Source: a virus. Taken from it: DNA of 64,000 nucleotides. A model generated the notes under the pieces. The model searched no databases. It saw nothing but the letters and a program-made list of their open reading frames with translations, and was not told the origin of the DNA. Below are positions 1-64,000 of this stretch, one piece after another. The number at the start of each line of letters is the position of its first letter. Position 1 is the first letter of the stretch. Both the position numbers and the translations under genes were made by a program. The DNA lies in the IMG/VR virus record IMGVR_UViG_3300032242_002041, positions 62,001 through 126,000 of that record. The stretch is one strand, 5' to 3'.

Positions 1-1222
1 GTGCCCAGTTGTATACTTGATCAATGTAATACACGTTCATAATACTGATGGTAGGCATAATACTGATAGAAAGATTTGGTAAATTTAATTCTTTGATTCT
101 GAGAATATTTGCCTCAACATCTTTCCAACTGCCGCCTCGTTGTAACTCAAACTGTTTTTCAACAGCATCAATACTAAAATGTATATCAACCAATTTAAAA
201 TCTGGCCAGTAAGGTAATAACTGTTCGGGCCATATAGACCCGTTACTGTTATAGTGCAATCTGATATGCGTGGAGTGCCCTTGATCAACAGCTAGCTCTA
301 GCACTTTTTTAAATTTTTTTATTAAAAATGGTTCGCCGCCAAACATGTCAATGTTTTGAATTCTTGGAAGCAACTCAACCATTTGATTAATAAAACTATC
401 ACTTTCACTCCAGTTGTCTTGTAAAACCAGCGGGATTCCTTGATACTTGTGTTCCTCTAATGCAAACAGTGAGCTGCTCTCGCCGTTGCATACACGACAT
501 TTAAAATTGCAAGTGTTATTAAACTTAAGATCAATGGTTGATATTTCAGGATCATCCAAAAACTTAGTTAAAAAATCTTTTTTTGTACGTTTTATATTAT
601 GCATACGTATTGAAGTTAAGTTTTTATCTTCAACTTTCCAACAGGAGCTACATTCTGCTGGTTTCCTGCCAGCTAAGAATTCTGCCCGCAATTGTGTTGC
701 AACCTCACTGTGAAATGCCTGTTCCAGCGTTGTAGTTTTAATATTGCCCAAACTTAAATTTTTGATCATACAACAAGGTGTAATATCACCAGTTGAACGG
801 ATTTCTAAATTGGTCCAGGGTATTGAGCAAATAGTATCGGGCAGCATATTTGAATCAACCACTTTGTGGGTAGGACCAAGAGCAACTTCTTGAAATCCAA
901 CAGGAATTGGATCTGTTGAAAACTGCCGGCACGATGATGCCACTAGATCCTTTAATTCAGCAGGACCGCAGATTAATATAAACCAGTTGCTAATATCAAT
1001 AAAGTTAATTGTTTCATACAGATTTTGCAAGAACTGCTCAGATAGGTGTTGCGAAGTGTAAAATACAATACGATCGTCGGCATTGTAACTCTCTTGATAT
1101 ACACTGTCTAGTGCTTTAAACAATCCATTAGGAGTGGCTGATAGCTTTCCTAAATCGTGTATCAGCTTGACATTAAATTTTTCTTTCAGTTGACTTTCGA
1201 GATCATCCGGCGAAATAATCAT
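1..1222 (-). CDS. Radical SAM protein with N-terminal twitch region (3' end cut by window edge)
   Basis: Reads leftward from an ATG at 1222 and runs off the left edge, so the C-terminus is missing. Visible: about 130 N-terminal residues with no recognised domain; then the twitch-type iron-sulfur region (CSIPW near residue 132, a CC pair about 20 residues later, CSSCW near 190); then the SAM-binding 4Fe-4S motif CNFKCRVC near 237 and GGEPF near 295. The ATG overlaps the stop of the upstream nuclease gene as ATGA, so translation is probably coupled. The family generates a 5'-deoxyadenosyl radical; the substrate is unknown. The added N-terminal domain is absent from the other radical SAM proteins in this window. 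The class is certain; the role is not. Confidence 0.88.
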   Translation of the reverse strand, partial: MIISPDDLESQLKEKFNVKLIHDLGKLSATPNGLFKALDSVYQESYNADDRIVFYTSQHLSEQFLQNLYETINFIDISNWFILICGPAELKDLVASSCRQFSTDPIPVGFQEVALGPTHKVVDSNMLPDTICSIPWTNLEIRSTGDITPCCMIKNLSLGNIKTTTLEQAFHSEVATQLRAEFLAGRKPAECSSCWKVEDKNLTSIRMHNIKRTKKDFLTKFLDDPEISTIDLKFNNTCNFKCRVCNGESSSLFALEEHKYQGIPLVLQDNWSESDSFINQMVELLPRIQNIDMFGGEPFLIKKFKKVLELAVDQGHSTHIRLHYNSNGSIWPEQLLPYWPDFKLVDIHFSIDAVEKQFELQRGGSWKDVEANILRIKELNLPNLSISIMPTISIMNVYYIDQVYNWA

Positions 1223-2235
1223 AGGCTCTGATATATTTTTAACAGTAGTTTAGGATCGTAAAACTCTGATTCAATGTTGGTAATCTGATCTGTGACAATC
1301 TGATCCACACTTTCAAACTTAATTTCGCCAGGCGCAAGATCTAAATCCACAGCGGTGCTCTTAATAGGCAACAGGGCCATTTCACGTAGGTTATAGTCTT
1401 TGATGAATGTTTCTTTGATAAAGTTGGCTTCTTCATAGCTGATATCAATGTCTAGTTCTACACGCACATGCATATTGGGTCGAAATATATTGGCACCGTT
1501 GTCAATGGCTTCACTTAACTTCATAACTCGATACAATGGTTGTCCTGGCCAAGCAAAGTATTGCTGTTCTTGCCCCCACTCCAGAACCATCATACCACGA
1601 TTAGCATCGCCAGCATCGGCAAAGTTGTGTGGAAAGCAGTTGCCAATATAGTTGATGTTCTTTTTCTGTTGACGCAAATGGAAGTGCCCGGAGTACACAC
1701 TTTCGACTCCGGTAAAGTTTTCTACTTTGATCTCACCGTGGTCTGGCATTTCTACCATGGCATTCATCTTAAAGTGCGGTAGCTCAAAGTGTCCAAACAT
1801 ATATTTTGCTGACATTTTAGCTAATTTTTTATGATCATCTCCAACCAACCAAGGAGCAATGATAACATCATCCTGTTTAAACCAGTCGTTGACCACAGTA
1901 ATATTGGGCAAGTGTTGTGCCCATTCTGCGCCGTGAATATCACGTTTATCTCTATAGTAAAGATCGTGATTGCCCGGAATAAAGTAAAATTGTTCAAACG
2001 CGGCACTTAACTTCTGTAGACTACGCAGGCTAAAGTGTAAGGTCTGTAGATTAATAGCGGCTCTGTGATGATGCCAATCGCCCAGGAACATGCCAGTTTC
2101 ACACCCTTGCTCCTTGGCAGTGGCAATAAACCAATCAATAAATGCTTCACAGTCTTGATTATGGGTTAAGCTATTTGATTTAAGTCCAAAGTGTATGTCT
2201 GTGCAGACAGCAGTCTTACGGAATAGATTTGTCAT
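1219..2235 (-). CDS. gp47: Recombination endonuclease subunit gp47 (SbcD/Mre11-like)
   Basis: A 338-residue calcineurin-type phosphoesterase. The metal-binding motifs are in order: DIH at residues 13-15, GDWHH near 49, GNHD near 86 and GHFH near 181. Length and motif order match T4 gp47, which with the ATPase gp46 processes DNA ends for recombination-dependent replication and host DNA breakdown. The gp46 partner is not in the window. Downstream it overlaps a radical SAM gene by four bases. The start codon lies only seven bases after a good -10 box (2243-2248) and no Shine-Dalgarno sequence is visible, so the transcript may be leaderless. Confidence 0.9.
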   Translation of the reverse strand: MTNLFRKTAVCTDIHFGLKSNSLTHNQDCEAFIDWFIATAKEQGCETGMFLGDWHHHRAAINLQTLHFSLRSLQKLSAAFEQFYFIPGNHDLYYRDKRDIHGAEWAQHLPNITVVNDWFKQDDVIIAPWLVGDDHKKLAKMSAKYMFGHFELPHFKMNAMVEMPDHGEIKVENFTGVESVYSGHFHLRQQKKNINYIGNCFPHNFADAGDANRGMMVLEWGQEQQYFAWPGQPLYRVMKLSEAIDNGANIFRPNMHVRVELDIDISYEEANFIKETFIKDYNLREMALLPIKSTAVDLDLAPGEIKFESVDQIVTDQITNIESEFYDPKLLLKIYQSL

Positions 2236-2242
2236 AGATTAA

Positions 2243-2271
2243 AGTATAAACTGATTGCAACAGGATTGCAA
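2243..2271 (-). promoter_or_regulatory. Sigma70-type promoter for gp47
   Basis: On the minus strand TTGCAA (2266-2271), a 17-base spacer and TATACT (2243-2248) precede the gp47 ATG by only seven bases. The predicted transcription start falls on or next to the start codon. The element fits in the 45-base gap between gp55 and gp47. The same -35 hexamer and spacing recur before the gene at 61298. Prediction from sequence only. Confidence 0.55.
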
Positions 2272-2280
2272 CCAGTATGG

Positions 2281-3192
2281 TTAAGTCTCGTCGTTGTATT
2301 CGGCGATGTCAATGTTTGTGACCACAGCCCCTGAGTTGGGATTCTTTTTACCTGCGTTCTGACGAGTCCAACTAGGATTAAGACCTGCTTGTTCCAGCAT
2401 GTCGTCGCGAATATTTTGATTTTTCTTTTCTAAATTCAAGATACGAGTAAAACTGTTAGTAATAGCAGCAGTGTAATAAGCAAATGGATTTTGACTTTTA
2501 GACTCATCAAATTGAAGGCCGATTTGACTTAATTGTAGTAAGGCTTGACCGCGCATTTCTTCATTGTAAGTGTATCCTCTCCAGTTAGAGCGAGTAGCAT
2601 ACCTCTCGCACAATTTCATATACATTGTTGCTAGTGTGCGTGTGGCCTGCCCGTGATCTTTTGAAAACTCTCCGTGCTCTAAATCACCTTTCCAGTGGCT
2701 TTTACCCACCAGGTACGGTTCTTTGTTTTCGTCTAGACGGTAATGATAAAATGGAGGAAAGTTTAGGCGAACATGCTTTTCGTCTAAGACCGGAATGTCA
2801 AGCAGCTCAGCCAACGGATCATCTTCGGGCATGTCCAATTCAAAAATATCTTCAATTTTCTTTTTCTTTTGTTGACTTTTTGGTATCTTTTTGGGTGCCA
2901 TGGGTATGTGTTCCCAGCAAGTAATACGGAATACTAAGTCGGTATTTGCAATCTTTTTTGGGTCTACAATCGTACCTTCACGCTTTAAACGATCGGCCTT
3001 GTTGCGACGAGCTTCGGCAATGGTACGCTGATTGATTTTAACCAGGGTAGGCAAAATGATATCATACTGATGATCGTTTACAGGATCTTGGTATGTACAG
3101 TAGGTGTTTTTGCTAAGGTGTATTTGTTTTAAGATATCTCTGTTGTTGAGATAATTGGTTTTTGCTGGTGTTCTTGTGGGTGTAGTTGACAC
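2281..3192 (-). CDS. gp55: Late-transcription sigma factor gp55
   Basis: 303 residues counted from a GTG at 3192. The N-terminal YLNNRDIL and the segment around residues 195-270 (WRGYTYNEEM, then FDESKSQNPFAYYTAAITNS and a lysine-rich helix) match the T4 gp55 pattern of a reduced sigma factor that directs host RNA polymerase to late promoters. It is longer than T4 gp55 (about 185 residues): the middle carries a Lys-rich then acidic stretch near residues 110-145 and an aromatic segment before the core. The open frame extends to 3372, but the GTG has a well-placed AGGAG, and a consensus promoter lies inside the longer reading, so I chose GTG. Confidence 0.82.
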   Translation of the reverse strand: MSTTPTRTPAKTNYLNNRDILKQIHLSKNTYCTYQDPVNDHQYDIILPTLVKINQRTIAEARRNKADRLKREGTIVDPKKIANTDLVFRITCWEHIPMAPKKIPKSQQKKKKIEDIFELDMPEDDPLAELLDIPVLDEKHVRLNFPPFYHYRLDENKEPYLVGKSHWKGDLEHGEFSKDHGQATRTLATMYMKLCERYATRSNWRGYTYNEEMRGQALLQLSQIGLQFDESKSQNPFAYYTAAITNSFTRILNLEKKNQNIRDDMLEQAGLNPSWTRQNAGKKNPNSGAVVTNIDIAEYNDET

Positions 3193-3217
3193 TAAGAAAT
3201 CTCCTAATAATGTATTT

Positions 3218-3245
3218 ATTGTAGCATAAAAACCACACATGTCAA
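3218..3245 (-). promoter_or_regulatory. Consensus sigma70 promoter for gp55
   Basis: Minus strand: perfect TTGACA (3240-3245), 16-base spacer, TACAAT (3218-3223), then an AGGAG ribosome site and the GTG start at 3192. This is the best host-type promoter seen in the window and suits a gene that must be made before late transcription begins. It is back-to-back with a putative late promoter at 3280 facing the virion genes. Confidence 0.75.
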
Positions 3246-3279
3246 CCTCTAGATCATTATCTGGGTGGTTTATTTTCAC

Positions 3280-3287
3280 GGTAAATA
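3280..3287 (+). promoter_or_regulatory. Putative late promoter (GGTAAATA) before the virion module
   Basis: GGTAAATA followed by TAT, 21 bases before the ATG at 3309. The same octamer lies before 11728, 28534 and 29332. T4 late promoters consist of TATAAATA at -10, recognised by gp55 with the sliding clamp; this motif shares the TAAATA core. Assignment by position and similarity; no transcript start is known. Confidence 0.5.
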
Positions 3288-3308
3288 TATGATAGGGAAA
3301 AGTAAAGA

Positions 3309-4583
3309 ATGGCACAAACTCCACAAGAAGCAGCGCAGGCAGTAGCCGACACCACAGGCTATGTGCCCACACCTCTTACCGCTGAACAACAGGCAATTAA
3401 AGATTTATATAGTAAACCATTGCCTGTGTCAGGCGATCCTCAAACAAATTCCGAGGCTGCCGCTGCTACTGCAGCTGCAGAAGTTCCGGGTAGCAAAGTT
3501 GATAGATCGCCGGCACCTGTAGACCCTTACGTAGCACAAGATTTAGAAAATGGGCCTGGCACTAATGTTGCAGTTCCAACTGCTGACGTTCAAACAAGCG
3601 CAACAGCAGTTCAACCTAGCCCGGCTAGTGGACAAGTTGCCTATGATGATAATGGATATTTGTTACCAGGGTATACCTTAGATGAAAATAACAATCCAGT
3701 GTATCTAGGTAACGGGTTTGTGGAACCAGCAACACAGGCATCTGCAGATGAAACCCGTGCTAGCTTAGTTCAAGTAGGAACCGCGCAGGCTCAAAATCAA
3801 GAAACCAATTCCAGCCTATCACAACAGCCACGCAACACTGATTGGCGTGTGACATTAAGATTAGCACCCGGTGCTACCTATCTGTACAATGCTGCTGATG
3901 CTGGCCTATTGACACCCTTAAAAGTTACCAATGGAGTAATATTCCCTTACACTCCAAGTATTAGCACAGCCTATAAAGCCAACTATAGTCACTATGATTT
4001 AACACATTCAAACTATCGTGGATATTTTTATCAGAATAGTTATACTGATGTTATTACGTTGACCGCCAGCTTCACAGCACAAAGTACCGCTGATGCCTCT
4101 TACGTCTTGGCTGTGATTCACTTTTTCCGCTCAGTGACCAAAATGTTTTATGGTCAAGACGCACAACGTGGATCGCCTCCGCCTCTGGTATTTCTTAGCG
4201 GCCTAGGTGATTATCAATTTAACAATCATCCTTGTTTGGTTAGCCAATTTAACTATACCTTGCCGCCCGATGTGGACTATATAAGTTCTGGATCGCCTAA
4301 TAACTTGGGATTGAATTTGCAACCCTTACAAAATTTATACTCCACTACACTAAATGCTCTGTCACCAACCGTGACTCGATTGTCAGCGGCATTCTTGCCG
4401 CCTGGCGCAGAAAATGCCTTGCCTGCACCCTTAAAGGGGTTATTAAACAATCCTACCTATGTACCTAGTAAGATAGACATTACACTAAACTTGCTACCAG
4501 TGCAGAGTCGTCAACAGGTTAGCCAACAGTTTAGCCTCAAAGGCTTTGCTAATGGTCAGCTACTCAAAGGAGGGTTCTGGTAA
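3309..4583 (+). CDS. Baseplate/tail-tube junction protein (gp48/gp54-like)
   Basis: First gene of the virion module, 424 residues. Residues 1-165 are rich in Ala, Pro, Gln and Asn and probably disordered; they include PLTAEQQ near residue 23, repeated at the C-terminus of the protein at 6229. From about 175 a folded domain carries conserved-looking stretches such as LTHSNYRGYFY, HFFRSVTKMFYGQDA and FNYTLPPDVDYI. I remember this pattern next to gp53 in marine T4-like phages, where it is annotated as gp48-type tube cap or initiator. The stop overlaps the gp53 start by one base. A baseplate role is likely; the exact T4 equivalent is uncertain. Confidence 0.6.
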   Translation: MAQTPQEAAQAVADTTGYVPTPLTAEQQAIKDLYSKPLPVSGDPQTNSEAAAATAAAEVPGSKVDRSPAPVDPYVAQDLENGPGTNVAVPTADVQTSATAVQPSPASGQVAYDDNGYLLPGYTLDENNNPVYLGNGFVEPATQASADETRASLVQVGTAQAQNQETNSSLSQQPRNTDWRVTLRLAPGATYLYNAADAGLLTPLKVTNGVIFPYTPSISTAYKANYSHYDLTHSNYRGYFYQNSYTDVITLTASFTAQSTADASYVLAVIHFFRSVTKMFYGQDAQRGSPPPLVFLSGLGDYQFNNHPCLVSQFNYTLPPDVDYISSGSPNNLGLNLQPLQNLYSTTLNALSPTVTRLSAAFLPPGAENALPAPLKGLLNNPTYVPSKIDITLNLLPVQSRQQVSQQFSLKGFANGQLLKGGFW

Positions 4584-4885
4584 TGGCCGGCCTATACACC
4601 AGCACTAGTCCCTATTACTTAACGGGCTATAGTCAATTTTTCCTAGATGTTATGGTCAACAGATCTATACCTAAATTTACTGATGATCTGCTGTTTACAA
4701 TTAATACTACCTTTCAGTATCGTCCTGATTTGTTAGCCTATGACTTGTATGGCGATGCTGGTCTTTGGTGGGTATTTTATCAACGCAATCCTAATACATT
4801 GACTGCCCCGCCAATGGACTTTTCTGCAGGGACAGCAATCTATCTTCCTAAATTAGATACATTACAAACAGTGTTAGGATTCTAA
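4583..4885 (+). CDS. gp53: Baseplate wedge protein gp53
   Basis: 100 residues. The central block FQYRPDLLAYDLYGDAGLWW followed by VFYQRNPN and a final YLP segment is the typical gp53 signature (a LysM-like fold). gp53 completes wedge assembly and joins wedges to the hub. At 100 residues it is much shorter than T4 gp53 (196) and similar to the short marine-phage version. The start overlaps the stop of the preceding gene (TAATG). Confidence 0.88.
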   Translation: MAGLYTSTSPYYLTGYSQFFLDVMVNRSIPKFTDDLLFTINTTFQYRPDLLAYDLYGDAGLWWVFYQRNPNTLTAPPMDFSAGTAIYLPKLDTLQTVLGF

Positions 4886-4886
4886 C

Positions 4887-6227
4887 ATGGCTGCTACCGA
4901 TCAAGCACATTATTCTGGACCTTCGCCCACTGGCAAGTATTACTATACTAATTTAGCTACAGGTGATATCAATGAATCTGATACCCCACCAACTCCAAAT
5001 CAGCGAGCAACTTGGGCAGCAGACAATCCACAGTCAACATCGGGTACAGTAGGACAAACACAAGCTACATCGGAGCCAAATCAAACAATAGGCGGCCCTG
5101 TGCCAGTTTATAGACAAGATCAAATTAATCAAAGTCTTGCCGTCCAGGACAATGCTGTGCAACCGGCACCTACATCTGATGGGGTTGGAGCAGGTACAAC
5201 TGGCAATTCTGCCACCAGCGTAGACCCAGACGATAGTCCAAGGGTAACAGCCAGTAGCATACAATCCTCGGTTAATACGTCAGTGGCGGCACTTAATCAA
5301 CTTATCACAACACAGCCTAATCAGCTAGATCAATATACCAGCTATACCTATAATATTGGTTGGTATCTGCTTAGTCAAACACAGTATACCGCAATGGTTG
5401 ACTCACAAAAAGCTGATACTGCTGGCTGGCAATTACTCATGCAAAGCGGTGGAGCACCTGTTAAGGGTCGTAGCCCTGCTTTTCCGGTTGACTACTACAT
5501 GGATGATCTTGAAATTAACTCTAGAACTCCAGGCGGCGGCACAAATAGATCTAACTCGGCACTCGATCTACGATTCAAAGTTACTGAGCCAAATGGAATC
5601 ACACTATTAGAAAGTATTTTTACTGCATTGAAAAGTGTTTATAAAAATGATAAACAGTCACAAACTAATACTAGCAATAACGGAGCACCTGTTGCCACGG
5701 TATCCGACAACACAGGCACGCCAAATTATCTAGCGGCACAATATTGTTTAGTTATTGAGTTTTTTGGCTATGATCAAAATGGTAAGTTAGTTGCACCAGC
5801 TAAAGGTACCTTTAGCAGCACCGGTGGGTACGGCCAAGAAGCTGTTATTAAAAAATATTATCCATTTCGCATAATGGACATAAAGTTTCAGGTTGCTAAT
5901 AGAGCTATCGAATATCAAATTACCGGCATGTCGTTACCGCAATCTTATGCCAGCACTACCGATCGTGGCACCATACCGTTTCCGTTTACTCTGACTGGGC
6001 AGACAGTAGAACAACTGTTAAATGGTAGCCCTGCAGCATCTGGAAAAACCAGTGCCAGTTCTGGCACCAGCACTGCTGATAAAGGTGCCAGAAAGACTAC
6101 TCCAGAACCAATTAAGGTTGGTGATTTACCAATAAAACAACAAGCGGCCATTGCCGCTGGCACTGATCCTAACGCAGTTAATGACCAAGGCATGGCCTTT
6201 GGTGGCGGTGGACTCTCAGGAGCATAA
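4887..6227 (+). CDS. Baseplate hub-associated structural protein
   Basis: 446 residues starting one base after the gp53 stop. Residues 1-115 are low-complexity Thr/Gln/Asn/Pro. A folded core from about 120 to 380 includes YTYNIGWYLLS, a CLVIEFFGYDQNGK stretch and YYPFRIMDIKFQV, a beta-rich pattern like hub proteins of marine T4-like phages. The C-terminus is again Gly/Ser/Thr rich. It sits between gp53 and the spike gene, where hub components are expected; together with the next gene it may do the job of T4 gp27. No enzymatic motif is visible. Structural role likely, exact identity open. Confidence 0.55.
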   Translation: MAATDQAHYSGPSPTGKYYYTNLATGDINESDTPPTPNQRATWAADNPQSTSGTVGQTQATSEPNQTIGGPVPVYRQDQINQSLAVQDNAVQPAPTSDGVGAGTTGNSATSVDPDDSPRVTASSIQSSVNTSVAALNQLITTQPNQLDQYTSYTYNIGWYLLSQTQYTAMVDSQKADTAGWQLLMQSGGAPVKGRSPAFPVDYYMDDLEINSRTPGGGTNRSNSALDLRFKVTEPNGITLLESIFTALKSVYKNDKQSQTNTSNNGAPVATVSDNTGTPNYLAAQYCLVIEFFGYDQNGKLVAPAKGTFSSTGGYGQEAVIKKYYPFRIMDIKFQVANRAIEYQITGMSLPQSYASTTDRGTIPFPFTLTGQTVEQLLNGSPAASGKTSASSGTSTADKGARKTTPEPIKVGDLPIKQQAAIAAGTDPNAVNDQGMAFGGGGLSGA

Positions 6228-6228
6228 T

Positions 6229-7947
6229 ATGCCAGCTAACCGACAAAATAATCCAAGTTTTTTTGGCAACGTAAATCTGTTTAATAACATAACAGGTGTT
6301 CCTAGTTTTGCTCAGCGTGTGTCAGAAACCAATGCCGCCAAAAGCGACCAAGCCCCGGCTAATGCGGCAGGCGCACCAGTTGCTGGTAAAGAAAATATTT
6401 TCACAGGACTTTGCGAAGCACTCAACCAAAATCAACGTGAGTTGGTTAAATTAAAGAAACGTGCGATTGCAGACGAATATGTGATTGAATTTGCACCTCC
6501 GGCAATTGGTGCGTCAACGGTCAGTCGTCCTGGTCCACAAGACGCAACTACCGCGCCTATGCAGACACCAGATTCTGCAGCCAGAATTTCCAATGAAACT
6601 AACAAAGTAAATCGTGCGGCCCGCACCTGGCCGGTAGAAGCAGGCACACAGATTATAAAACTTATCGATGATGTCATGCGAAATAGTAGCTATGTTACGG
6701 ATCAGCAAAATGTAGAAATCACTACAACTACAGATCCAGTTACTGGTATACAAGTGCAAAAACTTAATGCCAAAAAAGGCACTGGAAATTTTCAATGGTA
6801 TAAAATTACTGTGGCTACTCGACCGCTTGGCTATGATAAAATCATACGTGATTATGCCTATCGCATGACTTTTATCATTACACCCTATGCTGTTGCTCAA
6901 ATGACTAGTCAATATTTTCCAGACAGTCGATATCGCGGAGTGCATAAATCATATCAATATTGGTTCACTGGAGCAAACACACAAATTTTGCACTATGAAC
7001 AAAAATATGATAATGCTTATCGTTTGTTATTATCTGGTATTGGTGCAGATGCTCAACAGACCTCAACTACAGATTTTCGAGATCAAAATCGTTACATATT
7101 CATGGCCACCAGTGAAGATCAATCCAAGGGTGCTAAAAATTATGCCAACGAGCCAGGAAACAATGCAGCTAGTTTTTTATATGATCCATCCTCATTAAGC
7201 CAGGTTAAGCTACGTATTGTTGGTGACCCTGCCTGGATGCAACAAGGCGAAACCGGGCTAGGTGTAAGTGCTAGATCATTTAGTTTTAGTCCATTTAACG
7301 CCGACGGCACTATCAACTATGACGCCCAGCAAATTATGTTTGATGTAAGTTTTAATCAACCTACAGACTATAATTTTAATACAGGGTTAATGAATGTAAA
7401 TGCAAATAATCGAAACGGATTACCGCAAGAACATTATACATTCACTGCCTTGTCAGTTAAAAATATCTTTAGTAAAGGTCGATTTGAACAAGAACTTGAA
7501 GGTAGATTGGTTATTGAAAAGAAAACCAATCGAAGTAATAATGGTAGACCAGCTGCTCCCGCTGCTCCTGCGTCTGCTGGCAGTCGAGACACCACAAACA
7601 GTCTTGCTGGGTCTGGCTATCAAAACGAAGATCAACAAGCAGCCGATGGTAATGGCTCTGCGTTGCCCACCGGATATCAAAACGAAGATCAACAAGCGGC
7701 CGATGGTAATGGTCCGCCAACACCACAACCTGCATCCCCGTCAAGCGATCCAACCTCCAACGGAGATATAGCGGCTATACAGTCTGTACAAGCTAATTAT
7801 AATACTGGCGGCGGAGGATTTACTCCGCCTGCAGATGCAGCGGCCGCTGTTGCAGCTGCCAATGGTCCGTTGACTCCGTTGACTGCAGAACAACAACAGA
7901 TTCAAAAATTAAATAAACCACAAGTTATAGCAAAGGATGACTCATAA
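6229..7947 (+). CDS. Putative baseplate hub protein (gp27 position)
   Basis: 572 residues from the ATG at 6229, chosen because AGGAG lies six bases upstream and the previous gene ends at 6227; a frame 26 codons longer would overlap that gene. The core (about 60-430) includes YKITVATRPLGYDKII, YWFTGANTQILHYEQ and a VSFNQPTDYNFNTG stretch, resembling hub domains that trimerise around the spike. Residues 460-572 are disordered and hold a 19-residue tandem repeat and a terminal PLTAEQQ motif shared with the protein at 3309. It is directly upstream of the gp5-like spike, with the stop and start overlapping by one base. Confidence 0.55.
   Translation: MPANRQNNPSFFGNVNLFNNITGVPSFAQRVSETNAAKSDQAPANAAGAPVAGKENIFTGLCEALNQNQRELVKLKKRAIADEYVIEFAPPAIGASTVSRPGPQDATTAPMQTPDSAARISNETNKVNRAARTWPVEAGTQIIKLIDDVMRNSSYVTDQQNVEITTTTDPVTGIQVQKLNAKKGTGNFQWYKITVATRPLGYDKIIRDYAYRMTFIITPYAVAQMTSQYFPDSRYRGVHKSYQYWFTGANTQILHYEQKYDNAYRLLLSGIGADAQQTSTTDFRDQNRYIFMATSEDQSKGAKNYANEPGNNAASFLYDPSSLSQVKLRIVGDPAWMQQGETGLGVSARSFSFSPFNADGTINYDAQQIMFDVSFNQPTDYNFNTGLMNVNANNRNGLPQEHYTFTALSVKNIFSKGRFEQELEGRLVIEKKTNRSNNGRPAAPAAPASAGSRDTTNSLAGSGYQNEDQQAADGNGSALPTGYQNEDQQAADGNGPPTPQPASPSSDPTSNGDIAAIQSVQANYNTGGGGFTPPADAAAAVAAANGPLTPLTAEQQQIQKLNKPQVIAKDDS
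7615..7728 (+). repeat. In-frame tandem repeat, 57-base unit, two copies
   Basis: Units at 7615-7671 and 7672-7728 each encode GYQNEDQQAADGNG followed by a variable five-residue tail. The first 42-45 bases of each unit are nearly identical. The repeat lies in the disordered C-terminal tail of the putative hub protein and keeps frame. Confidence 0.85.
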
Positions 7948-9713
7948 TGTCTGAAATGACCGAATCAACGTCGGCAAAGCCACGGAACTATAAAGACGCA
8001 CTACCCCCTGGCGCCTACATTGGCGTAGTAAAAAATAACGTCGACTCCACTCGTAGTGGTCGACTACAGGTGTATATTCAACATCGTGGTTCGTCTGATC
8101 CTAAAAATCCTAACAGTTGGCAGACTGTAGTTTATTGTCCGCCATTCTACGGAACGACTCCTACTGGCGCACAAGCTGGTACTGGAGCATTTGAACAAGG
8201 CAACCCACAAAGCTACGGCATGTGGTTCACTCCGCCTGATATTGGCACACAGGTATTGTGCGTATATGTGGCAGGCGAAGCCATGGGTTACTATGTAGGT
8301 TGTATTCCTACGCTGTATGCTTCTCATATGATTCCAGCCATTGGATCTGTTCCTAAGGCACAAGCAGTTACACAGAATAAAAATCAAGCCAGCTACTTTG
8401 CGGGCTCAGAAAGATTACCGGTCACAGAAATCAACGTAACCGATGAAAAAATTAGTCAAAACCCTAAATTCTTTGATCAACCTAAACCAGTTCATAGTTA
8501 TCTAGCTGGTATACTGTTTCAACAAGGCTTGATCAACGATCAAGTACGTGGCAGTATTGGAAGTTCCAGTCAACGTGAAACTCCTAGTAACTGTTATGGT
8601 ATCAGCACACCGGGTCGTGCAATTTATCTAGGCGGTATCGGTGCCGATGCTGGTGGTGAAGCCGGCATTAATAACAAAGATTTAAAATCTAAACAACCAA
8701 GTGCAGCCAACGTTATTGCTCGTCGAGGTGGACATACCTTTGTCATGGATGATGGCGATTTACAAGGCAAAGATAGTTTGGTCCGCATACGCACTGCCAA
8801 AGGTCATCAAATCACCATGAGTGATGATGGTGATTGCTTGTATATTTGTCATGCCAATGGACAGGCCTGGATTGAACTAGGACAAGAAGGCACACTAGAT
8901 GTATATACTACCAACAGTGTAAACCTACGCAGTCAAGGAACTATCAATTTACATGCCGACGAAGATATCAACATGTTTGCTGGCGGCAAAATCAATATGA
9001 AAAGTGCCAAAGGAACTACCATGCAAAGTGACGCAGATATGACTGTGTCAAACAAAGGTAAATTGACCCTGTTCAGCCAAGGATCTATTGGAATTAAAAG
9101 TCCTGGAACTGTGGCCATAAGCAGTCAATTAGGCAGCTGGGCTTCCAGCTCAGAACTAACGTTTAATGGTAGTAAAATACAGCTCAATGGCGGACACCGT
9201 ATCGAAGTTGAGACACCAATTGGGTTGACCAAATACTTGCATCCTAAAGTTGAGTTTAATGCTAGTACTGGTTGGGTAGCTACACCTTCGGCTACAGAAA
9301 GTATAGTGACCCGGGCACCTACACACGAACCATATCCTTATCATAACGATGGAGTAAAGGTATCAGTTAAATTAGGTAGTGCAGCACCAACACCGCCACC
9401 AGATGCTCCACCGGTGCCCAAGGATGTTAAGATTACCAAGACAGCCGACACTCCGCCTAAAAAAGAAACTGCTCCAAATCCTCCAGCTGTTAATCCGTCT
9501 GCAGTCAGCTGGGATCCAAACAATATAGCCAGTATGCAAACAGCTAGAACGCAATTAGGCAATATGTCAGATCAATTAAAAGCATGGTTTACCCAATATC
9601 GCGATACGGCAACCGCAGAGCAAAGAACTATTGTTGGTAATTATATGGATATTATTAACTCCAAATTGGCACAAATACTTGCTGATATTACTGCATTAAA
9701 TAGCAGAGGATAG
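7947..9713 (+). CDS. gp5: Baseplate central spike, gp5/VgrG-like, without lysozyme domain
   Basis: 588 residues. Residues 15-150 fit an OB-fold with GAYIGVVKNNVDSTRSGRLQ, typical of gp5/VgrG N-termini. Residues 240-425 contain many short beta repeats (GHTFVMDDGD, GHQITMSDDGD, then V-N-L-R-S and I-N-M-K-S type octads) that make the triple beta-helix needle. T4 gp5 has a lysozyme domain between these parts; here the linker holds no recognisable lysozyme motif. A Pro-rich linker (about 480-530) and a helical tail of about 60 residues follow, not usual for gp5. It forms the cell-puncturing tip of the tail. Confidence 0.82.
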   Translation: MSEMTESTSAKPRNYKDALPPGAYIGVVKNNVDSTRSGRLQVYIQHRGSSDPKNPNSWQTVVYCPPFYGTTPTGAQAGTGAFEQGNPQSYGMWFTPPDIGTQVLCVYVAGEAMGYYVGCIPTLYASHMIPAIGSVPKAQAVTQNKNQASYFAGSERLPVTEINVTDEKISQNPKFFDQPKPVHSYLAGILFQQGLINDQVRGSIGSSSQRETPSNCYGISTPGRAIYLGGIGADAGGEAGINNKDLKSKQPSAANVIARRGGHTFVMDDGDLQGKDSLVRIRTAKGHQITMSDDGDCLYICHANGQAWIELGQEGTLDVYTTNSVNLRSQGTINLHADEDINMFAGGKINMKSAKGTTMQSDADMTVSNKGKLTLFSQGSIGIKSPGTVAISSQLGSWASSSELTFNGSKIQLNGGHRIEVETPIGLTKYLHPKVEFNASTGWVATPSATESIVTRAPTHEPYPYHNDGVKVSVKLGSAAPTPPPDAPPVPKDVKITKTADTPPKKETAPNPPAVNPSAVSWDPNNIASMQTARTQLGNMSDQLKAWFTQYRDTATAEQRTIVGNYMDIINSKLAQILADITALNSRG

Positions 9714-9720
9714 AGTATCA

Positions 9721-11292
9721 ATGGCACAATTTAACTATACCCTTCCTTCTGGTGCACAATTTACCATGGAAGCTCCTGCGGGCACCACCCAAGATCGAGC
9801 TGATTATATTTTCTATAGTCAGGTGGCCGCCGGTGCATTAGTAGGATTTGTACCAGGACAAAGTATTCAAGGCGGCACAGCTACTTTAGTCAAATTTGAA
9901 CTGAGTAGATTAGATCGTGGTACTGCTGGAGTAGACGACTCAGTAATTTTGTCTATTGTTAACGGATTGGCCACAGTTAATACCGCAACAAATACAATTC
10001 CGTCTTTGATTAATACCCCGTTAACTAATCCTGTAACACGTGCCAGCATATCTGCTGTTGTCAGCGGCAGCCGCACTGCTGGATCTGGATTTACAGCACC
10101 AGCTATAGGAGCATTATCTTCCGACCAAACACTGGCACTTATGGCTCAGGTAGCCGACTTAGTCAATCAACCTGCTTGTCAAATGACCAATGAGAAAGGA
10201 GTTGGCCAATATGGACTCAATTGCCAACAGTTAGAACAGGCTGGATATGTTAAACCTAACACTTATCAACAATTTTTACAAAATGGTTCTAGCACATTAG
10301 TTGATGCGTTGAGTGCTCCTGGTATATGGACAGGACTCGGCGGTATAAGTTCGTCAGACGATTTTCTTAATAATCCTTCTGCGCAGAATACAGCACAAGC
10401 CGCATTAATGAATAATAGTTATAATAGTTTACAAGCAGCTGGAGTAATTACAACTCCTACAGCACAAGGTCTTTCTGCAGTTGTTGGTCAAGTATATACA
10501 GGAACTACTGCAACACAAACAGCCGCAACAGTGACCAATATTGTTAATAGTCAAGTTGCAGCCTTGGTTACAAATTCAAGCCAATACGGAACACAACTTG
10601 CGTCACAATGGGCCAGTGGACTGCCACCGGTGACTAACCTTACTTCTAATTTAACTGGAATAGTAGGACAGCTAGGTACAGTCAGTCTAGCTTCAGCTCA
10701 AGATGCTATGAACGTTTTAGGAAAAGCTTCGCAATTTGCGTCGAGTGCTGCTAGTCCATTATCTAATTTAAGTTTGTCTAGTTTATCTAATCTTAGCGTT
10801 AGTGGCGTAGCTGACAAATTGGGAGCATCTGCTACAGCTCTAGCTGGACAAATTCAAGGACAAATAACAGGACAAGCTGCCGCATTAGCAGGACAAGCTA
10901 CCGCATTAGCCGGTCAGTTACAGGTCCAAGCAGGCGCATTAGTCAAACAAGCACAAGGTCAATTAAATTCGTTACTTGGCCAGGCCGATAGTTTGGTAGC
11001 AAGTGTGCAACAAGCTGCTGGATTTACTAACACAGTAAATCGTGCCACTGTGGACGTGGCCATGACTAAAATATTTGGTAGTGCAAAAATACCCACACCA
11101 AGTTTTGGAGTTCCAGATTCGGCCAGTATTGCTGCCGCACTTGATATTAGTAAAGCCCAAGCAATAGTAAAAAATCTCCAAGGCCAGGCCACAGGATTAG
11201 TTAACCAAGCACAAGGACTAGTTAATCAAGCACAAGGCCAGGCCAACAATTTAATAGACACAGCTAAAAATGCTGTAAATCTGAGAGTTTAA
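9721..11292 (+). CDS. Repeat-rich virion protein next to the spike
   Basis: 523 residues, preceded by an AGAGGATAGAG purine tract. Residues 1-100 form a beta-rich head. Residues 140-245 (NEKGVGQYGLNCQQLEQAGY, then GIWTGLGGIS and FLNNPSAQ) resemble a segment I recall in phage hub or peptidoglycan-acting proteins, but I see no catalytic motif I can name. The rest is Ala/Gln/Gly/Leu rich, with repeats of the type GQxxALAGQ and LVNQAQG that probably form an extended helix or coiled coil. Its place between the spike and gp25 supports a baseplate or tape-measure-like role. Function unproven. Confidence 0.5.
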   Translation: MAQFNYTLPSGAQFTMEAPAGTTQDRADYIFYSQVAAGALVGFVPGQSIQGGTATLVKFELSRLDRGTAGVDDSVILSIVNGLATVNTATNTIPSLINTPLTNPVTRASISAVVSGSRTAGSGFTAPAIGALSSDQTLALMAQVADLVNQPACQMTNEKGVGQYGLNCQQLEQAGYVKPNTYQQFLQNGSSTLVDALSAPGIWTGLGGISSSDDFLNNPSAQNTAQAALMNNSYNSLQAAGVITTPTAQGLSAVVGQVYTGTTATQTAATVTNIVNSQVAALVTNSSQYGTQLASQWASGLPPVTNLTSNLTGIVGQLGTVSLASAQDAMNVLGKASQFASSAASPLSNLSLSSLSNLSVSGVADKLGASATALAGQIQGQITGQAAALAGQATALAGQLQVQAGALVKQAQGQLNSLLGQADSLVASVQQAAGFTNTVNRATVDVAMTKIFGSAKIPTPSFGVPDSASIAAALDISKAQAIVKNLQGQATGLVNQAQGLVNQAQGQANNLIDTAKNAVNLRV

Positions 11293-11307
11293 TAGAGTAA
11301 ATACAAG

Positions 11308-11682
11308 ATGCCTACATTTATTGGATTTAACACTATACGTCAAAATAAAAAATTTACTGCTGTAGATTTTGACCTAATTAAAATTGACCTGCTTAATGCC
11401 TTTAACATTAGGCAGGGCGAGTTACCTGGCCGTCCTGGGTATGGCACTGTGATTTGGAACTACTTGTTTGAAGGCCAGACAGTGGAAACACAAACAGTCA
11501 TAACTGAAGAAATACAACGTGTATGCGGCGGAGATCCTAGAATATTTGTCAGTGGCATGCAGATGTTTCCGCAACAAAATGGTATTTTAATACAGTTAGG
11601 AATAGCAGTAGTGCCTAGCACTCAGGCACAACAGTTGAGCATATTTTTTGATCAACAACAACGCTCAGCGTCCTACGTTTAA
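11308..11682 (+). CDS. gp25: Baseplate wedge protein gp25
   Basis: 124 residues, the usual gp25 length. The block FNIRQGELPGRPGYGTVIWN followed by YLFEG matches the conserved gp25 core (pattern GE-P-x-P-x-G). gp25 has a lysozyme-like fold without activity and locks sheath initiation to the wedge in contractile tails. It is followed closely by gp6, the T4 partner in the inner wedge. Confidence 0.92.
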   Translation: MPTFIGFNTIRQNKKFTAVDFDLIKIDLLNAFNIRQGELPGRPGYGTVIWNYLFEGQTVETQTVITEEIQRVCGGDPRIFVSGMQMFPQQNGILIQLGIAVVPSTQAQQLSIFFDQQQRSASYV

Positions 11683-11701
11683 CTACCCAGTTTATTGTAT
11701 T

Positions 11702-11709
11702 GGTAAATA
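11702..11709 (+). promoter_or_regulatory. Putative late promoter (GGTAAATA) before gp6
   Basis: Second copy of the octamer, in the 45-base gap between gp25 and gp6 and 18 bases before the gp6 ATG. An AGGA ribosome site lies between motif and start. Confidence 0.5.
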
Positions 11710-11727
11710 CTAAAACTAGGAACATTT

Positions 11728-14700
11728 ATGGCCACTACCTCAAGACAAACTGCAATTTTTGGAGTTGAAGATTGGAAACAGATCTATCAAACTTACCAAG
11801 AAGCCAACTTTCAAAGCTATGATTTTGAAACATTGCGTAAGAGTTTTGTGGACTATTTGCGCCTGTATTATCCAGAGACTTTTAATGATTACATTGAAAG
11901 TTCAGAATTTATTGCCCTGCTTGATGTTATGGCCTTTATGGGTCAGTCACTGGCTTTCCGTACCGACTTAAACACCAGAGAAAATTACTTAGATACCGCT
12001 GAACGACGTGACTCAGTTGTTCGTTTAGCTAACCTTGTTAGCTATACTCCCAGACGCAATACAGAAGCGTCAGGCTATCTTAAAGTTTTTAGCGTAAGCA
12101 CTACAGAAAACATCACAGACTATAACGGAGTTAATCTAGCTAATCTTACAGTAAACTGGGCTGACCCTACAAACCTTGATTGGCAAGAACAGTTTACTAC
12201 AATACTCAACGCAACACTTGTTAACACACAGAAGTTTGGTAATCCAGGCAACGATCAAGTTATCCTAGGAGTTGATACTCAAGAATATACTATTAATTTG
12301 GTTCCAGGATACTTGCCAGTAATTCCTTATACTTCTACAATCGACACAGTGAATATGCCATTTGAAGTGGTTAACAGTACTAGTGTAGGACAAAATTATG
12401 TTTACGAACCGCCACCGCTTCCAAACGGACAATTCAATATACTATTTAGAAATGATCAACAAGGGTACTTGAGTGCCAATACCGGATTTTTCTTTTTGTT
12501 CAAACAAGGTGTGTTACAAAATCAAGATTTTAATTTACCAGAGCGTATAACCAATCGTGCTGTGGCTGTTAACATCGAAGGCATCAACAACACCGATGTT
12601 TGGCTTTATCAGTTAGACAATCTAGGAAACGTTTCTAACTATTGGCAACGAGTTCAAAGTGTTTATTCAGCCGCGGTAGAGCAACTGGCACCAGGTACAA
12701 AAAATATTTACAGTGTAGCCAGTCGTACCAACGATCAGATCACTTTAAACTTTGGCGACGGAATATTCAGCACAATTCCTGTGGGCACTTTCCGTACTTA
12801 CGTTCGCGCCAGTAACGGTCTACAATATATTATTAATCCAGTGGAAATGCAAAGTATAACTGTACCTATTAGTTATGTAAGCCGTACTGGACAAATTGAA
12901 ACAATTACATTTACCTGCGGTATTACTCAGCCGGTAACAAATGCCCAGGCACGTGAAACTATTGCAGAAATCAAACAACGTGCCCCTGCGCAATACTACA
13001 CACAAAATCGTATGGTCAATGGCGAAGACTACAGCCAATTTCCGTTTACACAGTATAACAGTATTCTTAAAAGTACTGCTGTTAATCGTGCGTCAATTGG
13101 AACCAGCCGATATCTTGACCTAGTAGATGGCACTGGCAAATATTCTAGTACTGATATTTTTGCCAGCGACGGTGCTCTATGGAAATCCAATGATTTATAT
13201 ACATTCCAATTTAGTTGGTTAACCTCCAATGATATTAGTAATGCGGTGATTAATCAAATTAACCCATTGACCCAGAGAGCTGGACTACAACAGTTTTACT
13301 ATGCCAATTTTCCACGTCCTACGTTGGCATCGTTGAATTTGACCTGGCATCAAAGTACAGTAATTACTAATGAAACCACTGGATATTTTCAAAATGCGCA
13401 AGGTAATCCGGTGCCGGTCGGTAGTTATGCCAGCGACAATACCAAATATATTACACAAGGTAGCCTGGTACAATTTGCAGCTCCTAGTGGATATTATTTT
13501 AATAACGAAAATCAACTGGTAGTTGGCGCACCAACCAAAGCCGACGATAAACTTACTATCTGGGCAGCTCCTACTGCGGTTTATCTGTCAGGAACTGCAC
13601 AGGGCTTGGGCAACTTACCGTCGGGCATTGGCCCTGTGGTATTAAATGCATTTGTTCCAACAGGCGCCATACCCGTTCAGGTAATTCCACTGTTTGTTAC
13701 AGATATTCCTGTGAGCATTCAACAGAGTGTTGTTGAACAAATTGCTCTTAGTCAAAACTTTGGCTTAGGCTACAATAATCTTACTGCAACTTGGTATGTT
13801 ATTACCTCCAATAATCTTGCAGTAAATGCCACATTTAGTTTAACTAATGCACAAAGCACAGCCGGAACTAATAGTGATGCCAGCTGGTTAGTTCAGGCAA
13901 CCTTTGATGGTGCCGCCTATACTGTAGTTTCAAGAAGTTTAGACTACTTTTTTGGCAGTGTATTGCAAACAAGATTTTTCTTTTATACCAGTGATCCTAT
14001 CTACGACAGTAGAACAGGAACTGTGATACGTGACTATGTAAATGTATTAAAAATTAATAGTCTTCCTGACACGTCGGTTCCAATCGGCATAGACAATCGA
14101 TTAACCATTATTGATCAACCTGTACTCAGCGACGGCCTGGTAGACGATTTCCAAGTGGTAGTAAGTTTTGCCAAGTCGCCAGGCGACCTTACACCAATCA
14201 ATCCAGATTTCTTTGACGACATTGTGGCTCCTACAGTCAACGCCAATCACAAATACGTATTCTTCCAGGCCACAGTGGACTTTGATAATTTACAACGTTA
14301 CCTGCTGATAGAAGCTGGTATAGTCAACAGTGATTATCCAACTCTTGCAAGTATACAGGCAGTACAAACGCAATATGTTGTGGGTCAAGTTTTTTATGCC
14401 TACGCTCAAACAACCAACAGTGCGCTGACACCCACATTTTATGTTCTTGGCGTAGATAGTTTAGGCAACCCAACGTTAACTCCAAACAATAGTTATTTGG
14501 CCAAAACAGGCCGCCAGGACTTATATTTCCAATATCGTCACAACAGTCCATTGACCAGTCGGATTGATCCTGGATCTACAAACATTATTGACCTATATGT
14601 AGTAACCAATGCTTACCACACAGCTTATATCAATTGGTTGCAAGATACCACTGGCACTGTCGCAAAACCAGAACAGCCCACAATTGATCAATTGAACACC

Positions 14701-15153
14701 GCTTACCAAGGCTTACAAAACTATAAGATGATATCAGATAATATGATCCTTAACAGCGTAGATTTTCAACCCTTGTTTGGACAAAAAGCAGATCCAGCAT
14801 TGAGAGCTACAATCAAAGTGATCCGTGCTTCTGGCAGTACAGCCAGTACTAGCACTATTAAAAATTTAGTAGTGGCCAACATAAATGCTTATTTTGATAT
14901 TGCTAATTGGAACTTTGGAGACACTTTTTACTTTAGTGAATTAAGTGCTTACCTACACCAAAATATTGGTAATGTAGTTAGCTCTATAGTATTAGTTCCG
15001 TTGAACCAACAAAAGAGTTTTGGTGATCTATACGAAATTCGATGCGCACCAAATCAAATTTTTGTCAACGGCGCAACAGTTAATGACATTGAAGTGATTA
15101 CTGCCTTAACCAGTACCAATTTGCAAACTGCACCCGGTAGTGGAGTAATTTAA
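11728..15153 (+). CDS. gp6: Baseplate wedge protein gp6
   Basis: 1141 residues. The N-terminus (YDFETLRKSFVDYLRLYYPE, then FIALLDVMAFMGQSLAFRTD and SYTPRRN) is the conserved gp6/J-like wedge signature, and ALRATIKVIRASG with a C-terminal SAYLHQNIGNVVS segment follows near residues 1030-1100. It is far longer than T4 gp6 (660 residues); the excess is a beta-rich middle region of about 400-900. gp6 forms the dodecameric ring of the inner baseplate with gp25 and gp53. The stop overlaps the start of the next gene by one base. Confidence 0.9.
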   Translation: MATTSRQTAIFGVEDWKQIYQTYQEANFQSYDFETLRKSFVDYLRLYYPETFNDYIESSEFIALLDVMAFMGQSLAFRTDLNTRENYLDTAERRDSVVRLANLVSYTPRRNTEASGYLKVFSVSTTENITDYNGVNLANLTVNWADPTNLDWQEQFTTILNATLVNTQKFGNPGNDQVILGVDTQEYTINLVPGYLPVIPYTSTIDTVNMPFEVVNSTSVGQNYVYEPPPLPNGQFNILFRNDQQGYLSANTGFFFLFKQGVLQNQDFNLPERITNRAVAVNIEGINNTDVWLYQLDNLGNVSNYWQRVQSVYSAAVEQLAPGTKNIYSVASRTNDQITLNFGDGIFSTIPVGTFRTYVRASNGLQYIINPVEMQSITVPISYVSRTGQIETITFTCGITQPVTNAQARETIAEIKQRAPAQYYTQNRMVNGEDYSQFPFTQYNSILKSTAVNRASIGTSRYLDLVDGTGKYSSTDIFASDGALWKSNDLYTFQFSWLTSNDISNAVINQINPLTQRAGLQQFYYANFPRPTLASLNLTWHQSTVITNETTGYFQNAQGNPVPVGSYASDNTKYITQGSLVQFAAPSGYYFNNENQLVVGAPTKADDKLTIWAAPTAVYLSGTAQGLGNLPSGIGPVVLNAFVPTGAIPVQVIPLFVTDIPVSIQQSVVEQIALSQNFGLGYNNLTATWYVITSNNLAVNATFSLTNAQSTAGTNSDASWLVQATFDGAAYTVVSRSLDYFFGSVLQTRFFFYTSDPIYDSRTGTVIRDYVNVLKINSLPDTSVPIGIDNRLTIIDQPVLSDGLVDDFQVVVSFAKSPGDLTPINPDFFDDIVAPTVNANHKYVFFQATVDFDNLQRYLLIEAGIVNSDYPTLASIQAVQTQYVVGQVFYAYAQTTNSALTPTFYVLGVDSLGNPTLTPNNSYLAKTGRQDLYFQYRHNSPLTSRIDPGSTNIIDLYVVTNAYHTAYINWLQDTTGTVAKPEQPTIDQLNTAYQGLQNYKMISDNMILNSVDFQPLFGQKADPALRATIKVIRASGSTASTSTIKNLVVANINAYFDIANWNFGDTFYFSELSAYLHQNIGNVVSSIVLVPLNQQKSFGDLYEIRCAPNQIFVNGATVNDIEVITALTSTNLQTAPGSGVI

Positions 15154-18100
15154 TGGCCAAACAAGTTCGAAGTGTAGAGTTTTTACCGGCGATATTCCAA
15201 ACCCCAATCAACGATCAGTTTTTGTCGGCTACACTGGATCAGTTGATCCAGAATCCTCAGTTTACACAAACGCAAGGTTTTATTGGACGCCGAGTTGGCC
15301 CTGGAGTCAATGCCAATGACAAGTATGTCGTTGAACCAACTAAAATTCGCAACAATTATCAATTAGAACCCGGAGTAGCACAATTAAATCCCACAGATAG
15401 TCATCGAGTTGTAGATGTCATCACTTATCCTGGCATTAACGATGCACTAAAATTACAAGGTGCCTACACCGACAACGCCGACAGACTTTATAACAGTGAC
15501 TATTATACCTGGGATCCGTTTGTTGACTTTGATAAATTTGTAAACTACGCTCAATACTATTGGTTACCAGGCGGCCCATTGGCCGTGGATGTGTCGTCCG
15601 AAGGTGTCCCGTTTACAGACAGTTTTACGGTAACTCGAGCCAATGGAGCTTATACATTTTCGGGCGTTGAGGGTGATAATCCTACACTTACTTTAGCCCG
15701 TACGGGCAGATATACTTTTAATGTAGCGCAAAATCAACAAGAGACAGCTAATTTTCGTGTTACTAATAATGGAACAAGTAGTTGGAATATAAATTATTCT
15801 CCAAATCCTACCCTAACGTTAGTACGTGGTGGCACTTATAATTTTAATCTAATACAGACTTTTCCTTGGGCATTTTATTTTAAAACTAAACTCAGTCTTG
15901 GAACTACCAACATATATTCCAACGGCGTGTTTAACAACGGAGCCGGATCAAATTTAATTACATTCACTGTGCCACAAGATGCTCCGGATACCTTGTACTA
16001 TTGTAATGACTTAGAAATTAATCTGCGCGGACAAATCAATATTATTGATGGTACTCCTGGTACCGGCGACGGATTCTGGATTCAAACAGATCCAGGAGTC
16101 AATGGCCGTATCCCTACAACGCCCAATATCAGTAGCAGAAACGTACTTGGTGTTACCAATAACGGAATTGATTTGGGTACAGTTACTTTTAATGTACCAT
16201 CGGCCACAGCTCAGGATTTTTACTTTAATATGCCTAACATTGGCCAGGTAGATTTAATCACCACATTACAGTTTGATCAAATTAACAATCAGCTTGTAGA
16301 TATATTTTTAGAGAATAACCCTGATGGTATCGACGGAATTACAAATTTACAAAATCGTACCATAGCATTTATTACACAGAATTCAGATCCCGGCACTGGT
16401 GGATGGCAACAAGCTACATTCTTTGACCCATTACTTAATGCAGGTAATGTAGAAAGTGGCGCAGGATCTTATGATTCTACTACATTTGCCGAGACTACAT
16501 TTATCACTGATCCAGCAACACAGTATGGTGTGTGGCGCATACAATATCTGACTGCCGAAACTGGTGACATTTACATGTCCTTGCAATTTGTACAAAATGT
16601 AGAACTTGACAATAAGTTTACAGTTGGGTTTGGCAAAGAATACGCTAGTACCAGTTGGTACAAAGATAGCAGTGGATTCTTTAGTGAAATTCCTTTGCTT
16701 ACCGCTGACCGGAGTTTGTTATTTTATCAAGACGGCACAGATCCAAATATATTTGGGCGAATTCGCATAATCAATCAACAGACATCCACCACATTAAACG
16801 TTGACGAAATTATTGGATTGCCTACTTATACTAGTCCCAACGGTGTTATTTTTACCAATGGTATGAAGGTAGTGTTTCGCGGTGATGTTTACCCTGCGTC
16901 GTACCAAAATAATGAATACTATGTAGAAGGGGTAGGAACAGCAATTCGACTATTGCCTGTGGGTAATTTTGTAACTCCTGAGACTTATACCGTAGGAGCA
17001 AGTATACCCTATGACTCAACTCTTTACGACTCAGGAAACTTTGATGGTGACTTAAATCAACCTGTAGTTCCAGATTATCTTACAGTAAATCGCGCAAGTT
17101 TAGATCTTAATGCTTGGACTCGTAGTAATCGTTGGTTCCATATTGATGTAATCAATGCTAGTGCAGCATATAATAATACTACTCCAATTTTAGACAACAA
17201 TTTCCGTGCTCGCAGACCTATCTTAGAATTTCGTGCCGGCACAAGATTATTTGATTTTGGAACTGAGGGCCTACAACCGGTCAACATTATTGACTTTACA
17301 CAAACCGATGCCTTAAGCAATGTTGAAGGATCTGTTGGTTATAGTACCGATGGATACACGTTGTTAAATGGAAGTACAATTATTTTTGCTGCAGATCAAG
17401 ATCCTGAAGTACGCAAAACAGTTTACAGGGTTGAGTTTATTACTCCAGATACCGTGCCACCGTTGATTCCAGAACCTATAATTGTGCTAACTCCAATTGC
17501 AACAGCCGTGGCAGACCAGACTGTGGTTGTTTTAAGTGGCACCACTGAGCAAGGTATGTCTTGTTACTACAGTGGTGTTGATTGGTCACCGCCACCAAAG
17601 ATTTGGGTCACTACATCGGGTACCACACGTCTTGCAGGATCAACAGCAGTTGATAGTGCATACGCGACCAGAGTGATTCAAGAAGGCTTGGAAGCAGCTC
17701 AACAAAAGATCAGCGTAAATCAACCTCCTTTGTTTAATATCTATGATAGTAATGGAATTAGCTTTGGTAACCGACTGGTATACTCTAGTTCAAACTTCAA
17801 CGGCAGTCCTTTGTTCAGCTATGCCATTGGTAATGCCGCTCCTGATCTTGTATTAGGATTTCCATTAACATATTTGAGTTTGACTAATCTTGGTGATATT
17901 GTTTTTGACAATAATTTTTACAAAGATTCTTTTACCTATACCATTAACAGTACAGGAAAAACTGTTGAACTTAGTACTGGGTTTGTACGTCAATACAGCA
18001 CTAGAGTCATATCTAAACGAGAGATTGGCTGGCAAACTGCCGTTACAACCAGCTTAGTTCGTCAACAGTTTCAGTTTACCTATGACGGAAGTCCTTTACA

Positions 18101-21100
18101 ATTAGATGTAGCAGTTAATAATAATACTACCGTTCCTGCTGTACAAATATTTGCCAATGGTCAGTTCCAAGAAGCCTACAACTATCAGTACACTGTTGGC
18201 ACCAACACCACTACTATCAATCTATTAACTACCTATGTGCCGGGTGATTTGATTGAAGTTGTAGTACTCAGTGATCAAGTTAGTGCAACAGGTTTTTACC
18301 AAGTGCCTATGAACTTGTCTAATAATCCATTGAATGGCAACAGTAATCAATTTACTCTGGGTACCATACGCAATCATTACACCAGCATAGCTGAAAATTT
18401 AATAAACTTGTCAGGTCCTGTCATTGGTGCCAACAATACTAGAGACCTAGGTAATATTGTACCTTATGGTTTACAAATCCTACAACAAAGTTCGCCTGCA
18501 ACCCTGACCGGTTACTTCATGCGCGATGCCAACTATGATATTTTTGCCGCGTTGGCCTATAACAGCACAGAATACATTAAATTTAAATCACAGTTGTTAA
18601 ATGCTGTGACCACATTTGGCATTGCTGATTATGATAACTGGACAGTGGCTCAACTATTAGATGCTAGTATTGCTCAAATAACCGCAGGCAGAACCAACCT
18701 CAATTCGTTCTACTGGAGCGACATGTTGCCCACCGGTACAGCGTTTATCTCCAATAGTTACACAGTTAATCCTATAACTACCAATAAATTTAATACGGTA
18801 CAAACTTACAATTTTACAGAATCAAATTATCTAGGATTGTGCGTATATGTTAACAATCGATTATTGACTCGCGAATACGAATATGTAGTTTCTACAGAAG
18901 GTCCTACCCTGACTGTTACTATACCGTTGTCAGTGACTGATGTAGTTACAATCAATGAGTACTCTGACACCGCTGGCAATTTTGTACCTAACACTCCTAC
19001 CAAGCTAGGACTATATCCCAAGTATGAACCTAAGATTTTCTTAGATGTAGACTATGTTAATCCTACTCCTGTAATTCAAGGACACGACGGATCAATCACA
19101 GTAGCATTTGGTGATATACGTGACCAAGTATTATTAGAATTTGAACAACGTATTTTTAGTAATCTTAAAAATGATGGCAATCCTCCTCCACTGGTTGCAG
19201 AAGATGTAATCCCAGGTCAGTTCCGCACTACAGATTATACCCAAGCAGAAGTTAATCAAATTCTTGGAGAAAACTTTTTGGCCTGGGCTGGTGCAAATAA
19301 AATAGATTATACTGCACAAACTTACATAGCCAATAACGAATTCACTTATAATTACAGTCAATCTAGTAATCGTCTTGATACCGGTACTCCATTACTGGGT
19401 GCATGGCGTGGAATTTATCGTTGGTTCTACGATACATTGACTCCTAATCTCACACCTTGGGAAATGTTGGGATTTAGTGAAATGCCCGTGTGGTGGACTG
19501 ATCGTTATGGTCCTGTACCTTATACCGCTGATAACTTAGTACTGTGGGGAGATCTTGAGCTAGGGCTGGTTGCAGATCCTGTGGCACCTTACATTATACC
19601 TAAGTATCGTCGCCCTGGATTAACTTCGGTGATCCCTGTTGACAGCCAAGGTCAGCTAATCGCACCTTTCTACAGTGTAATGGGCGCATACAATCCTCAA
19701 GGTTTTCAGAAGAGCTGGCAAGTAGGCGACGGTGGACCGGTTGAAGCTTCGTGGTGGTCAAGTTCCAGTTACCCATTTGCTGTCATGCGCTTACTGGTCT
19801 TAACACGTCCGGCAGAATTCTTTAGCCTATTTGCTGATCGCGACTTGTATCGTTATAGTGCCGAGTTTGATCAATATCTATATAACGGTCGTTATAGAAT
19901 ACAACCACAGAACATTGAAGTTTATGGTAATGGTGTTAGTAAAGCCAGTTATATTAACTGGATTGTAGATTACAATCAACAATTGGCAATGAACAGTACT
20001 GATGCACTGACCACAGACTTGGCCAATCTTGACGTTAGACTATGCTATCGTGCTGCATCATTTGTAGCACAACAAAATTTGAAATTATATTTAGAAAAAA
20101 GCGCCCCACAGAGTCAAAACGATAGTTTACTAATTCCTCCAGAAAGTTATAACCTATTACTGTACAAAAATCAACCGTTCAATCGAATTGATTATAGTGC
20201 TGTTATTGTAGAAGTGGTCGACGGTGGATATAGCATATATGGGTACAGCACCACAAATCCTTATTTTAATATCTCGGTCAGTAAAGTAGCTGGCCTCACA
20301 CAAACAATCACGGCTGGAAATATTAGTGTTACAGTTCCAAGTCAATATAGTGGACAAGTAGCACAAATACCTTATGGTTATACATTTACTAGTCTGGCCA
20401 GTGTGGTTGATTTTCTGTTAAGTTATGGCGATTATCTTAAAAATCAAGGCCTTACATTTATTACCCAAGAAAATGGCTATACCTTAAACTGGCTACAAAT
20501 GGCACAAGAGTTTGTGTACTTTGCCAATCAAGGTTGGGCCAACGGTACTATTATCAATTTGAATCCATCAGCCACTCAGGCTATTGCACTGAGGCCAGGT
20601 TCTGTTGTAGATTCTATTGTAACCTATACTCCAGAAAATTTAATTAAAGATCAAAATCGTCAGGCACTTAACACTAGAGATTTAATTGTGTTTAGACAAG
20701 GAAACTTATTCAGGGTGAATCCGGCACCAGGTGGCAATCAAACCATCAGTTACTTACAATTAAAATTTACTGACTATGAAGACATAGTAGTTTTAGATAA
20801 TCGTACTATTTTCAATGATTTAATTTATAATACTGTAACTGCTGAAAGACAAAATCGCCTTCGATTAAATGCTGCTACAAGTACTCAATGGAATGGTACA
20901 TTAAATGCTCAAGGATTTATTTTAAATCAAAATAATGTAGTAGCCTGGAAATCCAATACCAACTACACCAAGGGTGATATTGTTATCTATAAAAATAATT
21001 ATTGGCAAGCGTCAAACATTGTACAACCCAAAGAAACATTTGACTACACAGATTGGTATAAGAGCAATTACGACCGCATTGAGCAAGGCTTATTACAAAA

Positions 21101-24100
21101 CTTGGCAACTAAAGCTGACCAATTGGCCAACAGCTACAATACACAAACAGCCAACCTCAACAGAGATAATGACTTGTTAGCATTTGGGCTTATCGGGTTC
21201 CGCCCAAGACAATACATGGTTGATTTAAATTTAACAGACACCAGCCAGGTTCAATTGTATCAACAATTTGTTAAGACCATGGGTAGCAAAAATGCTACAA
21301 ATTTGTTTACCGAAGTTAATTTTAATAATTTAACAAGTCAATACAACATTTATGAAACCTGGGGGATTCAAATTGGAACCTACGGCGCTCAAGCTAATCG
21401 TAGTTGGTTTGAAGTAGCCCTCAACGAAGCAGTGCTAAACGGTAATCCTAGTACATTCCAAATTATTCAACCAGGACAGACTAGCGAAGCTGACCAAACT
21501 ATTCTGTTGAGCAATTTGTGGGCAGAAAGTTATGCTATACCCAATACTGACATATTACCTACAACCTATACTAGAAATTTAGACACAGCCTTACCAACGG
21601 CTGGGTATGTTAATCTTAACGATGTCGACATTACAGTGTTTAATCTTAACGACCCAAGTGCTATCGCGGCACAGTTGTCAACCGTTGGCAACGGTACTAC
21701 AATTTGGGTAGCGCAAGATAACAGCTACGATTGGAACATTTATGAATGTGTTCAAGTTACTGGGCGTTTAATCCAACTGTCGGACAATCTCAACGGAACC
21801 AGCGTTGCACAATTCAGTGGCACTATTGATCTAGCCATTGGCGACTTAATAATTGTTCGTTATTTTGACACCGCAGTTGATGGAGTATATCGTGTATTAA
21901 GCAGGCCTGCCGTTGACTCGGTAGTTATCCAATATGCATTTGTTAACTCTAATCAAACTACAATTTCTGGCACCGGCATTGTGTTCCGTTTACAAACCAT
22001 GCGAGTAAGGCAGGCCAGCGATATTATTAATTTGCCTTATGCTAATCAACTTATACCCGGGGCACAAGCCTGGGTCGACAACAACGGTTCCGGACACTGG
22101 GAAGTTCTAAAGAAAACTGATCCATTTGCTGCTATAGAATCCATAACAACCAACAGCCCAGAAGTTAATTCGTTGTTTGGCTCTAGTCTGGCTCAGAGTT
22201 CAGATCATTATGTTATGATAGTAGGTGCACCTGGTGCTGTCGGCGGCGCCGGAGCAGTTTGCACATATCGTGCATATCAAAATCAATACATAGAAAATAC
22301 AAAATTATTATTGTCTGCTACCGCTGCCGCAGGGTATGGTAACAGCGTAGATTTTGGCAACAGAACTTGGGCAGTAGCCGGAGCAAGTGCTAGTAATTCA
22401 GGCGCTGGCTATGCCACTGTATTATACTTGATTCCGGGATCAGGTGACTACATTCAAACGCAATTGTTGGTGGCACCGGACCAAGATTTTAGTGCAACAG
22501 GATTTGGATCAGCAGTACAAATCAGCGACGACGAGCGATGGATGTATATTAGTGCTCCGGGTGCTAACAAAATTTACGCATACGGTCGCGTTGACGTGCC
22601 AGAACAATCGGTTTCCTACGTAGCCAACGGCACAACTTCCGCGTTTAATTACAGCAACAGCATTATGATTAACTCTGCTTATCCAGAACAATTGTTGGTA
22701 ACTGTAAATAACGTCTTGAAAACAGCAGGAGTCGATTATACCGTGTCAGGAACATCGGTTAATTTTACATCAGCTCCTGTAGCTAACAATAAGATTTTTA
22801 TTAGCCGTCGGACAACACTACAGATAAGAAATTTTAATGACTCAACTCTTTCTCTGGTAACTTACTTGTCTACAGTTACAACCTACGATTCTTTTACTGT
22901 TACAGTAAACGGGGTGTTACAACGACCCTATATCGATTACACCTTTAGCAGTGGTGTTGTTACATTTATTGTTTCGTTGCCAAGTAACGCTACCGTTGCA
23001 GTATCATCTGCTGTAGCTGGTGCATATTGGCAATATGTCAACGTTATTACAGCGGCTGGCATTGATAGCGATGCTCGTCTTGGTACCAGTTTAACCACAG
23101 ATCAACTGGGCCTGCAACTTTTAGCCGGCGCACCTTACGATAGTGCTACGGATGCCATTGGAAATATTATTAATAATCCTGGTACTGTATATGCGTTTGA
23201 TCGAAGTAACATCAGATATATCATAACCGATGCTAGTCAATTAACTTATGCAATTCCTGGGACCTATACTAGCCCACTAGCAGTAATGTTGAATAATCAA
23301 TATTTGACCAACACTGCTCAATATGTTAATGGACAGTTTACAGTCAGTGGCAGTAACATTATACTATCTAGTTCTGTTGCATTGACAATAGGTGACACCT
23401 TGGAAATTGAAACTAATCAGTTTCAATTTGTACAAAAATTTGCAAGCAAGGTTGTAATTGATGAAGCTAAATTTGGCCAAAGTATAGATATCTGTTCAAA
23501 CAATTGCAGTGTATATGTTGGTGCACCACAAGATACTTACGCTACCGGCGTATTTAAAGCTGGACTGGTTCAACGTCAAGTTAACCAGTCTCGAATATAT
23601 GGTGTAACTACAAGCACTGTGGCTAATCCTACACTGACACCAGGCGATACTATACGCATTAACCTTCAACAGGTTGCTGTTCCGGCAGTTCCTAACAATA
23701 CTGTTGCTGGCCTAGCTAGTGCCATTAACGCTTCCGGTATACCCAATGTTGCAGCATCCGCAAGTGCCGCTGGCTTTTTAACAATCAACGTAATTAACAG
23801 CGCAGCAGCTGTGGAGTTTAACAGACTTACAGTATTGCCTGGTGTGACCGGAACGGCGTTTGCTGATCTTGGATTTACAACTTACCTGTACACACAAACT
23901 ATTACAAGTCCAAATCCTACAGCCTATGCACAATTTGGCTCTAGCGTAAACGTGAATACCGGCGCTGTAAACTTGGTGGTAGGATCGCCCAATGGTGATG
24001 TCTATGAACCAACTACATTTGATGCTGGTAAAACATATTTTGATGAGCATAGCACTACAGTATTTGGCTATATTACCAATTCTGGAGTAGTATACACTTA

Positions 24101-27100
24101 CGATTACCTGCCAAGTTCTAGTGTCAGTGCCGCTAATCCTGGAAACTTTGTATTTGGACAACAGGTCTATGTAACCACTTTAAATACCGGAGATCAATTT
24201 GGTTCTGCTGTTAACTATCGCAATGGTAGATTAGTAGTAGGTGCTCCAGGAACTGACCTTCCTGGCGGCAATCAAAATTATGGAAGTATATCGATCTTAG
24301 ACAACCCAGCTGATGCCGCAGTATGGCAGGTACTTTATAAACAACTACCAATGGTTGATGTAAATCTTATCAACAGTGTCTATTCATACAACAAGTTATT
24401 AAACAGTGTCCAAACTTATTTTGATTATATTGATCCATTGCAAGGAAAAATATTAGGAATAGCCCGTAGAAATATTGATTACATTGGCGCGGTCGATCCA
24501 GCTAGTTACAACGCCGGCACAGTGCATAATACCGGCACCAGTTGGGGTGCTGCACATGAAGGCGAAATCTGGTGGGATACCAATAGTGTTAGATTCATTG
24601 ACGCTAACCAAGATAATTTAACCTACGCTAGTCGTCGTTGGGGCCAGGCATTTCCTGGTAGTCGCATAGACATTTATCAATGGATTGCAAGTTCAGTTCT
24701 TCCAGCTAACTATACCGGTTCCGGAACGCCATTGAGCACAACTAGTTATACCACACATTCTACGGTTAACAATCAAGGCTTGATAACTACTACGTATTAT
24801 TTCTGGGTTCGTGGCATTGCCACAACCGCTACCCAGTTTGGAAAAACTCTAAGTGCTACAGCTATTGCTAGTTATATTCTTGATCCTTCTAGTAGTGGAT
24901 TGCCTTACATAGCAGCCTTAACAGCCAACGCTGTAGCCATTTATAATTCTGCTAGTTTGTTATCAGCCAATAATACTATATTACATGTTGAATACGATAG
25001 ACAGGCCGTCGGCAGTACCAGTGACATACACACAGAATATGAATTCATTGCCGACGGAAAAGCCGAGGCTTTCTTAAATCCTAACCTATACCGTAAATTG
25101 CTAGACAGTTTCTGCGGTACAACTACAACCGGTGCTGCAGTGCCAGATCCTCTGTTAAGTCCTGGCATGCAGTACGGAGTTGAGTTCCGTCCACGCCAGA
25201 GCATGTTTGTCAATCGCTATAAGGCATTAGAAAACTATCTAACTCATGTTAACAACATATTAGTACAATATCCTATTACTGAAACTCGCAGTTTACATTT
25301 ATTAAACAGTGCAGAACCCACACCAACACAGTTTGTGCAAATTAATGCTGGCAAGTTTGTTGTAGGCACTCAATATACCATTTATACAGTAGGAACTACA
25401 GACTTTACTCTTATTGGTGCTGCCAATAACAACATAGGCACAACATTCGTTGCTACTGGTGCAGGAATAGGAACAGGTTCAGCATCATATTATAGTTGGA
25501 ACTACGAAGTTGCTAATCTTGAAATTTTAGCCTACCAAGATCTTACATTAGTTCCGGTTGGTTATCGATATCTGGTACAGACCGATGCTAGTCAACATGG
25601 CCGCTGGACCATATACCAAGTAATTCAAATCAGTGAAACAGGACAACCAGCATTGGAATTGGCGCAGGTACAAAGCTATGATACTCCTTTGTATTGGAAT
25701 TATATTGATTGGTATCTACCTGGATACAACAGCAGTATACAACCTGCAGCCACAGTGGCCAATACTGCTGAACTACAAACTTTAAGTTTGGATACTGCAC
25801 CCATTGGAAGCAGTGTTAAAGTTAGCAATATCAACAGCACTGGCAAATTTGAAATTTATCTCCGCGCTGGAATAAATCCGGTAACTGGCTGGCAACGAGT
25901 AGGACTTCAAGACGGAACAATAGCATTCAGCGAAGTGCTTTGGAACTATCCATTGGGCGGTTTTGGATTTGATGCAGAAGTATTTGACGCACTGTATTTT
26001 GACCAAGAGCCTGTGGTTGAAACTCGTTATATTATAGAGGCAATTAATAAAGAATTATTCATCGACGATTTGTTAATTTACCGTAATCAAAGTTTGATGT
26101 TGATGTTCCAATTTATCTACAGTGAGCTTACTAGTCCAAGTTGGTTAATCAAAACCAGTTACATTGATGTGGATCATGTTGTTGGCGGATTGTATCCTTA
26201 CCAACTATATCAACCTGACAATCAAACATTTGTACTAGATTATCTCAATGAGGTCAAACCTTATCACGTACAAACTTTGGCATTTAACTTGATCTATGAA
26301 GGGCTGGATCTTTATTCTGGATCCTTAACTGATTATGATGTGCCATCCTATTGGGACTTAGCGTTAGAATCACCACAGTTTGTTAGTCCAATACTAACCC
26401 CTTACACTTACTCCAACAGTGTAGACCAGTCGTTTGCTAGCGATGCAGCCAGTAACGCACAAATTTGGCTACAACAGCCCTGGAGTAATTGGTTTAACAA
26501 TCACACATTGAGTGTAGATAGCATCAATGTTGTTGATACTACAACTGTATATAATGATGTGCCAGTTATAACCATTGGATATAAATGGGAAAGCGAAACT
26601 GCATACTCTGCAGGCGCCCAAATATTCTACGGTAATAATTTATACACAGTTACCGTGGCCGGAACTACCGGAACCTCAGCTCCAACATTTACTTCTGGAA
26701 GCTCAGTTGACGGCACAGCAACTCTGACCTATACAGGAATAGCAGCCAAAGCTACAGTAATTTTAAGATCCAACGGCACTATATATTCAGTTACAGTTAC
26801 AACTCCAGGATCTGGATATCTGACCACGCCTGTAATAGCCATTAATGGCGTTTATCCTATTTTTGATCCAGAATTGCCGCCATCAAAGGTAAAATTAGTA
26901 CCTGTAATGGGCAATAGCCTGGTTAGAGATAGTAAGACCACAATCAAATACGATCGTTGCCAATATGCCAGTACTATTTTTGAGTGGCAACCTGATGTAG
27001 TTTATGCCGAGGGTGATCGAGTGCGCTGGCACAATCGTGTATGGTCTGCCAACTCTACTCAACGCTCTCCAACATTTGTTGTATTTGATTGGACTATAGT

Positions 27101-28517
27101 ATCAGCCAGCGATCTTGACTGTGCAGATCGTACCATGGGGTATTACACACCTACAATTGACATGCCAGGCCTTAGTTTACCATTGTTAATTGATGGTATT
27201 ACATATCCTGGAGTGCAAGTCTCTGCACCAGGATTCAATCAGAATACTGGATTTGATGTTGGTAATTTTGATATTAATCCCTTTGATAACTTAGCTTACG
27301 GTGCCGAAGGTCAACCTACCTATGACCCAGCAATACTAGATGCACGGTACAGCAGTGCTTATTTAGATACCTATTTAGGAACTAGACCCACAGACATCAA
27401 TGTTGATGGCGGCGGCTATATTGATGCATTCAGTAGTTATGCTCCAGAAGAATTAGTTCCGGGCAGCGAGTTTGATACCATGGACTTCCGTGTGTACACA
27501 CGCCCGGTCTCTGTTTATGTTGGCAACGGATCTACTACTGCATTTGCCGCACCTGTTGGAGCAACAGAGGTTGTGGTTACGGTCAATAATTTAGTGCTAA
27601 CACCCGGAGTAGATTATACCTATGCCAGCGGAATTGCTACATTAACTAGTCCTCCTGCCAATGGATCCCAAACTGTCGTACTTGAAAGCAATCCAGAAAG
27701 TGCTGGCTTAGCATTTCGCATATTTCAAGACATGAGGGGAGTGCAGGCTACATATCGTATAACTCCTGAAACAACTACAACATTGGTTCGGCCCCTATTA
27801 ATTACTGACGAAGTAATCTATGTTAACAATGCCGATACATTACTACAACCAAATTTATCTGCTAATGTCTGGGGAGTGTTAACGGTAAATGCTGAACGTA
27901 TTATGTATCGTGAAATAGATCTTGATAACAACACAGTAAGTGGGTTGTTAAGAGGCACCGCCGGTACAGGCATTGCTACACACTCTAATGGCGCTGTAGT
28001 TTATAACATGGGCCGAGATAATTTATTACCACTACCATATCAAAACTATGTGGTCAGTAATAGTCAATTAGGCAATGGAACCAATACTGTATTTGTGGCT
28101 GACAATATATCGCTAGAATACAGCGAAAACTTTGATATATTGCCATATGATTTTGGTAACATAACTGGAGAATCTGGTTCATATGATTTTAGTGAAACTG
28201 TTACTCCAGACAGTGCTGTGGAAGTGTATGTAGGCGGAACACGAGTTCAAACCGGCTATACAATAATTCAAACAGCAGGATTTGACACTAGCGGCTATGC
28301 TAGTTATCCATTTGATACAAGTGCATACAGACCGAATAATACTCAGATTGTTGTTGTAGAGTTTGATATTGCTCCGCCCGCGGGTGTTGATGTTACTATT
28401 TTGGTACGTAGAGGGGTTGATTGGTATCAACCAGGAATAAATCCAATATCACCTAGCAACGGTCAACCCTTACAAGTAACCCAAACGGTGCCTGCACAGT
28501 TTTTCCGGGGCGAATAA
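15153..28517 (+). CDS. Giant virion protein in the gp7 (wedge) position, with FG-GAP propeller
   Basis: 4454 residues, about a fifth of the window, in one intact frame. The N-terminus (RSVEFLPAIFQTPINDQFL, then GFIGRRVGPGVNANDKY and YYTWDPFVDFDKFVNY) is a pattern I recall from very large structural proteins of marine T4-like phages. Position just after gp6 equals T4 gene 7. Between about residues 2335 and 3050 at least six FG-GAP-type units appear (FGSSL...VGAPG, FGSAV...ISAPG, FGSAV...VGAPG), expected to fold as a beta-propeller. Two domains start with Y-x-NG-(S/T)-T-x-AF (near 2487 and 4121) and contain VTVNN and GVDYT. Probably a baseplate arm or host-contact protein; function inferred. 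Confidence 0.75.
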   Translation: MAKQVRSVEFLPAIFQTPINDQFLSATLDQLIQNPQFTQTQGFIGRRVGPGVNANDKYVVEPTKIRNNYQLEPGVAQLNPTDSHRVVDVITYPGINDALKLQGAYTDNADRLYNSDYYTWDPFVDFDKFVNYAQYYWLPGGPLAVDVSSEGVPFTDSFTVTRANGAYTFSGVEGDNPTLTLARTGRYTFNVAQNQQETANFRVTNNGTSSWNINYSPNPTLTLVRGGTYNFNLIQTFPWAFYFKTKLSLGTTNIYSNGVFNNGAGSNLITFTVPQDAPDTLYYCNDLEINLRGQINIIDGTPGTGDGFWIQTDPGVNGRIPTTPNISSRNVLGVTNNGIDLGTVTFNVPSATAQDFYFNMPNIGQVDLITTLQFDQINNQLVDIFLENNPDGIDGITNLQNRTIAFITQNSDPGTGGWQQATFFDPLLNAGNVESGAGSYDSTTFAETTFITDPATQYGVWRIQYLTAETGDIYMSLQFVQNVELDNKFTVGFGKEYASTSWYKDSSGFFSEIPLLTADRSLLFYQDGTDPNIFGRIRIINQQTSTTLNVDEIIGLPTYTSPNGVIFTNGMKVVFRGDVYPASYQNNEYYVEGVGTAIRLLPVGNFVTPETYTVGASIPYDSTLYDSGNFDGDLNQPVVPDYLTVNRASLDLNAWTRSNRWFHIDVINASAAYNNTTPILDNNFRARRPILEFRAGTRLFDFGTEGLQPVNIIDFTQTDALSNVEGSVGYSTDGYTLLNGSTIIFAADQDPEVRKTVYRVEFITPDTVPPLIPEPIIVLTPIATAVADQTVVVLSGTTEQGMSCYYSGVDWSPPPKIWVTTSGTTRLAGSTAVDSAYATRVIQEGLEAAQQKISVNQPPLFNIYDSNGISFGNRLVYSSSNFNGSPLFSYAIGNAAPDLVLGFPLTYLSLTNLGDIVFDNNFYKDSFTYTINSTGKTVELSTGFVRQYSTRVISKREIGWQTAVTTSLVRQQFQFTYDGSPLQLDVAVNNNTTVPAVQIFANGQFQEAYNYQYTVGTNTTTINLLTTYVPGDLIEVVVLSDQVSATGFYQVPMNLSNNPLNGNSNQFTLGTIRNHYTSIAENLINLSGPVIGANNTRDLGNIVPYGLQILQQSSPATLTGYFMRDANYDIFAALAYNSTEYIKFKSQLLNAVTTFGIADYDNWTVAQLLDASIAQITAGRTNLNSFYWSDMLPTGTAFISNSYTVNPITTNKFNTVQTYNFTESNYLGLCVYVNNRLLTREYEYVVSTEGPTLTVTIPLSVTDVVTINEYSDTAGNFVPNTPTKLGLYPKYEPKIFLDVDYVNPTPVIQGHDGSITVAFGDIRDQVLLEFEQRIFSNLKNDGNPPPLVAEDVIPGQFRTTDYTQAEVNQILGENFLAWAGANKIDYTAQTYIANNEFTYNYSQSSNRLDTGTPLLGAWRGIYRWFYDTLTPNLTPWEMLGFSEMPVWWTDRYGPVPYTADNLVLWGDLELGLVADPVAPYIIPKYRRPGLTSVIPVDSQGQLIAPFYSVMGAYNPQGFQKSWQVGDGGPVEASWWSSSSYPFAVMRLLVLTRPAEFFSLFADRDLYRYSAEFDQYLYNGRYRIQPQNIEVYGNGVSKASYINWIVDYNQQLAMNSTDALTTDLANLDVRLCYRAASFVAQQNLKLYLEKSAPQSQNDSLLIPPESYNLLLYKNQPFNRIDYSAVIVEVVDGGYSIYGYSTTNPYFNISVSKVAGLTQTITAGNISVTVPSQYSGQVAQIPYGYTFTSLASVVDFLLSYGDYLKNQGLTFITQENGYTLNWLQMAQEFVYFANQGWANGTIINLNPSATQAIALRPGSVVDSIVTYTPENLIKDQNRQALNTRDLIVFRQGNLFRVNPAPGGNQTISYLQLKFTDYEDIVVLDNRTIFNDLIYNTVTAERQNRLRLNAATSTQWNGTLNAQGFILNQNNVVAWKSNTNYTKGDIVIYKNNYWQASNIVQPKETFDYTDWYKSNYDRIEQGLLQNLATKADQLANSYNTQTANLNRDNDLLAFGLIGFRPRQYMVDLNLTDTSQVQLYQQFVKTMGSKNATNLFTEVNFNNLTSQYNIYETWGIQIGTYGAQANRSWFEVALNEAVLNGNPSTFQIIQPGQTSEADQTILLSNLWAESYAIPNTDILPTTYTRNLDTALPTAGYVNLNDVDITVFNLNDPSAIAAQLSTVGNGTTIWVAQDNSYDWNIYECVQVTGRLIQLSDNLNGTSVAQFSGTIDLAIGDLIIVRYFDTAVDGVYRVLSRPAVDSVVIQYAFVNSNQTTISGTGIVFRLQTMRVRQASDIINLPYANQLIPGAQAWVDNNGSGHWEVLKKTDPFAAIESITTNSPEVNSLFGSSLAQSSDHYVMIVGAPGAVGGAGAVCTYRAYQNQYIENTKLLLSATAAAGYGNSVDFGNRTWAVAGASASNSGAGYATVLYLIPGSGDYIQTQLLVAPDQDFSATGFGSAVQISDDERWMYISAPGANKIYAYGRVDVPEQSVSYVANGTTSAFNYSNSIMINSAYPEQLLVTVNNVLKTAGVDYTVSGTSVNFTSAPVANNKIFISRRTTLQIRNFNDSTLSLVTYLSTVTTYDSFTVTVNGVLQRPYIDYTFSSGVVTFIVSLPSNATVAVSSAVAGAYWQYVNVITAAGIDSDARLGTSLTTDQLGLQLLAGAPYDSATDAIGNIINNPGTVYAFDRSNIRYIITDASQLTYAIPGTYTSPLAVMLNNQYLTNTAQYVNGQFTVSGSNIILSSSVALTIGDTLEIETNQFQFVQKFASKVVIDEAKFGQSIDICSNNCSVYVGAPQDTYATGVFKAGLVQRQVNQSRIYGVTTSTVANPTLTPGDTIRINLQQVAVPAVPNNTVAGLASAINASGIPNVAASASAAGFLTINVINSAAAVEFNRLTVLPGVTGTAFADLGFTTYLYTQTITSPNPTAYAQFGSSVNVNTGAVNLVVGSPNGDVYEPTTFDAGKTYFDEHSTTVFGYITNSGVVYTYDYLPSSSVSAANPGNFVFGQQVYVTTLNTGDQFGSAVNYRNGRLVVGAPGTDLPGGNQNYGSISILDNPADAAVWQVLYKQLPMVDVNLINSVYSYNKLLNSVQTYFDYIDPLQGKILGIARRNIDYIGAVDPASYNAGTVHNTGTSWGAAHEGEIWWDTNSVRFIDANQDNLTYASRRWGQAFPGSRIDIYQWIASSVLPANYTGSGTPLSTTSYTTHSTVNNQGLITTTYYFWVRGIATTATQFGKTLSATAIASYILDPSSSGLPYIAALTANAVAIYNSASLLSANNTILHVEYDRQAVGSTSDIHTEYEFIADGKAEAFLNPNLYRKLLDSFCGTTTTGAAVPDPLLSPGMQYGVEFRPRQSMFVNRYKALENYLTHVNNILVQYPITETRSLHLLNSAEPTPTQFVQINAGKFVVGTQYTIYTVGTTDFTLIGAANNNIGTTFVATGAGIGTGSASYYSWNYEVANLEILAYQDLTLVPVGYRYLVQTDASQHGRWTIYQVIQISETGQPALELAQVQSYDTPLYWNYIDWYLPGYNSSIQPAATVANTAELQTLSLDTAPIGSSVKVSNINSTGKFEIYLRAGINPVTGWQRVGLQDGTIAFSEVLWNYPLGGFGFDAEVFDALYFDQEPVVETRYIIEAINKELFIDDLLIYRNQSLMLMFQFIYSELTSPSWLIKTSYIDVDHVVGGLYPYQLYQPDNQTFVLDYLNEVKPYHVQTLAFNLIYEGLDLYSGSLTDYDVPSYWDLALESPQFVSPILTPYTYSNSVDQSFASDAASNAQIWLQQPWSNWFNNHTLSVDSINVVDTTTVYNDVPVITIGYKWESETAYSAGAQIFYGNNLYTVTVAGTTGTSAPTFTSGSSVDGTATLTYTGIAAKATVILRSNGTIYSVTVTTPGSGYLTTPVIAINGVYPIFDPELPPSKVKLVPVMGNSLVRDSKTTIKYDRCQYASTIFEWQPDVVYAEGDRVRWHNRVWSANSTQRSPTFVVFDWTIVSASDLDCADRTMGYYTPTIDMPGLSLPLLIDGITYPGVQVSAPGFNQNTGFDVGNFDINPFDNLAYGAEGQPTYDPAILDARYSSAYLDTYLGTRPTDINVDGGGYIDAFSSYAPEELVPGSEFDTMDFRVYTRPVSVYVGNGSTTAFAAPVGATEVVVTVNNLVLTPGVDYTYASGIATLTSPPANGSQTVVLESNPESAGLAFRIFQDMRGVQATYRITPETTTTLVRPLLITDEVIYVNNADTLLQPNLSANVWGVLTVNAERIMYREIDLDNNTVSGLLRGTAGTGIATHSNGAVVYNMGRDNLLPLPYQNYVVSNSQLGNGTNTVFVADNISLEYSENFDILPYDFGNITGESGSYDFSETVTPDSAVEVYVGGTRVQTGYTIIQTAGFDTSGYASYPFDTSAYRPNNTQIVVVEFDIAPPAGVDVTILVRRGVDWYQPGINPISPSNGQPLQVTQTVPAQFFRGE

Positions 28518-28521
28518 TCAA

Positions 28522-28529
28522 GGTAAATA
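28522..28529 (+). promoter_or_regulatory. Putative late promoter (GGTAAATA) after the giant gene
   Basis: Third copy of the octamer, in the 16-base gap after 28517. It lies only five bases before the ATG at 28534, so a transcript started here would begin inside that short frame and serve the gene at 28668 rather than the small one. Confidence 0.42.
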
Positions 28530-28533
28530 ATGT

Positions 28534-28671
28534 ATGACTGAAAATAAACAACCAAATCAGACACAAACTCCTACAAAACGACCCAACGAAACTGGCTCAA
28601 TAAAGGTAGAAGGTTTTGTACGAATACACGATCCAAAAACAAAAGAAGTTTTTGTGGAGAAGCGAGCATGA
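28534..28671 (+). CDS. 45-residue protein, truncated duplicate of the next gene's N-terminus
   Basis: Reads MTENKQPNQTQTP, a Pro/Thr/Asn lead, then VEGFVRIHDPKTKEVFVEKR and stops. The second half matches residues 8-28 of the next protein. Twenty-nine bases (28627-28655) recur exactly at 28713-28741, a spacing of 86, so the copies are in different frames. The stop overlaps the next start as ATGA. It may be a remnant of the original N-terminus left by a small tandem duplication, or a leader for coupled translation. Whether it is translated is uncertain. Confidence 0.45.
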   Translation: MTENKQPNQTQTPTKRPNETGSIKVEGFVRIHDPKTKEVFVEKRA

Positions 28672-29285
28672 TAACTCCAGGTTTATGCAAAATTGAAGGA
28701 TTTGTAAAAATCCACGATCCAAAAACAAAAGAAGTTTTTGTAGATAAAAGAAATGCCATTCACTACGAAAACATCAGTATTGCCATGGCCGAAACACTAA
28801 GCAATCGTACCAGCGCACAAGGTGGCGGTTGGATTTATGGTATGGCCTTTGGTAACGGCGGAAGTGCCGTAGACCCAACAGGTGTTATTACCTATTTGCC
28901 GCCAAACACAACTGGTCAAAATGCTAATTTGTATAATCCAACTTATTTTAAAGTAGTAGACGATAATTCAGCGGCCAATACTGACCCTGCTAATAATTAC
29001 ATGACTGTAGTACATACTTCAGGCCAGGCCTACACTGATATTATAACCACTTGTCTACTTGACTATGGTGAACCTGCAGGACAACAGGCCTTTGATAATT
29101 CAACTAATTTCAATGGTCAGTATGTATTTGACGAACTAGGGCTAAAATGTTGGAACGGTAGTGCTAGTAATTTGCTATTAATTACCCATGTGATTTTTCA
29201 TCCAGTGCAAAAAAGTTTAAATCGTCAAATCCAAATAGATTATACTTTGCGTATTCAAACATTAACTAACTTGAGTGCGGCATAA
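28668..29285 (+). CDS. Virion structural protein with IHDP-KRNAIHYEN N-terminus
   Basis: 205 residues, with GGAG ten bases before the ATG. The N-terminal IHDPKTKEVFVDKRNAIHYE pattern is one I recognise from structural proteins lying after the giant wedge gene in T4-like marine and rhizobial phages. The remainder is beta-rich with aromatic residues and ends in VIFHPVQKSLNRQIQIDY. No catalytic motif. A baseplate-periphery or fibre-attachment role is inferred from position. Sequence duplicated from its 5' end lies immediately upstream. Confidence 0.6.
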   Translation: MITPGLCKIEGFVKIHDPKTKEVFVDKRNAIHYENISIAMAETLSNRTSAQGGGWIYGMAFGNGGSAVDPTGVITYLPPNTTGQNANLYNPTYFKVVDDNSAANTDPANNYMTVVHTSGQAYTDIITTCLLDYGEPAGQQAFDNSTNFNGQYVFDELGLKCWNGSASNLLLITHVIFHPVQKSLNRQIQIDYTLRIQTLTNLSAA

Positions 29286-29305
29286 ATACGAGCATATTAA
29301 AATGC

Positions 29306-29313
29306 GGTAAATA
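29306..29313 (+). promoter_or_regulatory. Putative late promoter (GGTAAATA) before fibre genes
   Basis: Fourth copy of the octamer, followed by TACG, 18 bases before the ATG at 29332, with a CGGAG ribosome site in between. It occupies the 46-base gap between 29285 and 29332. Confidence 0.5.
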
Positions 29314-29331
29314 TACGAAACGGAGCAATAA

Positions 29332-30351
29332 ATGTCATATACAATTAATTTAACAGATGGTGCGTTATTCGCTACTATTCCAGACGGTACCATTAATACT
29401 ACCAGCTCAATGACCCTAGTAGGTAAAAACTACGCTGGTTATGGTCAGTTTTTAGATACCAACTTTATCCATCTGCTTGAAAATGCATCAAATACCACTG
29501 CACCGAGTGCTCCGCTAACAGGCCAACTTTGGTGGAACTCCGGCTCTGGTATCCTTAATGTTTACAACGGAACTGCATGGAAAGTTATCGGAAGTGCTAC
29601 TGCTAGTACTACTGCCCCGAGTGGCAGTGTTAGTGTTGCTGGCGACCTATGGTACGACAGTGTTAATGCACAACTAAATGTTTATACCGGTACTTCCTGG
29701 TTGTTAGTGGGCCCACAGGCCAGTGCAGGACAAGGTGTTACTGGCGCTATTGCAGCTACAATCACAGACACCTTAAGCACAGCTCACGTTGTTCTTGAAT
29801 TATATACTGCCAACACCATTGTTGGAATGGTTAGCAAAGATTCTACATTTACTCCTGGAACCTCTGTACCAGGCGGGTGGGGAATACAACCGATCTCACC
29901 TGGAATTACATTGTCCACAAATGTGGCTAATTCGGCATTTCAAGGAACATCCATCAAAGCCCTATATGCTGACGTTGCAGAAAGATTTGCCGCAGACGTA
30001 GAAATGCCAGCTGGTACTGTAGTTGAACTTGGCGGATCCGCAGAAATTACTCTTTCTAATAATGAATTAAGTGAAAATGTATTCGGGGTCATAAGTACAC
30101 AAGCAGCATATTTAATGAATAGTGCCGCCGGAACAGACGCTACACATCCCCCAGTTGCAATGACTGGACGTGTTCCGGTTCGCGCAATTGGTCAGATCCG
30201 CAAAGGCGACAGATTAGTTTCTGCTGGTAACGGACTAGCAAGATCGGCTGCTGCAGGAGAGGCCAATGCGTTTAATGTTATTGGCCGAGCTCTTAAAGAT
30301 AAACTAGACACAAACATTGGCACCGTAGAAGCTATAGTGACAATCAAATAA
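29332..30351 (+). CDS. Tail-fibre or collar-like virion protein
   Basis: 339 residues. Two repeats of the type GQLWWNSGSGILNVYNGTAW and GDLWYDSVNAQLNVYTGTSW occupy residues 60-130, a common phage-fibre motif. The C-terminal third (YADVAERFAADVEMPAGTVV, then VFGVISTQAAYLMN and GRVPVRAIGQIRKGDRLVSA) resembles the C-terminal domain of fibres with chaperone or peptidase-G2-like ends; whether self-cleavage occurs cannot be read here. Likely an adsorption apparatus component, followed 16 bases later by another virion gene. Confidence 0.68.
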   Translation: MSYTINLTDGALFATIPDGTINTTSSMTLVGKNYAGYGQFLDTNFIHLLENASNTTAPSAPLTGQLWWNSGSGILNVYNGTAWKVIGSATASTTAPSGSVSVAGDLWYDSVNAQLNVYTGTSWLLVGPQASAGQGVTGAIAATITDTLSTAHVVLELYTANTIVGMVSKDSTFTPGTSVPGGWGIQPISPGITLSTNVANSAFQGTSIKALYADVAERFAADVEMPAGTVVELGGSAEITLSNNELSENVFGVISTQAAYLMNSAAGTDATHPPVAMTGRVPVRAIGQIRKGDRLVSAGNGLARSAAAGEANAFNVIGRALKDKLDTNIGTVEAIVTIK

Positions 30352-30367
30352 TATCAAGGATTAAGTA

Positions 30368-31351
30368 ATGACATATTCATCAGGTGGATTAATTCAAGCA
30401 ACAGACTATAATGGGTTTGTTAGCACAACAGCAGGTGCCAACGTTAATGCAACCTGGAGTACTGGTACTACCAATGCTGGTTGGGGACAAACAGCGTTAG
30501 GTACCGTTGCTGCAGGCGGAACCGTAACAGCAGCACAATGGGCTAGCTTGGTTAACACACTTGCTAGTATGGGTAGCCAAACAGGCACAACAATTACAGC
30601 AAGAACAGCCCCAACCGCAGGTCAAACTATTAGTGTATTAGCCGCGGTTAATACTGACTTAACAAACTGCTATAACAATCGTGGTAATGCATCGTCATCT
30701 GGAACAGCTTACGGTACATTCTCAGGAACAACTAGTAAAACTACAGCCACTGGTTCTGGGCAGACAACTTGGACTATTACATTTACACACACTGTAACAT
30801 TTCCAAGTGCTGACCAAGCACGTTATTTCTTCAACGCAGGCGGCATTGTAAAAATTCAATACGGTAAATCCTCGACCGGTACAGACATTGACCCAGATTG
30901 GAATACCTTTGCAGGCTATTGCGGATCAATTAACATCACTGGCGGCGCACAAACTATTGCTGGCCAGGCCTATACAGGAACTACACGTTTAGGCGGTACA
31001 GGTGGCACACAAACTACTTTAGCCACCACAACAGGATGGTATGCACTTACTGGAACGCCGGTTACTATATTCCAATTAAACAATACCAACTCACCGTACA
31101 CCGGTGAATACATCCGTACACAAGCATCTGCATCTGCTACTGTGTTAACATTAACAACAACTTGGGTTCAACCGGCAGTTAGTGGAGCTGGTACAACCTG
31201 CAACATTTCGGGCGGTACAGCAGTGGCAAGTCCAGCAACCACAATTGGTGCCGCAACAGCGCCGACCACTTTGGTCACATACGTTCCACCAAGTACAACT
31301 TACCTAACTAATAGTTGGGGAACACCAACTATTGCCGCATCTGTAGCCTAA
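30368..31351 (+). CDS. Thr/Gly/Ala-rich virion structural protein
   Basis: 327 residues, strongly biased to Thr, Ala, Gly and Ser as in secreted or fibre beta-structures. A more specific region, FPSADQARYFFNAGGIVKIQ near residues 137-156, is of a type found in phage structural proteins. AAGGA lies before the ATG. It is the last gene before the terminator at 31371, so it closes the virion transcription unit. Probably a fibre, head-decoration or neck protein; not assignable further. Confidence 0.55.
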   Translation: MTYSSGGLIQATDYNGFVSTTAGANVNATWSTGTTNAGWGQTALGTVAAGGTVTAAQWASLVNTLASMGSQTGTTITARTAPTAGQTISVLAAVNTDLTNCYNNRGNASSSGTAYGTFSGTTSKTTATGSGQTTWTITFTHTVTFPSADQARYFFNAGGIVKIQYGKSSTGTDIDPDWNTFAGYCGSINITGGAQTIAGQAYTGTTRLGGTGGTQTTLATTTGWYALTGTPVTIFQLNNTNSPYTGEYIRTQASASATVLTLTTTWVQPAVSGAGTTCNISGGTAVASPATTIGAATAPTTLVTYVPPSTTYLTNSWGTPTIAASVA

Positions 31352-31370
31352 CGGCACTGTAGCTTTACCA

Positions 31371-31390
31371 AAAGCCCCGCAAGGGGCTTT
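31371..31390 (+). terminator. Rho-independent terminator after the virion module
   Basis: Perfect 8-bp stem AAAGCCCC/GGGGCTTT around a GCAA tetraloop, 20 bases after the stop at 31351. The tail is a weak run (TTTACCTTATCCG then TTTTT), so it may be partly leaky. Confidence 0.8.
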
Positions 31391-31416
31391 ACCTTATCCG
31401 CTTTTTGTAGTATAAT
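31388..31416 (+). promoter_or_regulatory. Sigma70-type promoter with perfect -10 next to ATG
   Basis: TTTACC (31388-31393), 17-base spacer, TATAAT (31411-31416), then six bases to the ATG at 31423. The -35 overlaps the arm of the preceding terminator. Same layout as before 61298 and 2235, predicting a transcript that begins at or beside the start codon. Confidence 0.55.
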
Positions 31417-31422
31417 AAACAC

Positions 31423-31737
31423 ATGAATACTGACGAACTTATTGCTCACGGCCGCGCCCGTTTTGAACATGCGGCTGCACGACGCACCCTTAAAGAAAAA
31501 TACCAAGCCAAGCTGACATTTGCTTATAATGGTGGAATGTGGCGAGCTGGTCCAGAATTAATTAATATTTTAGCCGCTTCGTTAGAGCACGGGCAACAAG
31601 GTCTGGTACTACTTGACCTGTATGAAACTCCAATCATGGTTGATTACAAAGAACTATTAAAGTTAGCACACGAACGTTGGCAAGAACAAATGACGGCCTG
31701 GCTTGTAGAACACGAAGAACTAAACAAAAATAGATGA
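31423..31737 (+). CDS. Conserved small phage protein of unknown function
   Basis: 104 residues. It begins MNTDELIAHGRARFEHAAAR and continues with LKEKYQAKLTFAYNGGMWRA, then WQEQMTAWLVEHEEL; mostly helical and charged. I recall similar proteins in cyanophage-like T4 relatives as hypothetical, with no known role. No Shine-Dalgarno is visible; a -10 box sits six bases before the ATG. Its stop overlaps the start of the following glycosyltransferase (ATGA), so it opens the modification-gene transcript. Confidence 0.65.
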   Translation: MNTDELIAHGRARFEHAAARRTLKEKYQAKLTFAYNGGMWRAGPELINILAASLEHGQQGLVLLDLYETPIMVDYKELLKLAHERWQEQMTAWLVEHEELNKNR

Positions 31738-32486
31738 GGACAGGCGCTGTAATCTTTGCCCGCAACAATGAACAAATTGATTATGTTGCTATGGCTCGTT
31801 GGTCTGCCCGTAATATTGAGCGACATCTTGGCATTCCAACGCATATTATTACAGATGATGAACCCAACAAGAATACAAGACACTTTACAGATGTCGGAAA
31901 TGTAACCTGGCATAATCATAACCGTATGGATGCTTATCGTTTGACCCCATGGGACCGTACACTAGTGTTAGATGCTGATTATGTTGTAGCTACAGATCAA
32001 TTAAAGTCATTGCTCGAAGTAGACCAAGATTTTTTAGCACCGCGGTGGGCATATGATGTTACAGGGTGTGATGCCTTTGAAGGATTGAATTCATTTGGTG
32101 CCAATCGTATGCCCATGTGGTGGGCAACTGTGATGATGTTCCGCCGGAGTCGGCAAGCAGAATTAATTTTTAATTCAATGCAGATGATTAGAGATAACTG
32201 GACACACTATAGAAATTTGTACAAAAATACAACAACAACTTATCGCAATGATCATGCACTCAGTGTTGCATTAGGTATTGTCAACGGACATACATTAGAG
32301 CACAATAGTATTCCTTGGGCATTGGCCAGCTTAACGCCAGCACATAAGTTAACACAACTGAGCCAAGATCGATATAGGGTTGATTTTGTGAACACAGAAA
32401 ATCAAACTCGGTGGATAGAACTACGTCAAGACTTCCATGCCATGGGTAAACAACAACTGGGAGAGATCGTTGCCAATCCTTGCTGA
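31734..32486 (+). CDS. Glycosyltransferase-like protein (GT-A type, DxD)
   Basis: 250 residues. The N-terminus (GAVIFARNNEQIDYVAMARW) followed by a short Rossmann-like region leads to LVLDADYVV near residue 75, the DxD-type site that binds metal and nucleotide sugar in GT-A enzymes such as family 8. Aromatic and basic residues follow in an acceptor-like half. It is the first of two adjacent enzymes of the same general type, each about 250 residues. Donor and acceptor unknown. Start set by ATGA overlap with the preceding gene. Confidence 0.6.
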   Translation: MRTGAVIFARNNEQIDYVAMARWSARNIERHLGIPTHIITDDEPNKNTRHFTDVGNVTWHNHNRMDAYRLTPWDRTLVLDADYVVATDQLKSLLEVDQDFLAPRWAYDVTGCDAFEGLNSFGANRMPMWWATVMMFRRSRQAELIFNSMQMIRDNWTHYRNLYKNTTTTYRNDHALSVALGIVNGHTLEHNSIPWALASLTPAHKLTQLSQDRYRVDFVNTENQTRWIELRQDFHAMGKQQLGEIVANPC

Positions 32487-33198
32487 ACGTGGCTACTTAA
32501 TTCCTGCTATAGGCGACGCTTATGTAGCCTGTGCCGAACAATTGAAACAGAGTATTTTACAGTTTCATCCCAAGGCACACATAACTATCTTGACCAAAGA
32601 AATGTTACCCTATGGCGACTTGGGCGGGTTTGCCAATGACTGGCAATGTTTTGCCGCTAGTCCATATAGGCAAACTATCAAACTAGAAGCCGATATGATC
32701 TGTGCTAGCGCAATTGATCATTGGTGGACCATGTTTGAACGGCGTGACCTAGTTGTTAGCCAAGGAGCAAGAACATTTTATGATGACCCTGCTGAATCCA
32801 GATACTATAGAAAAATATTTGATACCAACAACTTGCCAGATGTTTATAATGCCATTACCTATTGGCGATTAAGTAATACAGCTAAAGAGTTTTTTGATTT
32901 GGTGCGTCAAATATTTGAACAATGGAATAGTTATCGACAATTATTAAAATTTCCAGATAATGAGCCAACTACTGATGTAGTCTACGCTATTGCCGCTGTT
33001 ATCATAGGAGTAGAAACGGTTACCTTACCTGCAGGACTAGGACTAACTATAGTACATATGAAACGCCATATCAATCCTATACAAACAGACAACTGGACAC
33101 GAGAATTAGTTTGGGAAAATAATCCATTAAGGATTAATACTGTGGCCCAGTGGGGCCTAGTGCATTATCACGTTAAGGAGTGGAACTATGAGCAATGA
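32470..33198 (+). CDS. Second GT-A-like glycosyltransferase
   Basis: 243 residues from a TTG at 32470, chosen because GGGAG lies six bases upstream and the typical opening GYLIPAIGDAYVACAEQLKQ follows within ten residues. An ATG at 32437 in the same frame would give 253 residues with a 50-base overlap and no clear ribosome site. IKLEADMI near residue 69 is in the DxD position as ExD. C-terminal His-rich VHMKRHINPIQTDNW could also bind metal. Probably a relative of the preceding enzyme; substrate unknown. Overlaps the next gene by 11 bases. Confidence 0.6.
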   Translation: MPILAERGYLIPAIGDAYVACAEQLKQSILQFHPKAHITILTKEMLPYGDLGGFANDWQCFAASPYRQTIKLEADMICASAIDHWWTMFERRDLVVSQGARTFYDDPAESRYYRKIFDTNNLPDVYNAITYWRLSNTAKEFFDLVRQIFEQWNSYRQLLKFPDNEPTTDVVYAIAAVIIGVETVTLPAGLGLTIVHMKRHINPIQTDNWTRELVWENNPLRINTVAQWGLVHYHVKEWNYEQ

Positions 33199-33472
33199 TC
33201 AAGATAAAACAAAACACAATACACGAATGCATCGTGCGTGGCGAGCTATTAAGAAACAACTGAATATCATTAAACAACGAAAATATTTTGGTGAGGCATC
33301 AAAACGCATCGACGAAGCACAGCCACATCGGCTTGCTAAAAAACACGCAATGGATTGCGGCCAGCCTGGTTGCGTAATATGTGGTAATCCTCGACATAAT
33401 AAATTCCACAAAGGCAAAGACAAGTTAACCACGCAAGAGCGTCGCAATAATCAAAAAAGCAATGATGAGTGA
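33188..33472 (+). CDS. Small basic phage protein with Cys cluster
   Basis: 94 residues, very rich in Lys and Arg, with HRAWRAIKKQ near the N-terminus and AMDCGQPGCVICGNPRHNK near residues 54-72. CxxxxCxxC plus His suggests a small zinc site. Proteins of this design (basic, PHRLAKKHAM then C-G-x-P-x-C) are familiar to me from T4-like marine phages as hypothetical. It may bind nucleic acid, but that is only a guess from charge and Cys spacing. Linked by overlaps on both sides. Confidence 0.65.
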   Translation: MSNDQDKTKHNTRMHRAWRAIKKQLNIIKQRKYFGEASKRIDEAQPHRLAKKHAMDCGQPGCVICGNPRHNKFHKGKDKLTTQERRNNQKSNDE

Positions 33473-33821
33473 TACGCTGTTAACCGAACAAGATTTTTGG
33501 GCAATCCTACAGGCTACGCCAGAACCTAAGCCAATATTCTATAGACTGTATTACAACAACGACGGTACTCCTATTATCTACAGCATGGAGGTGTTGCCTG
33601 GTAATTACATAGACGTTGATCAGCCGACTTATGTACTAGCACCGTTTAATGTTCGGGTAGTTGACGGCAAAATCACTTATATCAAACCAGTAATTACCGT
33701 TAAAAAATTACAGCCCAATGAATCAAATGGAACTGCGTGTGATCCCAGTGATGTATGCATAGTAGTCAATGCAGATCAACCACATACAAAATGGACGATA
33801 GTAACTAATGAAATTGATTGA
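33462..33821 (+). CDS. Conserved phage protein of unknown function
   Basis: 119 residues beginning at a double ATG. Features are PKPIFYRLYYNNDGTPIIYS, MEVLPGNYIDVD and a beta-rich middle (VRVVDGKITYI), ending HTKWTIVTNEID. I remember similar small proteins next to the basic Cys protein in marine T4-like phages; none has a known role. No transmembrane segment or catalytic motif. Overlaps neighbours by 11 and 14 bases, so it is clearly part of the operon. Confidence 0.6.
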   Translation: MMSDTLLTEQDFWAILQATPEPKPIFYRLYYNNDGTPIIYSMEVLPGNYIDVDQPTYVLAPFNVRVVDGKITYIKPVITVKKLQPNESNGTACDPSDVCIVVNADQPHTKWTIVTNEID

Positions 33822-34725
33822 CACAGCAGACTTAGACTGCATTTACCTAACATATGATGAGCCAAACGCTGAAGAAAATTGGGTTAAGATTAAGAACATG
33901 GTACCATGGGCCCGCCGTGTGGATGGTGTTAAAGGGTCAGACGCCGCCCACAAAGCAGCCGCGGATGCTAGTGATACTGATCGATTTGTGCTTGTCGATG
34001 GCGACAACATTCCAGATCCTGCGTTCTTTAATCTTACGTTAACAGTAAACGAAGTATGCGTATATCGTTGGCGTGCCAAGAATCATATCAACGGCTTAAT
34101 GTACGGCAATGGTGGCTTAAGCGTATGGTCAAAAGAATTTGTTTATGCCATGCGTACACACGAAGCAACAGATGGCTCGGTAGAAAATGATGTAGAGTTT
34201 TGTTTCTATCCCAACTACTATGCCATGCATGACTGCTATTCAACAACATACCCTAACGGGTCGGCATTCCAGGCCTGGCGAGCAGGGTTCCGCGAAGGTG
34301 TTAAGATGTGCTTAAACAAAGGAGCACGTCCTACCTTGCAAGAGTTTAAGAACCGTGTACATCAACGCAACTTAGACCATTTGACCATATGGCATAACAT
34401 AGGACGCGATGTAGACAATGGCATCTGGGCAATAGCCGGCGCTCGTATGGGCACCTATATGACCATGATTACCCCACAGTGGGACTATCGTACTGTACAA
34501 GACTTTGCTGCATTAGAAGAACTTTGGGCAACAGTCAAAGATACTAATCCTGAGTTGTTGGCTGGACGTGTAGCCGAAGACCTAGCCACACAATTAGATT
34601 TACCAATGACCACTATACTAGGACCAGAGAGTACGTTCTTTAAACAACACTACCGTTCCAACTGGCACAACCAAGGTGTTATGATTAAAGAAATTGATGT
34701 GATTAGGAATCAAGAAGGATGGTAA
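33808..34725 (+). CDS. Glycosyltransferase-like protein, paralogous to the C-terminus of the 1065-residue repeat protein
   Basis: 305 residues. The opening DCIYLTYDEPNAEENW and the motif GVKGSDAAHKAAADAS followed by FVLVDGDN near residue 64 look like a GT2-type nucleotide-sugar fold with DxD. The protein at 55889 repeats the layout at its C-terminus (VFIDNGEPNAEENY, then GVTGRVAAYQAAAELS) and shares the later ...MAWRTAFREC/...QAWRAGFREGVKMC block. Here the acidic DGD is intact, in that copy it is not. Acts presumably on a nucleotide sugar in the cytoplasm; acceptor unknown. Confidence 0.6.
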   Translation: MKLIDTADLDCIYLTYDEPNAEENWVKIKNMVPWARRVDGVKGSDAAHKAAADASDTDRFVLVDGDNIPDPAFFNLTLTVNEVCVYRWRAKNHINGLMYGNGGLSVWSKEFVYAMRTHEATDGSVENDVEFCFYPNYYAMHDCYSTTYPNGSAFQAWRAGFREGVKMCLNKGARPTLQEFKNRVHQRNLDHLTIWHNIGRDVDNGIWAIAGARMGTYMTMITPQWDYRTVQDFAALEELWATVKDTNPELLAGRVAEDLATQLDLPMTTILGPESTFFKQHYRSNWHNQGVMIKEIDVIRNQEGW

Positions 34726-35627
34726 GTAAAAAGATATTAATTACAGGGAGCACCGGATTTATCGGAGCCCATGTTGCAAAGTATCTTTCCAATTGTGGAT
34801 ACACAGTAATCGGTGTAGACAAAAATTTACCAAACACACCAGTTAACTTTGAGTTTATTCAATTTGACTTAACTAATCTCTGCAATAATTTACCAGATGT
34901 TGATGTTGTGTTACACCTGGCTGCATTTAATGGAACAAAATATTTTTACACAGATTCTTTTAGTGTTATTAAACAAAATATAATTCCAACTATAAATTTA
35001 CTTGAACGCTATCAAGGAAACGTTGAAAGGTTTGTGTATGCTGGATCTCCAGAAAGTACTGCTGGAGCCACCGATTTTTTTAACTATCCAATTCCAACCG
35101 ATGAACACTGTCCTCTAGTAGTAGAAGATCCAACAAATCTACGATGGAGTTATGCAGGATCAAAAGCACTCGGCGAGCAAGCAACCATTGCCTCTAAAGT
35201 GCCGTACACAATAATTAGATATAACAATATTTTTGGCCCAGGACAAGTTGATCATTTTATATCAGAATTTTATGACAGAACTCAGCAAGGAGTGTATGAA
35301 TTGTACGGTTGGGAAAATACTAGAACTTTTATGTATGTCAGCGATGCTGTTGAAGCTACCAGACAATTAATTGAGTCTAACAATGCAATGAATCAAATTG
35401 TCAATGTAGGCGGAGATCAAGAAGTTACAATATTAGAAGTAGCAAAATTTATGTTAGACAGTCTGGGAATAACAGACCAGCCGATTATTTGTAAAGATGC
35501 AGCAACCGGAAGCGCCAAACGCCGTTGTCCTGATGTTTCTAAATTAAAATTATTACTTAATTTCCAAACGCAGGTAACCTGGCAAGAAGGAATTATTAAA
35601 ACGCTCAAGGAGTTTACATGCACATAG
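34719..35627 (+). CDS. NAD-dependent sugar epimerase/dehydratase
   Basis: 302 residues, extended short-chain dehydrogenase. GSTGFIGAHVA near residues 10-20 is the GxxGxxG dinucleotide site, LHLAAFN follows near 66, and YAGSK near 144 supplies the catalytic Tyr and Lys. IIRYNNIFGPGQ and a later FMYVSDAVEA are typical for UDP- or GDP-sugar enzymes of this class. It would interconvert or dehydrate a nucleotide sugar for the neighbouring transferases. Overlaps the genes on both sides by 7-10 bases. A second, distant epimerase is at 60082. Confidence 0.85.
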   Translation: MVSKKILITGSTGFIGAHVAKYLSNCGYTVIGVDKNLPNTPVNFEFIQFDLTNLCNNLPDVDVVLHLAAFNGTKYFYTDSFSVIKQNIIPTINLLERYQGNVERFVYAGSPESTAGATDFFNYPIPTDEHCPLVVEDPTNLRWSYAGSKALGEQATIASKVPYTIIRYNNIFGPGQVDHFISEFYDRTQQGVYELYGWENTRTFMYVSDAVEATRQLIESNNAMNQIVNVGGDQEVTILEVAKFMLDSLGITDQPIICKDAATGSAKRRCPDVSKLKLLLNFQTQVTWQEGIIKTLKEFTCT

Positions 35628-36421
35628 GAATCATAGGAATGGGCTGTATAGGTTCCGCTAATCAAGCTGGATTTGAATTTCTTGGGCATACTGTTGTAGG
35701 ACATGATCCTAAACTTAATACCACTATTGATATTGTAAAAAATACAGAGATTGTTTTTGTTTGTGTTCCTACTCCGAGCTATGACGATGGTGGTTGCGAT
35801 CTATCTATTATTGAAGCTGTGTTAAAAGATCTTAACAGTATCAATTACAAAGGAATTATTGCCATTCGAAGTACAGTAATTCCAGGGTTTACCCAACAGG
35901 TAATTAATAGATATACAAATTTATCTATTTGTTTTGTGCCAGAATTTTTAAGAGAACGATGTGCGGTTAATGATTTTATTAAAAATCAAAAGTTACTGGC
36001 AGTAGGAACAAATGACCGTTATATCTATCAACAAATTAAATTAGCATTTGGAACTTTGCCCGACCAAACTATACATTTAACCCCTAACGAAGCAGAGATA
36101 CTAAAGTACTTTAACAATTCGTATGCCGCATTGCGAGTGACCTTTGCCAACATCATGTATGAACTTTGTAAAAAATTTGAAGCGGACTATACAGTGGTAA
36201 AAAATGCATACATTAGCACAGGTAAAGCCGGCGATATGTACCTTGATGTTGCTCCACATTTACGAGGCTACGGAGGTAAATGTTTACCAAAAGATATTAA
36301 AGCATTGTCGTTGTTGATAAAGGAACACGGTTTACCATTTGACTTAATATCGGCTATTGATCATGACAATGATCAAATTGATACTACAGTGTTCAATGGA
36401 ATGAGGAAAGCCAATGACTAA
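35618..36421 (+). CDS. UDP-glucose/GDP-mannose dehydrogenase family, short form
   Basis: 267 residues. GIIGMGCIG at residue 4 binds NAD; CVPTP near 49, STVIPG near 88, PEFLRE near 107 and GGKCLPKD near 217-224 (catalytic Cys) are the family's marks. Full-length enzymes have about 390-450 residues with a third domain that binds the UDP-sugar; this one ends soon after the central helix and lacks it. It may use another substrate, dimerise differently, or accept a carrier-bound sugar. Located between the epimerase and a transferase-like gene, overlapping both. Confidence 0.8.
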   Translation: MHIGIIGMGCIGSANQAGFEFLGHTVVGHDPKLNTTIDIVKNTEIVFVCVPTPSYDDGGCDLSIIEAVLKDLNSINYKGIIAIRSTVIPGFTQQVINRYTNLSICFVPEFLRERCAVNDFIKNQKLLAVGTNDRYIYQQIKLAFGTLPDQTIHLTPNEAEILKYFNNSYAALRVTFANIMYELCKKFEADYTVVKNAYISTGKAGDMYLDVAPHLRGYGGKCLPKDIKALSLLIKEHGLPFDLISAIDHDNDQIDTTVFNGMRKAND

Positions 36422-37364
36422 CAACTATTGCGTTATCTGCACAAACGATCGACTATGGAAGCTCACGGAATTGCTGTCATTTCTTAAAGAGAATCAGGGG
36501 CAGTCGATTATACTAGATATTAATCCAGAAGCCATTGATCTTGAAAAGATCGGACTGTATAAAATACTAGATTTATTTGATTTTGAGTCAGTAATAATTT
36601 TTACATATAACCCGTTCGAGTGTCATAACAAGTACACTATAGTTTGTAAAAACACAACTGTTTTTTTAGAAGAAGCGGCAGTAGTTGATCCTTTGCTGCA
36701 CCAATGGACCAAAGATAAAATATTTTTAACTATGTATCGTCGCCCTACTGCCGGTCGCCTTGGGTTAGCAGGTCATCTGTTTGCTAACCATAATGACATT
36801 AGTCATATACATTTTTCTGCTAGTACATCAACAGATGAGCTGGAACTTTACGAAATGAATAAGTTATTAACTTACGATTTACCTTCTATCATCGATGCTG
36901 GCAAAATGATTCCTAACATGCCGTTGGAACTTGCTAGCAGTCAGTACTATTCAAAATTTGGGCTCATGTCAAATTTTGATTCTGCTCTGAGAGAGTACTA
37001 TCGACAAATATTAATTGATATTGTTGGAGAAACACATGTGTCAGGAGATACCTTTTTTCCTACAGAAAAAACCACAAGACCCATGTGGCTTAAAAAACCA
37101 TTTATAGTATTTGCTTCTAAAAACTATCTTGATTACCTACGGCAGATGGGGTTCAGAACATTTAGTGATTTTTGGCCCGAGGATTATGATGGATTTGACG
37201 GACGAGATCGTTACATTAAAATACTAGAGTTAATTGACAACTTAGCTCAAAAATCAATTGATGAACTAGAAAAAATGTACTGGGACATGCAATACACACT
37301 TGATCATAATTATAATCTTTTATTGAATCAAAACTACAACACTACCATTAGCTATCTACTATGA
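36414..37364 (+). CDS. Glycosyltransferase-like protein (GT10-like TEK motif), copy 1
   Basis: 316 residues. The C-terminal half has FFPTEKTTRPMWLKKPFIVF, then YLDYLRQMGFRTFSDFWPE and a YDxxDxRxRYIKI helix. The same order (TEK, hydrophobic strand, LGF-x-TF, D/E-E-S-Y/F-D) is found in the proteins at 38760 and 54799. The TEK loop recalls the donor-binding region of fucosyltransferase-type GT-B enzymes, hence the tentative label. The N-terminal half is unlike the other two. Overlaps the next gene by four bases. Function inferred. Confidence 0.5.
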   Translation: MTNNYCVICTNDRLWKLTELLSFLKENQGQSIILDINPEAIDLEKIGLYKILDLFDFESVIIFTYNPFECHNKYTIVCKNTTVFLEEAAVVDPLLHQWTKDKIFLTMYRRPTAGRLGLAGHLFANHNDISHIHFSASTSTDELELYEMNKLLTYDLPSIIDAGKMIPNMPLELASSQYYSKFGLMSNFDSALREYYRQILIDIVGETHVSGDTFFPTEKTTRPMWLKKPFIVFASKNYLDYLRQMGFRTFSDFWPEDYDGFDGRDRYIKILELIDNLAQKSIDELEKMYWDMQYTLDHNYNLLLNQNYNTTISYLL

Positions 37365-38776
37365 CAAACAAAGGCGACGAAGTCACACAGGATTTTAAAT
37401 CAAAGTTCTTAGGTGATGCAGAATTTATGAAGGAGAATCTCGGTCCAGCACTCTGCTTGGCCAAATGGAAGCAAGTTAGTCTACACTTGCCCACAGGACT
37501 TAATAACAGTTGCTATCATCCTCCCTTACATCCAATCGATGCTACCCTATTAGCAGACAATCCCAGCGCACTGCATAATACTCCGCACAAGAAAGAACAG
37601 CGTAAAATTATGCTCAAACAAGAACGCCCTGCAGAGTGTAGTTACTGCTGGGCTATGGAAGACAATAATAAACTAAGTGATCGTCACTACCGTTCTGGCG
37701 AGCCATGGGCTGCTAAAGACTTTAATATTGTTGTAAATTCAATAGGAGATGAAGATGTTATACCTAGCTATGTGGAAGTTAATTTTAATCATGCTTGTAA
37801 CTTGGCTTGTAGTTATTGTAGTCCTCAATTCAGTAGCACATGGCAGCAAGAGGTCACTAAATGGGGAGGGTATCCTACTAGTACTATTCATAACGATCCT
37901 AGTCATTTCCGTGGTCGTAATTTACCGATTCCTAACTCACAGCCTAATCCTTATGTAGATGCATTTTGGGAGTGGTGGCCTACCTTATACCCAGAATTAG
38001 AACACTTCCGTATGACCGGTGGCGAACCCATGTTGGACCGGAATACCTATAGAGTATTTGACTATGTGCTGGCCAATCCTAAACCCAACTTACATCTTAA
38101 TGTAACTAGTAACTTCAGTGTGGATGAAAAGACCTGGCAAAAGTATTTAGGCTACACAAAAGAATTATGCCAAGAAGGTCGTCTTGAACACTTTATGCAA
38201 TATATTAGTCTTGATTCATTTGGTCCACAAGCAGAATATATCCGCTACGGCTTAGACTTTGACCTACTATGGGATCGCGTTAATCAATTCCTTACAGAAG
38301 TTCCTAGTTACAATAGTGTGACGTTTATTGTCACTATGAATAATTTGAGCGTAACAGGCCTGCCTAACTTGATGGCTGGTATCTTAGGCCTACGTAAGCT
38401 GTACTCAACAACATACCAACGTGTATGGTTTGATACTCCTGTACTACGTCAGCCCGCATGGCAGAGCTTGCAGATACTACCGGAAAGCTATGCTGAACAG
38501 TTAGAATACTTGTGGGCCTGGATGCTACGTCAAATTGAAACAGAAGACACACGCTTCCAAGGATTCAAGGACTATGAAATAGCCAGACTTGACCGCGATA
38601 TTGCCTGGATGCGTGATGGACAGACGCTAGATCCTGCGTATATTAATCAATGTAAAGCAGACTTCTTTCGTTTCTTTAACGAAGCTGATCGCAGGCACGG
38701 TACAGATTTTCTTGCAACCTTTCCAGAAATGACTACCTGGTGGAAGGAGTGCGAATATCATGCTAGGCAGTCGTAA
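37361..38776 (+). CDS. Radical SAM protein, N-terminal twitch type, CHHP-like subclass
   Basis: 471 residues, the longest complete radical SAM protein here. An N-terminal cluster (Cys near 30, SCYHPPLHPID near 47-57, CSYCW near 92) precedes CNLACSYC near 145-152 and TGGEPML near 217. The arrangement, auxiliary-cluster Cys before the radical SAM core, is the N-terminal twitch family. The Cys/His motif is shared with 39835 and 48892 (SCHHPPAHKID and SCHRVDQHTID). It would reductively cleave SAM to start a radical reaction on an unknown substrate. ATGA overlap upstream, 17-base overlap downstream. Confidence 0.88.
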   Translation: MTNKGDEVTQDFKSKFLGDAEFMKENLGPALCLAKWKQVSLHLPTGLNNSCYHPPLHPIDATLLADNPSALHNTPHKKEQRKIMLKQERPAECSYCWAMEDNNKLSDRHYRSGEPWAAKDFNIVVNSIGDEDVIPSYVEVNFNHACNLACSYCSPQFSSTWQQEVTKWGGYPTSTIHNDPSHFRGRNLPIPNSQPNPYVDAFWEWWPTLYPELEHFRMTGGEPMLDRNTYRVFDYVLANPKPNLHLNVTSNFSVDEKTWQKYLGYTKELCQEGRLEHFMQYISLDSFGPQAEYIRYGLDFDLLWDRVNQFLTEVPSYNSVTFIVTMNNLSVTGLPNLMAGILGLRKLYSTTYQRVWFDTPVLRQPAWQSLQILPESYAEQLEYLWAWMLRQIETEDTRFQGFKDYEIARLDRDIAWMRDGQTLDPAYINQCKADFFRFFNEADRRHGTDFLATFPEMTTWWKECEYHARQS

Positions 38777-39842
38777 GTTAATTGTAGACACACACAGTGA
38801 AATTTACAGCATGATTCGTAATTGTGCTGATGGTATATTTTGGAATCTGGAACAGCATATTCAAAAAAATGAACTGGTGCCTGATGCAATTTATGTAATT
38901 GGTCGAGAACAAACACGCCTGTATAACAAACAACTGCGTACACTGATTGAAACCGCTGGCATAAAAGTTATCTTTAGTAATCCACACGAAGGGTCTGAAA
39001 CTTTAAAAAATCACTGTTATCAGTATGGCATTGCAGATTTGGTCTTGTCGGGTAAAATTTTATTAGTTGGTGGCGGTGATATGGAAAGCTTTTGGCCTCA
39101 TTTGCAGTATGATAGTTTTTTACCTAAAATTTTAAATTATGATGAAAATCTTTTGGCCATTGCAGATTACAAAGAAAAGTTTACAACACAACGTCCTTAT
39201 AAATTTTTGTTGCTGAATGGTCGAGCACGAGAACATAGAATACAACTGCTGGCTAAACTTGAAGGCATATTGGATCAAGCAATCTGGACCAATTTAGATT
39301 CTTCTGCTGGTCCTATACGACCGCTGGATCCAAGGTATGAATACAGCCATGTGATCAGCAACACACCACTGCCAGTTTCTGGATTTGTCAAACATCAGTT
39401 GTTTGATAACAAATGGGGCGATGTTTATATCAAACCAGAACTATATCAAGATACCTATTTTAGTATAGTTACCGAAACTGTGTTTGATTACCCGTACAGT
39501 TTTAGAACAGAAAAAATTTGGAAACCCATAGCAATTGGGCATCCTTGGATAGCAGTAGCCAACGCAGGCTTTTACAGAGACATGCACAATTTAGGATTTC
39601 AAACATTTAAAAACACAATCGATGAGTCATTTGATCAAATTGAAAACAATGCGGATCGTCTGGATCGCATCGCTCAAGTTGTTCTGGACTTATGTCAACA
39701 AGACCTTGTGACTTTTATAAAAGAGTGTTATAATGTATGTAAATACAATCAGCAACACCTTGCTGAACTAAGTCAAAAAGTTCCGCAAGAGTTCCCCAAC
39801 CGTTTTTTCCAATTTATTAAGAAATATCAATTCAATGAATGA
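38760..39842 (+). CDS. Glycosyltransferase-like protein (GT10-like TEK motif), copy 2
   Basis: 360 residues. Residues about 205-300 include YFSIVTETVFDYPYSFRTEK followed by IWKPIAIGHPWIAVANAGFY and LGFQTFKNTIDESFD, the pattern shared with 36414 and 54799. The N-terminal half (PDAIYVIGREQTRLYN...) is different and could be an acceptor domain. It lies between two radical SAM genes, overlapping them by 17 and 8 bases, which argues that transfer and radical chemistry belong to the same pathway. The sugar donor is unknown. Confidence 0.55.
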   Translation: MLGSRKLIVDTHSEIYSMIRNCADGIFWNLEQHIQKNELVPDAIYVIGREQTRLYNKQLRTLIETAGIKVIFSNPHEGSETLKNHCYQYGIADLVLSGKILLVGGGDMESFWPHLQYDSFLPKILNYDENLLAIADYKEKFTTQRPYKFLLLNGRAREHRIQLLAKLEGILDQAIWTNLDSSAGPIRPLDPRYEYSHVISNTPLPVSGFVKHQLFDNKWGDVYIKPELYQDTYFSIVTETVFDYPYSFRTEKIWKPIAIGHPWIAVANAGFYRDMHNLGFQTFKNTIDESFDQIENNADRLDRIAQVVLDLCQQDLVTFIKECYNVCKYNQQHLAELSQKVPQEFPNRFFQFIKKYQFNE

Positions 39843-41172
39843 CTTAGAGTTTCGTAAGCAGGTTCTTGACACTAAAAGTGCCAGCTTTTGTGCGGCCAAA
39901 TGGTACAATGCAACTATTTGGCTAGGTAGTGGTATGACTACAAGCTGTCATCATCCACCTGCACACAAGATTGATCTAGAGGAAATTAAAACTCGTCCTA
40001 GTGCTATACACAACACAGTAGAAAAGAAGATAGATCGACTAAACATGCAGTTAGGCAATCGTCCCAGAGGTTGTGAGTATTGTTGGAAGATCGAAGACAT
40101 GGGTCGCGATGCCATTAGCGACCGTGTATATAAAAGTAAAATTTACCCTATAGAGGCTTTAGATGAAGCAAATAACACCCCACACCAAGCGGACATCAAT
40201 CTTCGTACACTTGAAATCGCATTCGATCGCACTTGCCAATTTGCTTGTAGCTATTGTAACCCTGCTTTCAGTAGTACATGGGTTCGAGACATACAACGCA
40301 ACGGCCCCTATGAGCGTCTGGTGTCTGATGGGCGTAATCACTTTACTCACAGTCACGATAGTGCTCAACTATACCGGTTTGGTGAAGTTAATCCATATAG
40401 CGAAGCGTTCTTTAAGTGGTGGGAAACAGACCTACACAAGACTCTTCAAGAACTAAGAATCACCGGTGGTGAGCCGTTAATGAGCGGTGAAACGTGGAAG
40501 CTGATTGATTGGTTTAAAAATAATCCTGGACGTAGTCAAACACGCTTGGCTATTAATAGTAATCTAGGCAACGAAGTTGATGTAGATAGATTACTAGACG
40601 CAACTCAAAATATTAGTTTAGATTTGTATACCAGTATGGAAAGTGTTGGCCAACCAGCAGAGTATATCCGTGATGGCTTGAACTATTCAGCTTGGGTTAT
40701 GAACATGATCAAGTTGATGGATAGTAAGCGTCTGCGTGGCCTGCACGTTATGTGTACTATTAATGCATTATGCTTAGATACACTTCCAAAACTGCTGACA
40801 GTGTTCATGCGCTGGAAACACCAGTACGGACCGGACTTTCCTAATTTTACTTTAAATATTTTAAGGTTTCCTAGTTTTCAAAGCCCGCTAGTTTTACCAG
40901 ATGATATGCGTACACGTCACAAAGAACAATTGCAAGCCTGGCTTGACACCAATACTACCGATCCTATGTTACAAGAGCACGAACGCAACCATGTACAACG
41001 CCTGATTGATTATTTAGACGTAGTTAAAACTCCGCACAGTGATGCTTTTGAAATGCCCAAGCTACACAACGATTTTAAACAATTTTATCAACAATATGAT
41101 CAACGTCGTGGCAAGAACTTTACACAAACATTCTCTAACTTAGCAAAGTGGTATGACTCAATACAAATATAA
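39835..41172 (+). CDS. Radical SAM protein, N-terminal twitch type, CHHP subclass
   Basis: 445 residues. Cys near 18, SCHHPPAHKID near 35-45 and CEYCW near 79 form the N-terminal auxiliary-cluster region; CQFACSYC near 132-139 binds the SAM cluster and ITGGEPLM near 206 contacts SAM. Closest in layout to the proteins at 37361 and 48892, which suggests these three arose by duplication. The C-terminal 150 residues are helical with RRGKNFTQTF, similar in position to RRHGTDFLATF of 37361. Overlaps the next gene by 20 bases. Confidence 0.88.
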   Translation: MNDLEFRKQVLDTKSASFCAAKWYNATIWLGSGMTTSCHHPPAHKIDLEEIKTRPSAIHNTVEKKIDRLNMQLGNRPRGCEYCWKIEDMGRDAISDRVYKSKIYPIEALDEANNTPHQADINLRTLEIAFDRTCQFACSYCNPAFSSTWVRDIQRNGPYERLVSDGRNHFTHSHDSAQLYRFGEVNPYSEAFFKWWETDLHKTLQELRITGGEPLMSGETWKLIDWFKNNPGRSQTRLAINSNLGNEVDVDRLLDATQNISLDLYTSMESVGQPAEYIRDGLNYSAWVMNMIKLMDSKRLRGLHVMCTINALCLDTLPKLLTVFMRWKHQYGPDFPNFTLNILRFPSFQSPLVLPDDMRTRHKEQLQAWLDTNTTDPMLQEHERNHVQRLIDYLDVVKTPHSDAFEMPKLHNDFKQFYQQYDQRRGKNFTQTFSNLAKWYDSIQI

Positions 41173-42412
41173 CTCCGCCGATCTAGTACAGCCTGTAGAG
41201 CTGACAGAACGTGAAGAATTCTTATTAAAAGATTCAAAAACGTTTTGCATCTATCCATGGATACACTTACACGCTTACCCAACAGGCGAAGCATATCCTT
41301 GCTGTCATGCTGAAATGGCATACCCTGTGGGCAATGCTCGTTATAAAACACTAGAAGAAATTTATCGTGACGCACCTATGCGCAGCCTACGTGATGATAT
41401 GTTAAACGAGCGTCCTAATCCTGCTTGTGGTCGTTGCTATGAGCAAGAAGAGTCTGGATTTTTTAGTGGCCGCCGATCGGCCAACAAGCACCACGGGCAT
41501 CATATCAAGCGCATCGATGATGACAAATTTCAAATGAGCTACTGGGACATACGCTTCAGTAACCTGTGTAACCTAAGTTGTCGTAGCTGTGGACATATAT
41601 TCAGTTCAAGCTGGTATCAGGATCAGGCCAAATTAGCCGGTGGCACATGGAAGGAACAGAATCAGGCATTAAACTATGCCGGACGCACAGAAACAGACAT
41701 GTGGGAACAGTTGATTCCGCACTTGGACTATGTAGAACAAATATATTTTGCTGGCGGCGAGCCATTAATGATGAAAGAGCACTATAATATTTTAGATGAA
41801 CTAGAACGTAGAGGTCGCTTTGATGTGCGTTTAATTTACAATACTAACTTTACACAAACTAAGTTAAAAGATCGCACAGTGTTTGATTATTGGAAGAAGT
41901 TTAAAAGTGTAGCGGTTGGCGCAAGTTTAGACGATCAACACGGTCGTGCTGAATATATTCGCCGCGGCACAGAATGGCATAAAGTACTAGCTAATCGTGC
42001 TGAAATGATTCGTACTTGTCCAAATGTAGATTTTTATATAAGCCCTACATTAAGTATAATGAATGCTTGGAGTCTGACAGATTTTCATCGCCAGTGGACC
42101 GAAACAGGGCTAATACGGGCACAGGATCTTAATGTAAATATTCTTCAGGACCCAGCATACTATAGAATAGATATTGCCACACCGGATTATAAACAAAAAC
42201 TAATTGCTCGTTATCAAGAGCATCTTGAATGGTTACGTCCGCAAGACCCCTTACAACGTGCAACAGTGGGATTTGAAAGTGCTATTAATTTTTTACAAAC
42301 CACAGATAATACTGCACTGCTACCAAAGTTTTGGGCAAAGACGCACGAACTTGATGCAATACGTAACGAGAACATACTAGAAGTAATACCCGAATTGAAA
42401 GAATTACTATGA
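41153..42412 (+). CDS. Radical SAM protein, N-terminal twitch type, CxxPW...CC subclass
   Basis: 419 residues. FCIYPWIHLHAYPTGEAYPC followed by C gives the N-terminal cluster near residues 30-51; CGRCYEQEESG lies near 92; CNLSCRSC near 139-146 and FAGGEPLM near 199 complete the radical SAM core. This C-x-x-P-W ... CC form is the commonest version of the family. The start at 41153 overlaps the previous gene by 20 bases; the downstream ATG at 42409 overlaps its stop by four. Substrate unknown. Confidence 0.88.
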   Translation: MTQYKYNSADLVQPVELTEREEFLLKDSKTFCIYPWIHLHAYPTGEAYPCCHAEMAYPVGNARYKTLEEIYRDAPMRSLRDDMLNERPNPACGRCYEQEESGFFSGRRSANKHHGHHIKRIDDDKFQMSYWDIRFSNLCNLSCRSCGHIFSSSWYQDQAKLAGGTWKEQNQALNYAGRTETDMWEQLIPHLDYVEQIYFAGGEPLMMKEHYNILDELERRGRFDVRLIYNTNFTQTKLKDRTVFDYWKKFKSVAVGASLDDQHGRAEYIRRGTEWHKVLANRAEMIRTCPNVDFYISPTLSIMNAWSLTDFHRQWTETGLIRAQDLNVNILQDPAYYRIDIATPDYKQKLIARYQEHLEWLRPQDPLQRATVGFESAINFLQTTDNTALLPKFWAKTHELDAIRNENILEVIPELKELL

Positions 42413-43626
42413 ACATTCCACACGATAAATTTTGCGTACTACCTTGGGTCAGTTTAGAAACCAGCCCAATTGGCACAGTACGTCCTTGTTGTCTAGCCGA
42501 GGATGAACTGGTAGACAATGATGGCAATAAATTTGATTTGTCTACTGCTAGTTTTAGTAGCATACAAACAAGTAACAGTATGCAACGCTTGCGACAAGAG
42601 TTTATAGATAAAAAACAACCACAGACTTGTCGTAAATGTTTTCGTGAAGAACGTGCAGGCCGTACCAGTAAACGTATGCATACCTTGGATAGACTTAAAC
42701 ACATGCTACCCGATCAAGAGTGGACAGCAGATGCCAAGCCTTTGATGTTTTTAGATTTAAAATTAGGAAACATTTGCAATTTAAAATGTCGTATCTGCGG
42801 GTCATGGAGCTCCAGTACCTTTGCTACGGAAGAACTACAGTGGTTAAGATATAACGAAGATCGCAAAGATAATCATCACTATCGGATGTTACAGCAAGGC
42901 GCATGGCCTAGAGAAAATCCTACATTTTGGACTGAAATAGAAAAAGTCAGCGAGCAAATACAGTATATAGAATTTACCGGCGGCGAACCCTTTATGATTC
43001 GGGAGCATTTTAACATGCTACAAGGGTTAGTTGATCGTGGAATTGCCAGTGGGATAGAAATACACTATAATACCAACGGCACACAATGGCCAGAACATGC
43101 AGAAGCTATATGGCAGCATTTTAAAGCAGTTGAAATAGCATTTAGTATTGACGATGTGGGTGAGCGTTTTGAGTATCAACGCTCAAATGCCGTATGGACA
43201 GAAGTAGAGGCAAATATAGCTCGCTTTAAAGAATTAAAAAATCGTAATACAAATATACAATTACAGGTATGTAGTACTGTTAATGTGTTCAATGTTTACT
43301 ATCTTGAAACCCTGGCTAACTGGATTGGCCAACAAGGATTTGATTTTGTTTACTGGAATATGATGCACGAAGCATATTATTTTAGTATTAATACTCTGCC
43401 TGAAACAGCTAAACAAGCCATTGCTGAACATTTGATAACAGCTCAAGTTGACGGTCGCACAAGAGTAGAATTTGACCGCATCATAGATTTTATGAATAAC
43501 GGCGTTAGTCTTGATGGTAATATTCTGCGTATGCGTATAGCCGATTTAGATCGCAAACGAGAACAAAACTTAGCTCAAGTCAAGCCAGAGTTCGCTAAAC
43601 TTATAGATTATAATGGACCAGACTGA
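42409..43626 (+). CDS. Radical SAM protein, N-terminal twitch type
   Basis: 405 residues. FCVLPWVSLETSPIGTVRPC plus C opens the protein at residues 7-27; CRKCFREERAG near 71; CNLKCRIC near 122-129 and FTGGEPFM near 189. It is the shortest and most compact complete CxxPW member, starting almost directly with the cluster, so it shows the family minimum. The region CSTVNVFNVYYLETLANW resembles the same segment in the left-edge protein (SIMPTISIMNVYYID). ATGA coupling with 41153 and a 14-base overlap with the next gene. Confidence 0.88.
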   Translation: MNIPHDKFCVLPWVSLETSPIGTVRPCCLAEDELVDNDGNKFDLSTASFSSIQTSNSMQRLRQEFIDKKQPQTCRKCFREERAGRTSKRMHTLDRLKHMLPDQEWTADAKPLMFLDLKLGNICNLKCRICGSWSSSTFATEELQWLRYNEDRKDNHHYRMLQQGAWPRENPTFWTEIEKVSEQIQYIEFTGGEPFMIREHFNMLQGLVDRGIASGIEIHYNTNGTQWPEHAEAIWQHFKAVEIAFSIDDVGERFEYQRSNAVWTEVEANIARFKELKNRNTNIQLQVCSTVNVFNVYYLETLANWIGQQGFDFVYWNMMHEAYYFSINTLPETAKQAIAEHLITAQVDGRTRVEFDRIIDFMNNGVSLDGNILRMRIADLDRKREQNLAQVKPEFAKLIDYNGPD

Positions 43627-44908
43627 TACCCTGTGCATGGCACCGTGGACACACACTTATCTAAGTCCACAAACAGAACGCCGTATGTGCTGTGCTAGCC
43701 GCGAACCTGCACAGAGCTTTGAACAGTATATAGATACTGGTTCTGGAACAGGCCAATACCATCCACTAACTCTTGAAGAACACTGGAATTCAGAGCATAT
43801 GCGTTCGGTCAGACGCAGAATGATGGCTGGGGAAACTTTACCCGAGTGCGACGTGTGTAACAGTAAACTATTAAACACAGACGTTTACCGCAGTTATTTT
43901 AATCAATTATTTGCTCACAAGCGTGATGAAGTTATAGCCAACACAGACGCCACTGGTTATACTACTGTAAAACCGGTTAGTTGGGATTATCGTTTTAGTA
44001 ATCTCTGCAACTTTAAATGTCGTACATGCGGGGACATGTTGTCTAGCAGTTGGGAAGTTGAACAACGCACCAACAATATGATTGACTGGACAAATAGTAA
44101 AAACAATTGGATGCGCCCAGCGGTACGAAAAGAAATTAGTCAGTTCCAAGATACTCAAATTGAGCAAGAGTTCGCCCAAGCAGTAGAACAACATCGTGTA
44201 GAAGAAGTATATTGGGTCGGCGGCGAACCTTTGATGTATGAACAACACTGGCGCTATATGCGTCGTATAATTGAATTAGGAGATGGACCACGTGTTTACG
44301 CTAGATACAATACTAACCTTAGTCGTGTTAATTACAGGGGTGTCAGCTTGTATGCTGATATTCTTGCCCACATTCGTGACTGGCAAATCTGCGCAAGTCT
44401 TGACGGAACAGGAGCCACAGGAGAATACATCCGTACAGGACTGGACTACCCTGCTTGGCTAGAAAATTTTAAACAAGGACTTGACTATGCACAGCATCGT
44501 AGACAGATGCGTATAGACTTTACGCTGACCTTACCAGGCTTGTTTGAAGTAGCACGTATACAGCAACTAGCAGATGAGTTGGGAGTAGACATATTGGCCA
44601 AAGTAGTATTCAGCTTTTCGCCAGATATTATCTTAAGCCCGTTAGCATTGCCTAGAGAGTTACTGGACAAAACGATAGATAGTCTAGTAACCAATTTGCC
44701 TGCAGGTGCATTACAGGACGTGTTGCTACAGTTAAAGCATCGTCCTACATTTAGTGAACAATGGCCAGATACACATCAAGCTGGATTAGTTCGAGGCAAA
44801 CAACGTATGCTAAAATTAGAAGCCATACGCGGCGATGCTTATCGACTTGCGGATATATTAAATAATGATAAAGATATAGGAGCATGGTATGAATCAATTG
44901 TTACTTGA
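43613..44908 (+). CDS. Radical SAM protein, N-terminal twitch type
   Basis: 431 residues. LCMAPWTHTYLSPQTERRMC followed by C near residues 5-25; CDVCNSK near 83; CNFKCRTC near 131-138; WVGGEPLM near 201. The insert between the SAM cluster and GGEP includes an acidic, Gln-rich helix. Fifth of a row of enzymes separated only by one transferase-like gene. The stop lies 20 bases inside the following gene. Substrate unknown. Confidence 0.88.
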   Translation: MDQTDTLCMAPWTHTYLSPQTERRMCCASREPAQSFEQYIDTGSGTGQYHPLTLEEHWNSEHMRSVRRRMMAGETLPECDVCNSKLLNTDVYRSYFNQLFAHKRDEVIANTDATGYTTVKPVSWDYRFSNLCNFKCRTCGDMLSSSWEVEQRTNNMIDWTNSKNNWMRPAVRKEISQFQDTQIEQEFAQAVEQHRVEEVYWVGGEPLMYEQHWRYMRRIIELGDGPRVYARYNTNLSRVNYRGVSLYADILAHIRDWQICASLDGTGATGEYIRTGLDYPAWLENFKQGLDYAQHRRQMRIDFTLTLPGLFEVARIQQLADELGVDILAKVVFSFSPDIILSPLALPRELLDKTIDSLVTNLPAGALQDVLLQLKHRPTFSEQWPDTHQAGLVRGKQRMLKLEAIRGDAYRLADILNNDKDIGAWYESIVT

Positions 44909-45944
44909 CGTAATAGAAATGGATCTTGGGACTCCAGGCAATTTGTTCACGGTTTACATCGATGTACACAATAGCAGTTTAGGTCGCAAATGGTTAACAG
45001 CACTGAATGAGTTAATTCGTAAAGATTATCATTTAGAAAAGAACTATTGTTTCTTTGGGTTTGCTGATAGCGAGCGCGACGGTGCTTATCTAATAACACA
45101 AATTAATACCAGCATAGCAGAAATCAATGCGGCCAAACTTGGCTATATAATCAATGATGTATTCACATTGGAATCTGTCGTGGATTCAGAATATCAATTA
45201 AATCACGAGCGGTTTAATCAGTTGCATCGTTACTTTGAAGACTTACAGGGCGTAAGTGGTCGCATGAGCCCTTACTATAATGATGCTGACACAGCCACAC
45301 GCTGGCATATTCGCCAGCTAAATTTGCTGTGTCATGAGTTTGAATCCTGGGCATTAAGCTATCGCAAAAAACATACAGCTCCCGAATGGCAACGGCCCAG
45401 TCAACTCATGTGCTGGTTAAACAGTCCACGCTTTATATTAGATGATGAAGACTATGAACTATTTGGCATAGAAAGCATTAATCGCCCAATGGGTGGAGTA
45501 TTTGTTGGAGTTAATAAAGCTGTGGGCAAGCATCATTGGGAAGTATTTGTTGATGAAGCTGGCTACGATCCAGAACATCGTACTGACTCATTAACCACAA
45601 CAACGCTAAAACCACAAACTGAAGCTGCTGGCGATTTTGATATAGAGTGGGCACAAAATCCAGCAGGTAACCCGTGGCAAACCAAACACTTGGCAGACTT
45701 TAGAACTTGGTTAATAAACAACGGATTTGATCCAGATGATAAATCATTGACCATTGGGCATCCACAGGTAGGACAAGTGGATTTAGCTCGTAGCTTTGGT
45801 ACAGAAGATTACCGCTACGTATGGGCCAAGTTAAATACACATCTAAATGTATATGCTATTAGAACTAGTAACGCCACAGTAGTATATGAATACAGCTGGA
45901 ATGACGTAGATTATAAGGAGCACCAAATAAAATGTCTTGGATAA
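44889..45944 (+). CDS. Unknown protein in the radical SAM operon
   Basis: 351 residues, not recognised. It opens MNQLLLDVIEMDLGTPGNLF and has a helical middle with several His and Trp (TRWHIRQLNLLCHEFESWAL). A segment LFGIESINRPMGGVFVGVNK then VGKHHWEVFVDEAGYDP suggests a mixed alpha/beta fold. No Cys cluster, no signal peptide, no transmembrane helix. The 20-base overlap with the radical SAM gene before it and the tight link to the 33-residue protein after it place it in the same pathway. It could be a recognition or scaffold component; that is only inference. Confidence 0.6.
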   Translation: MNQLLLDVIEMDLGTPGNLFTVYIDVHNSSLGRKWLTALNELIRKDYHLEKNYCFFGFADSERDGAYLITQINTSIAEINAAKLGYIINDVFTLESVVDSEYQLNHERFNQLHRYFEDLQGVSGRMSPYYNDADTATRWHIRQLNLLCHEFESWALSYRKKHTAPEWQRPSQLMCWLNSPRFILDDEDYELFGIESINRPMGGVFVGVNKAVGKHHWEVFVDEAGYDPEHRTDSLTTTTLKPQTEAAGDFDIEWAQNPAGNPWQTKHLADFRTWLINNGFDPDDKSLTIGHPQVGQVDLARSFGTEDYRYVWAKLNTHLNVYAIRTSNATVVYEYSWNDVDYKEHQIKCLG

Positions 45945-46033
45945 AAAATATTATCAATCGTATTAAGTTAGAAATTCGTTATCGTAAAAAATTAAAAAAA
46001 ATGTACGACGAAGATCCTTTTATTTACTTTTAA
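45932..46033 (+). CDS. 33-residue basic microprotein, copy 1
   Basis: Starts MSWIKNIINR and ends DPFIYF. AAGGAG lies 11 bases before the ATG, and the frame starts 13 bases before the end of the previous gene. It is identical to the copy at 46555 at 25 of 33 positions, with net charge about +5, a Trp at position 3, and an amphipathic basic helix (LEIRYRKKLK) before a conserved DPFIY tail. I recall short phage proteins ending in DPFIY-like tails, of unknown role. Conservation of start, length and end between the two copies supports real coding. Confidence 0.75.
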   Translation: MSWIKNIINRIKLEIRYRKKLKKMYDEDPFIYF

Positions 46034-46034
46034 T

Positions 46035-46568
46035 ATGAACATAACTATTCAAAAAGACATTTGTACTTGGATTACAGAATTTGTTGAGGTGAACCATAAA
46101 TTTTATAATTACAAATTCCCACCGTGTCCTTATGCTAAATCGGCTAGATTAAAAAATTTAGTCGATGTACAAGCATATGAACAAAATCCTATCACCTTTA
46201 CCTTAGATCAAATTGACAATTTATTACAACATAAAAAATTTAATGTAAGAGTGTTAGTGTACCCTTACTATATGCGATGGAATTATTTGTTGCGATGGAA
46301 AATAGATAAACTAAATCAAACATTAATAAAAGATGATTACTACGCACAATATGGAGCAGCAATTAGTACAAAAAGCCAATACCCTGGACTGTTTAAAAAT
46401 AAACCGTATTTTATTATTATAATTAATAAATTATCAGATGTGTTGGCAGCACAGGAATCACTAGACAAGACAGATTATTATCAAAATTGGACTCCTCAAC
46501 ATTATCATAATGTAGTTGTAAAAAGAAAAAACATATTTAGGAAAGTAAAACAAAATGTCATGGATTAA
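46035..46568 (+). CDS. Unknown 177-residue protein between the microprotein copies
   Basis: Lysine- and tyrosine-rich, mostly AT-rich codons. The opening ICTWITEFVEVNHKFYNYKF leads to PPCPYAKSARLKN, a motif that vaguely recalls DUF1415-like proteins (W...CPFAK), and a beta-alpha pattern follows (VRVLVYPYYMRWNYLL, PYFIIIINKLSDVLA). No catalytic residues can be assigned. It begins two bases after one 33-residue gene and its 3' end overlaps the other by 14 bases, so all three are co-translated. Real gene, function unknown. Confidence 0.65.
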   Translation: MNITIQKDICTWITEFVEVNHKFYNYKFPPCPYAKSARLKNLVDVQAYEQNPITFTLDQIDNLLQHKKFNVRVLVYPYYMRWNYLLRWKIDKLNQTLIKDDYYAQYGAAISTKSQYPGLFKNKPYFIIIINKLSDVLAAQESLDKTDYYQNWTPQHYHNVVVKRKNIFRKVKQNVMD

Positions 46569-46656
46569 AAATATTTACAATCGTATTACACTTGAAATTC
46601 GTTATCGCAAAAAGTTAAAAGAATTGCGCAAAAGAGATCCCTTTATCTACAAATGA
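46555..46656 (+). CDS. 33-residue basic microprotein, copy 2
   Basis: Starts MSWIKNIYNR and ends RDPFIYK, net charge about +8. Matches the copy at 45932 without gaps. Its start overlaps the 3' end of the preceding gene by 14 bases, exactly as copy 1 does with the gene before it, and its stop overlaps the carbamoyltransferase start as ATGA. No Cys, no leader-core layout and no signal peptide. Either a small regulator or membrane/nucleic-acid-binding peptide, or a substrate of the nearby enzymes; the sequence does not decide. Confidence 0.75.
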   Translation: MSWIKNIYNRITLEIRYRKKLKELRKRDPFIYK

Positions 46657-48107
46657 ATATTCTAGGTATTAGTGCAGGGTTTCATGACGCCTCTGCTACA
46701 GTAATCGACAGTGCAGGTAATATAGCGTATGCTGGACACGCAGAACGTTATAGCAAACGTAAGAATGACCCAGATTTACACCCAGCAATGTTTTGGGAAT
46801 TAGCCTGCGGACGTCATATTGATCATATTGCCTATTACGAAACTCCTTGGAAGAAACAGTTACGTCAACTATATTCAGGACAAGGTGTAGAGTGGTCAAA
46901 GTTAACTACTCATCAGATACTGAAGAAGCAACTGCAGGGATTCTTCAGCCATGTTCCTACTACAACATACAATCATCATTTAAGTCACGCAGCCGCAGGC
47001 TTTCAAACAAGTCCGTTTGATCAGGCCACAGTAGTTGTTATTGATGCCATTGGAGAGTGGGATACTATTAGTATTTTTGGAGCAGAATATAGTAGTGCAG
47101 GCCGCGCAACATACAAGCGGCTTTGGAGACAACGTTATCCTCAAAGCCTTGGATTATTTTATAGTGCTATTACAGAACGTATCGGTTTACGCCCAATGGA
47201 AGATGAATATATTACCATGGGCATGAGTGCTTGGGGTAAGCCTGCATATACCGATACCATGAGTATCCTGCTCAAAGAAAACTTGCACGTGGGCATTGAT
47301 CACATGTTCTTGCCTTTGGCACGAGACGTAGACATTGCCGCAAGTGCGCAGGCCATCATTGAACAAGAGATATATAGTGTAATGCAACGAGCCCGTGACT
47401 TTGGGTGGAGCTCAAATTTAGTATATCAAGGCGGAGTTGCACTTAACTGTCTTGCAAATAGATATCTTGGTGAATATTTTGAAGAAATATGGATTATGCC
47501 TAACCCTGGCGATGCTGGTAGCAGTCTTGGAGCTGCTGCCCTCGCCTATGGTGGGCCAATTAAGTTTGATCATGCATTCCTGGGTACAGAAATCAGCGGC
47601 GACTATCCTGTTGATGCCATCATCCGTAGCTTACTCAGGGATAAGATCGTTGGAGTTGCTTCAGGACGAGCCGAATTCGGTCCTAGGGCACTGGGTAATA
47701 GAAGTCTCCTCGCCGACCCCAGAGGACCGGATATAAAGGATCGAGTAAATGAAATCAAGCGTAGACAGCAATTTAGGCCATTTGCGCCGGTTATTCTGGA
47801 GGAATATGCTGATCAGTATTTTGATATCCCTAGTGGTTTCTGTGACACTAGGTATATGCAGGTCGTCGGTCGTTGTAGGCATCCTGACCTATTTCCTGCT
47901 ATTACCCACATTGACGGTACTAGTAGGATACAGACTGTGCCTAAAGACAGAAGTGGAATCAGACAGTTACTAGAAGCCTGGCATGACAGAACCAATTGCC
48001 CTATGTTATTAAACACCAGCCTTAACATACGCGGCGAGCCAATGGTAAACGATCGTCGAGATGCCGACCGTTTTGAACAGCTATACGGAGTCAAGGTACA
48101 TAGCTAA
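46653..48107 (+). CDS. Carbamoyltransferase (NodU/TobZ/CmcH family)
   Basis: 484 residues with both domains. The N-terminal ASKHA-type domain opens with ISAGFHDASATV (residues 5-16) and contains NHHLSHAAAGF near 107-117, whose His residues bind metal; YQGGVALNC near 258 and the C-terminal GRAEFGPRALGNRS near 338-351 form the YrdC-like part. The family makes carbamoyl-adenylate from carbamoyl phosphate and ATP and puts the carbamoyl on a sugar or antibiotic hydroxyl. It is somewhat shorter than typical members (about 550-570). In this context the acceptor is probably a sugar made by the neighbouring enzymes. Confidence 0.92.
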   Translation: MNILGISAGFHDASATVIDSAGNIAYAGHAERYSKRKNDPDLHPAMFWELACGRHIDHIAYYETPWKKQLRQLYSGQGVEWSKLTTHQILKKQLQGFFSHVPTTTYNHHLSHAAAGFQTSPFDQATVVVIDAIGEWDTISIFGAEYSSAGRATYKRLWRQRYPQSLGLFYSAITERIGLRPMEDEYITMGMSAWGKPAYTDTMSILLKENLHVGIDHMFLPLARDVDIAASAQAIIEQEIYSVMQRARDFGWSSNLVYQGGVALNCLANRYLGEYFEEIWIMPNPGDAGSSLGAAALAYGGPIKFDHAFLGTEISGDYPVDAIIRSLLRDKIVGVASGRAEFGPRALGNRSLLADPRGPDIKDRVNEIKRRQQFRPFAPVILEEYADQYFDIPSGFCDTRYMQVVGRCRHPDLFPAITHIDGTSRIQTVPKDRSGIRQLLEAWHDRTNCPMLLNTSLNIRGEPMVNDRRDADRFEQLYGVKVHS

Positions 48108-48886
48108 TGAATAAAAATATTATATTTTGTGGAGATAGTTTTGCCGCCAGTTATAAGGAAGTCGGTGTGTGTTTTTATTATCCTGGTTGCCAAAATAATC
48201 CACTCAATAATAATCAAGACCGCGGTCGCGGTCCAATCAAGTGGTCCATAGCGCACCCTAGTCAAGTAGCCAGCCACTATGGATATAATTTGTATAATTT
48301 TGCATATGGTGGTAAAAGTTGGTGGTACAGTAGATGTGTAATGTTTAATTATTTGCGTGATTTTCCGGAGCTACTGGAAAATACTCAAGCCATGGTATTC
48401 TTTCATACTGACTCGCACCGTTTAAATATCAGTTCAAAATTTGAGTCTGACAACAACACCTGGAAGACCGTACAGAAATTGTGGAAAATGGATCTAATAG
48501 ACGAGGATTTTCAACCTTGGGCTCAAATGCAATGGTTTAAAGAAATTGATCAACATTTCGGTTCAGTACCTAGCATACATTTTCACTGTTTTCCAGAAAC
48601 TGTACAATACGATTCTTTTTTGCCAGGTATGAGGTTTACTACACCATTGATACACTTATCTGTAGGCGAACTCACTGGATCTGATTCAGAAATAAGTACC
48701 CAATTAAGTGACAACGAAACTCGTGTCAATCATTTAAATGCACACAATAACCAAGCATTAGCTGATGTAATTATCAATGCGTTAGATAACTATCAACCGG
48801 GTAGTTATCCTATAGACACTTCAAAGTTTGATCTGATCAATCCCAATGCCAGTAAATGGCCCACACTGGGTTATGGAACTAAGTAA
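48107..48886 (+). CDS. SGNH-hydrolase-like protein
   Basis: 259 residues. IIFCGDSFAASY at residues 5-16 is the GDS block with the nucleophile Ser, YNFAYGGKSWWYSR near 66-79 could be block II (Gly), and RVNHLNAHNNQALADVI near 205-221 has the C-terminal His in the right region. Such enzymes add or remove acyl groups on glycans or lipids. The start shares one base with the carbamoyltransferase stop, implying a joint step. No signal peptide. Family assignment is by motif only. Confidence 0.65.
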   Translation: MNKNIIFCGDSFAASYKEVGVCFYYPGCQNNPLNNNQDRGRGPIKWSIAHPSQVASHYGYNLYNFAYGGKSWWYSRCVMFNYLRDFPELLENTQAMVFFHTDSHRLNISSKFESDNNTWKTVQKLWKMDLIDEDFQPWAQMQWFKEIDQHFGSVPSIHFHCFPETVQYDSFLPGMRFTTPLIHLSVGELTGSDSEISTQLSDNETRVNHLNAHNNQALADVIINALDNYQPGSYPIDTSKFDLINPNASKWPTLGYGTK

Positions 48887-48891
48887 ACATA

Positions 48892-50178
48892 ATGAATCCA
48901 CCAATATTTCCAATACAAACAGAAACAGGGTGTCTGCTTAAATGGGCCTGGAGTACTATATATCTAGGGCAGGGCAAGACAGCAAGTTGTCATAGAGTTG
49001 ATCAACATACAATAGATCCCAATAATGTTGGTAATTTTCATAATCAACCTGAAAAGATACTGGCCAGAGAATTAATGCTCGACGGTAAATGGCCTGGCAA
49101 AGGATGCGAATACTGTAAAAAAATTGAAGATGCCGGCGGCATGAGCGATCGTATATATCAGCTAGAACAAGTTGAAAACAATAAAAATTATGAAATAATT
49201 CCCAAGGCATTGGTAAACAATCCACAGGCCACTCATGTGGTTCCTACCATATTAGAGATATACTTTAACAATACTTGCAACATGAGCTGTTTATATTGTG
49301 GCAGTCATTTTAGCTCCAAGTGGGAAGAAGAAAATCGTCGATTTGGGGAATATCGTAGTGAACGCTTGCGCTTTGGCTACAACTTGGCACAGAATCCCAA
49401 TTATGAACAAATGCTAGCCGACTTCTGGACCTGGTTAGCAAAAGACAATAATTATTTACATATTAGACAATATCAAATAGCCGGAGGTGAACCCTTTTAT
49501 CAGAAAGAATTTGATCAGAGCATTGAATTTTGGGAACAGCATCCCAATCCTGATCTTACTTTCAATATGATAACTAATCTTAAAGTGGCACCCAAAAAGT
49601 TTCGCAGCTACATAGACAAGTTTGGTGACATGGTTCGCGATGGAAAGCTAAGGAAATTACAAATCAGCAGCAGCTTAGACTGCTGGGGCCCCGAACAAGA
49701 ATATGTGCGTTGGGGATTAGATCTCAGTGAATGGCAGGAAAATTTTGAATATCTATTAGATAAACCCTGGGTGCAACAGTGCATCAACAGTGCTGTTAGC
49801 GCACTTACTATAAAGACACTGCCAGAGTTAATTAAAAATATAATACAATGGAATAGTCAGGCAGAAGGAATAAAAAAAATATACTATAGTTTTATGAGTA
49901 TCATGTATCCTAAACAAATGGATCCTGCTATATTTGGCGCTGGCGTGTTTGACGATGACTTTGCACTGGTATTAGAATTAATGGATCAAATTCCTAATCC
50001 TTCGCCTGCTGATCGGTCCAGTAGAGCACACATGCAAGGTATAGCACAACAAATAGCACAAGCACCTAGAGATGTAAACAGCATTGAGTGTTTACAAGAA
50101 TATCTTACTGAACTAGATCGTCGCCGCGATACCAATTGGCGCGAGTTATTTCCCTGGTTAGATCGAGACTGGCGCTAA
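48892..50178 (+). CDS. Radical SAM protein, N-terminal twitch type, CHHP-like subclass
   Basis: 428 residues. Cys near 12, SCHRVDQHTID near 30-40 and CEYCKKIEDAGG near 72; CNMSCLYC near 128-135; IAGGEPFY near 196. Third member of the subclass with 37361 and 39835. It ends the long plus-strand run: its stop overlaps the stop region of the convergent radical SAM gene at 50175 by four bases. No recognisable terminator fits between them. Confidence 0.88.
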   Translation: MNPPIFPIQTETGCLLKWAWSTIYLGQGKTASCHRVDQHTIDPNNVGNFHNQPEKILARELMLDGKWPGKGCEYCKKIEDAGGMSDRIYQLEQVENNKNYEIIPKALVNNPQATHVVPTILEIYFNNTCNMSCLYCGSHFSSKWEEENRRFGEYRSERLRFGYNLAQNPNYEQMLADFWTWLAKDNNYLHIRQYQIAGGEPFYQKEFDQSIEFWEQHPNPDLTFNMITNLKVAPKKFRSYIDKFGDMVRDGKLRKLQISSSLDCWGPEQEYVRWGLDLSEWQENFEYLLDKPWVQQCINSAVSALTIKTLPELIKNIIQWNSQAEGIKKIYYSFMSIMYPKQMDPAIFGAGVFDDDFALVLELMDQIPNPSPADRSSRAHMQGIAQQIAQAPRDVNSIECLQEYLTELDRRRDTNWRELFPWLDRDWR

Positions 50179-51482
50179 AACCAAGGTGCCCATTCTGGCA
50201 CTACTTCAACTAGTGGTTTTTTACTCACTGAATCTTCCTTGCGAATGTGTCTAACAAATTGAGGTATAAACTCTGGACAATGCTCTGTGTATTCTATAAC
50301 ACTAATATAGCGATCAACTAATTCTCTATAATAGTTATCGTAAATAGTATCTGCAGAAAATCTAAGGCGCCCATTGGCAAGTCTTGATAACGCTAATTGT
50401 CTTAGTTCTGGTGGCAATGCGCCCACGCCTAAATGATCTACTCTAAACACCGGACTCACGTTAATATAACTACGCGGTAAATGTATAGGATAAGTGGGTC
50501 CAATTTTATTATCATATGCCCAATTAATAAAATCCATAATACTAGTAGCATTAATGGCAGACAATACGTAGTTAATAACTGTAGATATGCTAGGATGAAA
50601 CATCAGCTCTAAACTGTTGGCCTCAACGTCAGACCATCGACATCCTCTACGCTGATACTCTATAACTGATTCAGTGCCATCGATACTGACATTGTATATT
50701 ACTTGTTTAAAATGTTTGAACTTGTCCATCAGCTCGTTGGCACTGCTGCTAGCATTGGTCAGCAAAGTTATCATGATGTTTTTAGCTAGATCTTTTTCAA
50801 TCAAGTAATCCATTATTTTATGAACTTGTTTTTGTAGCGCAGTTTCGCCACCGGTAAAGTTAATAATTTCCACACGATCCAACACTGAATAAAAATCTGG
50901 GTCTGTAGGATTTAACACTATTTTTTCTTTACGTCCTAATACCTGAACTTCAAAGGTCTGTCGCTGACTACTGGCACCTCCGGCACACATAACACAACTA
51001 TAATTACAGTAATTACTTGGATAGTAATCTAAAGTAAGTATATCTTTAACTGTGTTATTATTGGAAACAATTTCTTGAACCTCTTTAACAATATCTACAC
51101 TAAGAAATTCACTGTAAAATTTGTTGTTCATTTGTCTAGGACTGGTTGCGCCCGCCTGTTCGTTGCGAGAACAACTTGCACAATCGGATATTTGTTCCAA
51201 TTGACCGTCGATCATGGCCTGACGTATACTGCGCCAATTTTCACTGTTTCTAGAATCTACAACACTGTTATTAATTACATCCCATTTATTGCGATTATTG
51301 CTCATCACAATACTACAAGGACGAACACTGTTAGGCAGGCTATCCACAGATGTAGGAACTACATTATTAGTTTGATAGAAAGCTCCGAAGAATGGGTACA
51401 AGCATATTTTTTCTCCTAGCTCGTTATATATGTGATCAAGTTGATTAATTGGATTCATGGCATATTTCTTTAAGACTTGCAT
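50175..51482 (-). CDS. Radical SAM protein, N-terminal twitch type, GGET variant
   Basis: 435 residues from the ATG at 51482; an internal ATG eight codons on, at the stop of the upstream gene, is an alternative start. ICLYPFFGAF near 26, a C-S-I about 30 residues later, CASCSRNEQAG near 103, CNYSCVMC near 156-163, and NFTGGETAL near 207, where the usual Pro is Thr. Otherwise a normal radical SAM core. It overlaps the upstream gene by 38 bases. Substrate unknown. Confidence 0.85.
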   Translation of the reverse strand: MQVLKKYAMNPINQLDHIYNELGEKICLYPFFGAFYQTNNVVPTSVDSLPNSVRPCSIVMSNNRNKWDVINNSVVDSRNSENWRSIRQAMIDGQLEQISDCASCSRNEQAGATSPRQMNNKFYSEFLSVDIVKEVQEIVSNNNTVKDILTLDYYPSNYCNYSCVMCAGGASSQRQTFEVQVLGRKEKIVLNPTDPDFYSVLDRVEIINFTGGETALQKQVHKIMDYLIEKDLAKNIMITLLTNASSSANELMDKFKHFKQVIYNVSIDGTESVIEYQRRGCRWSDVEANSLELMFHPSISTVINYVLSAINATSIMDFINWAYDNKIGPTYPIHLPRSYINVSPVFRVDHLGVGALPPELRQLALSRLANGRLRFSADTIYDNYYRELVDRYISVIEYTEHCPEFIPQFVRHIRKEDSVSKKPLVEVVPEWAPWF

Positions 51483-52545
51483 TGTATATTATGTTTAAGC
51501 CTTGGCTAGTTACACGATTATATACTTGTTTTAGTTCAGCTATGGCTTGTTGGTGTTCAGGGTGAGCAGAGTTGCCCACAACATCGTGATTTAAATAGTC
51601 ATCCCAGGTTCCCCAATCTTCTAATCTATTAATAATACCTTGAAATCCATAGTGTGTACATAAATCAACAAATTGTTGTTGATCATTCCAATTGCCTTTT
51701 TGCAAGACAAATTTAAGTAACACATGTGCATTAGTCTGTCGAACTAGGTCCTGCAAAAAATCTAAATTTTTAATTAATTGATCAAAGCGACCCGGTTGTC
51801 GCACTTGTTCGTATACGTCGGCTGACCCGGCATCTATACTAATATAATATTGTGTAATATTGTTAACAATAGAATTGTTGTCCAATTGCTTGGATAATAA
51901 TAATCCATTGGTAAACAAACGCAAACTATGATTACTTTTGGGCTGATAGTTATGTAATAATGGACGCATAATGTTGCTGGCCAGTGGATCACCGTTGCCC
52001 GTCATTATTATGTGTGTAGGAGCATCAAATTTTTCTAATAACTCAATCACGTGATTTACCATGGCCAATCGACGGTCGTAATCAGCTCCAGAATTAGACA
52101 TGATCGGATGAGCCCTACAACTAGGACAAGCTAAATTGCAACTGTCGTCAATATTGATACTAATATAGTAGCAACGATAACTTTTGTCTATAGTCTTACT
52201 AGGACTGACAGCAGCATAATTGTTGGTCAATCGATCAGAATTTAATATTCCACAACGATCTACCGCACAATGAGTAAACTTGCGATCATCAATATCTTTT
52301 TGTAAACTACGAGCTACAGGACTAAGCCAAATGTCTTCTAGTCTAGAAAAGTTCATGATATTGCCCACTGACATGGGTAACCAAGCTTCGCATGCACAGA
52401 CAAAACATTCGCCTTTTCGGTCAATGACTAGGGTATATGATGGAAAATCACAGTGATTGGTAATGTTGAGTTTTAAATCTTTATTACGTGGTATATTAGT
52501 ATAACTGTGTTGATTGTCAATGGGAATTATTGGGTATGTATACAT
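51445..52545 (-). CDS. Radical SAM protein, divergent (GNGDP in place of GGEP)
   Basis: 366 residues. N-terminal Cys near 33, CFVCAC near 47-52 and CAVDRC near 93-98 could hold auxiliary clusters; CNLACPSC near 134-141 is an intact SAM cluster motif. The glycine motif reads MTGNGDPLAS near 181, instead of GGEP. Strand pattern afterwards (LRLFTNGLLLSK, YYISIDAGSADVYEQ) fits the partial TIM barrel. Closest in design to SPASM/twitch enzymes with reversed order. CAATAAATAG lies five bases before ATG and might act as a promoter. Substrate unknown. Confidence 0.82.
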   Translation of the reverse strand: MYTYPIIPIDNQHSYTNIPRNKDLKLNITNHCDFPSYTLVIDRKGECFVCACEAWLPMSVGNIMNFSRLEDIWLSPVARSLQKDIDDRKFTHCAVDRCGILNSDRLTNNYAAVSPSKTIDKSYRCYYISINIDDSCNLACPSCRAHPIMSNSGADYDRRLAMVNHVIELLEKFDAPTHIIMTGNGDPLASNIMRPLLHNYQPKSNHSLRLFTNGLLLSKQLDNNSIVNNITQYYISIDAGSADVYEQVRQPGRFDQLIKNLDFLQDLVRQTNAHVLLKFVLQKGNWNDQQQFVDLCTHYGFQGIINRLEDWGTWDDYLNHDVVGNSAHPEHQQAIAELKQVYNRVTSQGLNIIYNASLKEICHESN

Positions 52546-52581
52546 GGCAACTATTTATTGACCTGTTGTGCTCTTGGACAT

Positions 52582-53607
52582 TTACAAGTAGCTTTCTAGG
52601 CCGCCGCGACGACGTAAATCTTGTGTGCAGCAGGATATGCCACCATCCCAAAAGTAACTATGCCGTAGTTCTGAAATAATAGGATTAATCCTGTGCTTTT
52701 TACAAAAATCAAATACATCTTTGTTGTAGGCACTAAAGATTACATTTTCTTCATCTAGTACTAAGCAGTTAACATCAAATACTGTTTCAGCAACAAAGCC
52801 GGTCCACTTATTTAGATATGTGTCTACAAAGTTAGTAAACTCTGCGGTAGGTGTTTGCCCTTGAACATACCAGGCTCCTGGATTTGATTCCCACTTAAAC
52901 TTGCCCACTTCCATGGCAGCCCAAATACTACTATCCCAAATTTTCATTACATCCCAGCCGGGAAAGTCTTCAGCTAAATGCAAGTGCATATCATGTTTAC
53001 TACTTAAGATAACACCAGGCTTGAGAATGGCAAACACAGCATCACCATGCCCATCGGTTACAGCTTCGTGTATGCGATACTCGGGCCCCAAACAGTTTTC
53101 TACTATCCATTGTGTTTGCTCTGGTCTTAGGTAATCACTGTTATCAAAGAATACATCACGTCCTACACGCACGATACAACTAGCACTGGCACCATTCAAA
53201 ATACAATTTTCGTCCCAGTGTTTGCCGTGTGGATTAACAACTTGATCCGCATAGTTGGCACAGATGTCATTTAACTCGTCCATTGGCAAAACACGTAATA
53301 GTTTTTGCCCTAGGCTAATTTGCCAATCTCTAGGTGTAAGCGGGGGTAGTGGTGCTCCTTGCCCATTTATTTGTGCCTTTTGAAATTGATCTTTGTCAAT
53401 AAGTGTAGGACGACAAACTTTGGCCCCATACTGCTCGATAGTCTGTTGTAAATTGTTTAAATCTTCTTCGGTTTCTGACAATATTTGCTGTAATTGATTA
53501 CGCACTTGTGCGTCGTCGATAAAGTCAAAATAATCAGGGCTATATGCTCGCCCTACTATAACTTCTTCAAGTGGTTGCCAGGATGTATAACTATTAATCA
53601 TTGTCAT
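52582..53607 (-). CDS. Amidinotransferase-family enzyme (AGAT/pentein fold)
   Basis: 341 residues. The opening SYTSWQPLEEVIVGRA, a His-containing DGHGDAVFAILKPGVILSS near 185-203, and GGISCCTQDLRRRGGLESYL at the C-terminus match glycine amidinotransferase-type penteins, where the Cys after GG-x-(H/S) attacks the guanidine of arginine. Here the residue before the aligned Cys is Ser, not His. Members transfer the amidino group of arginine to amines or hydrolyse it. The gene stands between radical SAM genes, so its product may guanidinylate an amino sugar or other amine. Start is ATG at 53607; the next ATG is two codons on. Confidence 0.85.
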   Translation of the reverse strand: MTMINSYTSWQPLEEVIVGRAYSPDYFDFIDDAQVRNQLQQILSETEEDLNNLQQTIEQYGAKVCRPTLIDKDQFQKAQINGQGAPLPPLTPRDWQISLGQKLLRVLPMDELNDICANYADQVVNPHGKHWDENCILNGASASCIVRVGRDVFFDNSDYLRPEQTQWIVENCLGPEYRIHEAVTDGHGDAVFAILKPGVILSSKHDMHLHLAEDFPGWDVMKIWDSSIWAAMEVGKFKWESNPGAWYVQGQTPTAEFTNFVDTYLNKWTGFVAETVFDVNCLVLDEENVIFSAYNKDVFDFCKKHRINPIISELRHSYFWDGGISCCTQDLRRRGGLESYL

Positions 53608-53657
53608 TCTTTCTTTGTACGATATTTAAACTAAAATTATGTTGGGAGTATTTTTTA

Positions 53658-54809
53658 TCATCGCATGCTAGGATTAAAAATCTTGTCATAGTTTGTGCCT
53701 CTTGACTGATCTAAAGCAGACACATATTCTCTAAATTGTCGAAATAACTCGTTACTAAACACAGTATTTTTTAAATTCAAAACAGCAGACTTTACAGAGT
53801 CTGAAATATACGTATTATTTTTGGCCCATAAAATAAATCTATCTAAATCTTCTGGAGGAATAGATTCAGGAACAAGACATTGATTTCCTTGTACATAGGT
53901 CAAAGTCAACTCCATGCTATTTTTTTCACACCAATCTATCAGTGGAGGAAGAGAGTATGCGCTGGTATGCTGTAGCACATGATGAACACGATTTAACCGT
54001 ATGTTGGTAGTGTTTTTAATACGCTGAATATTATTTTCAATTTCTGCCCAGCAACTTGGATATCTTAGATAATCATTCATTGCTCCTGTTCCTTCTAAAC
54101 TTATAATCAAGTCTAAATTTTCAAATGGTTCTAGTTTAGCTATTAACCGGTTTGGAATCTTGCTAAAGTTGGTAGTACTCTGAAGAGTAACATCAGTGCG
54201 ATTTAAATTAACTAATTCGTCAAGTAAATTTAAAGTGCCTGGCATGGTCAATGGCTCGCCACCTGACAGATTTATTCTACGGGCTGTAGCCAAATGTGGA
54301 CGTATAAATTTTAAAAATTCAGGATCTTCCCAGGTATTGGCAACTGGCGCAACCAGTGTATGCTCTTTTATTGCAGTTACATTTTTAAATATATCTTGGT
54401 GTTTAACTAGCTCAGTATACCAGGTTGAACTGGCTGAGCTAGAACACATTATACAAGCAAGATTACAATGGGTTCCCATTCTGAATTCTAAATCATAGGT
54501 ATCAAACGAATCATTATTGTAGCCATCTCGATTGTTGGAAACGTTTCTCAGACTAGTATATCCAATATTTTCTTCATTCCAGCAATGAGAACATTCTTTA
54601 ACTCTATTTCCTTGTACAAGTTCGTTGATTAATTTGGGCTTAAATTCAGTCTGATATCGATCAAACTCTTGCCAACTTATTGAGGATTCATAATATGTTT
54701 TGTACTGGCAACATGGTGATAATGATTTACCGTCATGAGATATAGCCAGCCCATGATTAATTAAAGAACAAGTTATTTTTTCAGATTGAGTCATTGATTT
54801 AAAATTCAC
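53658..54809 (-). CDS. Radical SAM protein, N-terminal twitch type
   Basis: 383 residues. ITCSLINHGLAISHDGKSLS then PCC near 13-35; CSHCWNEENIG near 70; CNLACIMC near 114-121; LSGGEPLT near 181. A compact standard member. The start overlaps the upstream transferase-like gene by 11 bases, and 50 bases separate it from the downstream amidinotransferase. That gap carries AGTTTAAATATCG on the minus strand, which is late-promoter-like but weak. Confidence 0.87.
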   Translation of the reverse strand: MNFKSMTQSEKITCSLINHGLAISHDGKSLSPCCQYKTYYESSISWQEFDRYQTEFKPKLINELVQGNRVKECSHCWNEENIGYTSLRNVSNNRDGYNNDSFDTYDLEFRMGTHCNLACIMCSSSASSTWYTELVKHQDIFKNVTAIKEHTLVAPVANTWEDPEFLKFIRPHLATARRINLSGGEPLTMPGTLNLLDELVNLNRTDVTLQSTTNFSKIPNRLIAKLEPFENLDLIISLEGTGAMNDYLRYPSCWAEIENNIQRIKNTTNIRLNRVHHVLQHTSAYSLPPLIDWCEKNSMELTLTYVQGNQCLVPESIPPEDLDRFILWAKNNTYISDSVKSAVLNLKNTVFSNELFRQFREYVSALDQSRGTNYDKIFNPSMR

Positions 54810-55890
54810 GGAGCATGGCCTGAAGTTCTTGCCATAATACGTCAGTTAGACCACCATTATAAAAATGATTAAAGTTATGCTCTACTATGGGCAAACAAGC
54901 GCGGTGTATCGCTCGACGTTCTTTTACGCTTAATGTATCTAATTCTTTTAACAATTTAGTAACACGTTCTATTCTGAGTATATCATCTGTTTCTGTATCG
55001 TAGCTTTCATCAAATATGCCTGCAAAAGTTTGAAATCCATATTCACGCATATACTCTAAACTGCCAGCAGGTGCTACTAGAACAAATGGCATTTCTAAGG
55101 CAATTGCTTTAAATGTCTTTTCGGTTATGTGCTGTCTGCGTCCAAAGTAAACAGTTTCAGTAGGAACATATACTAGACTATCCTGCGCTTCAGTAAAGTT
55201 ACTCAGCCAGCAACTTGTCATTTCCTGTTGCTCTTCGCCACGAAATAGTCTTGGCAGTTTGGCCTGCTCAAACACATCGGTTATATCCTGGTATACATGT
55301 TGATACTTTTGTGCTATAATAGATATATCCACATTCTCATATTGGCAAGTTCTGGGCGCACTAATATGATTATGTTCTAATTGATTTTTGAATACGTTAT
55401 ATAAGAACAACACACGATGATCACGCTTGCCTGCTACAATACGATTGGGACTCATGAAGGTTTGAGTAGGAGTTCTTTCACTGGCTCTGGGAATCAAGAA
55501 AGTTTTATCATATCCACGAAACCAGTCTTGACAAGCCCAACCATGAAAGAAATAGTAGTGTGTGCGCCAACCGTATTGGGCAGAAAGTTGTTCAACATAT
55601 TCTCCACGCTCACTAACTACAATATGTCCAGGTGGATTATTGGGCCAATTGATATCTTTGTTGCGTTCAAGCACCTCCGTAAACAACGGTTTGTGTAGAT
55701 CCAAATGAACAGGTTCTTGATCATGCAAATACACATAGTCGTTTTCTGTGATATCGTCACGCCCTAGATTAAATAAGTGATCACTGTCAGTATGCCCAAA
55801 CGGATCACAAAAGAATACTCTTGTGCCCGGCCTATGTTGATTAAACCAAGGCCAAAATGTATTGTTGTAAATTTCATCTATTCTAATCAT
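54799..55890 (-). CDS. Glycosyltransferase-like protein (GT10-like TEK motif), copy 3
   Basis: 363 residues. The C-terminal half has YFGRRQHITEKTFKAIALEM, then PFVLVAPAGSLEYMREYGFQ and TFAGIFDESYD, the clearest version of the motif shared with 36414 and 38760. The N-terminus (FFCDPFGHTDSDHLFNLGRD and HDQEPVHLDLHKP) is separate. The ATG shares a CATG palindrome with the start of the opposite gene at 55889, leaving no room for an external ribosome site or promoter. Function inferred. Confidence 0.58.
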   Translation of the reverse strand: MIRIDEIYNNTFWPWFNQHRPGTRVFFCDPFGHTDSDHLFNLGRDDITENDYVYLHDQEPVHLDLHKPLFTEVLERNKDINWPNNPPGHIVVSERGEYVEQLSAQYGWRTHYYFFHGWACQDWFRGYDKTFLIPRASERTPTQTFMSPNRIVAGKRDHRVLFLYNVFKNQLEHNHISAPRTCQYENVDISIIAQKYQHVYQDITDVFEQAKLPRLFRGEEQQEMTSCWLSNFTEAQDSLVYVPTETVYFGRRQHITEKTFKAIALEMPFVLVAPAGSLEYMREYGFQTFAGIFDESYDTETDDILRIERVTKLLKELDTLSVKERRAIHRACLPIVEHNFNHFYNGGLTDVLWQELQAMLREF

Positions 55891-58800
55891 GTTTGACGTA
55901 TTTTATTCTGGAACAAAACCTAACTTATTTGCACACGAGCGCGAAGCACGTGATATTCAACACGCACAAGAATTAAGTCGGACTCGTTACTTTTGGTGGG
56001 TAAACTATTTAACTGACTACTCGAGCTTTGACTTTTTATTTGAGCCAGTTCCTTGGGAAGCAGACTATACACACACTTGGCCCAGTCGGTGGCATGAGTA
56101 TTCTGGAACCTTTTTAGTTCCTAAGCATAACACGAATATAGATTATAAGTTCCATAAGGAAATACTTCCTTTAAAAGAATTAAAAGAACATTACTTGATT
56201 AATCATCCCTGCGAGTTTGATTGGACTTGGCATCCACATCCGATGGATCCGCCATATAATTATGTATTTGGTAATCAGTGGTATCCGGCTAATCGTATGT
56301 CTACTGTTGAATACCGTCTGCCAGGCGCAACAGAAACAAAGTATATTTTTACTCCTAGAGCACAACTATTACCCAAACTGGGCAGTCAATGGCAAACTCT
56401 AGCAGACTGTGAGTTTGATTATTCATGGAGACCAGATCCGGGCGACGCACCTTACATTTATGTATTTGGTAATCAGTGGTATCGTGCAGAGATCATGTCC
56501 ACAGTGGAATATCATGTTCCTGGTGCTACTGAGCGTAAGTACATTCCTTATCCTCGAGCTCGGCTAGTAGAAAATACCGCTAATTGGTCGGTGCCCACAG
56601 GTGTTGACAGCGTAGATTATACTTGGGTTCCGGATCCAGGAGATCCGCCATATATCTATCAATTTGGTACGCAACATCAAGCTACTGGTGGCCCGCAATA
56701 TTGTGTACCTGGAGCAACTGACATAAAGTATGTTAGTGTGTTTAGAGCAACAATTAATAGTGTTAACATGGACATGTGGACAACTTCAGATGACGTCACT
56801 GACTTTGATTATACCTGGCATCCTGATGATCGCGACCCTGCTTACATATATCAATTTGGTACACAACATCAAGCTACCGGTGGCCCCGAATACCGTGTCA
56901 CGGGCGCAACAGAAATGAAGTATGTTAGTGCTCCTAGAGCCAGTATTAGTAGTGTTGATATGACTAATTGGACAACACCCAATGATGTCACTGACTTTGA
57001 TTATACCTGGCATCCTGATGATCGCGACCCTGCTTACATATATCAATTTGGTACACAACATCAAGCTACCGGCGGTCCTAGATACGTTGTGCCTGGTGCT
57101 ACAGAAATAAAGTATGTTAGTGCTCCTAGAGCCAGACGTACTCGAGTAGACGATTGTTGGACTATTCCCAAAAATACTAATCTTGAAGCATTTGATTTAA
57201 CATGGCATCCAGACAGCCGCGAGTCTGCCTACATATATCAGTTTGCTACACAATGGAATCGTGCAGGCGGCCCTACATATCGTGCGCCAGGCGCCACTGA
57301 GATAAAATATGTTACAGCACAGGTAGCCAAGATGCTACCCACTGATCTGAACTGGGTAATACCTGCAGGTATAGACGTTAACAGTTTTGACTTTAGCTGG
57401 ACTCCTGACACTACAGAAGCTCCGTACATATACGAGTTTGGTACACAGTGGCAAAAAACTGGTGGTCCAAGATATATAGTTCCGGGCGCAACAGAAATAA
57501 AATACGTTACAGAACCTAGAGCACATAAAAACGTTAAAGATGCGTGTTGGACTGTGCCCGATGGTGCTGATGTAGACAGCTTTGATTGGACCTGGCATCC
57601 TGATGCTACTGAACAGCCTTACATATATCAGTTTGGCACACAGCATCAACGCACAGGAGGCCCACAGTACCGTGTTCCTGGAGCAACAGATACAAAGTAT
57701 GTAGATCAAATACGCATTAAGACTGATCGTGTTGCCACAGCTATCTATGAAATAGATCACATGGATGGCAACGCTGGACAAATATTGGATGCTGTTAAAA
57801 CAGTACGCTACTTTGACAATTACCTGGATACACTAAAGCGCATAGCCAAGAACATTCCTGACGACCAGGAGTTTGTTTGGATTTGTTCAAGTGTATGTGA
57901 CTACTCTGACTTTGACTTTACCTGGCATCCTGAGGTATGGCAAGCAGGTATGTTGCACGTATTTCCTAGCGACGGACAAAAGTTTGGTGATACATTCTTT
58001 ATGCATGTTCCTACATTTAAGTATCGTAGTGAAAAGCTACAATTACTTGATTGGTACGATATAAACTTTATGGATAAGAATGTGCCGCGTCGCCCTTTGC
58101 CTGTTGTTAACCATACATATGATACACACGTAGACGCAGTTAAGAGCTTGGACTTTAAAGGACCGTTGGCTATTTTTACTACCCAAGATTCAACCTACTG
58201 CAACATAAATCACTTGCTCACTGATAATACACCAGCTGTTCCGTTATGGCGTGAAAAGACCAAGACTGTTGTTCCGTTAAGTGCAGGCGCCAGTATTTGT
58301 ATTGTGCCCAAGGTCTCAGTTCCTTATATTAAACATCAGTTATACGACTATCCTAACGTACTCCGCACCCAGCGTCATCTGTTTAAAGATCAACTGTTAG
58401 ATATAGTGTTTATCGACAACGGCGAACCCAACGCAGAAGAAAATTATCAACACTTAAAATGGACAGCTGAACGTGCCAATGACATTAAGATACATCGTAG
58501 TAGTGGTGTCACAGGTCGTGTGGCTGCTTATCAAGCTGCCGCAGAGTTAAGCACAACACCTTGGTTCTTTGCTGTATTTGCCAAGTTAAGAGTCGACGAA
58601 GGGTTTGACTGGGCATGGCAACCAGATCGTCTACAAGAATCCAAGCACTATATCTTTCATGCACGTAATCCTGTTAACGGATTAGAATACGGACATCAAG
58701 CCATGATTGCCTACAACAAGAAACTAGTGTTGGCAAACGCCGGGGACGGACTAGACTTTACCCTAGATCAAGCGCACGAAGTAGTTCCTATCTTGTCCGG

Positions 58801-59086
58801 TACAGCAGAATATGCGTACACACCTTGGATGGCCTGGCGCACTGCTTTCCGCGAATGTATTAAGCTACGAGCCAGTGCGGATGTAGAAAGCAAGTATCGC
58901 TTGGACAAATGGTTAACAGTTGATCTAACGCATTCCAACGGTGAATATAGTATATTCGGGGCCCAAGATGCTGTGGAGTACTACGAAGCGGTTGCGGGAG
59001 ATTTTGCGGAGCTAAAGCGGAGCTATGATTGGGCTTGGCTAGCTAGTTACGCATTGATAAAGCGGAATCTAATACCGAGTCAATGA
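55889..59086 (+). CDS. 1065-residue protein: eight ~65-residue repeats plus GT-like C-terminal domain
   Basis: Opens MFDVFYSGTKPNLFAHEREA. Residues about 105-610 are eight tandem repeats with the pattern FDYTWHPD-x-x-D-x-x-YIYQFG-TQ then GGP-x-Y-x-VPGAT-E-KY. Degenerate single units lie before (SSFDFLFEPVPWEADYTHTW) and after (DFDFTWHPEVWQ) the block. From about 835 a domain similar to the enzyme at 33808 (VFIDNGEPNAEENY) follows, but with FAVFAKLRVD where the DGD lies, so it may be inactive as a transferase. No signal peptide. The repeats may bind a glycan or form a scaffold. The last 44 bases overlap the convergent gene. Confidence 0.72.
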   Translation: MFDVFYSGTKPNLFAHEREARDIQHAQELSRTRYFWWVNYLTDYSSFDFLFEPVPWEADYTHTWPSRWHEYSGTFLVPKHNTNIDYKFHKEILPLKELKEHYLINHPCEFDWTWHPHPMDPPYNYVFGNQWYPANRMSTVEYRLPGATETKYIFTPRAQLLPKLGSQWQTLADCEFDYSWRPDPGDAPYIYVFGNQWYRAEIMSTVEYHVPGATERKYIPYPRARLVENTANWSVPTGVDSVDYTWVPDPGDPPYIYQFGTQHQATGGPQYCVPGATDIKYVSVFRATINSVNMDMWTTSDDVTDFDYTWHPDDRDPAYIYQFGTQHQATGGPEYRVTGATEMKYVSAPRASISSVDMTNWTTPNDVTDFDYTWHPDDRDPAYIYQFGTQHQATGGPRYVVPGATEIKYVSAPRARRTRVDDCWTIPKNTNLEAFDLTWHPDSRESAYIYQFATQWNRAGGPTYRAPGATEIKYVTAQVAKMLPTDLNWVIPAGIDVNSFDFSWTPDTTEAPYIYEFGTQWQKTGGPRYIVPGATEIKYVTEPRAHKNVKDACWTVPDGADVDSFDWTWHPDATEQPYIYQFGTQHQRTGGPQYRVPGATDTKYVDQIRIKTDRVATAIYEIDHMDGNAGQILDAVKTVRYFDNYLDTLKRIAKNIPDDQEFVWICSSVCDYSDFDFTWHPEVWQAGMLHVFPSDGQKFGDTFFMHVPTFKYRSEKLQLLDWYDINFMDKNVPRRPLPVVNHTYDTHVDAVKSLDFKGPLAIFTTQDSTYCNINHLLTDNTPAVPLWREKTKTVVPLSAGASICIVPKVSVPYIKHQLYDYPNVLRTQRHLFKDQLLDIVFIDNGEPNAEENYQHLKWTAERANDIKIHRSSGVTGRVAAYQAAAELSTTPWFFAVFAKLRVDEGFDWAWQPDRLQESKHYIFHARNPVNGLEYGHQAMIAYNKKLVLANAGDGLDFTLDQAHEVVPILSGTAEYAYTPWMAWRTAFRECIKLRASADVESKYRLDKWLTVDLTHSNGEYSIFGAQDAVEYYEAVAGDFAELKRSYDWAWLASYALIKRNLIPSQ
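56204..57716 (+). repeat. Eight in-frame tandem repeats, period about 192-207 bases
   Basis: Repeats begin near 56210, 56411, 56612, 56804, 56996, 57191, 57386 and 57578. Copies 4 and 5 share an exact 86-base match (56795-56880 and 56987-57072, period 192); others differ by many substitutions. The pattern shows repeated expansion, with the newest duplication in the middle of the array. Confidence 0.88.
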
Positions 59087-60128
59087 TATACTCAACTTCC
59101 AAGTCGGTAAGTTCAGGATGAATAGGTAAACTTAATACTCTACGTGATAGTGCGCTAGCAACACTTAGGATATCGGGGCCAGCAAACTCACTATAAGCAG
59201 GCAACTCGTGTAGGGGTTCTCGATAGTGAATCCTAGTTTCGATTCCTTTGATAGCCAAGTTTCGAGCAAGTATATCTCTACCGTCTACATCAATAACAAA
59301 CTTGTGACACGAATGTGTTTCAAAGTTTTGTGCTGTAATTAAACTTCTAATGCCGGTATTCTTTAACCGACCAATCCAGTACAAGGCAATGTTCTTACGG
59401 CGGTCCTGCCATTGATCAATATACCGTGTTTTAATCATCATTTGGGCGCATTCTACCTCGCTCATACGACTGTTAGTTCCTATGGTTGAATGATTGGGCT
59501 TGCCGTTGTTAGTCCATTCTCTAGCAAATTCTAATAGATCTATGTCGTCTGTGACCACTGCACCCCCGTTACCGTAGGCATTTAAGTTTTTCATTGGATC
59601 AAAACTAATAGCAGTAGCGTTGCCTACTCTATTACAATTGTTGCTTAACCAATGCTGAGCACCGTCTTCTATGATCAAGTCCGTTCCCCAGAAACGGTCT
59701 GCATTGACAGCCGCACCGTATAAGCCAACCAACACTGTTGCCTGTACACTTAGTTCTTGTGGTATTTTTTTCTTATCTAACAGGCCGTGTGTATCTGTGT
59801 CAGCAATATATACTTCCCAACCAGCACGGACAAATGCACTAGCAGTGGCCACATAAGTCATTGCGGGTACAACTACCCTGGGCGGGTTTACACTAGTTTG
59901 TAATCGATAGTATTCAGCAATTATTTCTAATGCTTGACTACCCGAGTGACAAGTTACAGCATATTTGCTATGATTTTTCTTGGCCAACCAGTTTTCAAAT
60001 TCAGCTGTATAGTTACCAGCCATGAGTTGACCACTACGAAGGACTTCGTCGGTAGCATCTAATATCTCTGTGCGGAGATTATTATACTGCTTTTTTAATC
60101 CCGTAAAAGGAATCTTTAAGCCATTCAT
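59043..60128 (-). CDS. DegT/DnrJ/EryC1-type sugar aminotransferase
   Basis: 361 residues. PFTGLKKQYNNLRTEI at the N-terminus, CHSGSQALEI near 60, MTYVATASAF near 91 and SFDPMKNLNAYGNGGAVVT near 175-193, where the Lys forms the PLP Schiff base. C-terminal LSLPIHPELTD is the usual end. The family converts a keto-sugar nucleotide to an amino sugar using glutamate. Paired with the epimerase at 60082 (47-base overlap), it gives a two-step route to an amino sugar, which the amidinotransferase or radical SAM enzymes might use. Confidence 0.9.
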   Translation of the reverse strand: MNGLKIPFTGLKKQYNNLRTEILDATDEVLRSGQLMAGNYTAEFENWLAKKNHSKYAVTCHSGSQALEIIAEYYRLQTSVNPPRVVVPAMTYVATASAFVRAGWEVYIADTDTHGLLDKKKIPQELSVQATVLVGLYGAAVNADRFWGTDLIIEDGAQHWLSNNCNRVGNATAISFDPMKNLNAYGNGGAVVTDDIDLLEFAREWTNNGKPNHSTIGTNSRMSEVECAQMMIKTRYIDQWQDRRKNIALYWIGRLKNTGIRSLITAQNFETHSCHKFVIDVDGRDILARNLAIKGIETRIHYREPLHELPAYSEFAGPDILSVASALSRRVLSLPIHPELTDLEVEYIIDSVLDSALSMRN

Positions 60129-61062
60129 AGTATTCTTGGAACCCTTGTTCTATATCAATTTCTGGAGTATAACCAAAGTCCTGGTGTGCTCTTTGTGTAT
60201 TTAACTGACCACGGTTAGGAAAGTTTTCGTCAGGATCACGCACTTCAATTGTGCCTTGCCCTGCTATACTGACTGCCAGTTTAGCTGCTTCTAATAGAGT
60301 TTTAGAGTTCCCACGAGTTATGTTGTAGGTGGTGTTATAGGTATCTTCACTAATGGCGGCTTCAGCAATACCTTCGGCTGCATCAGAAACATAAGTAAAA
60401 TCTAGTTCCTGATTACCACCACGCACCTGTATAGCGTGGCCGCGCATGGCATCTAATAGGAATTTTGATACTACACGATCTTCTACATCAAGTGGGCCAT
60501 ATACTGCACTGGGTCTTATAATAGTGTGTGCCATGTTGGTACGCCTGCTGTAATCACGGACTAGCCATTCTCCGGCCAACTTCATTATACCATACTGCCC
60601 AATTGGATTGGTTGGATGACTTTCGTTGACGCCATCAAAGTAGGTATCATTGAAATTGCCATAGACCATACTTGAGCTAACATAAACAAATTTTTGTACA
60701 CGATGTTTAACGCTGGCTTCTAACAGGTTAAGCAAGCCCTCACTCATGGACCGTGAGCCCAGCTGTGGGTCGGCATTGACTACTTTTTGTCTAGGGAAAC
60801 TGGCTAGGTGTACAACAATATCAGGACGATGCTCACCAATTAGCCAGGCAATACCGTCGCGGTCCGTGATGTCAATGCCGTAGATTCTATCAGTTTTAAT
60901 TTTTTTCTTACGTTCACAAATTAGATAATCTAGCTCGTCTTGAGGTATAATGCCATAGGTTGTCTGCGTATCAGTGATGATGCAGGTGTGTCCTTGACTT
61001 TCTAACAAGGCCACAACATTATGCCCTATAAAGCCAAGTCCACCAGTTACAAGTATTTTCAT
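60082..61062 (-). CDS. NAD-dependent nucleotide-sugar epimerase/dehydratase
   Basis: 326 residues from the ATG at 61062; a GTG three codons upstream is the alternative. ILVTGGLGFIGHNV at residues 3-16 binds NAD, VHLASFPR near 87, SSSMVYGNF near 125, YGIMK near 155 gives the catalytic Tyr and Lys, and LDFTYVSDAAEG near 220 is typical. Not closely similar to the epimerase at 34719. The start overlaps the stop of the upstream gene as ATGA. Acts probably upstream of the aminotransferase. Confidence 0.87.
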   Translation of the reverse strand: MKILVTGGLGFIGHNVVALLESQGHTCIITDTQTTYGIIPQDELDYLICERKKKIKTDRIYGIDITDRDGIAWLIGEHRPDIVVHLASFPRQKVVNADPQLGSRSMSEGLLNLLEASVKHRVQKFVYVSSSMVYGNFNDTYFDGVNESHPTNPIGQYGIMKLAGEWLVRDYSRRTNMAHTIIRPSAVYGPLDVEDRVVSKFLLDAMRGHAIQVRGGNQELDFTYVSDAAEGIAEAAISEDTYNTTYNITRGNSKTLLEAAKLAVSIAGQGTIEVRDPDENFPNRGQLNTQRAHQDFGYTPEIDIEQGFQEYYEWLKDSFYGIKKAV

Positions 61063-61298
61063 TTGCCCCACCGTAGTAAATATTCTGTTGCTAATCGATC
61101 TTCAAGTTGACCGTAGACAATAATTCTATGTCCCCAACGATGATCGTCTGGCCGTACAATGTATTGTGGATCTGGACAATTGGCTTTAATCCACTGTCCT
61201 TGTTCTGTCTGCATAAACTTGTACAATGGTTCCGCGGCATAGAGCTCTGGATCCTCTACATCGCCCATGGTAAAGGAGTGGAATGTAATCTTCTGCAT
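61059..61298 (-). CDS. Small conserved phage protein of unknown function
   Basis: 79 residues. ITFHSFTMGDVEDPELYAAE at the N-terminus is a pattern I recall from hypothetical proteins of T4-like cyanophages; QTEQGQWI and RIIVYGQLEDRLATEYLLRW follow. No Cys cluster or catalytic motif. It has its own promoter (TATAAT six bases before the ATG) overlapping the terminator of the upstream gene, so it starts a new transcript into the sugar genes. Confidence 0.68.
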   Translation of the reverse strand: MQKITFHSFTMGDVEDPELYAAEPLYKFMQTEQGQWIKANCPDPQYIVRPDDHRWGHRIIVYGQLEDRLATEYLLRWGK

Positions 61299-61304
61299 AC
61301 TGTT

Positions 61305-61333
61305 ATTATAGCAAAAAACTCTAGATTTTGCAA
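61305..61333 (-). promoter_or_regulatory. Sigma70-type promoter next to ATG of 61298
   Basis: Minus strand: TTGCAA (61328-61333), 17-base spacer, perfect TATAAT (61305-61310), six bases, ATG. The -35 lies in the loop and stem edge of the terminator at 61316-61343, so stopping and restarting of transcription share the same DNA. Confidence 0.62.
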
Positions 61334-61343
61334 TCTAGAGTTT
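61316..61343 (-). terminator. Rho-independent terminator, 12-bp stem
   Basis: Perfect inverted repeat 61316-61327 / 61332-61343 around a four-base loop, followed on the minus strand by a run of T. The stop codon of the gene ending at 61335 lies inside the stem. On the plus strand the hairpin lacks a long T run. Confidence 0.8.
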
Positions 61344-61637
61344 GCCTAACAGCTTATCAGTTTCTGGTTGTACCAAATTGGCTACAGCGGTAACGTCTAC
61401 TACAAAGTCTACATCGCGAATTACATGATCATTCTCACTAAAATATCTTGTGAGCATCTGTTCAACTTCTGGCAAGTCTAGGCCTTGTTTAAGTAGAGTA
61501 TGAACGTTGATGGTTTTTTGCTTGCCGCCGTCTAGTTTGATCACTACCTTTTTGATACATTCTAGAGGTACATCAGTTTTGTTTACGTCGGCAAGTATGT
61601 GTTCCCATCTGGTTAAAAAATCATCATTGTGCAGCAT
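61335..61637 (-). CDS. Small phage protein of unknown function
   Basis: 100 residues from the ATG at 61637, chosen because it just overlaps the upstream stop (61624-61626); the open frame extends to 61670 only through a GTG. LHNDDFLTRWEHILADVN opens it, with PLECIKKVVIKLDGGKQ and a helical end (VEQMLTRYFSENDHVIRDV). I recall such proteins in cyanophage-like genomes with no assigned role. It ends in a terminator. Confidence 0.62.
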   Translation of the reverse strand: MLHNDDFLTRWEHILADVNKTDVPLECIKKVVIKLDGGKQKTINVHTLLKQGLDLPEVEQMLTRYFSENDHVIRDVDFVVDVTAVANLVQPETDKLLGKL

Positions 61638-62364
61638 CAGCCACCGCAGTCTTTGGTTTGTTAGGACCACGAGTACGCTTCTTAGGTGCTTCTACGCTCT
61701 CGGTAACTGGGGCTACTGCTCTAGCTGTAACAGTTGGATCCATGCGCTCTGCTTCTTTTTTCATACGAGCAGCTTCTGCAACCATACTTCTAGCACTAAC
61801 TTCCATAGCTTTAGCTTGTGCCAACATATTAGCGGCAATGTCACGATCTGACAGTGCGCCATCTTGTCCGGCTTTAAGAGGAGGAGGTGTAAATGCATCT
61901 ACCTTAGGTGCTTGGCTAGCTTTATATTCTGCTTCAGCTTTGCGTTTAACTTCTGGAGCAACCATACCACGACTAGCATCATTCTCGGCCATCTTCTTGA
62001 TAGCAGCTTCGCCTTGCTTCATTTCGTTAAGCATCTTATTAAGTTCATCTAAACGAATCTTGGCATCTGGAGTTGGAGTTACAATGATATCACTAGTACG
62101 CAACTTCTTGATCATGCGCTCTTGGTGCAGTGTTTCCAACACAGGACGACCGTCTGGCAAGTAACTACGATGTAATGCGTCAGCAAGTTCTTCGCTTTGC
62201 TGTGCTACATCACTTTCCAGGGCCTTTTGAATTGAATCTTGCCAGTGTGCGTGTAAGGTGTCTGGATAGATGACCAAACACATGTGATCTTCACCGGGTA
62301 CCTGACGGAACAGGATGCAAACCTTACGGTCTCCATGTTTTCCTACGTGTTTCATAAATGCCAT
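61624..62364 (-). CDS. Phage protein with helical, Lys/Ala-rich C-terminus
   Basis: 246 residues. Residues 1-100 form a folded domain (MAFMKHVGKHGDRKVCILFR, then MCLVIYPDTLHAHWQDSIQK); from about 105 to 210 a long charged helix or coiled coil; the tail is basic (PKKRTRGPNKPK) and could contact nucleic acid. I recall similar hypothetical proteins in marine T4-like phages. The basic tail and coiled coil suggest a DNA- or RNA-associated protein, not proven. One base separates it from the next gene upstream. Confidence 0.65.
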   Translation of the reverse strand: MAFMKHVGKHGDRKVCILFRQVPGEDHMCLVIYPDTLHAHWQDSIQKALESDVAQQSEELADALHRSYLPDGRPVLETLHQERMIKKLRTSDIIVTPTPDAKIRLDELNKMLNEMKQGEAAIKKMAENDASRGMVAPEVKRKAEAEYKASQAPKVDAFTPPPLKAGQDGALSDRDIAANMLAQAKAMEVSARSMVAEAARMKKEAERMDPTVTARAVAPVTESVEAPKKRTRGPNKPKTAVADAAQ

Positions 62365-62365
62365 T

Positions 62366-62581
62366 TTATTCTCCTTGAGTTTCGCCGGCTTCAGCGTTTG
62401 CTGCTTCTTCGTTGGCTTTCGCCTGAGCTATTACTGCTTCTAAAAATGAGTTGAGCTTGTCAAAGACAGCGCCCACCTGACTAACTTCTGCACCACGGAA
62501 TGCACCACGGGTGCAGGCCAGGTCAATAATGTTCTTGATAGTATCAAGATCTGCGACTGTAATTTGTGTAGTATTTTCCAT
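62366..62581 (-). CDS. Small helical phage protein
   Basis: 71 residues, acidic. VADLDTIKNIIDLACTRGAF then RGAEVSQVGAVFDKLNSFLE is a helical pattern I recall from T4-like phage hypothetical proteins; the C-terminus is Ala/Glu-rich. No Shine-Dalgarno sequence precedes the ATG, but a promoter lies at 62598-62625. Begins the three-gene run 62581-61335 that ends at the terminator 61316-61343. Confidence 0.65.
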   Translation of the reverse strand: MENTTQITVADLDTIKNIIDLACTRGAFRGAEVSQVGAVFDKLNSFLEAVIAQAKANEEAANAEAGETQGE

Positions 62582-62597
62582 ATAGATATTTACGACT

Positions 62598-62625
62598 AAT
62601 ATATGCCGTTAATTTATTTTTACAA
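62598..62625 (-). promoter_or_regulatory. Putative sigma70 promoter after a terminator
   Basis: Minus strand: TTGTAA (62620-62625), 16-base spacer, TATATT (62598-62603), about 16 bases to the ATG at 62581. It follows directly the terminator at 62630-62652. A GTAAATAT match (62586-62593) also lies before the ATG and could be an alternative late element. Confidence 0.45.
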
Positions 62626-62629
62626 AGAA

Positions 62630-62652
62630 AAACACCCCATTTAGGGGTGTTT
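62630..62652 (-). terminator. Rho-independent terminator, 9-bp stem
   Basis: AAACACCCC / GGGGTGTTT around a five-base loop; on the minus strand it continues as TTTTTCTTT. It ends the run of small genes from the right edge to 62669. Confidence 0.85.
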
Positions 62653-62668
62653 CGGTAAAACTGACCTG

Positions 62669-62836
62669 CTACTTTTTGTTTAGATAGTAGTTGGCAAAGG
62701 CCAGCACCGATGAAAACACAGCATCGGTATAATCACCTTTGCCCAGGCTGTCTAGTGCAGTCGCAATTAAAAAACCAATAATAAACCAAGCAATTTCTAC
62801 GGTATTATTTAAATACCATTGTCTAAATTTATTCAT
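62669..62836 (-). CDS. 55-residue putative membrane protein
   Basis: Opens MNKFRQWYLNNTVEIAWFII, so residues about 13-30 form one hydrophobic segment, and a second weaker one lies near 40-50 (VFSSVLAFANYYL). GGAGAAGAAG precedes the ATG, and the frame overlaps the previous gene by eight bases. Probably a small inner-membrane protein; role unknown. Confidence 0.68.
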   Translation of the reverse strand: MNKFRQWYLNNTVEIAWFIIGFLIATALDSLGKGDYTDAVFSSVLAFANYYLNKK

Positions 62837-63020
62837 CTTCTTCTCCATTTAATTCTAAATCTTGCCCAACCATATCTACCATACAACTGTAGCAGGTAGG
62901 GCAAAATGCTACAGGTAATATTCCAAAGTGTCCTTGTATGCCGCCTTCATCGTCTGAAAAATCACAGGCACATACATTACACTTGTGGTCGGTACCCACA
63001 TGTTCAAATCCTATAATCAT
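62829..63020 (-). CDS. Small zinc-ribbon protein
   Basis: 63 residues, acidic C-terminus. CNVCAC at residues 14-19 and CPTCYSC at 40-46 give two CxxC knuckles separated by 20 residues, with GHFGILPVAF between, the usual zinc-ribbon spacing. I recall this combination in cyanophage-like hypothetical proteins. Likely protein- or nucleic-acid-binding. Confidence 0.7.
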   Translation of the reverse strand: MIIGFEHVGTDHKCNVCACDFSDDEGGIQGHFGILPVAFCPTCYSCMVDMVGQDLELNGEEDE

Positions 63021-63021
63021 G

Positions 63022-63141
63022 CTATATCTTTAAGCACTCGGCACGATAAATCACAGTATATTCTGGTATAGTGCGCCAACTAAGGAAACCAAGCCATACA
63101 ACCATGCATATTGTAAAACCATACCAAAATTGTTTGGTCAT
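63022..63141 (-). CDS. 39-residue putative single-span membrane protein
   Basis: MTKQFWYGFTICMVVWLGFL then SWRTIP: one hydrophobic helix near residues 7-22, followed by a short polar tail with a Cys. GGAG precedes the start, whose ATGA overlaps the upstream stop. Its stop is one base before the next ATG. Small, but start signal and packing support a gene. Confidence 0.6.
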   Translation of the reverse strand: MTKQFWYGFTICMVVWLGFLSWRTIPEYTVIYRAECLKI

Positions 63142-63359
63142 TCTCCAACTCCAAAATATTCATGTAATTTAGTTCGTAATCCACCCTGGCCAAACTGTTG
63201 GTTGTAACCATTATATTCTGCTTGTTTAGCACACTCTTCTATAATTGACTCAGCAAACTTTTCTAGTGTGGTAGTGCTAACAGAATGAGTCCTGATATCC
63301 TTGTTATCTTCAAACCAAATACCAGATTGTTTGGCAAGTTCTTTAATGCGAGTGTTCAT
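63138..63359 (-). CDS. Small conserved phage protein
   Basis: 73 residues. MNTRIKELAKQSGIWFED, then TLEKFAESIIEECAKQAEY and KLHEYFGV at the end. The pattern IKELA...LEKFAELII-EC...HFGV is familiar from many T4-like and other large phages, with no known function. Start shares a base with the stop of the upstream gene (TAATG). Confidence 0.7.
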   Translation of the reverse strand: MNTRIKELAKQSGIWFEDNKDIRTHSVSTTTLEKFAESIIEECAKQAEYNGYNQQFGQGGLRTKLHEYFGVGE

Positions 63360-63526
63360 TAGTAATTTTCTTTTACAATATAGAAAGCAGGTTTCTTGTA
63401 TTCTTCTAAGATATTATTTTCTTTGATAAAACGATTCATATCGGGTGCTGTAAAAAACATCTTGTGAATAACCGGCTTGTGGGTTGCAGTATCTACTACA
63501 CTTAGGTACCAGGATTTAACTGCCAT
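63359..63526 (-). CDS. Small phage protein of unknown function
   Basis: 55 residues from the ATG at 63526, one base after the stop of the VWA gene. MAVKSWYLSVVDTATHKPVI then FFTAPDMNRFIKEN. A longer frame reaching 63751 exists but overlaps the VWA gene out of frame, so I took the short start. Not recognised. Confidence 0.6.
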   Translation of the reverse strand: MAVKSWYLSVVDTATHKPVIHKMFFTAPDMNRFIKENNILEEYKKPAFYIVKENY

Positions 63527-63527
63527 A

Positions 63528-64000
63528 TTAATGTTTACTTTCTTCTTCGTAGTAGGCATACTGTCCGAATGGTGGAACAATGGTCTTGGTACCGTGCATA
63601 ATAAACACAGTATCACAGTACTGTTCATCACCCCATGAACCGTTGGGATAACCGTCTGTGAACATGATGTGACGCTTGGGTTCGATTTCGTTGGCTTTAA
63701 AGTATTCAAATACACAATTAAAGTCTGTACCACCACCACCCGCAATTTCATAGCCTGTAATATCGTCTAAGTTTTCACTATCAAACTGCTGTGGATTGTA
63801 CACTTGTGTATCAAACGATAAGACATGAATACGATAGTTAGGGAACTGTTCCATGATACCTGCTACTTCTGCTAGGAAGTCTTTGAGCATGCTGTCTAGC
63901 ATCGAACCCGACGCATCGATACTGATAGCAATATCAATCATGGGATCCAACTTCATACCGGGCATGACCGCATCCATGTGCCACCCTCTACGACTGTTAC
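63528..64000 (-). CDS. VWA-domain protein, putative metallopeptidase (5' end beyond window)
   Basis: The frame is open to the right edge (upstream residues read SRRGWHMDAVMPGM), so the ATG at 63977 is probably internal. IDIAISIDASGSM is the MIDAS metal site of a VWA fold (DxSxS) and IAGGGGTDFNCVFEYF supplies the Thr; HIMFTDGYPNGSW gives the third site (TDG). This matches the C-terminal VWA-like domain of phage and bacterial DUF2201-type predicted metallopeptidases, whose HExxH domain would lie outside the window. Confidence 0.8.
   Translation of the reverse strand, partial: NSRRGWHMDAVMPGMKLDPMIDIAISIDASGSMLDSMLKDFLAEVAGIMEQFPNYRIHVLSFDTQVYNPQQFDSENLDDITGYEIAGGGGTDFNCVFEYFKANEIEPKRHIMFTDGYPNGSWGDEQYCDTVFIMHGTKTIVPPFGQYAYYEEESKH

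Follow-up and report, generated by a model that had tools for sequence, protein, structure and literature searches.

Five radical SAM (rSAM) genes, a carbamoyltransferase gene and a glycosyltransferase-like gene are co-inherited beside tail genes in the window, that is, the whole stretch of 64,000 nucleotides of viral DNA that was analysed (genes are named here by their lowest position). The phages that share this set are uncultured, live in water and form a very large group. That these genes belong to a biosynthetic or modification pathway carried by a virus is strongly supported. The product would be, with a probability that we place at about 0.5, a heavily tailored, carbamoylated amino-sugar glycan, guanidinylated in freshwater phages and probably located on a tail protein.

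Nine rSAM ORFs, all of them intact, lie between positions 37361 and 54809, six on the plus strand and three on the minus strand (Table 1), as the first-pass annotation had stated. The tenth that it had placed at the left edge (L012:3717-5222, minus strand) begins left of the window and extends into it. The assignment of all of them to one family was correct for eight of the nine, which scored 216-380 bits with the NF033640 profile (N-terminal-twitch rSAM, curated cut-off of 170 bits), but not for 51445-52545. This ORF, which has GNGDP and an N-terminal domain of SPASM-like type, reached 39.5 bits; it is only distantly related to the others, occupies a long tree branch of its own and falls outside NF033640 membership. 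Regarding the motifs described earlier, CX3CX2C was found in the nine ORFs, and auxiliary Cys N-terminal to it, together with GGEP/GGET, in eight; 51445-52545 was again the exception, and those auxiliary Cys are also missing in its orthologue group, which forms a separate tree clade. The source virus record (228,286 bp) had ten NF033640 matches above 170 bits, two of them outside 37361-54809, and none of the 14 control genomes had a match above the cut-off. The paralogues of the block share only about 20-31% mutual identity and the core orthologues of different phages 40-88%; the low paralogue identity and the separate orthologue clades rule out that a single rSAM gene was recently duplicated in tandem. 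Among solved structures, no homologue of these rSAMs was found beyond a weak match to BlsE. To our knowledge, no substrate is known for any NF033640 enzyme.

Table 1: Predicted features of the window (positions, strand, and supporting data; bits refer to NF033640).
Feature	Positions	Strand	Data
Conserved virion-region protein, phrog_11259	28668..29285	+	synteny marker upstream of cassette
Tail-fibre/virion structural protein, chaperone-like C-terminus	29332..30351	+	PHROG tail fibre and virion matches
Ser/Thr-rich (31.5%) presumed structural protein	30368..31351	+	
Conserved intrinsic terminator and sigma70-like promoter heading operon	31352..31422	+	
GT-A-like candidate	31734..32486	+	DxD-like motif; homologous to 32437, hhalign 99%
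Paralogue of 31734, phrog_1903	32437..33198	+	
GT2-like by motif only, fixed partner of quintet	33808..34725	+	26/26 marine-type and 27/27 other loci
Core rSAM A, N-twitch	37361..38776	+	296 bits
Glycosyltransferase of GT-B fold, flanked by rSAM A and B	38760..39842	+	AlphaFold pLDDT 92
Core rSAM B	39835..41172	+	291 bits
Core rSAM C	41153..42412	+	380 bits
Core rSAM D	42409..43626	+	329 bits
Core rSAM E	43613..44908	+	285 bits
Conserved orphan-fold protein downstream of rSAM E	44889..45944	+	AlphaFold pLDDT 90.5
NodU/TobZ-type O-carbamoyltransferase, fixed partner	46653..48107	+	PF16861 and PF02543, both above cut-off
Accessory rSAM	48892..50178	+	231 bits; orthologue in only 5 of ~160 loci
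Accessory rSAM	50175..51482	-	222 bits; orthologue in 7 of ~160 loci
Accessory divergent rSAM, SPASM-like N-terminal domain	51445..52545	-	orthologue in 4 of ~160 loci
Amidinotransferase, AGAT-like, fixed in freshwater clade	52582..53607	-	GRD, HxDA, GG..C motifs
Accessory rSAM	53658..54809	-	216 bits; 0 orthologues in ~160 loci
Second glycosyltransferase-like protein, 38760 paralogue	54799..55890	-	30.6% over 108 aa, E 5.5e-11
Eight ~64-aa repeats and GT-like C-terminus	55889..59086	+	
DegT-family nucleotide-sugar aminotransferase	59043..60128	-	PF01041
NDP-sugar epimerase/4,6-dehydratase-type SDR	60082..61071	-	PF01370

By comparison of loci, rSAMs 37361, 39835, 41153, 42409, and 43613 (A to E) form an ancient core. 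At least 117 distinct viral contigs, from freshwater and from the sea, carry all five in this neighbourhood, and the complete quintet was present in 137 loci that represent 91 distinct five-protein sets. Among the loci with enough flank, the quintet was together in 26 of 26 of the marine type and in 27 of 27 others. Its recurrence across freshwater and marine loci rules out the cargo of a single phage strain, and the separate acquisition with scattered neighbours that would speak against a single pathway was not observed for these five genes, which stood together in every long-enough locus. In the tree, each core rSAM was a separate clade with freshwater and marine members, that of rSAM C containing additionally single bacterial homologues; rSAM B was 59-63% identical to its marine phage orthologues. 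The SAM and auxiliary Cys were kept in all the full-length orthologues (A 150/150, B 153/153, C 161/161, D 158/158, and E 147/147).

The other four (48892, 50175, 51445, and 53658) are sporadic, interchangeable cargo around the fixed quintet. When orthologues with at least 45% identity were counted in about 160 loci, few or none were found (Table 1), which is the pattern of separate acquisition. A single nine-gene pathway is ruled out by these four sporadic members, and the proposal that the block is one virus-carried pathway stands for five of the rSAMs but not for the remaining four.

The quintet was found in none of the 50,697 annotated phage records searched, and megablast of the whole block against cultured phages gave no match; tblastn of core A, C, and D gave only matches of 22-27%, in Vibrio phages K566/K567 and a marine single-cell virus. 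Related genomes have 7-21 NF033640 matches each and a relative of one core member is encoded in at least 598 viral stretches, so that the earlier remark that single members of the family occur in phages was an understatement. The possibility that the cluster was copied from a bacterium was rejected, since the "bacterial" contigs in which several core members occur have syntenic tail genes and resemble phage contigs. PHROG matches were found in a contig binned as bacterial (L188), and the remaining bacterial matches were single rSAM C copies with mixed neighbours. It is also probable that the virus is not of the Moraphage lineage, the lysyl-tRNA synthetase family being absent in 8 genomes.

The carbamoyltransferase, amidinotransferase, transferase-like and sugar genes that had been named beside the rSAMs were confirmed in their identities. 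The fixed partners of the quintet are the GT-like 33808 and the carbamoyltransferase 46653, which was found in 26/26 marine-type loci and has novobiocin carbamoyltransferase, GdmN, and TobZ as PDB homologues. Frequent partners are the GT-B glycosyltransferase, the nucleotide-sugar epimerase and aminotransferase, the orphan-fold protein and, in the freshwater clade, the amidinotransferase. Foldseek matched 38760 to EXT1/2, SdgB, and FucT (probability ~1.0, E 4.5e-4, TM 0.4-0.47). Profile comparison of 31734, 32437, and 33808 gave no confirmation of glycosyltransferase identity, and GT8 was rejected for the first two (hhalign against WaaJ/WaaO below 1% probability), which leaves the DxD-like motif alone; 33808 resembles the C-terminus of 55889, and a phrog_1903 homologue in cyanophage ACG-2014f is located near tail-fibre genes. 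The fold of 44889 had no PDB match, and its BFVD relatives were phage proteins only, including one of Atu_ph07. None of the enzymes showed a clear membrane segment, 32437 having one weak hydrophobic stretch.

In the amidinotransferase 52582, GRD, HGDA, and GGISC align with the catalytic Asp, His, and Cys motifs of AGAT, and among its orthologues HGDA was kept in 101/101, GRD in 87/101, and GG..C in 88/101. The gene is located beside 54799, and 55889 is beside it in freshwater loci. Its close homologues were located beside carbamoyltransferase and GT/repeat genes in 18/18 cases, with core rSAMs in the stored flank in 16/18, and beside DegT and SDR genes as well in 17/18, which would place an amine supply next to an amine-modifying enzyme. 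The closest solved structures to DegT 59043 were scyllo-inositol transaminase, transaminase 2oga, QdtB, and WbpE, and those matched by SDR 60082 were UDP-glucose 4-epimerase and dTDP-glucose dehydratase; in marine-type loci, DegT was present in 9/26 and SDR in 17/26, numbers limited by the flank. Amidinotransferases, carbamoyltransferases, DegT enzymes, and rSAMs occur in pathways of guanidino and carbamoyl natural products, and a free aminoglycoside-like molecule, secreted or used inside the host, could suppress competitors. A secondary metabolite has been proposed for a cyanophage cluster with carbamoyltransferases (PMC7824862). We consider such a product very improbable: no exporter or resistance gene was identified in the block, a lytic phage would gain little, and the linkage to tail genes would be left unexplained.

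The operon comes after tail genes and the Ser/Thr-rich protein 30368, behind a conserved terminator and a sigma70-like promoter, and the cassette as a whole comes after a gp6-like wedge and a 4454-aa virion protein. In T4-like phages, the host recognition cluster lies between a baseplate protein of VrlC type and gp14, a neck gene. The marker 28668 is 53-55% identical to the Atu_ph07/Phosso proteins located directly after the giant virion protein, and rSAM A was 5.5-9.6 kb downstream of it in 45/50 loci. The structural protein 29332 is syntenic among relatives, and 30368 and the tail genes are syntenic in freshwater and marine phages. Considering its position and composition (S+T 24-34% across 20 orthologues), 30368 is a likely candidate for the glycan acceptor. 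Among 55 distinct upstream regions, 50 have the hairpin (against 2.7 after shuffling) and 32 have TTTAC-N16-19-TAyAAT (against 0.1 after shuffling). The genes between positions 31423 and 45944 are gapless, with overlaps of 4-50 nt, in agreement with the first description of mostly overlapping genes. The late-type TAAATA motif, present before the structural genes, was not found at the rSAM operon, which is probably expressed before the late genes, in the early or middle phase. A sigma70-like promoter of its own without TAAATA fits this timing and could equally mean modification of the host surface.

Taking into account this promoter, it is possible to think of early enzymes that alter host LPS or capsule and exclude competing phages, with cargo accumulating in the host recognition region. 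A published study reads the glycosyltransferases of the host recognition cluster in pelagimyophages in this way, and it also noted rSAM cassettes there (PMC7029224). Two bacterial rSAM C homologues have a GT2 enzyme or polysaccharide flippase as neighbour. However, 8 genomes had neither the flippase PF01943 nor the initiating phosphoglycosyltransferase PF02397, the core stays fixed from marine to freshwater phages, whose hosts presumably differ greatly, although LPS-modifying cargo usually turns over, and the linkage to the Ser/Thr-rich protein and tail genes is strict; we regard this remodelling as rather unlikely. Expression before the late genes would also suit DNA hypermodification, in which a large modified base made by the pathway would protect against host nucleases; glycosyltransferases, carbamoyl and other tailoring enzymes are known there in phages. 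Against it, thymidylate synthase/hydroxymethylase PF00303 was absent in 8 related genomes, whose records may be incomplete (the control was positive), and the genes are in the tail region and not with replication genes. The Tet/JBP dioxygenase profile had no match, and its control likewise matched nowhere. This role seems highly unlikely to us.

Auxiliary clusters of the twitch/SPASM kind are typical of rSAMs that modify peptides, and such enzymes could, like RiPP maturases, cross-link or otherwise alter the residues of a tail protein, with further decoration by the transferases. In Atu_ph07 and Phosso, rSAMs at the same locus flank a protein with a conserved CHxSCHxSCHxSRSRR end, the remainder being 38% identical, and in Atu_ph07 it is at the edge of the virion-protein cluster found by MS (CDS 170-215; PMC6102473). 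But no Cys/His-rich repeat or short precursor was found in the window or its relatives when repeats of the CH-x-CH type were looked for, which occurred only in Atu_ph07 and Phosso. Furthermore, the Atu_ph07 enzymes have C-terminal SPASM-type Cys and barely match the window family, and RiPP pathways rarely require an aminotransferase, SDR, amidinotransferase and glycosyltransferases. We consider peptide chemistry on a virion protein quite unlikely.

For the amino-sugar glycan, the sugar chemistry is read from the neighbour genes, because no substrate of NF033640 is known; we infer a glycan, made and attached by the core enzymes. An NDP-sugar would be converted by 60082 and aminated by 59043; 52582 would guanidinylate the amine, which applies only to the freshwater clade, and 46653 would add a carbamoyl group to a hydroxyl. 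For the five core rSAMs we propose radical chemistry on the sugar or glycan, be it deoxygenation, epimerisation, dehydrogenation or C-C bond formation, and assembly would depend on the GT-B enzymes 38760 and 54799 and the GT-A-like proteins. Modification of the likely acceptor, 30368 or a neighbouring fibre, would take place in the cytoplasm, while the virion is being assembled or earlier. The remaining four rSAMs could vary the product between strains. In this view the block is the outer, variable-looking part of a phage pathway that is itself fixed.

Radical SAM chemistry comes at a high cost and is sensitive to oxygen; five such enzymes with every cluster Cys kept, in at least 117 distinct viral contigs from lakes, sediments, and sea, point to an important product, overlooked because cultured phages lack it. 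For NF033640, a family without function, the quintet would provide a testable function in five enzymes simultaneously. Virion decoration of a new class, radical tailoring enzymes from a new source and a new layer of phage-host recognition could come to light in this way. A wider proposal is more tentative, and as a whole we find it rather doubtful: a very large group of environmental phages would make an essential virion component by a five-step rSAM pathway, with strain-specific rSAM cargo that alters the product to evade or match hosts, and its chemistry would have no parallel among the glycan and peptide systems known from phages or bacteria.

Among known systems, NCBIfam NF033640 fits eight of the nine ORFs (N-terminal twitch, then SAM motif), but its name assigns no reaction and it does not distinguish five ancient orthologue groups acting as a set. 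Atu_ph07 and Sinorhizobium phage Phosso resemble the window in that their rSAM genes come immediately behind the giant virion structural protein and the homologues of 28668 and 29332, and Atu_ph07 has the BFVD fold relative of 44889; their block differs in its rSAM set and its CHxSCHxSCH protein, and no carbamoyltransferase or amidinotransferase is annotated. Vibrio phages K566/K567 are jumbo phages with several NF033640 rSAMs (6 matches in K566) and unknown proteins, as here, but with 22-25% identity to the core; within the part that was read, neither a carbamoyltransferase nor an amidinotransferase was matched. Cyanophage clusters such as that of S-SSM6a have 8-12 genes with carbamoyltransferases and sugar or amino-acid tailoring enzymes, and rely on 2OG oxygenases and a halogenase; the paper does not mention radical SAM (PMC7824862). 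The pelagimyophage cluster, described as hypervariable, contains tail fibres and glycosyltransferases, and one pair of genomes has rSAM cassettes in it (PMC7029224); the location in a tail-region island is shared, but here a fixed five-enzyme core and a carbamoyltransferase persist amid the cargo.

The first-pass annotation proposed nine rSAM open reading frames in 37361-54809, with a tenth one at the left edge; the ORF listing, the family scans and the alignment bore this out. In a profile scan with NF033640, the N-terminal-twitch (N-twitch) rSAM family, ten matches above the curated cut-off of 170 bits were detected in the 228,286-bp IMG/VR virus record, of which the window is bases 62001-126000, and none in 14 control genomes. 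The proposal that the nine form one family holds for eight, which are N-twitch by score (216-380 bits), but not for 51445-52545. That protein scored 39.5 bits, its N-terminal domain is SPASM-like, GNGDP replaces GGEP, and the tree placed it in a separate clade. The identity between the nine, pair by pair, is about 20-31%, and they are therefore old paralogues. Two N-twitch rSAMs lie outside the block, namely the tenth one, at L012:3717-5222 (the left edge, among SbcC/SbcD-like recombination nuclease genes), and one at G000:179763-180878, elsewhere in the virus record.

Scans returned 206 relatives of rSAM C and 129 of rSAM D, with 66-88% identity in the best 80 of each. The gene order was conserved in these loci: rSAM A (37361), GT 38760, rSAMs B (39835), C (41153), D (42409) and E (43613), 44889 and carbamoyltransferase 46653, interrupted now and then by an insert; the amidinotransferase comes next, on the opposite strand. 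All five core rSAMs were full length in 137 loci, equivalent to 91 distinct sets from these first two scans; with 26 marine-type contigs, this makes at least 117 distinct viral contigs. In every full-length core orthologue (147-161 per group), CX3CX2C, the auxiliary cysteines ahead of it and GGE[P/T] were retained. rSAM A was located 5.5-9.6 kb downstream of the virion marker gene 28668 in 45 of 50 loci; for at least one of the five exceptions, L265, the quintet of the same contig was seen further downstream in other loci.

The remaining rSAMs were sporadic. Orthologues at 45% identity or more were found in 5 loci for 48892, 7 for 50175, 4 for 51445 and none for 53658, and whole records gave 7-21 NF033640 matches, the low-scoring ones not being specific. 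The single block first described is therefore a core plus cargo: the claim stands for the five-member core and fails for the four others.

In contigs binned as marine bacteria, the quintet and, upstream, the same tail genes were found again at 42-63% identity, with D and E swapped ("freshwater" and "marine" being assigned by contig origin and sequence grouping), and the marine rSAM B scan gave at least 598 relatives. The core is co-inherited: among loci with enough flank, the complete quintet and the GT-like 33808 were present in 26/26 marine-type and 27/27 other loci, and the carbamoyltransferase in 26/26 and 24/27. For each core enzyme, a quick tree with long branches united freshwater and marine members in one clade. 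It was also possible to see a different core order and an extra rSAM B copy in L188, a phage-like 83.9 kb contig in a Bacteriovoracaceae MAG.

Among the partner enzymes, 46653 belongs to the O-carbamoyltransferases of NodU/TobZ/GdmN type, and 52582 is an AGAT-type amidinotransferase with its catalytic motifs present. The close homologues of 52582 all (18/18) adjoin the carbamoyltransferase gene as well as GT/repeat genes 54799 and 55889; core rSAMs were within the stored flank in 16/18, and DegT 59043 and SDR 60082 were nearby in 17/18. The former is nearest to sugar and inositol transaminases, the latter to UDP-glucose 4-epimerase and dTDP-glucose dehydratase. A GT-B fold was predicted in 38760. 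The structure model of 44889 was confident, no PDB relative of it was found, and its relatives are phage proteins only, including one of Atu_ph07. A GT-A assignment of 31734, 32437 and 33808 is suggested by motif only; profile comparisons gave no confirmation. The 1065-aa product of 55889-59086 has eight repeats of ~64 aa (FDYTWHPD...PGATEIKYV) and a C-terminal GT-like domain. Three other viral contigs (L303, L305, L306) showed paired amidinotransferase and paired carbamoyltransferase matches, the core rSAM match being absent from the stored flank.

Co-inheritance, enzyme families, motifs, location and the operon are shown by the data. Their simplest interpretation is a cytoplasmic route leading to a modified amino-sugar glycan, for which we infer the sugar substrate, the order of steps and the acceptor. 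SDR and DegT would supply the amino sugar, its amine would become a guanidine through the amidinotransferase (freshwater only), a hydroxyl would be capped by the carbamoyltransferase, the five rSAMs would perform radical tailoring, and GTs would transfer the product to an acceptor, probably 30368 or a fibre. Rival readings are modification of a peptide, a change to the host envelope, modification of DNA, and a free metabolite.

The window also encodes SbcD, a late sigma factor, baseplate hub and wedge, and a 4454-aa virion protein. The wedge is nearest to those of Sinorhizobium phage Phosso and Agrobacterium phage Atu_ph07 (34%); other large Rak2-like phages come next. The 4454-aa protein (15153-28517), a homologue of the Atu_ph07 giant structural protein, contains a carbohydrate-binding module (CBM_5_12) and an FG-GAP repeat. 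Upstream of the block are tail genes and the Ser/Thr-rich 30368 (S+T 24-34% in relatives). An intergenic stretch separates 30368 from the operon, in which every gene from 31423 to 45944 overlaps. Among 55 distinct regions of this kind, 50 contained a hairpin (2.7 in shuffles) and 32 a TTTAC-N16-19-TAyAAT promoter (0.1 in shuffles). The late-like motif NTAAATA precedes several structural genes and is absent from this operon head. Transcription of the operon is therefore probably by host-type sigma70, either ahead of the late genes or independently of them. This promoter arrangement is the main evidence for the rival in which the pathway serves to change the host envelope, rather than to build the virion-directed glycan preferred here. 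The T4 late promoter TATAAATA was found 0 times in the whole window against 6.5 expected; NTAAATAT is enriched between genes genome-wide.

Coordinates of the operon-head signals and of the candidate substrate protein in cultured phages
Feature	Coordinates	Remarks
Terminator + sigma70-like promoter	31352-31422	conserved in relatives; hairpin arms vary yet stay complementary; promoter comes after the hairpin and nearly abuts start codon
CHxSCHxSCHxSRSRR-tail protein, Atu_ph07 gp170	L198:13119-14009	flanked by rSAM genes
CHxSCHxSCHxSRSRR-tail protein, Phosso	L199:41627-42547	flanked by rSAM genes

We class the system as a variant phage tail-region modification island whose core is without a described counterpart. 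No description of the conserved rSAM set was found in the full text of open-licence papers, and searches with core A, C and D, the members queried singly, gave no orthologues among 50,697 annotated phage records. At the same locus in cultured phages, three annotated rSAM genes in Atu_ph07 and at least one in Phosso lie behind the giant virion protein and the 28668 and 29332 homologues. The last residues of the protein between these rSAM genes, CHSSCHASCHNSRSRR and CHTSCHASCHSSRSRR, are conserved, the remainder being 38% identical; it is possibly an rSAM-modified virion protein. In the published Atu_ph07 virion proteome (PMC6102473), CDS 170-215 are given as a virion-protein cluster; gp170 is the protein with this tail, the text giving the cluster and not the detection of gp170 itself. 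This hints at virion proteins as the targets of rSAM enzymes at this locus. The rSAMs of these cultured phages scarcely match the window family; their SPASM-type cysteines are C-terminal. Elsewhere, radical-SAM cassettes have been noted in the host recognition cluster of pelagimyophages (PMC7029224), and cyanophage clusters with carbamoyltransferases in a jumbo-phage survey (PMC7824862).
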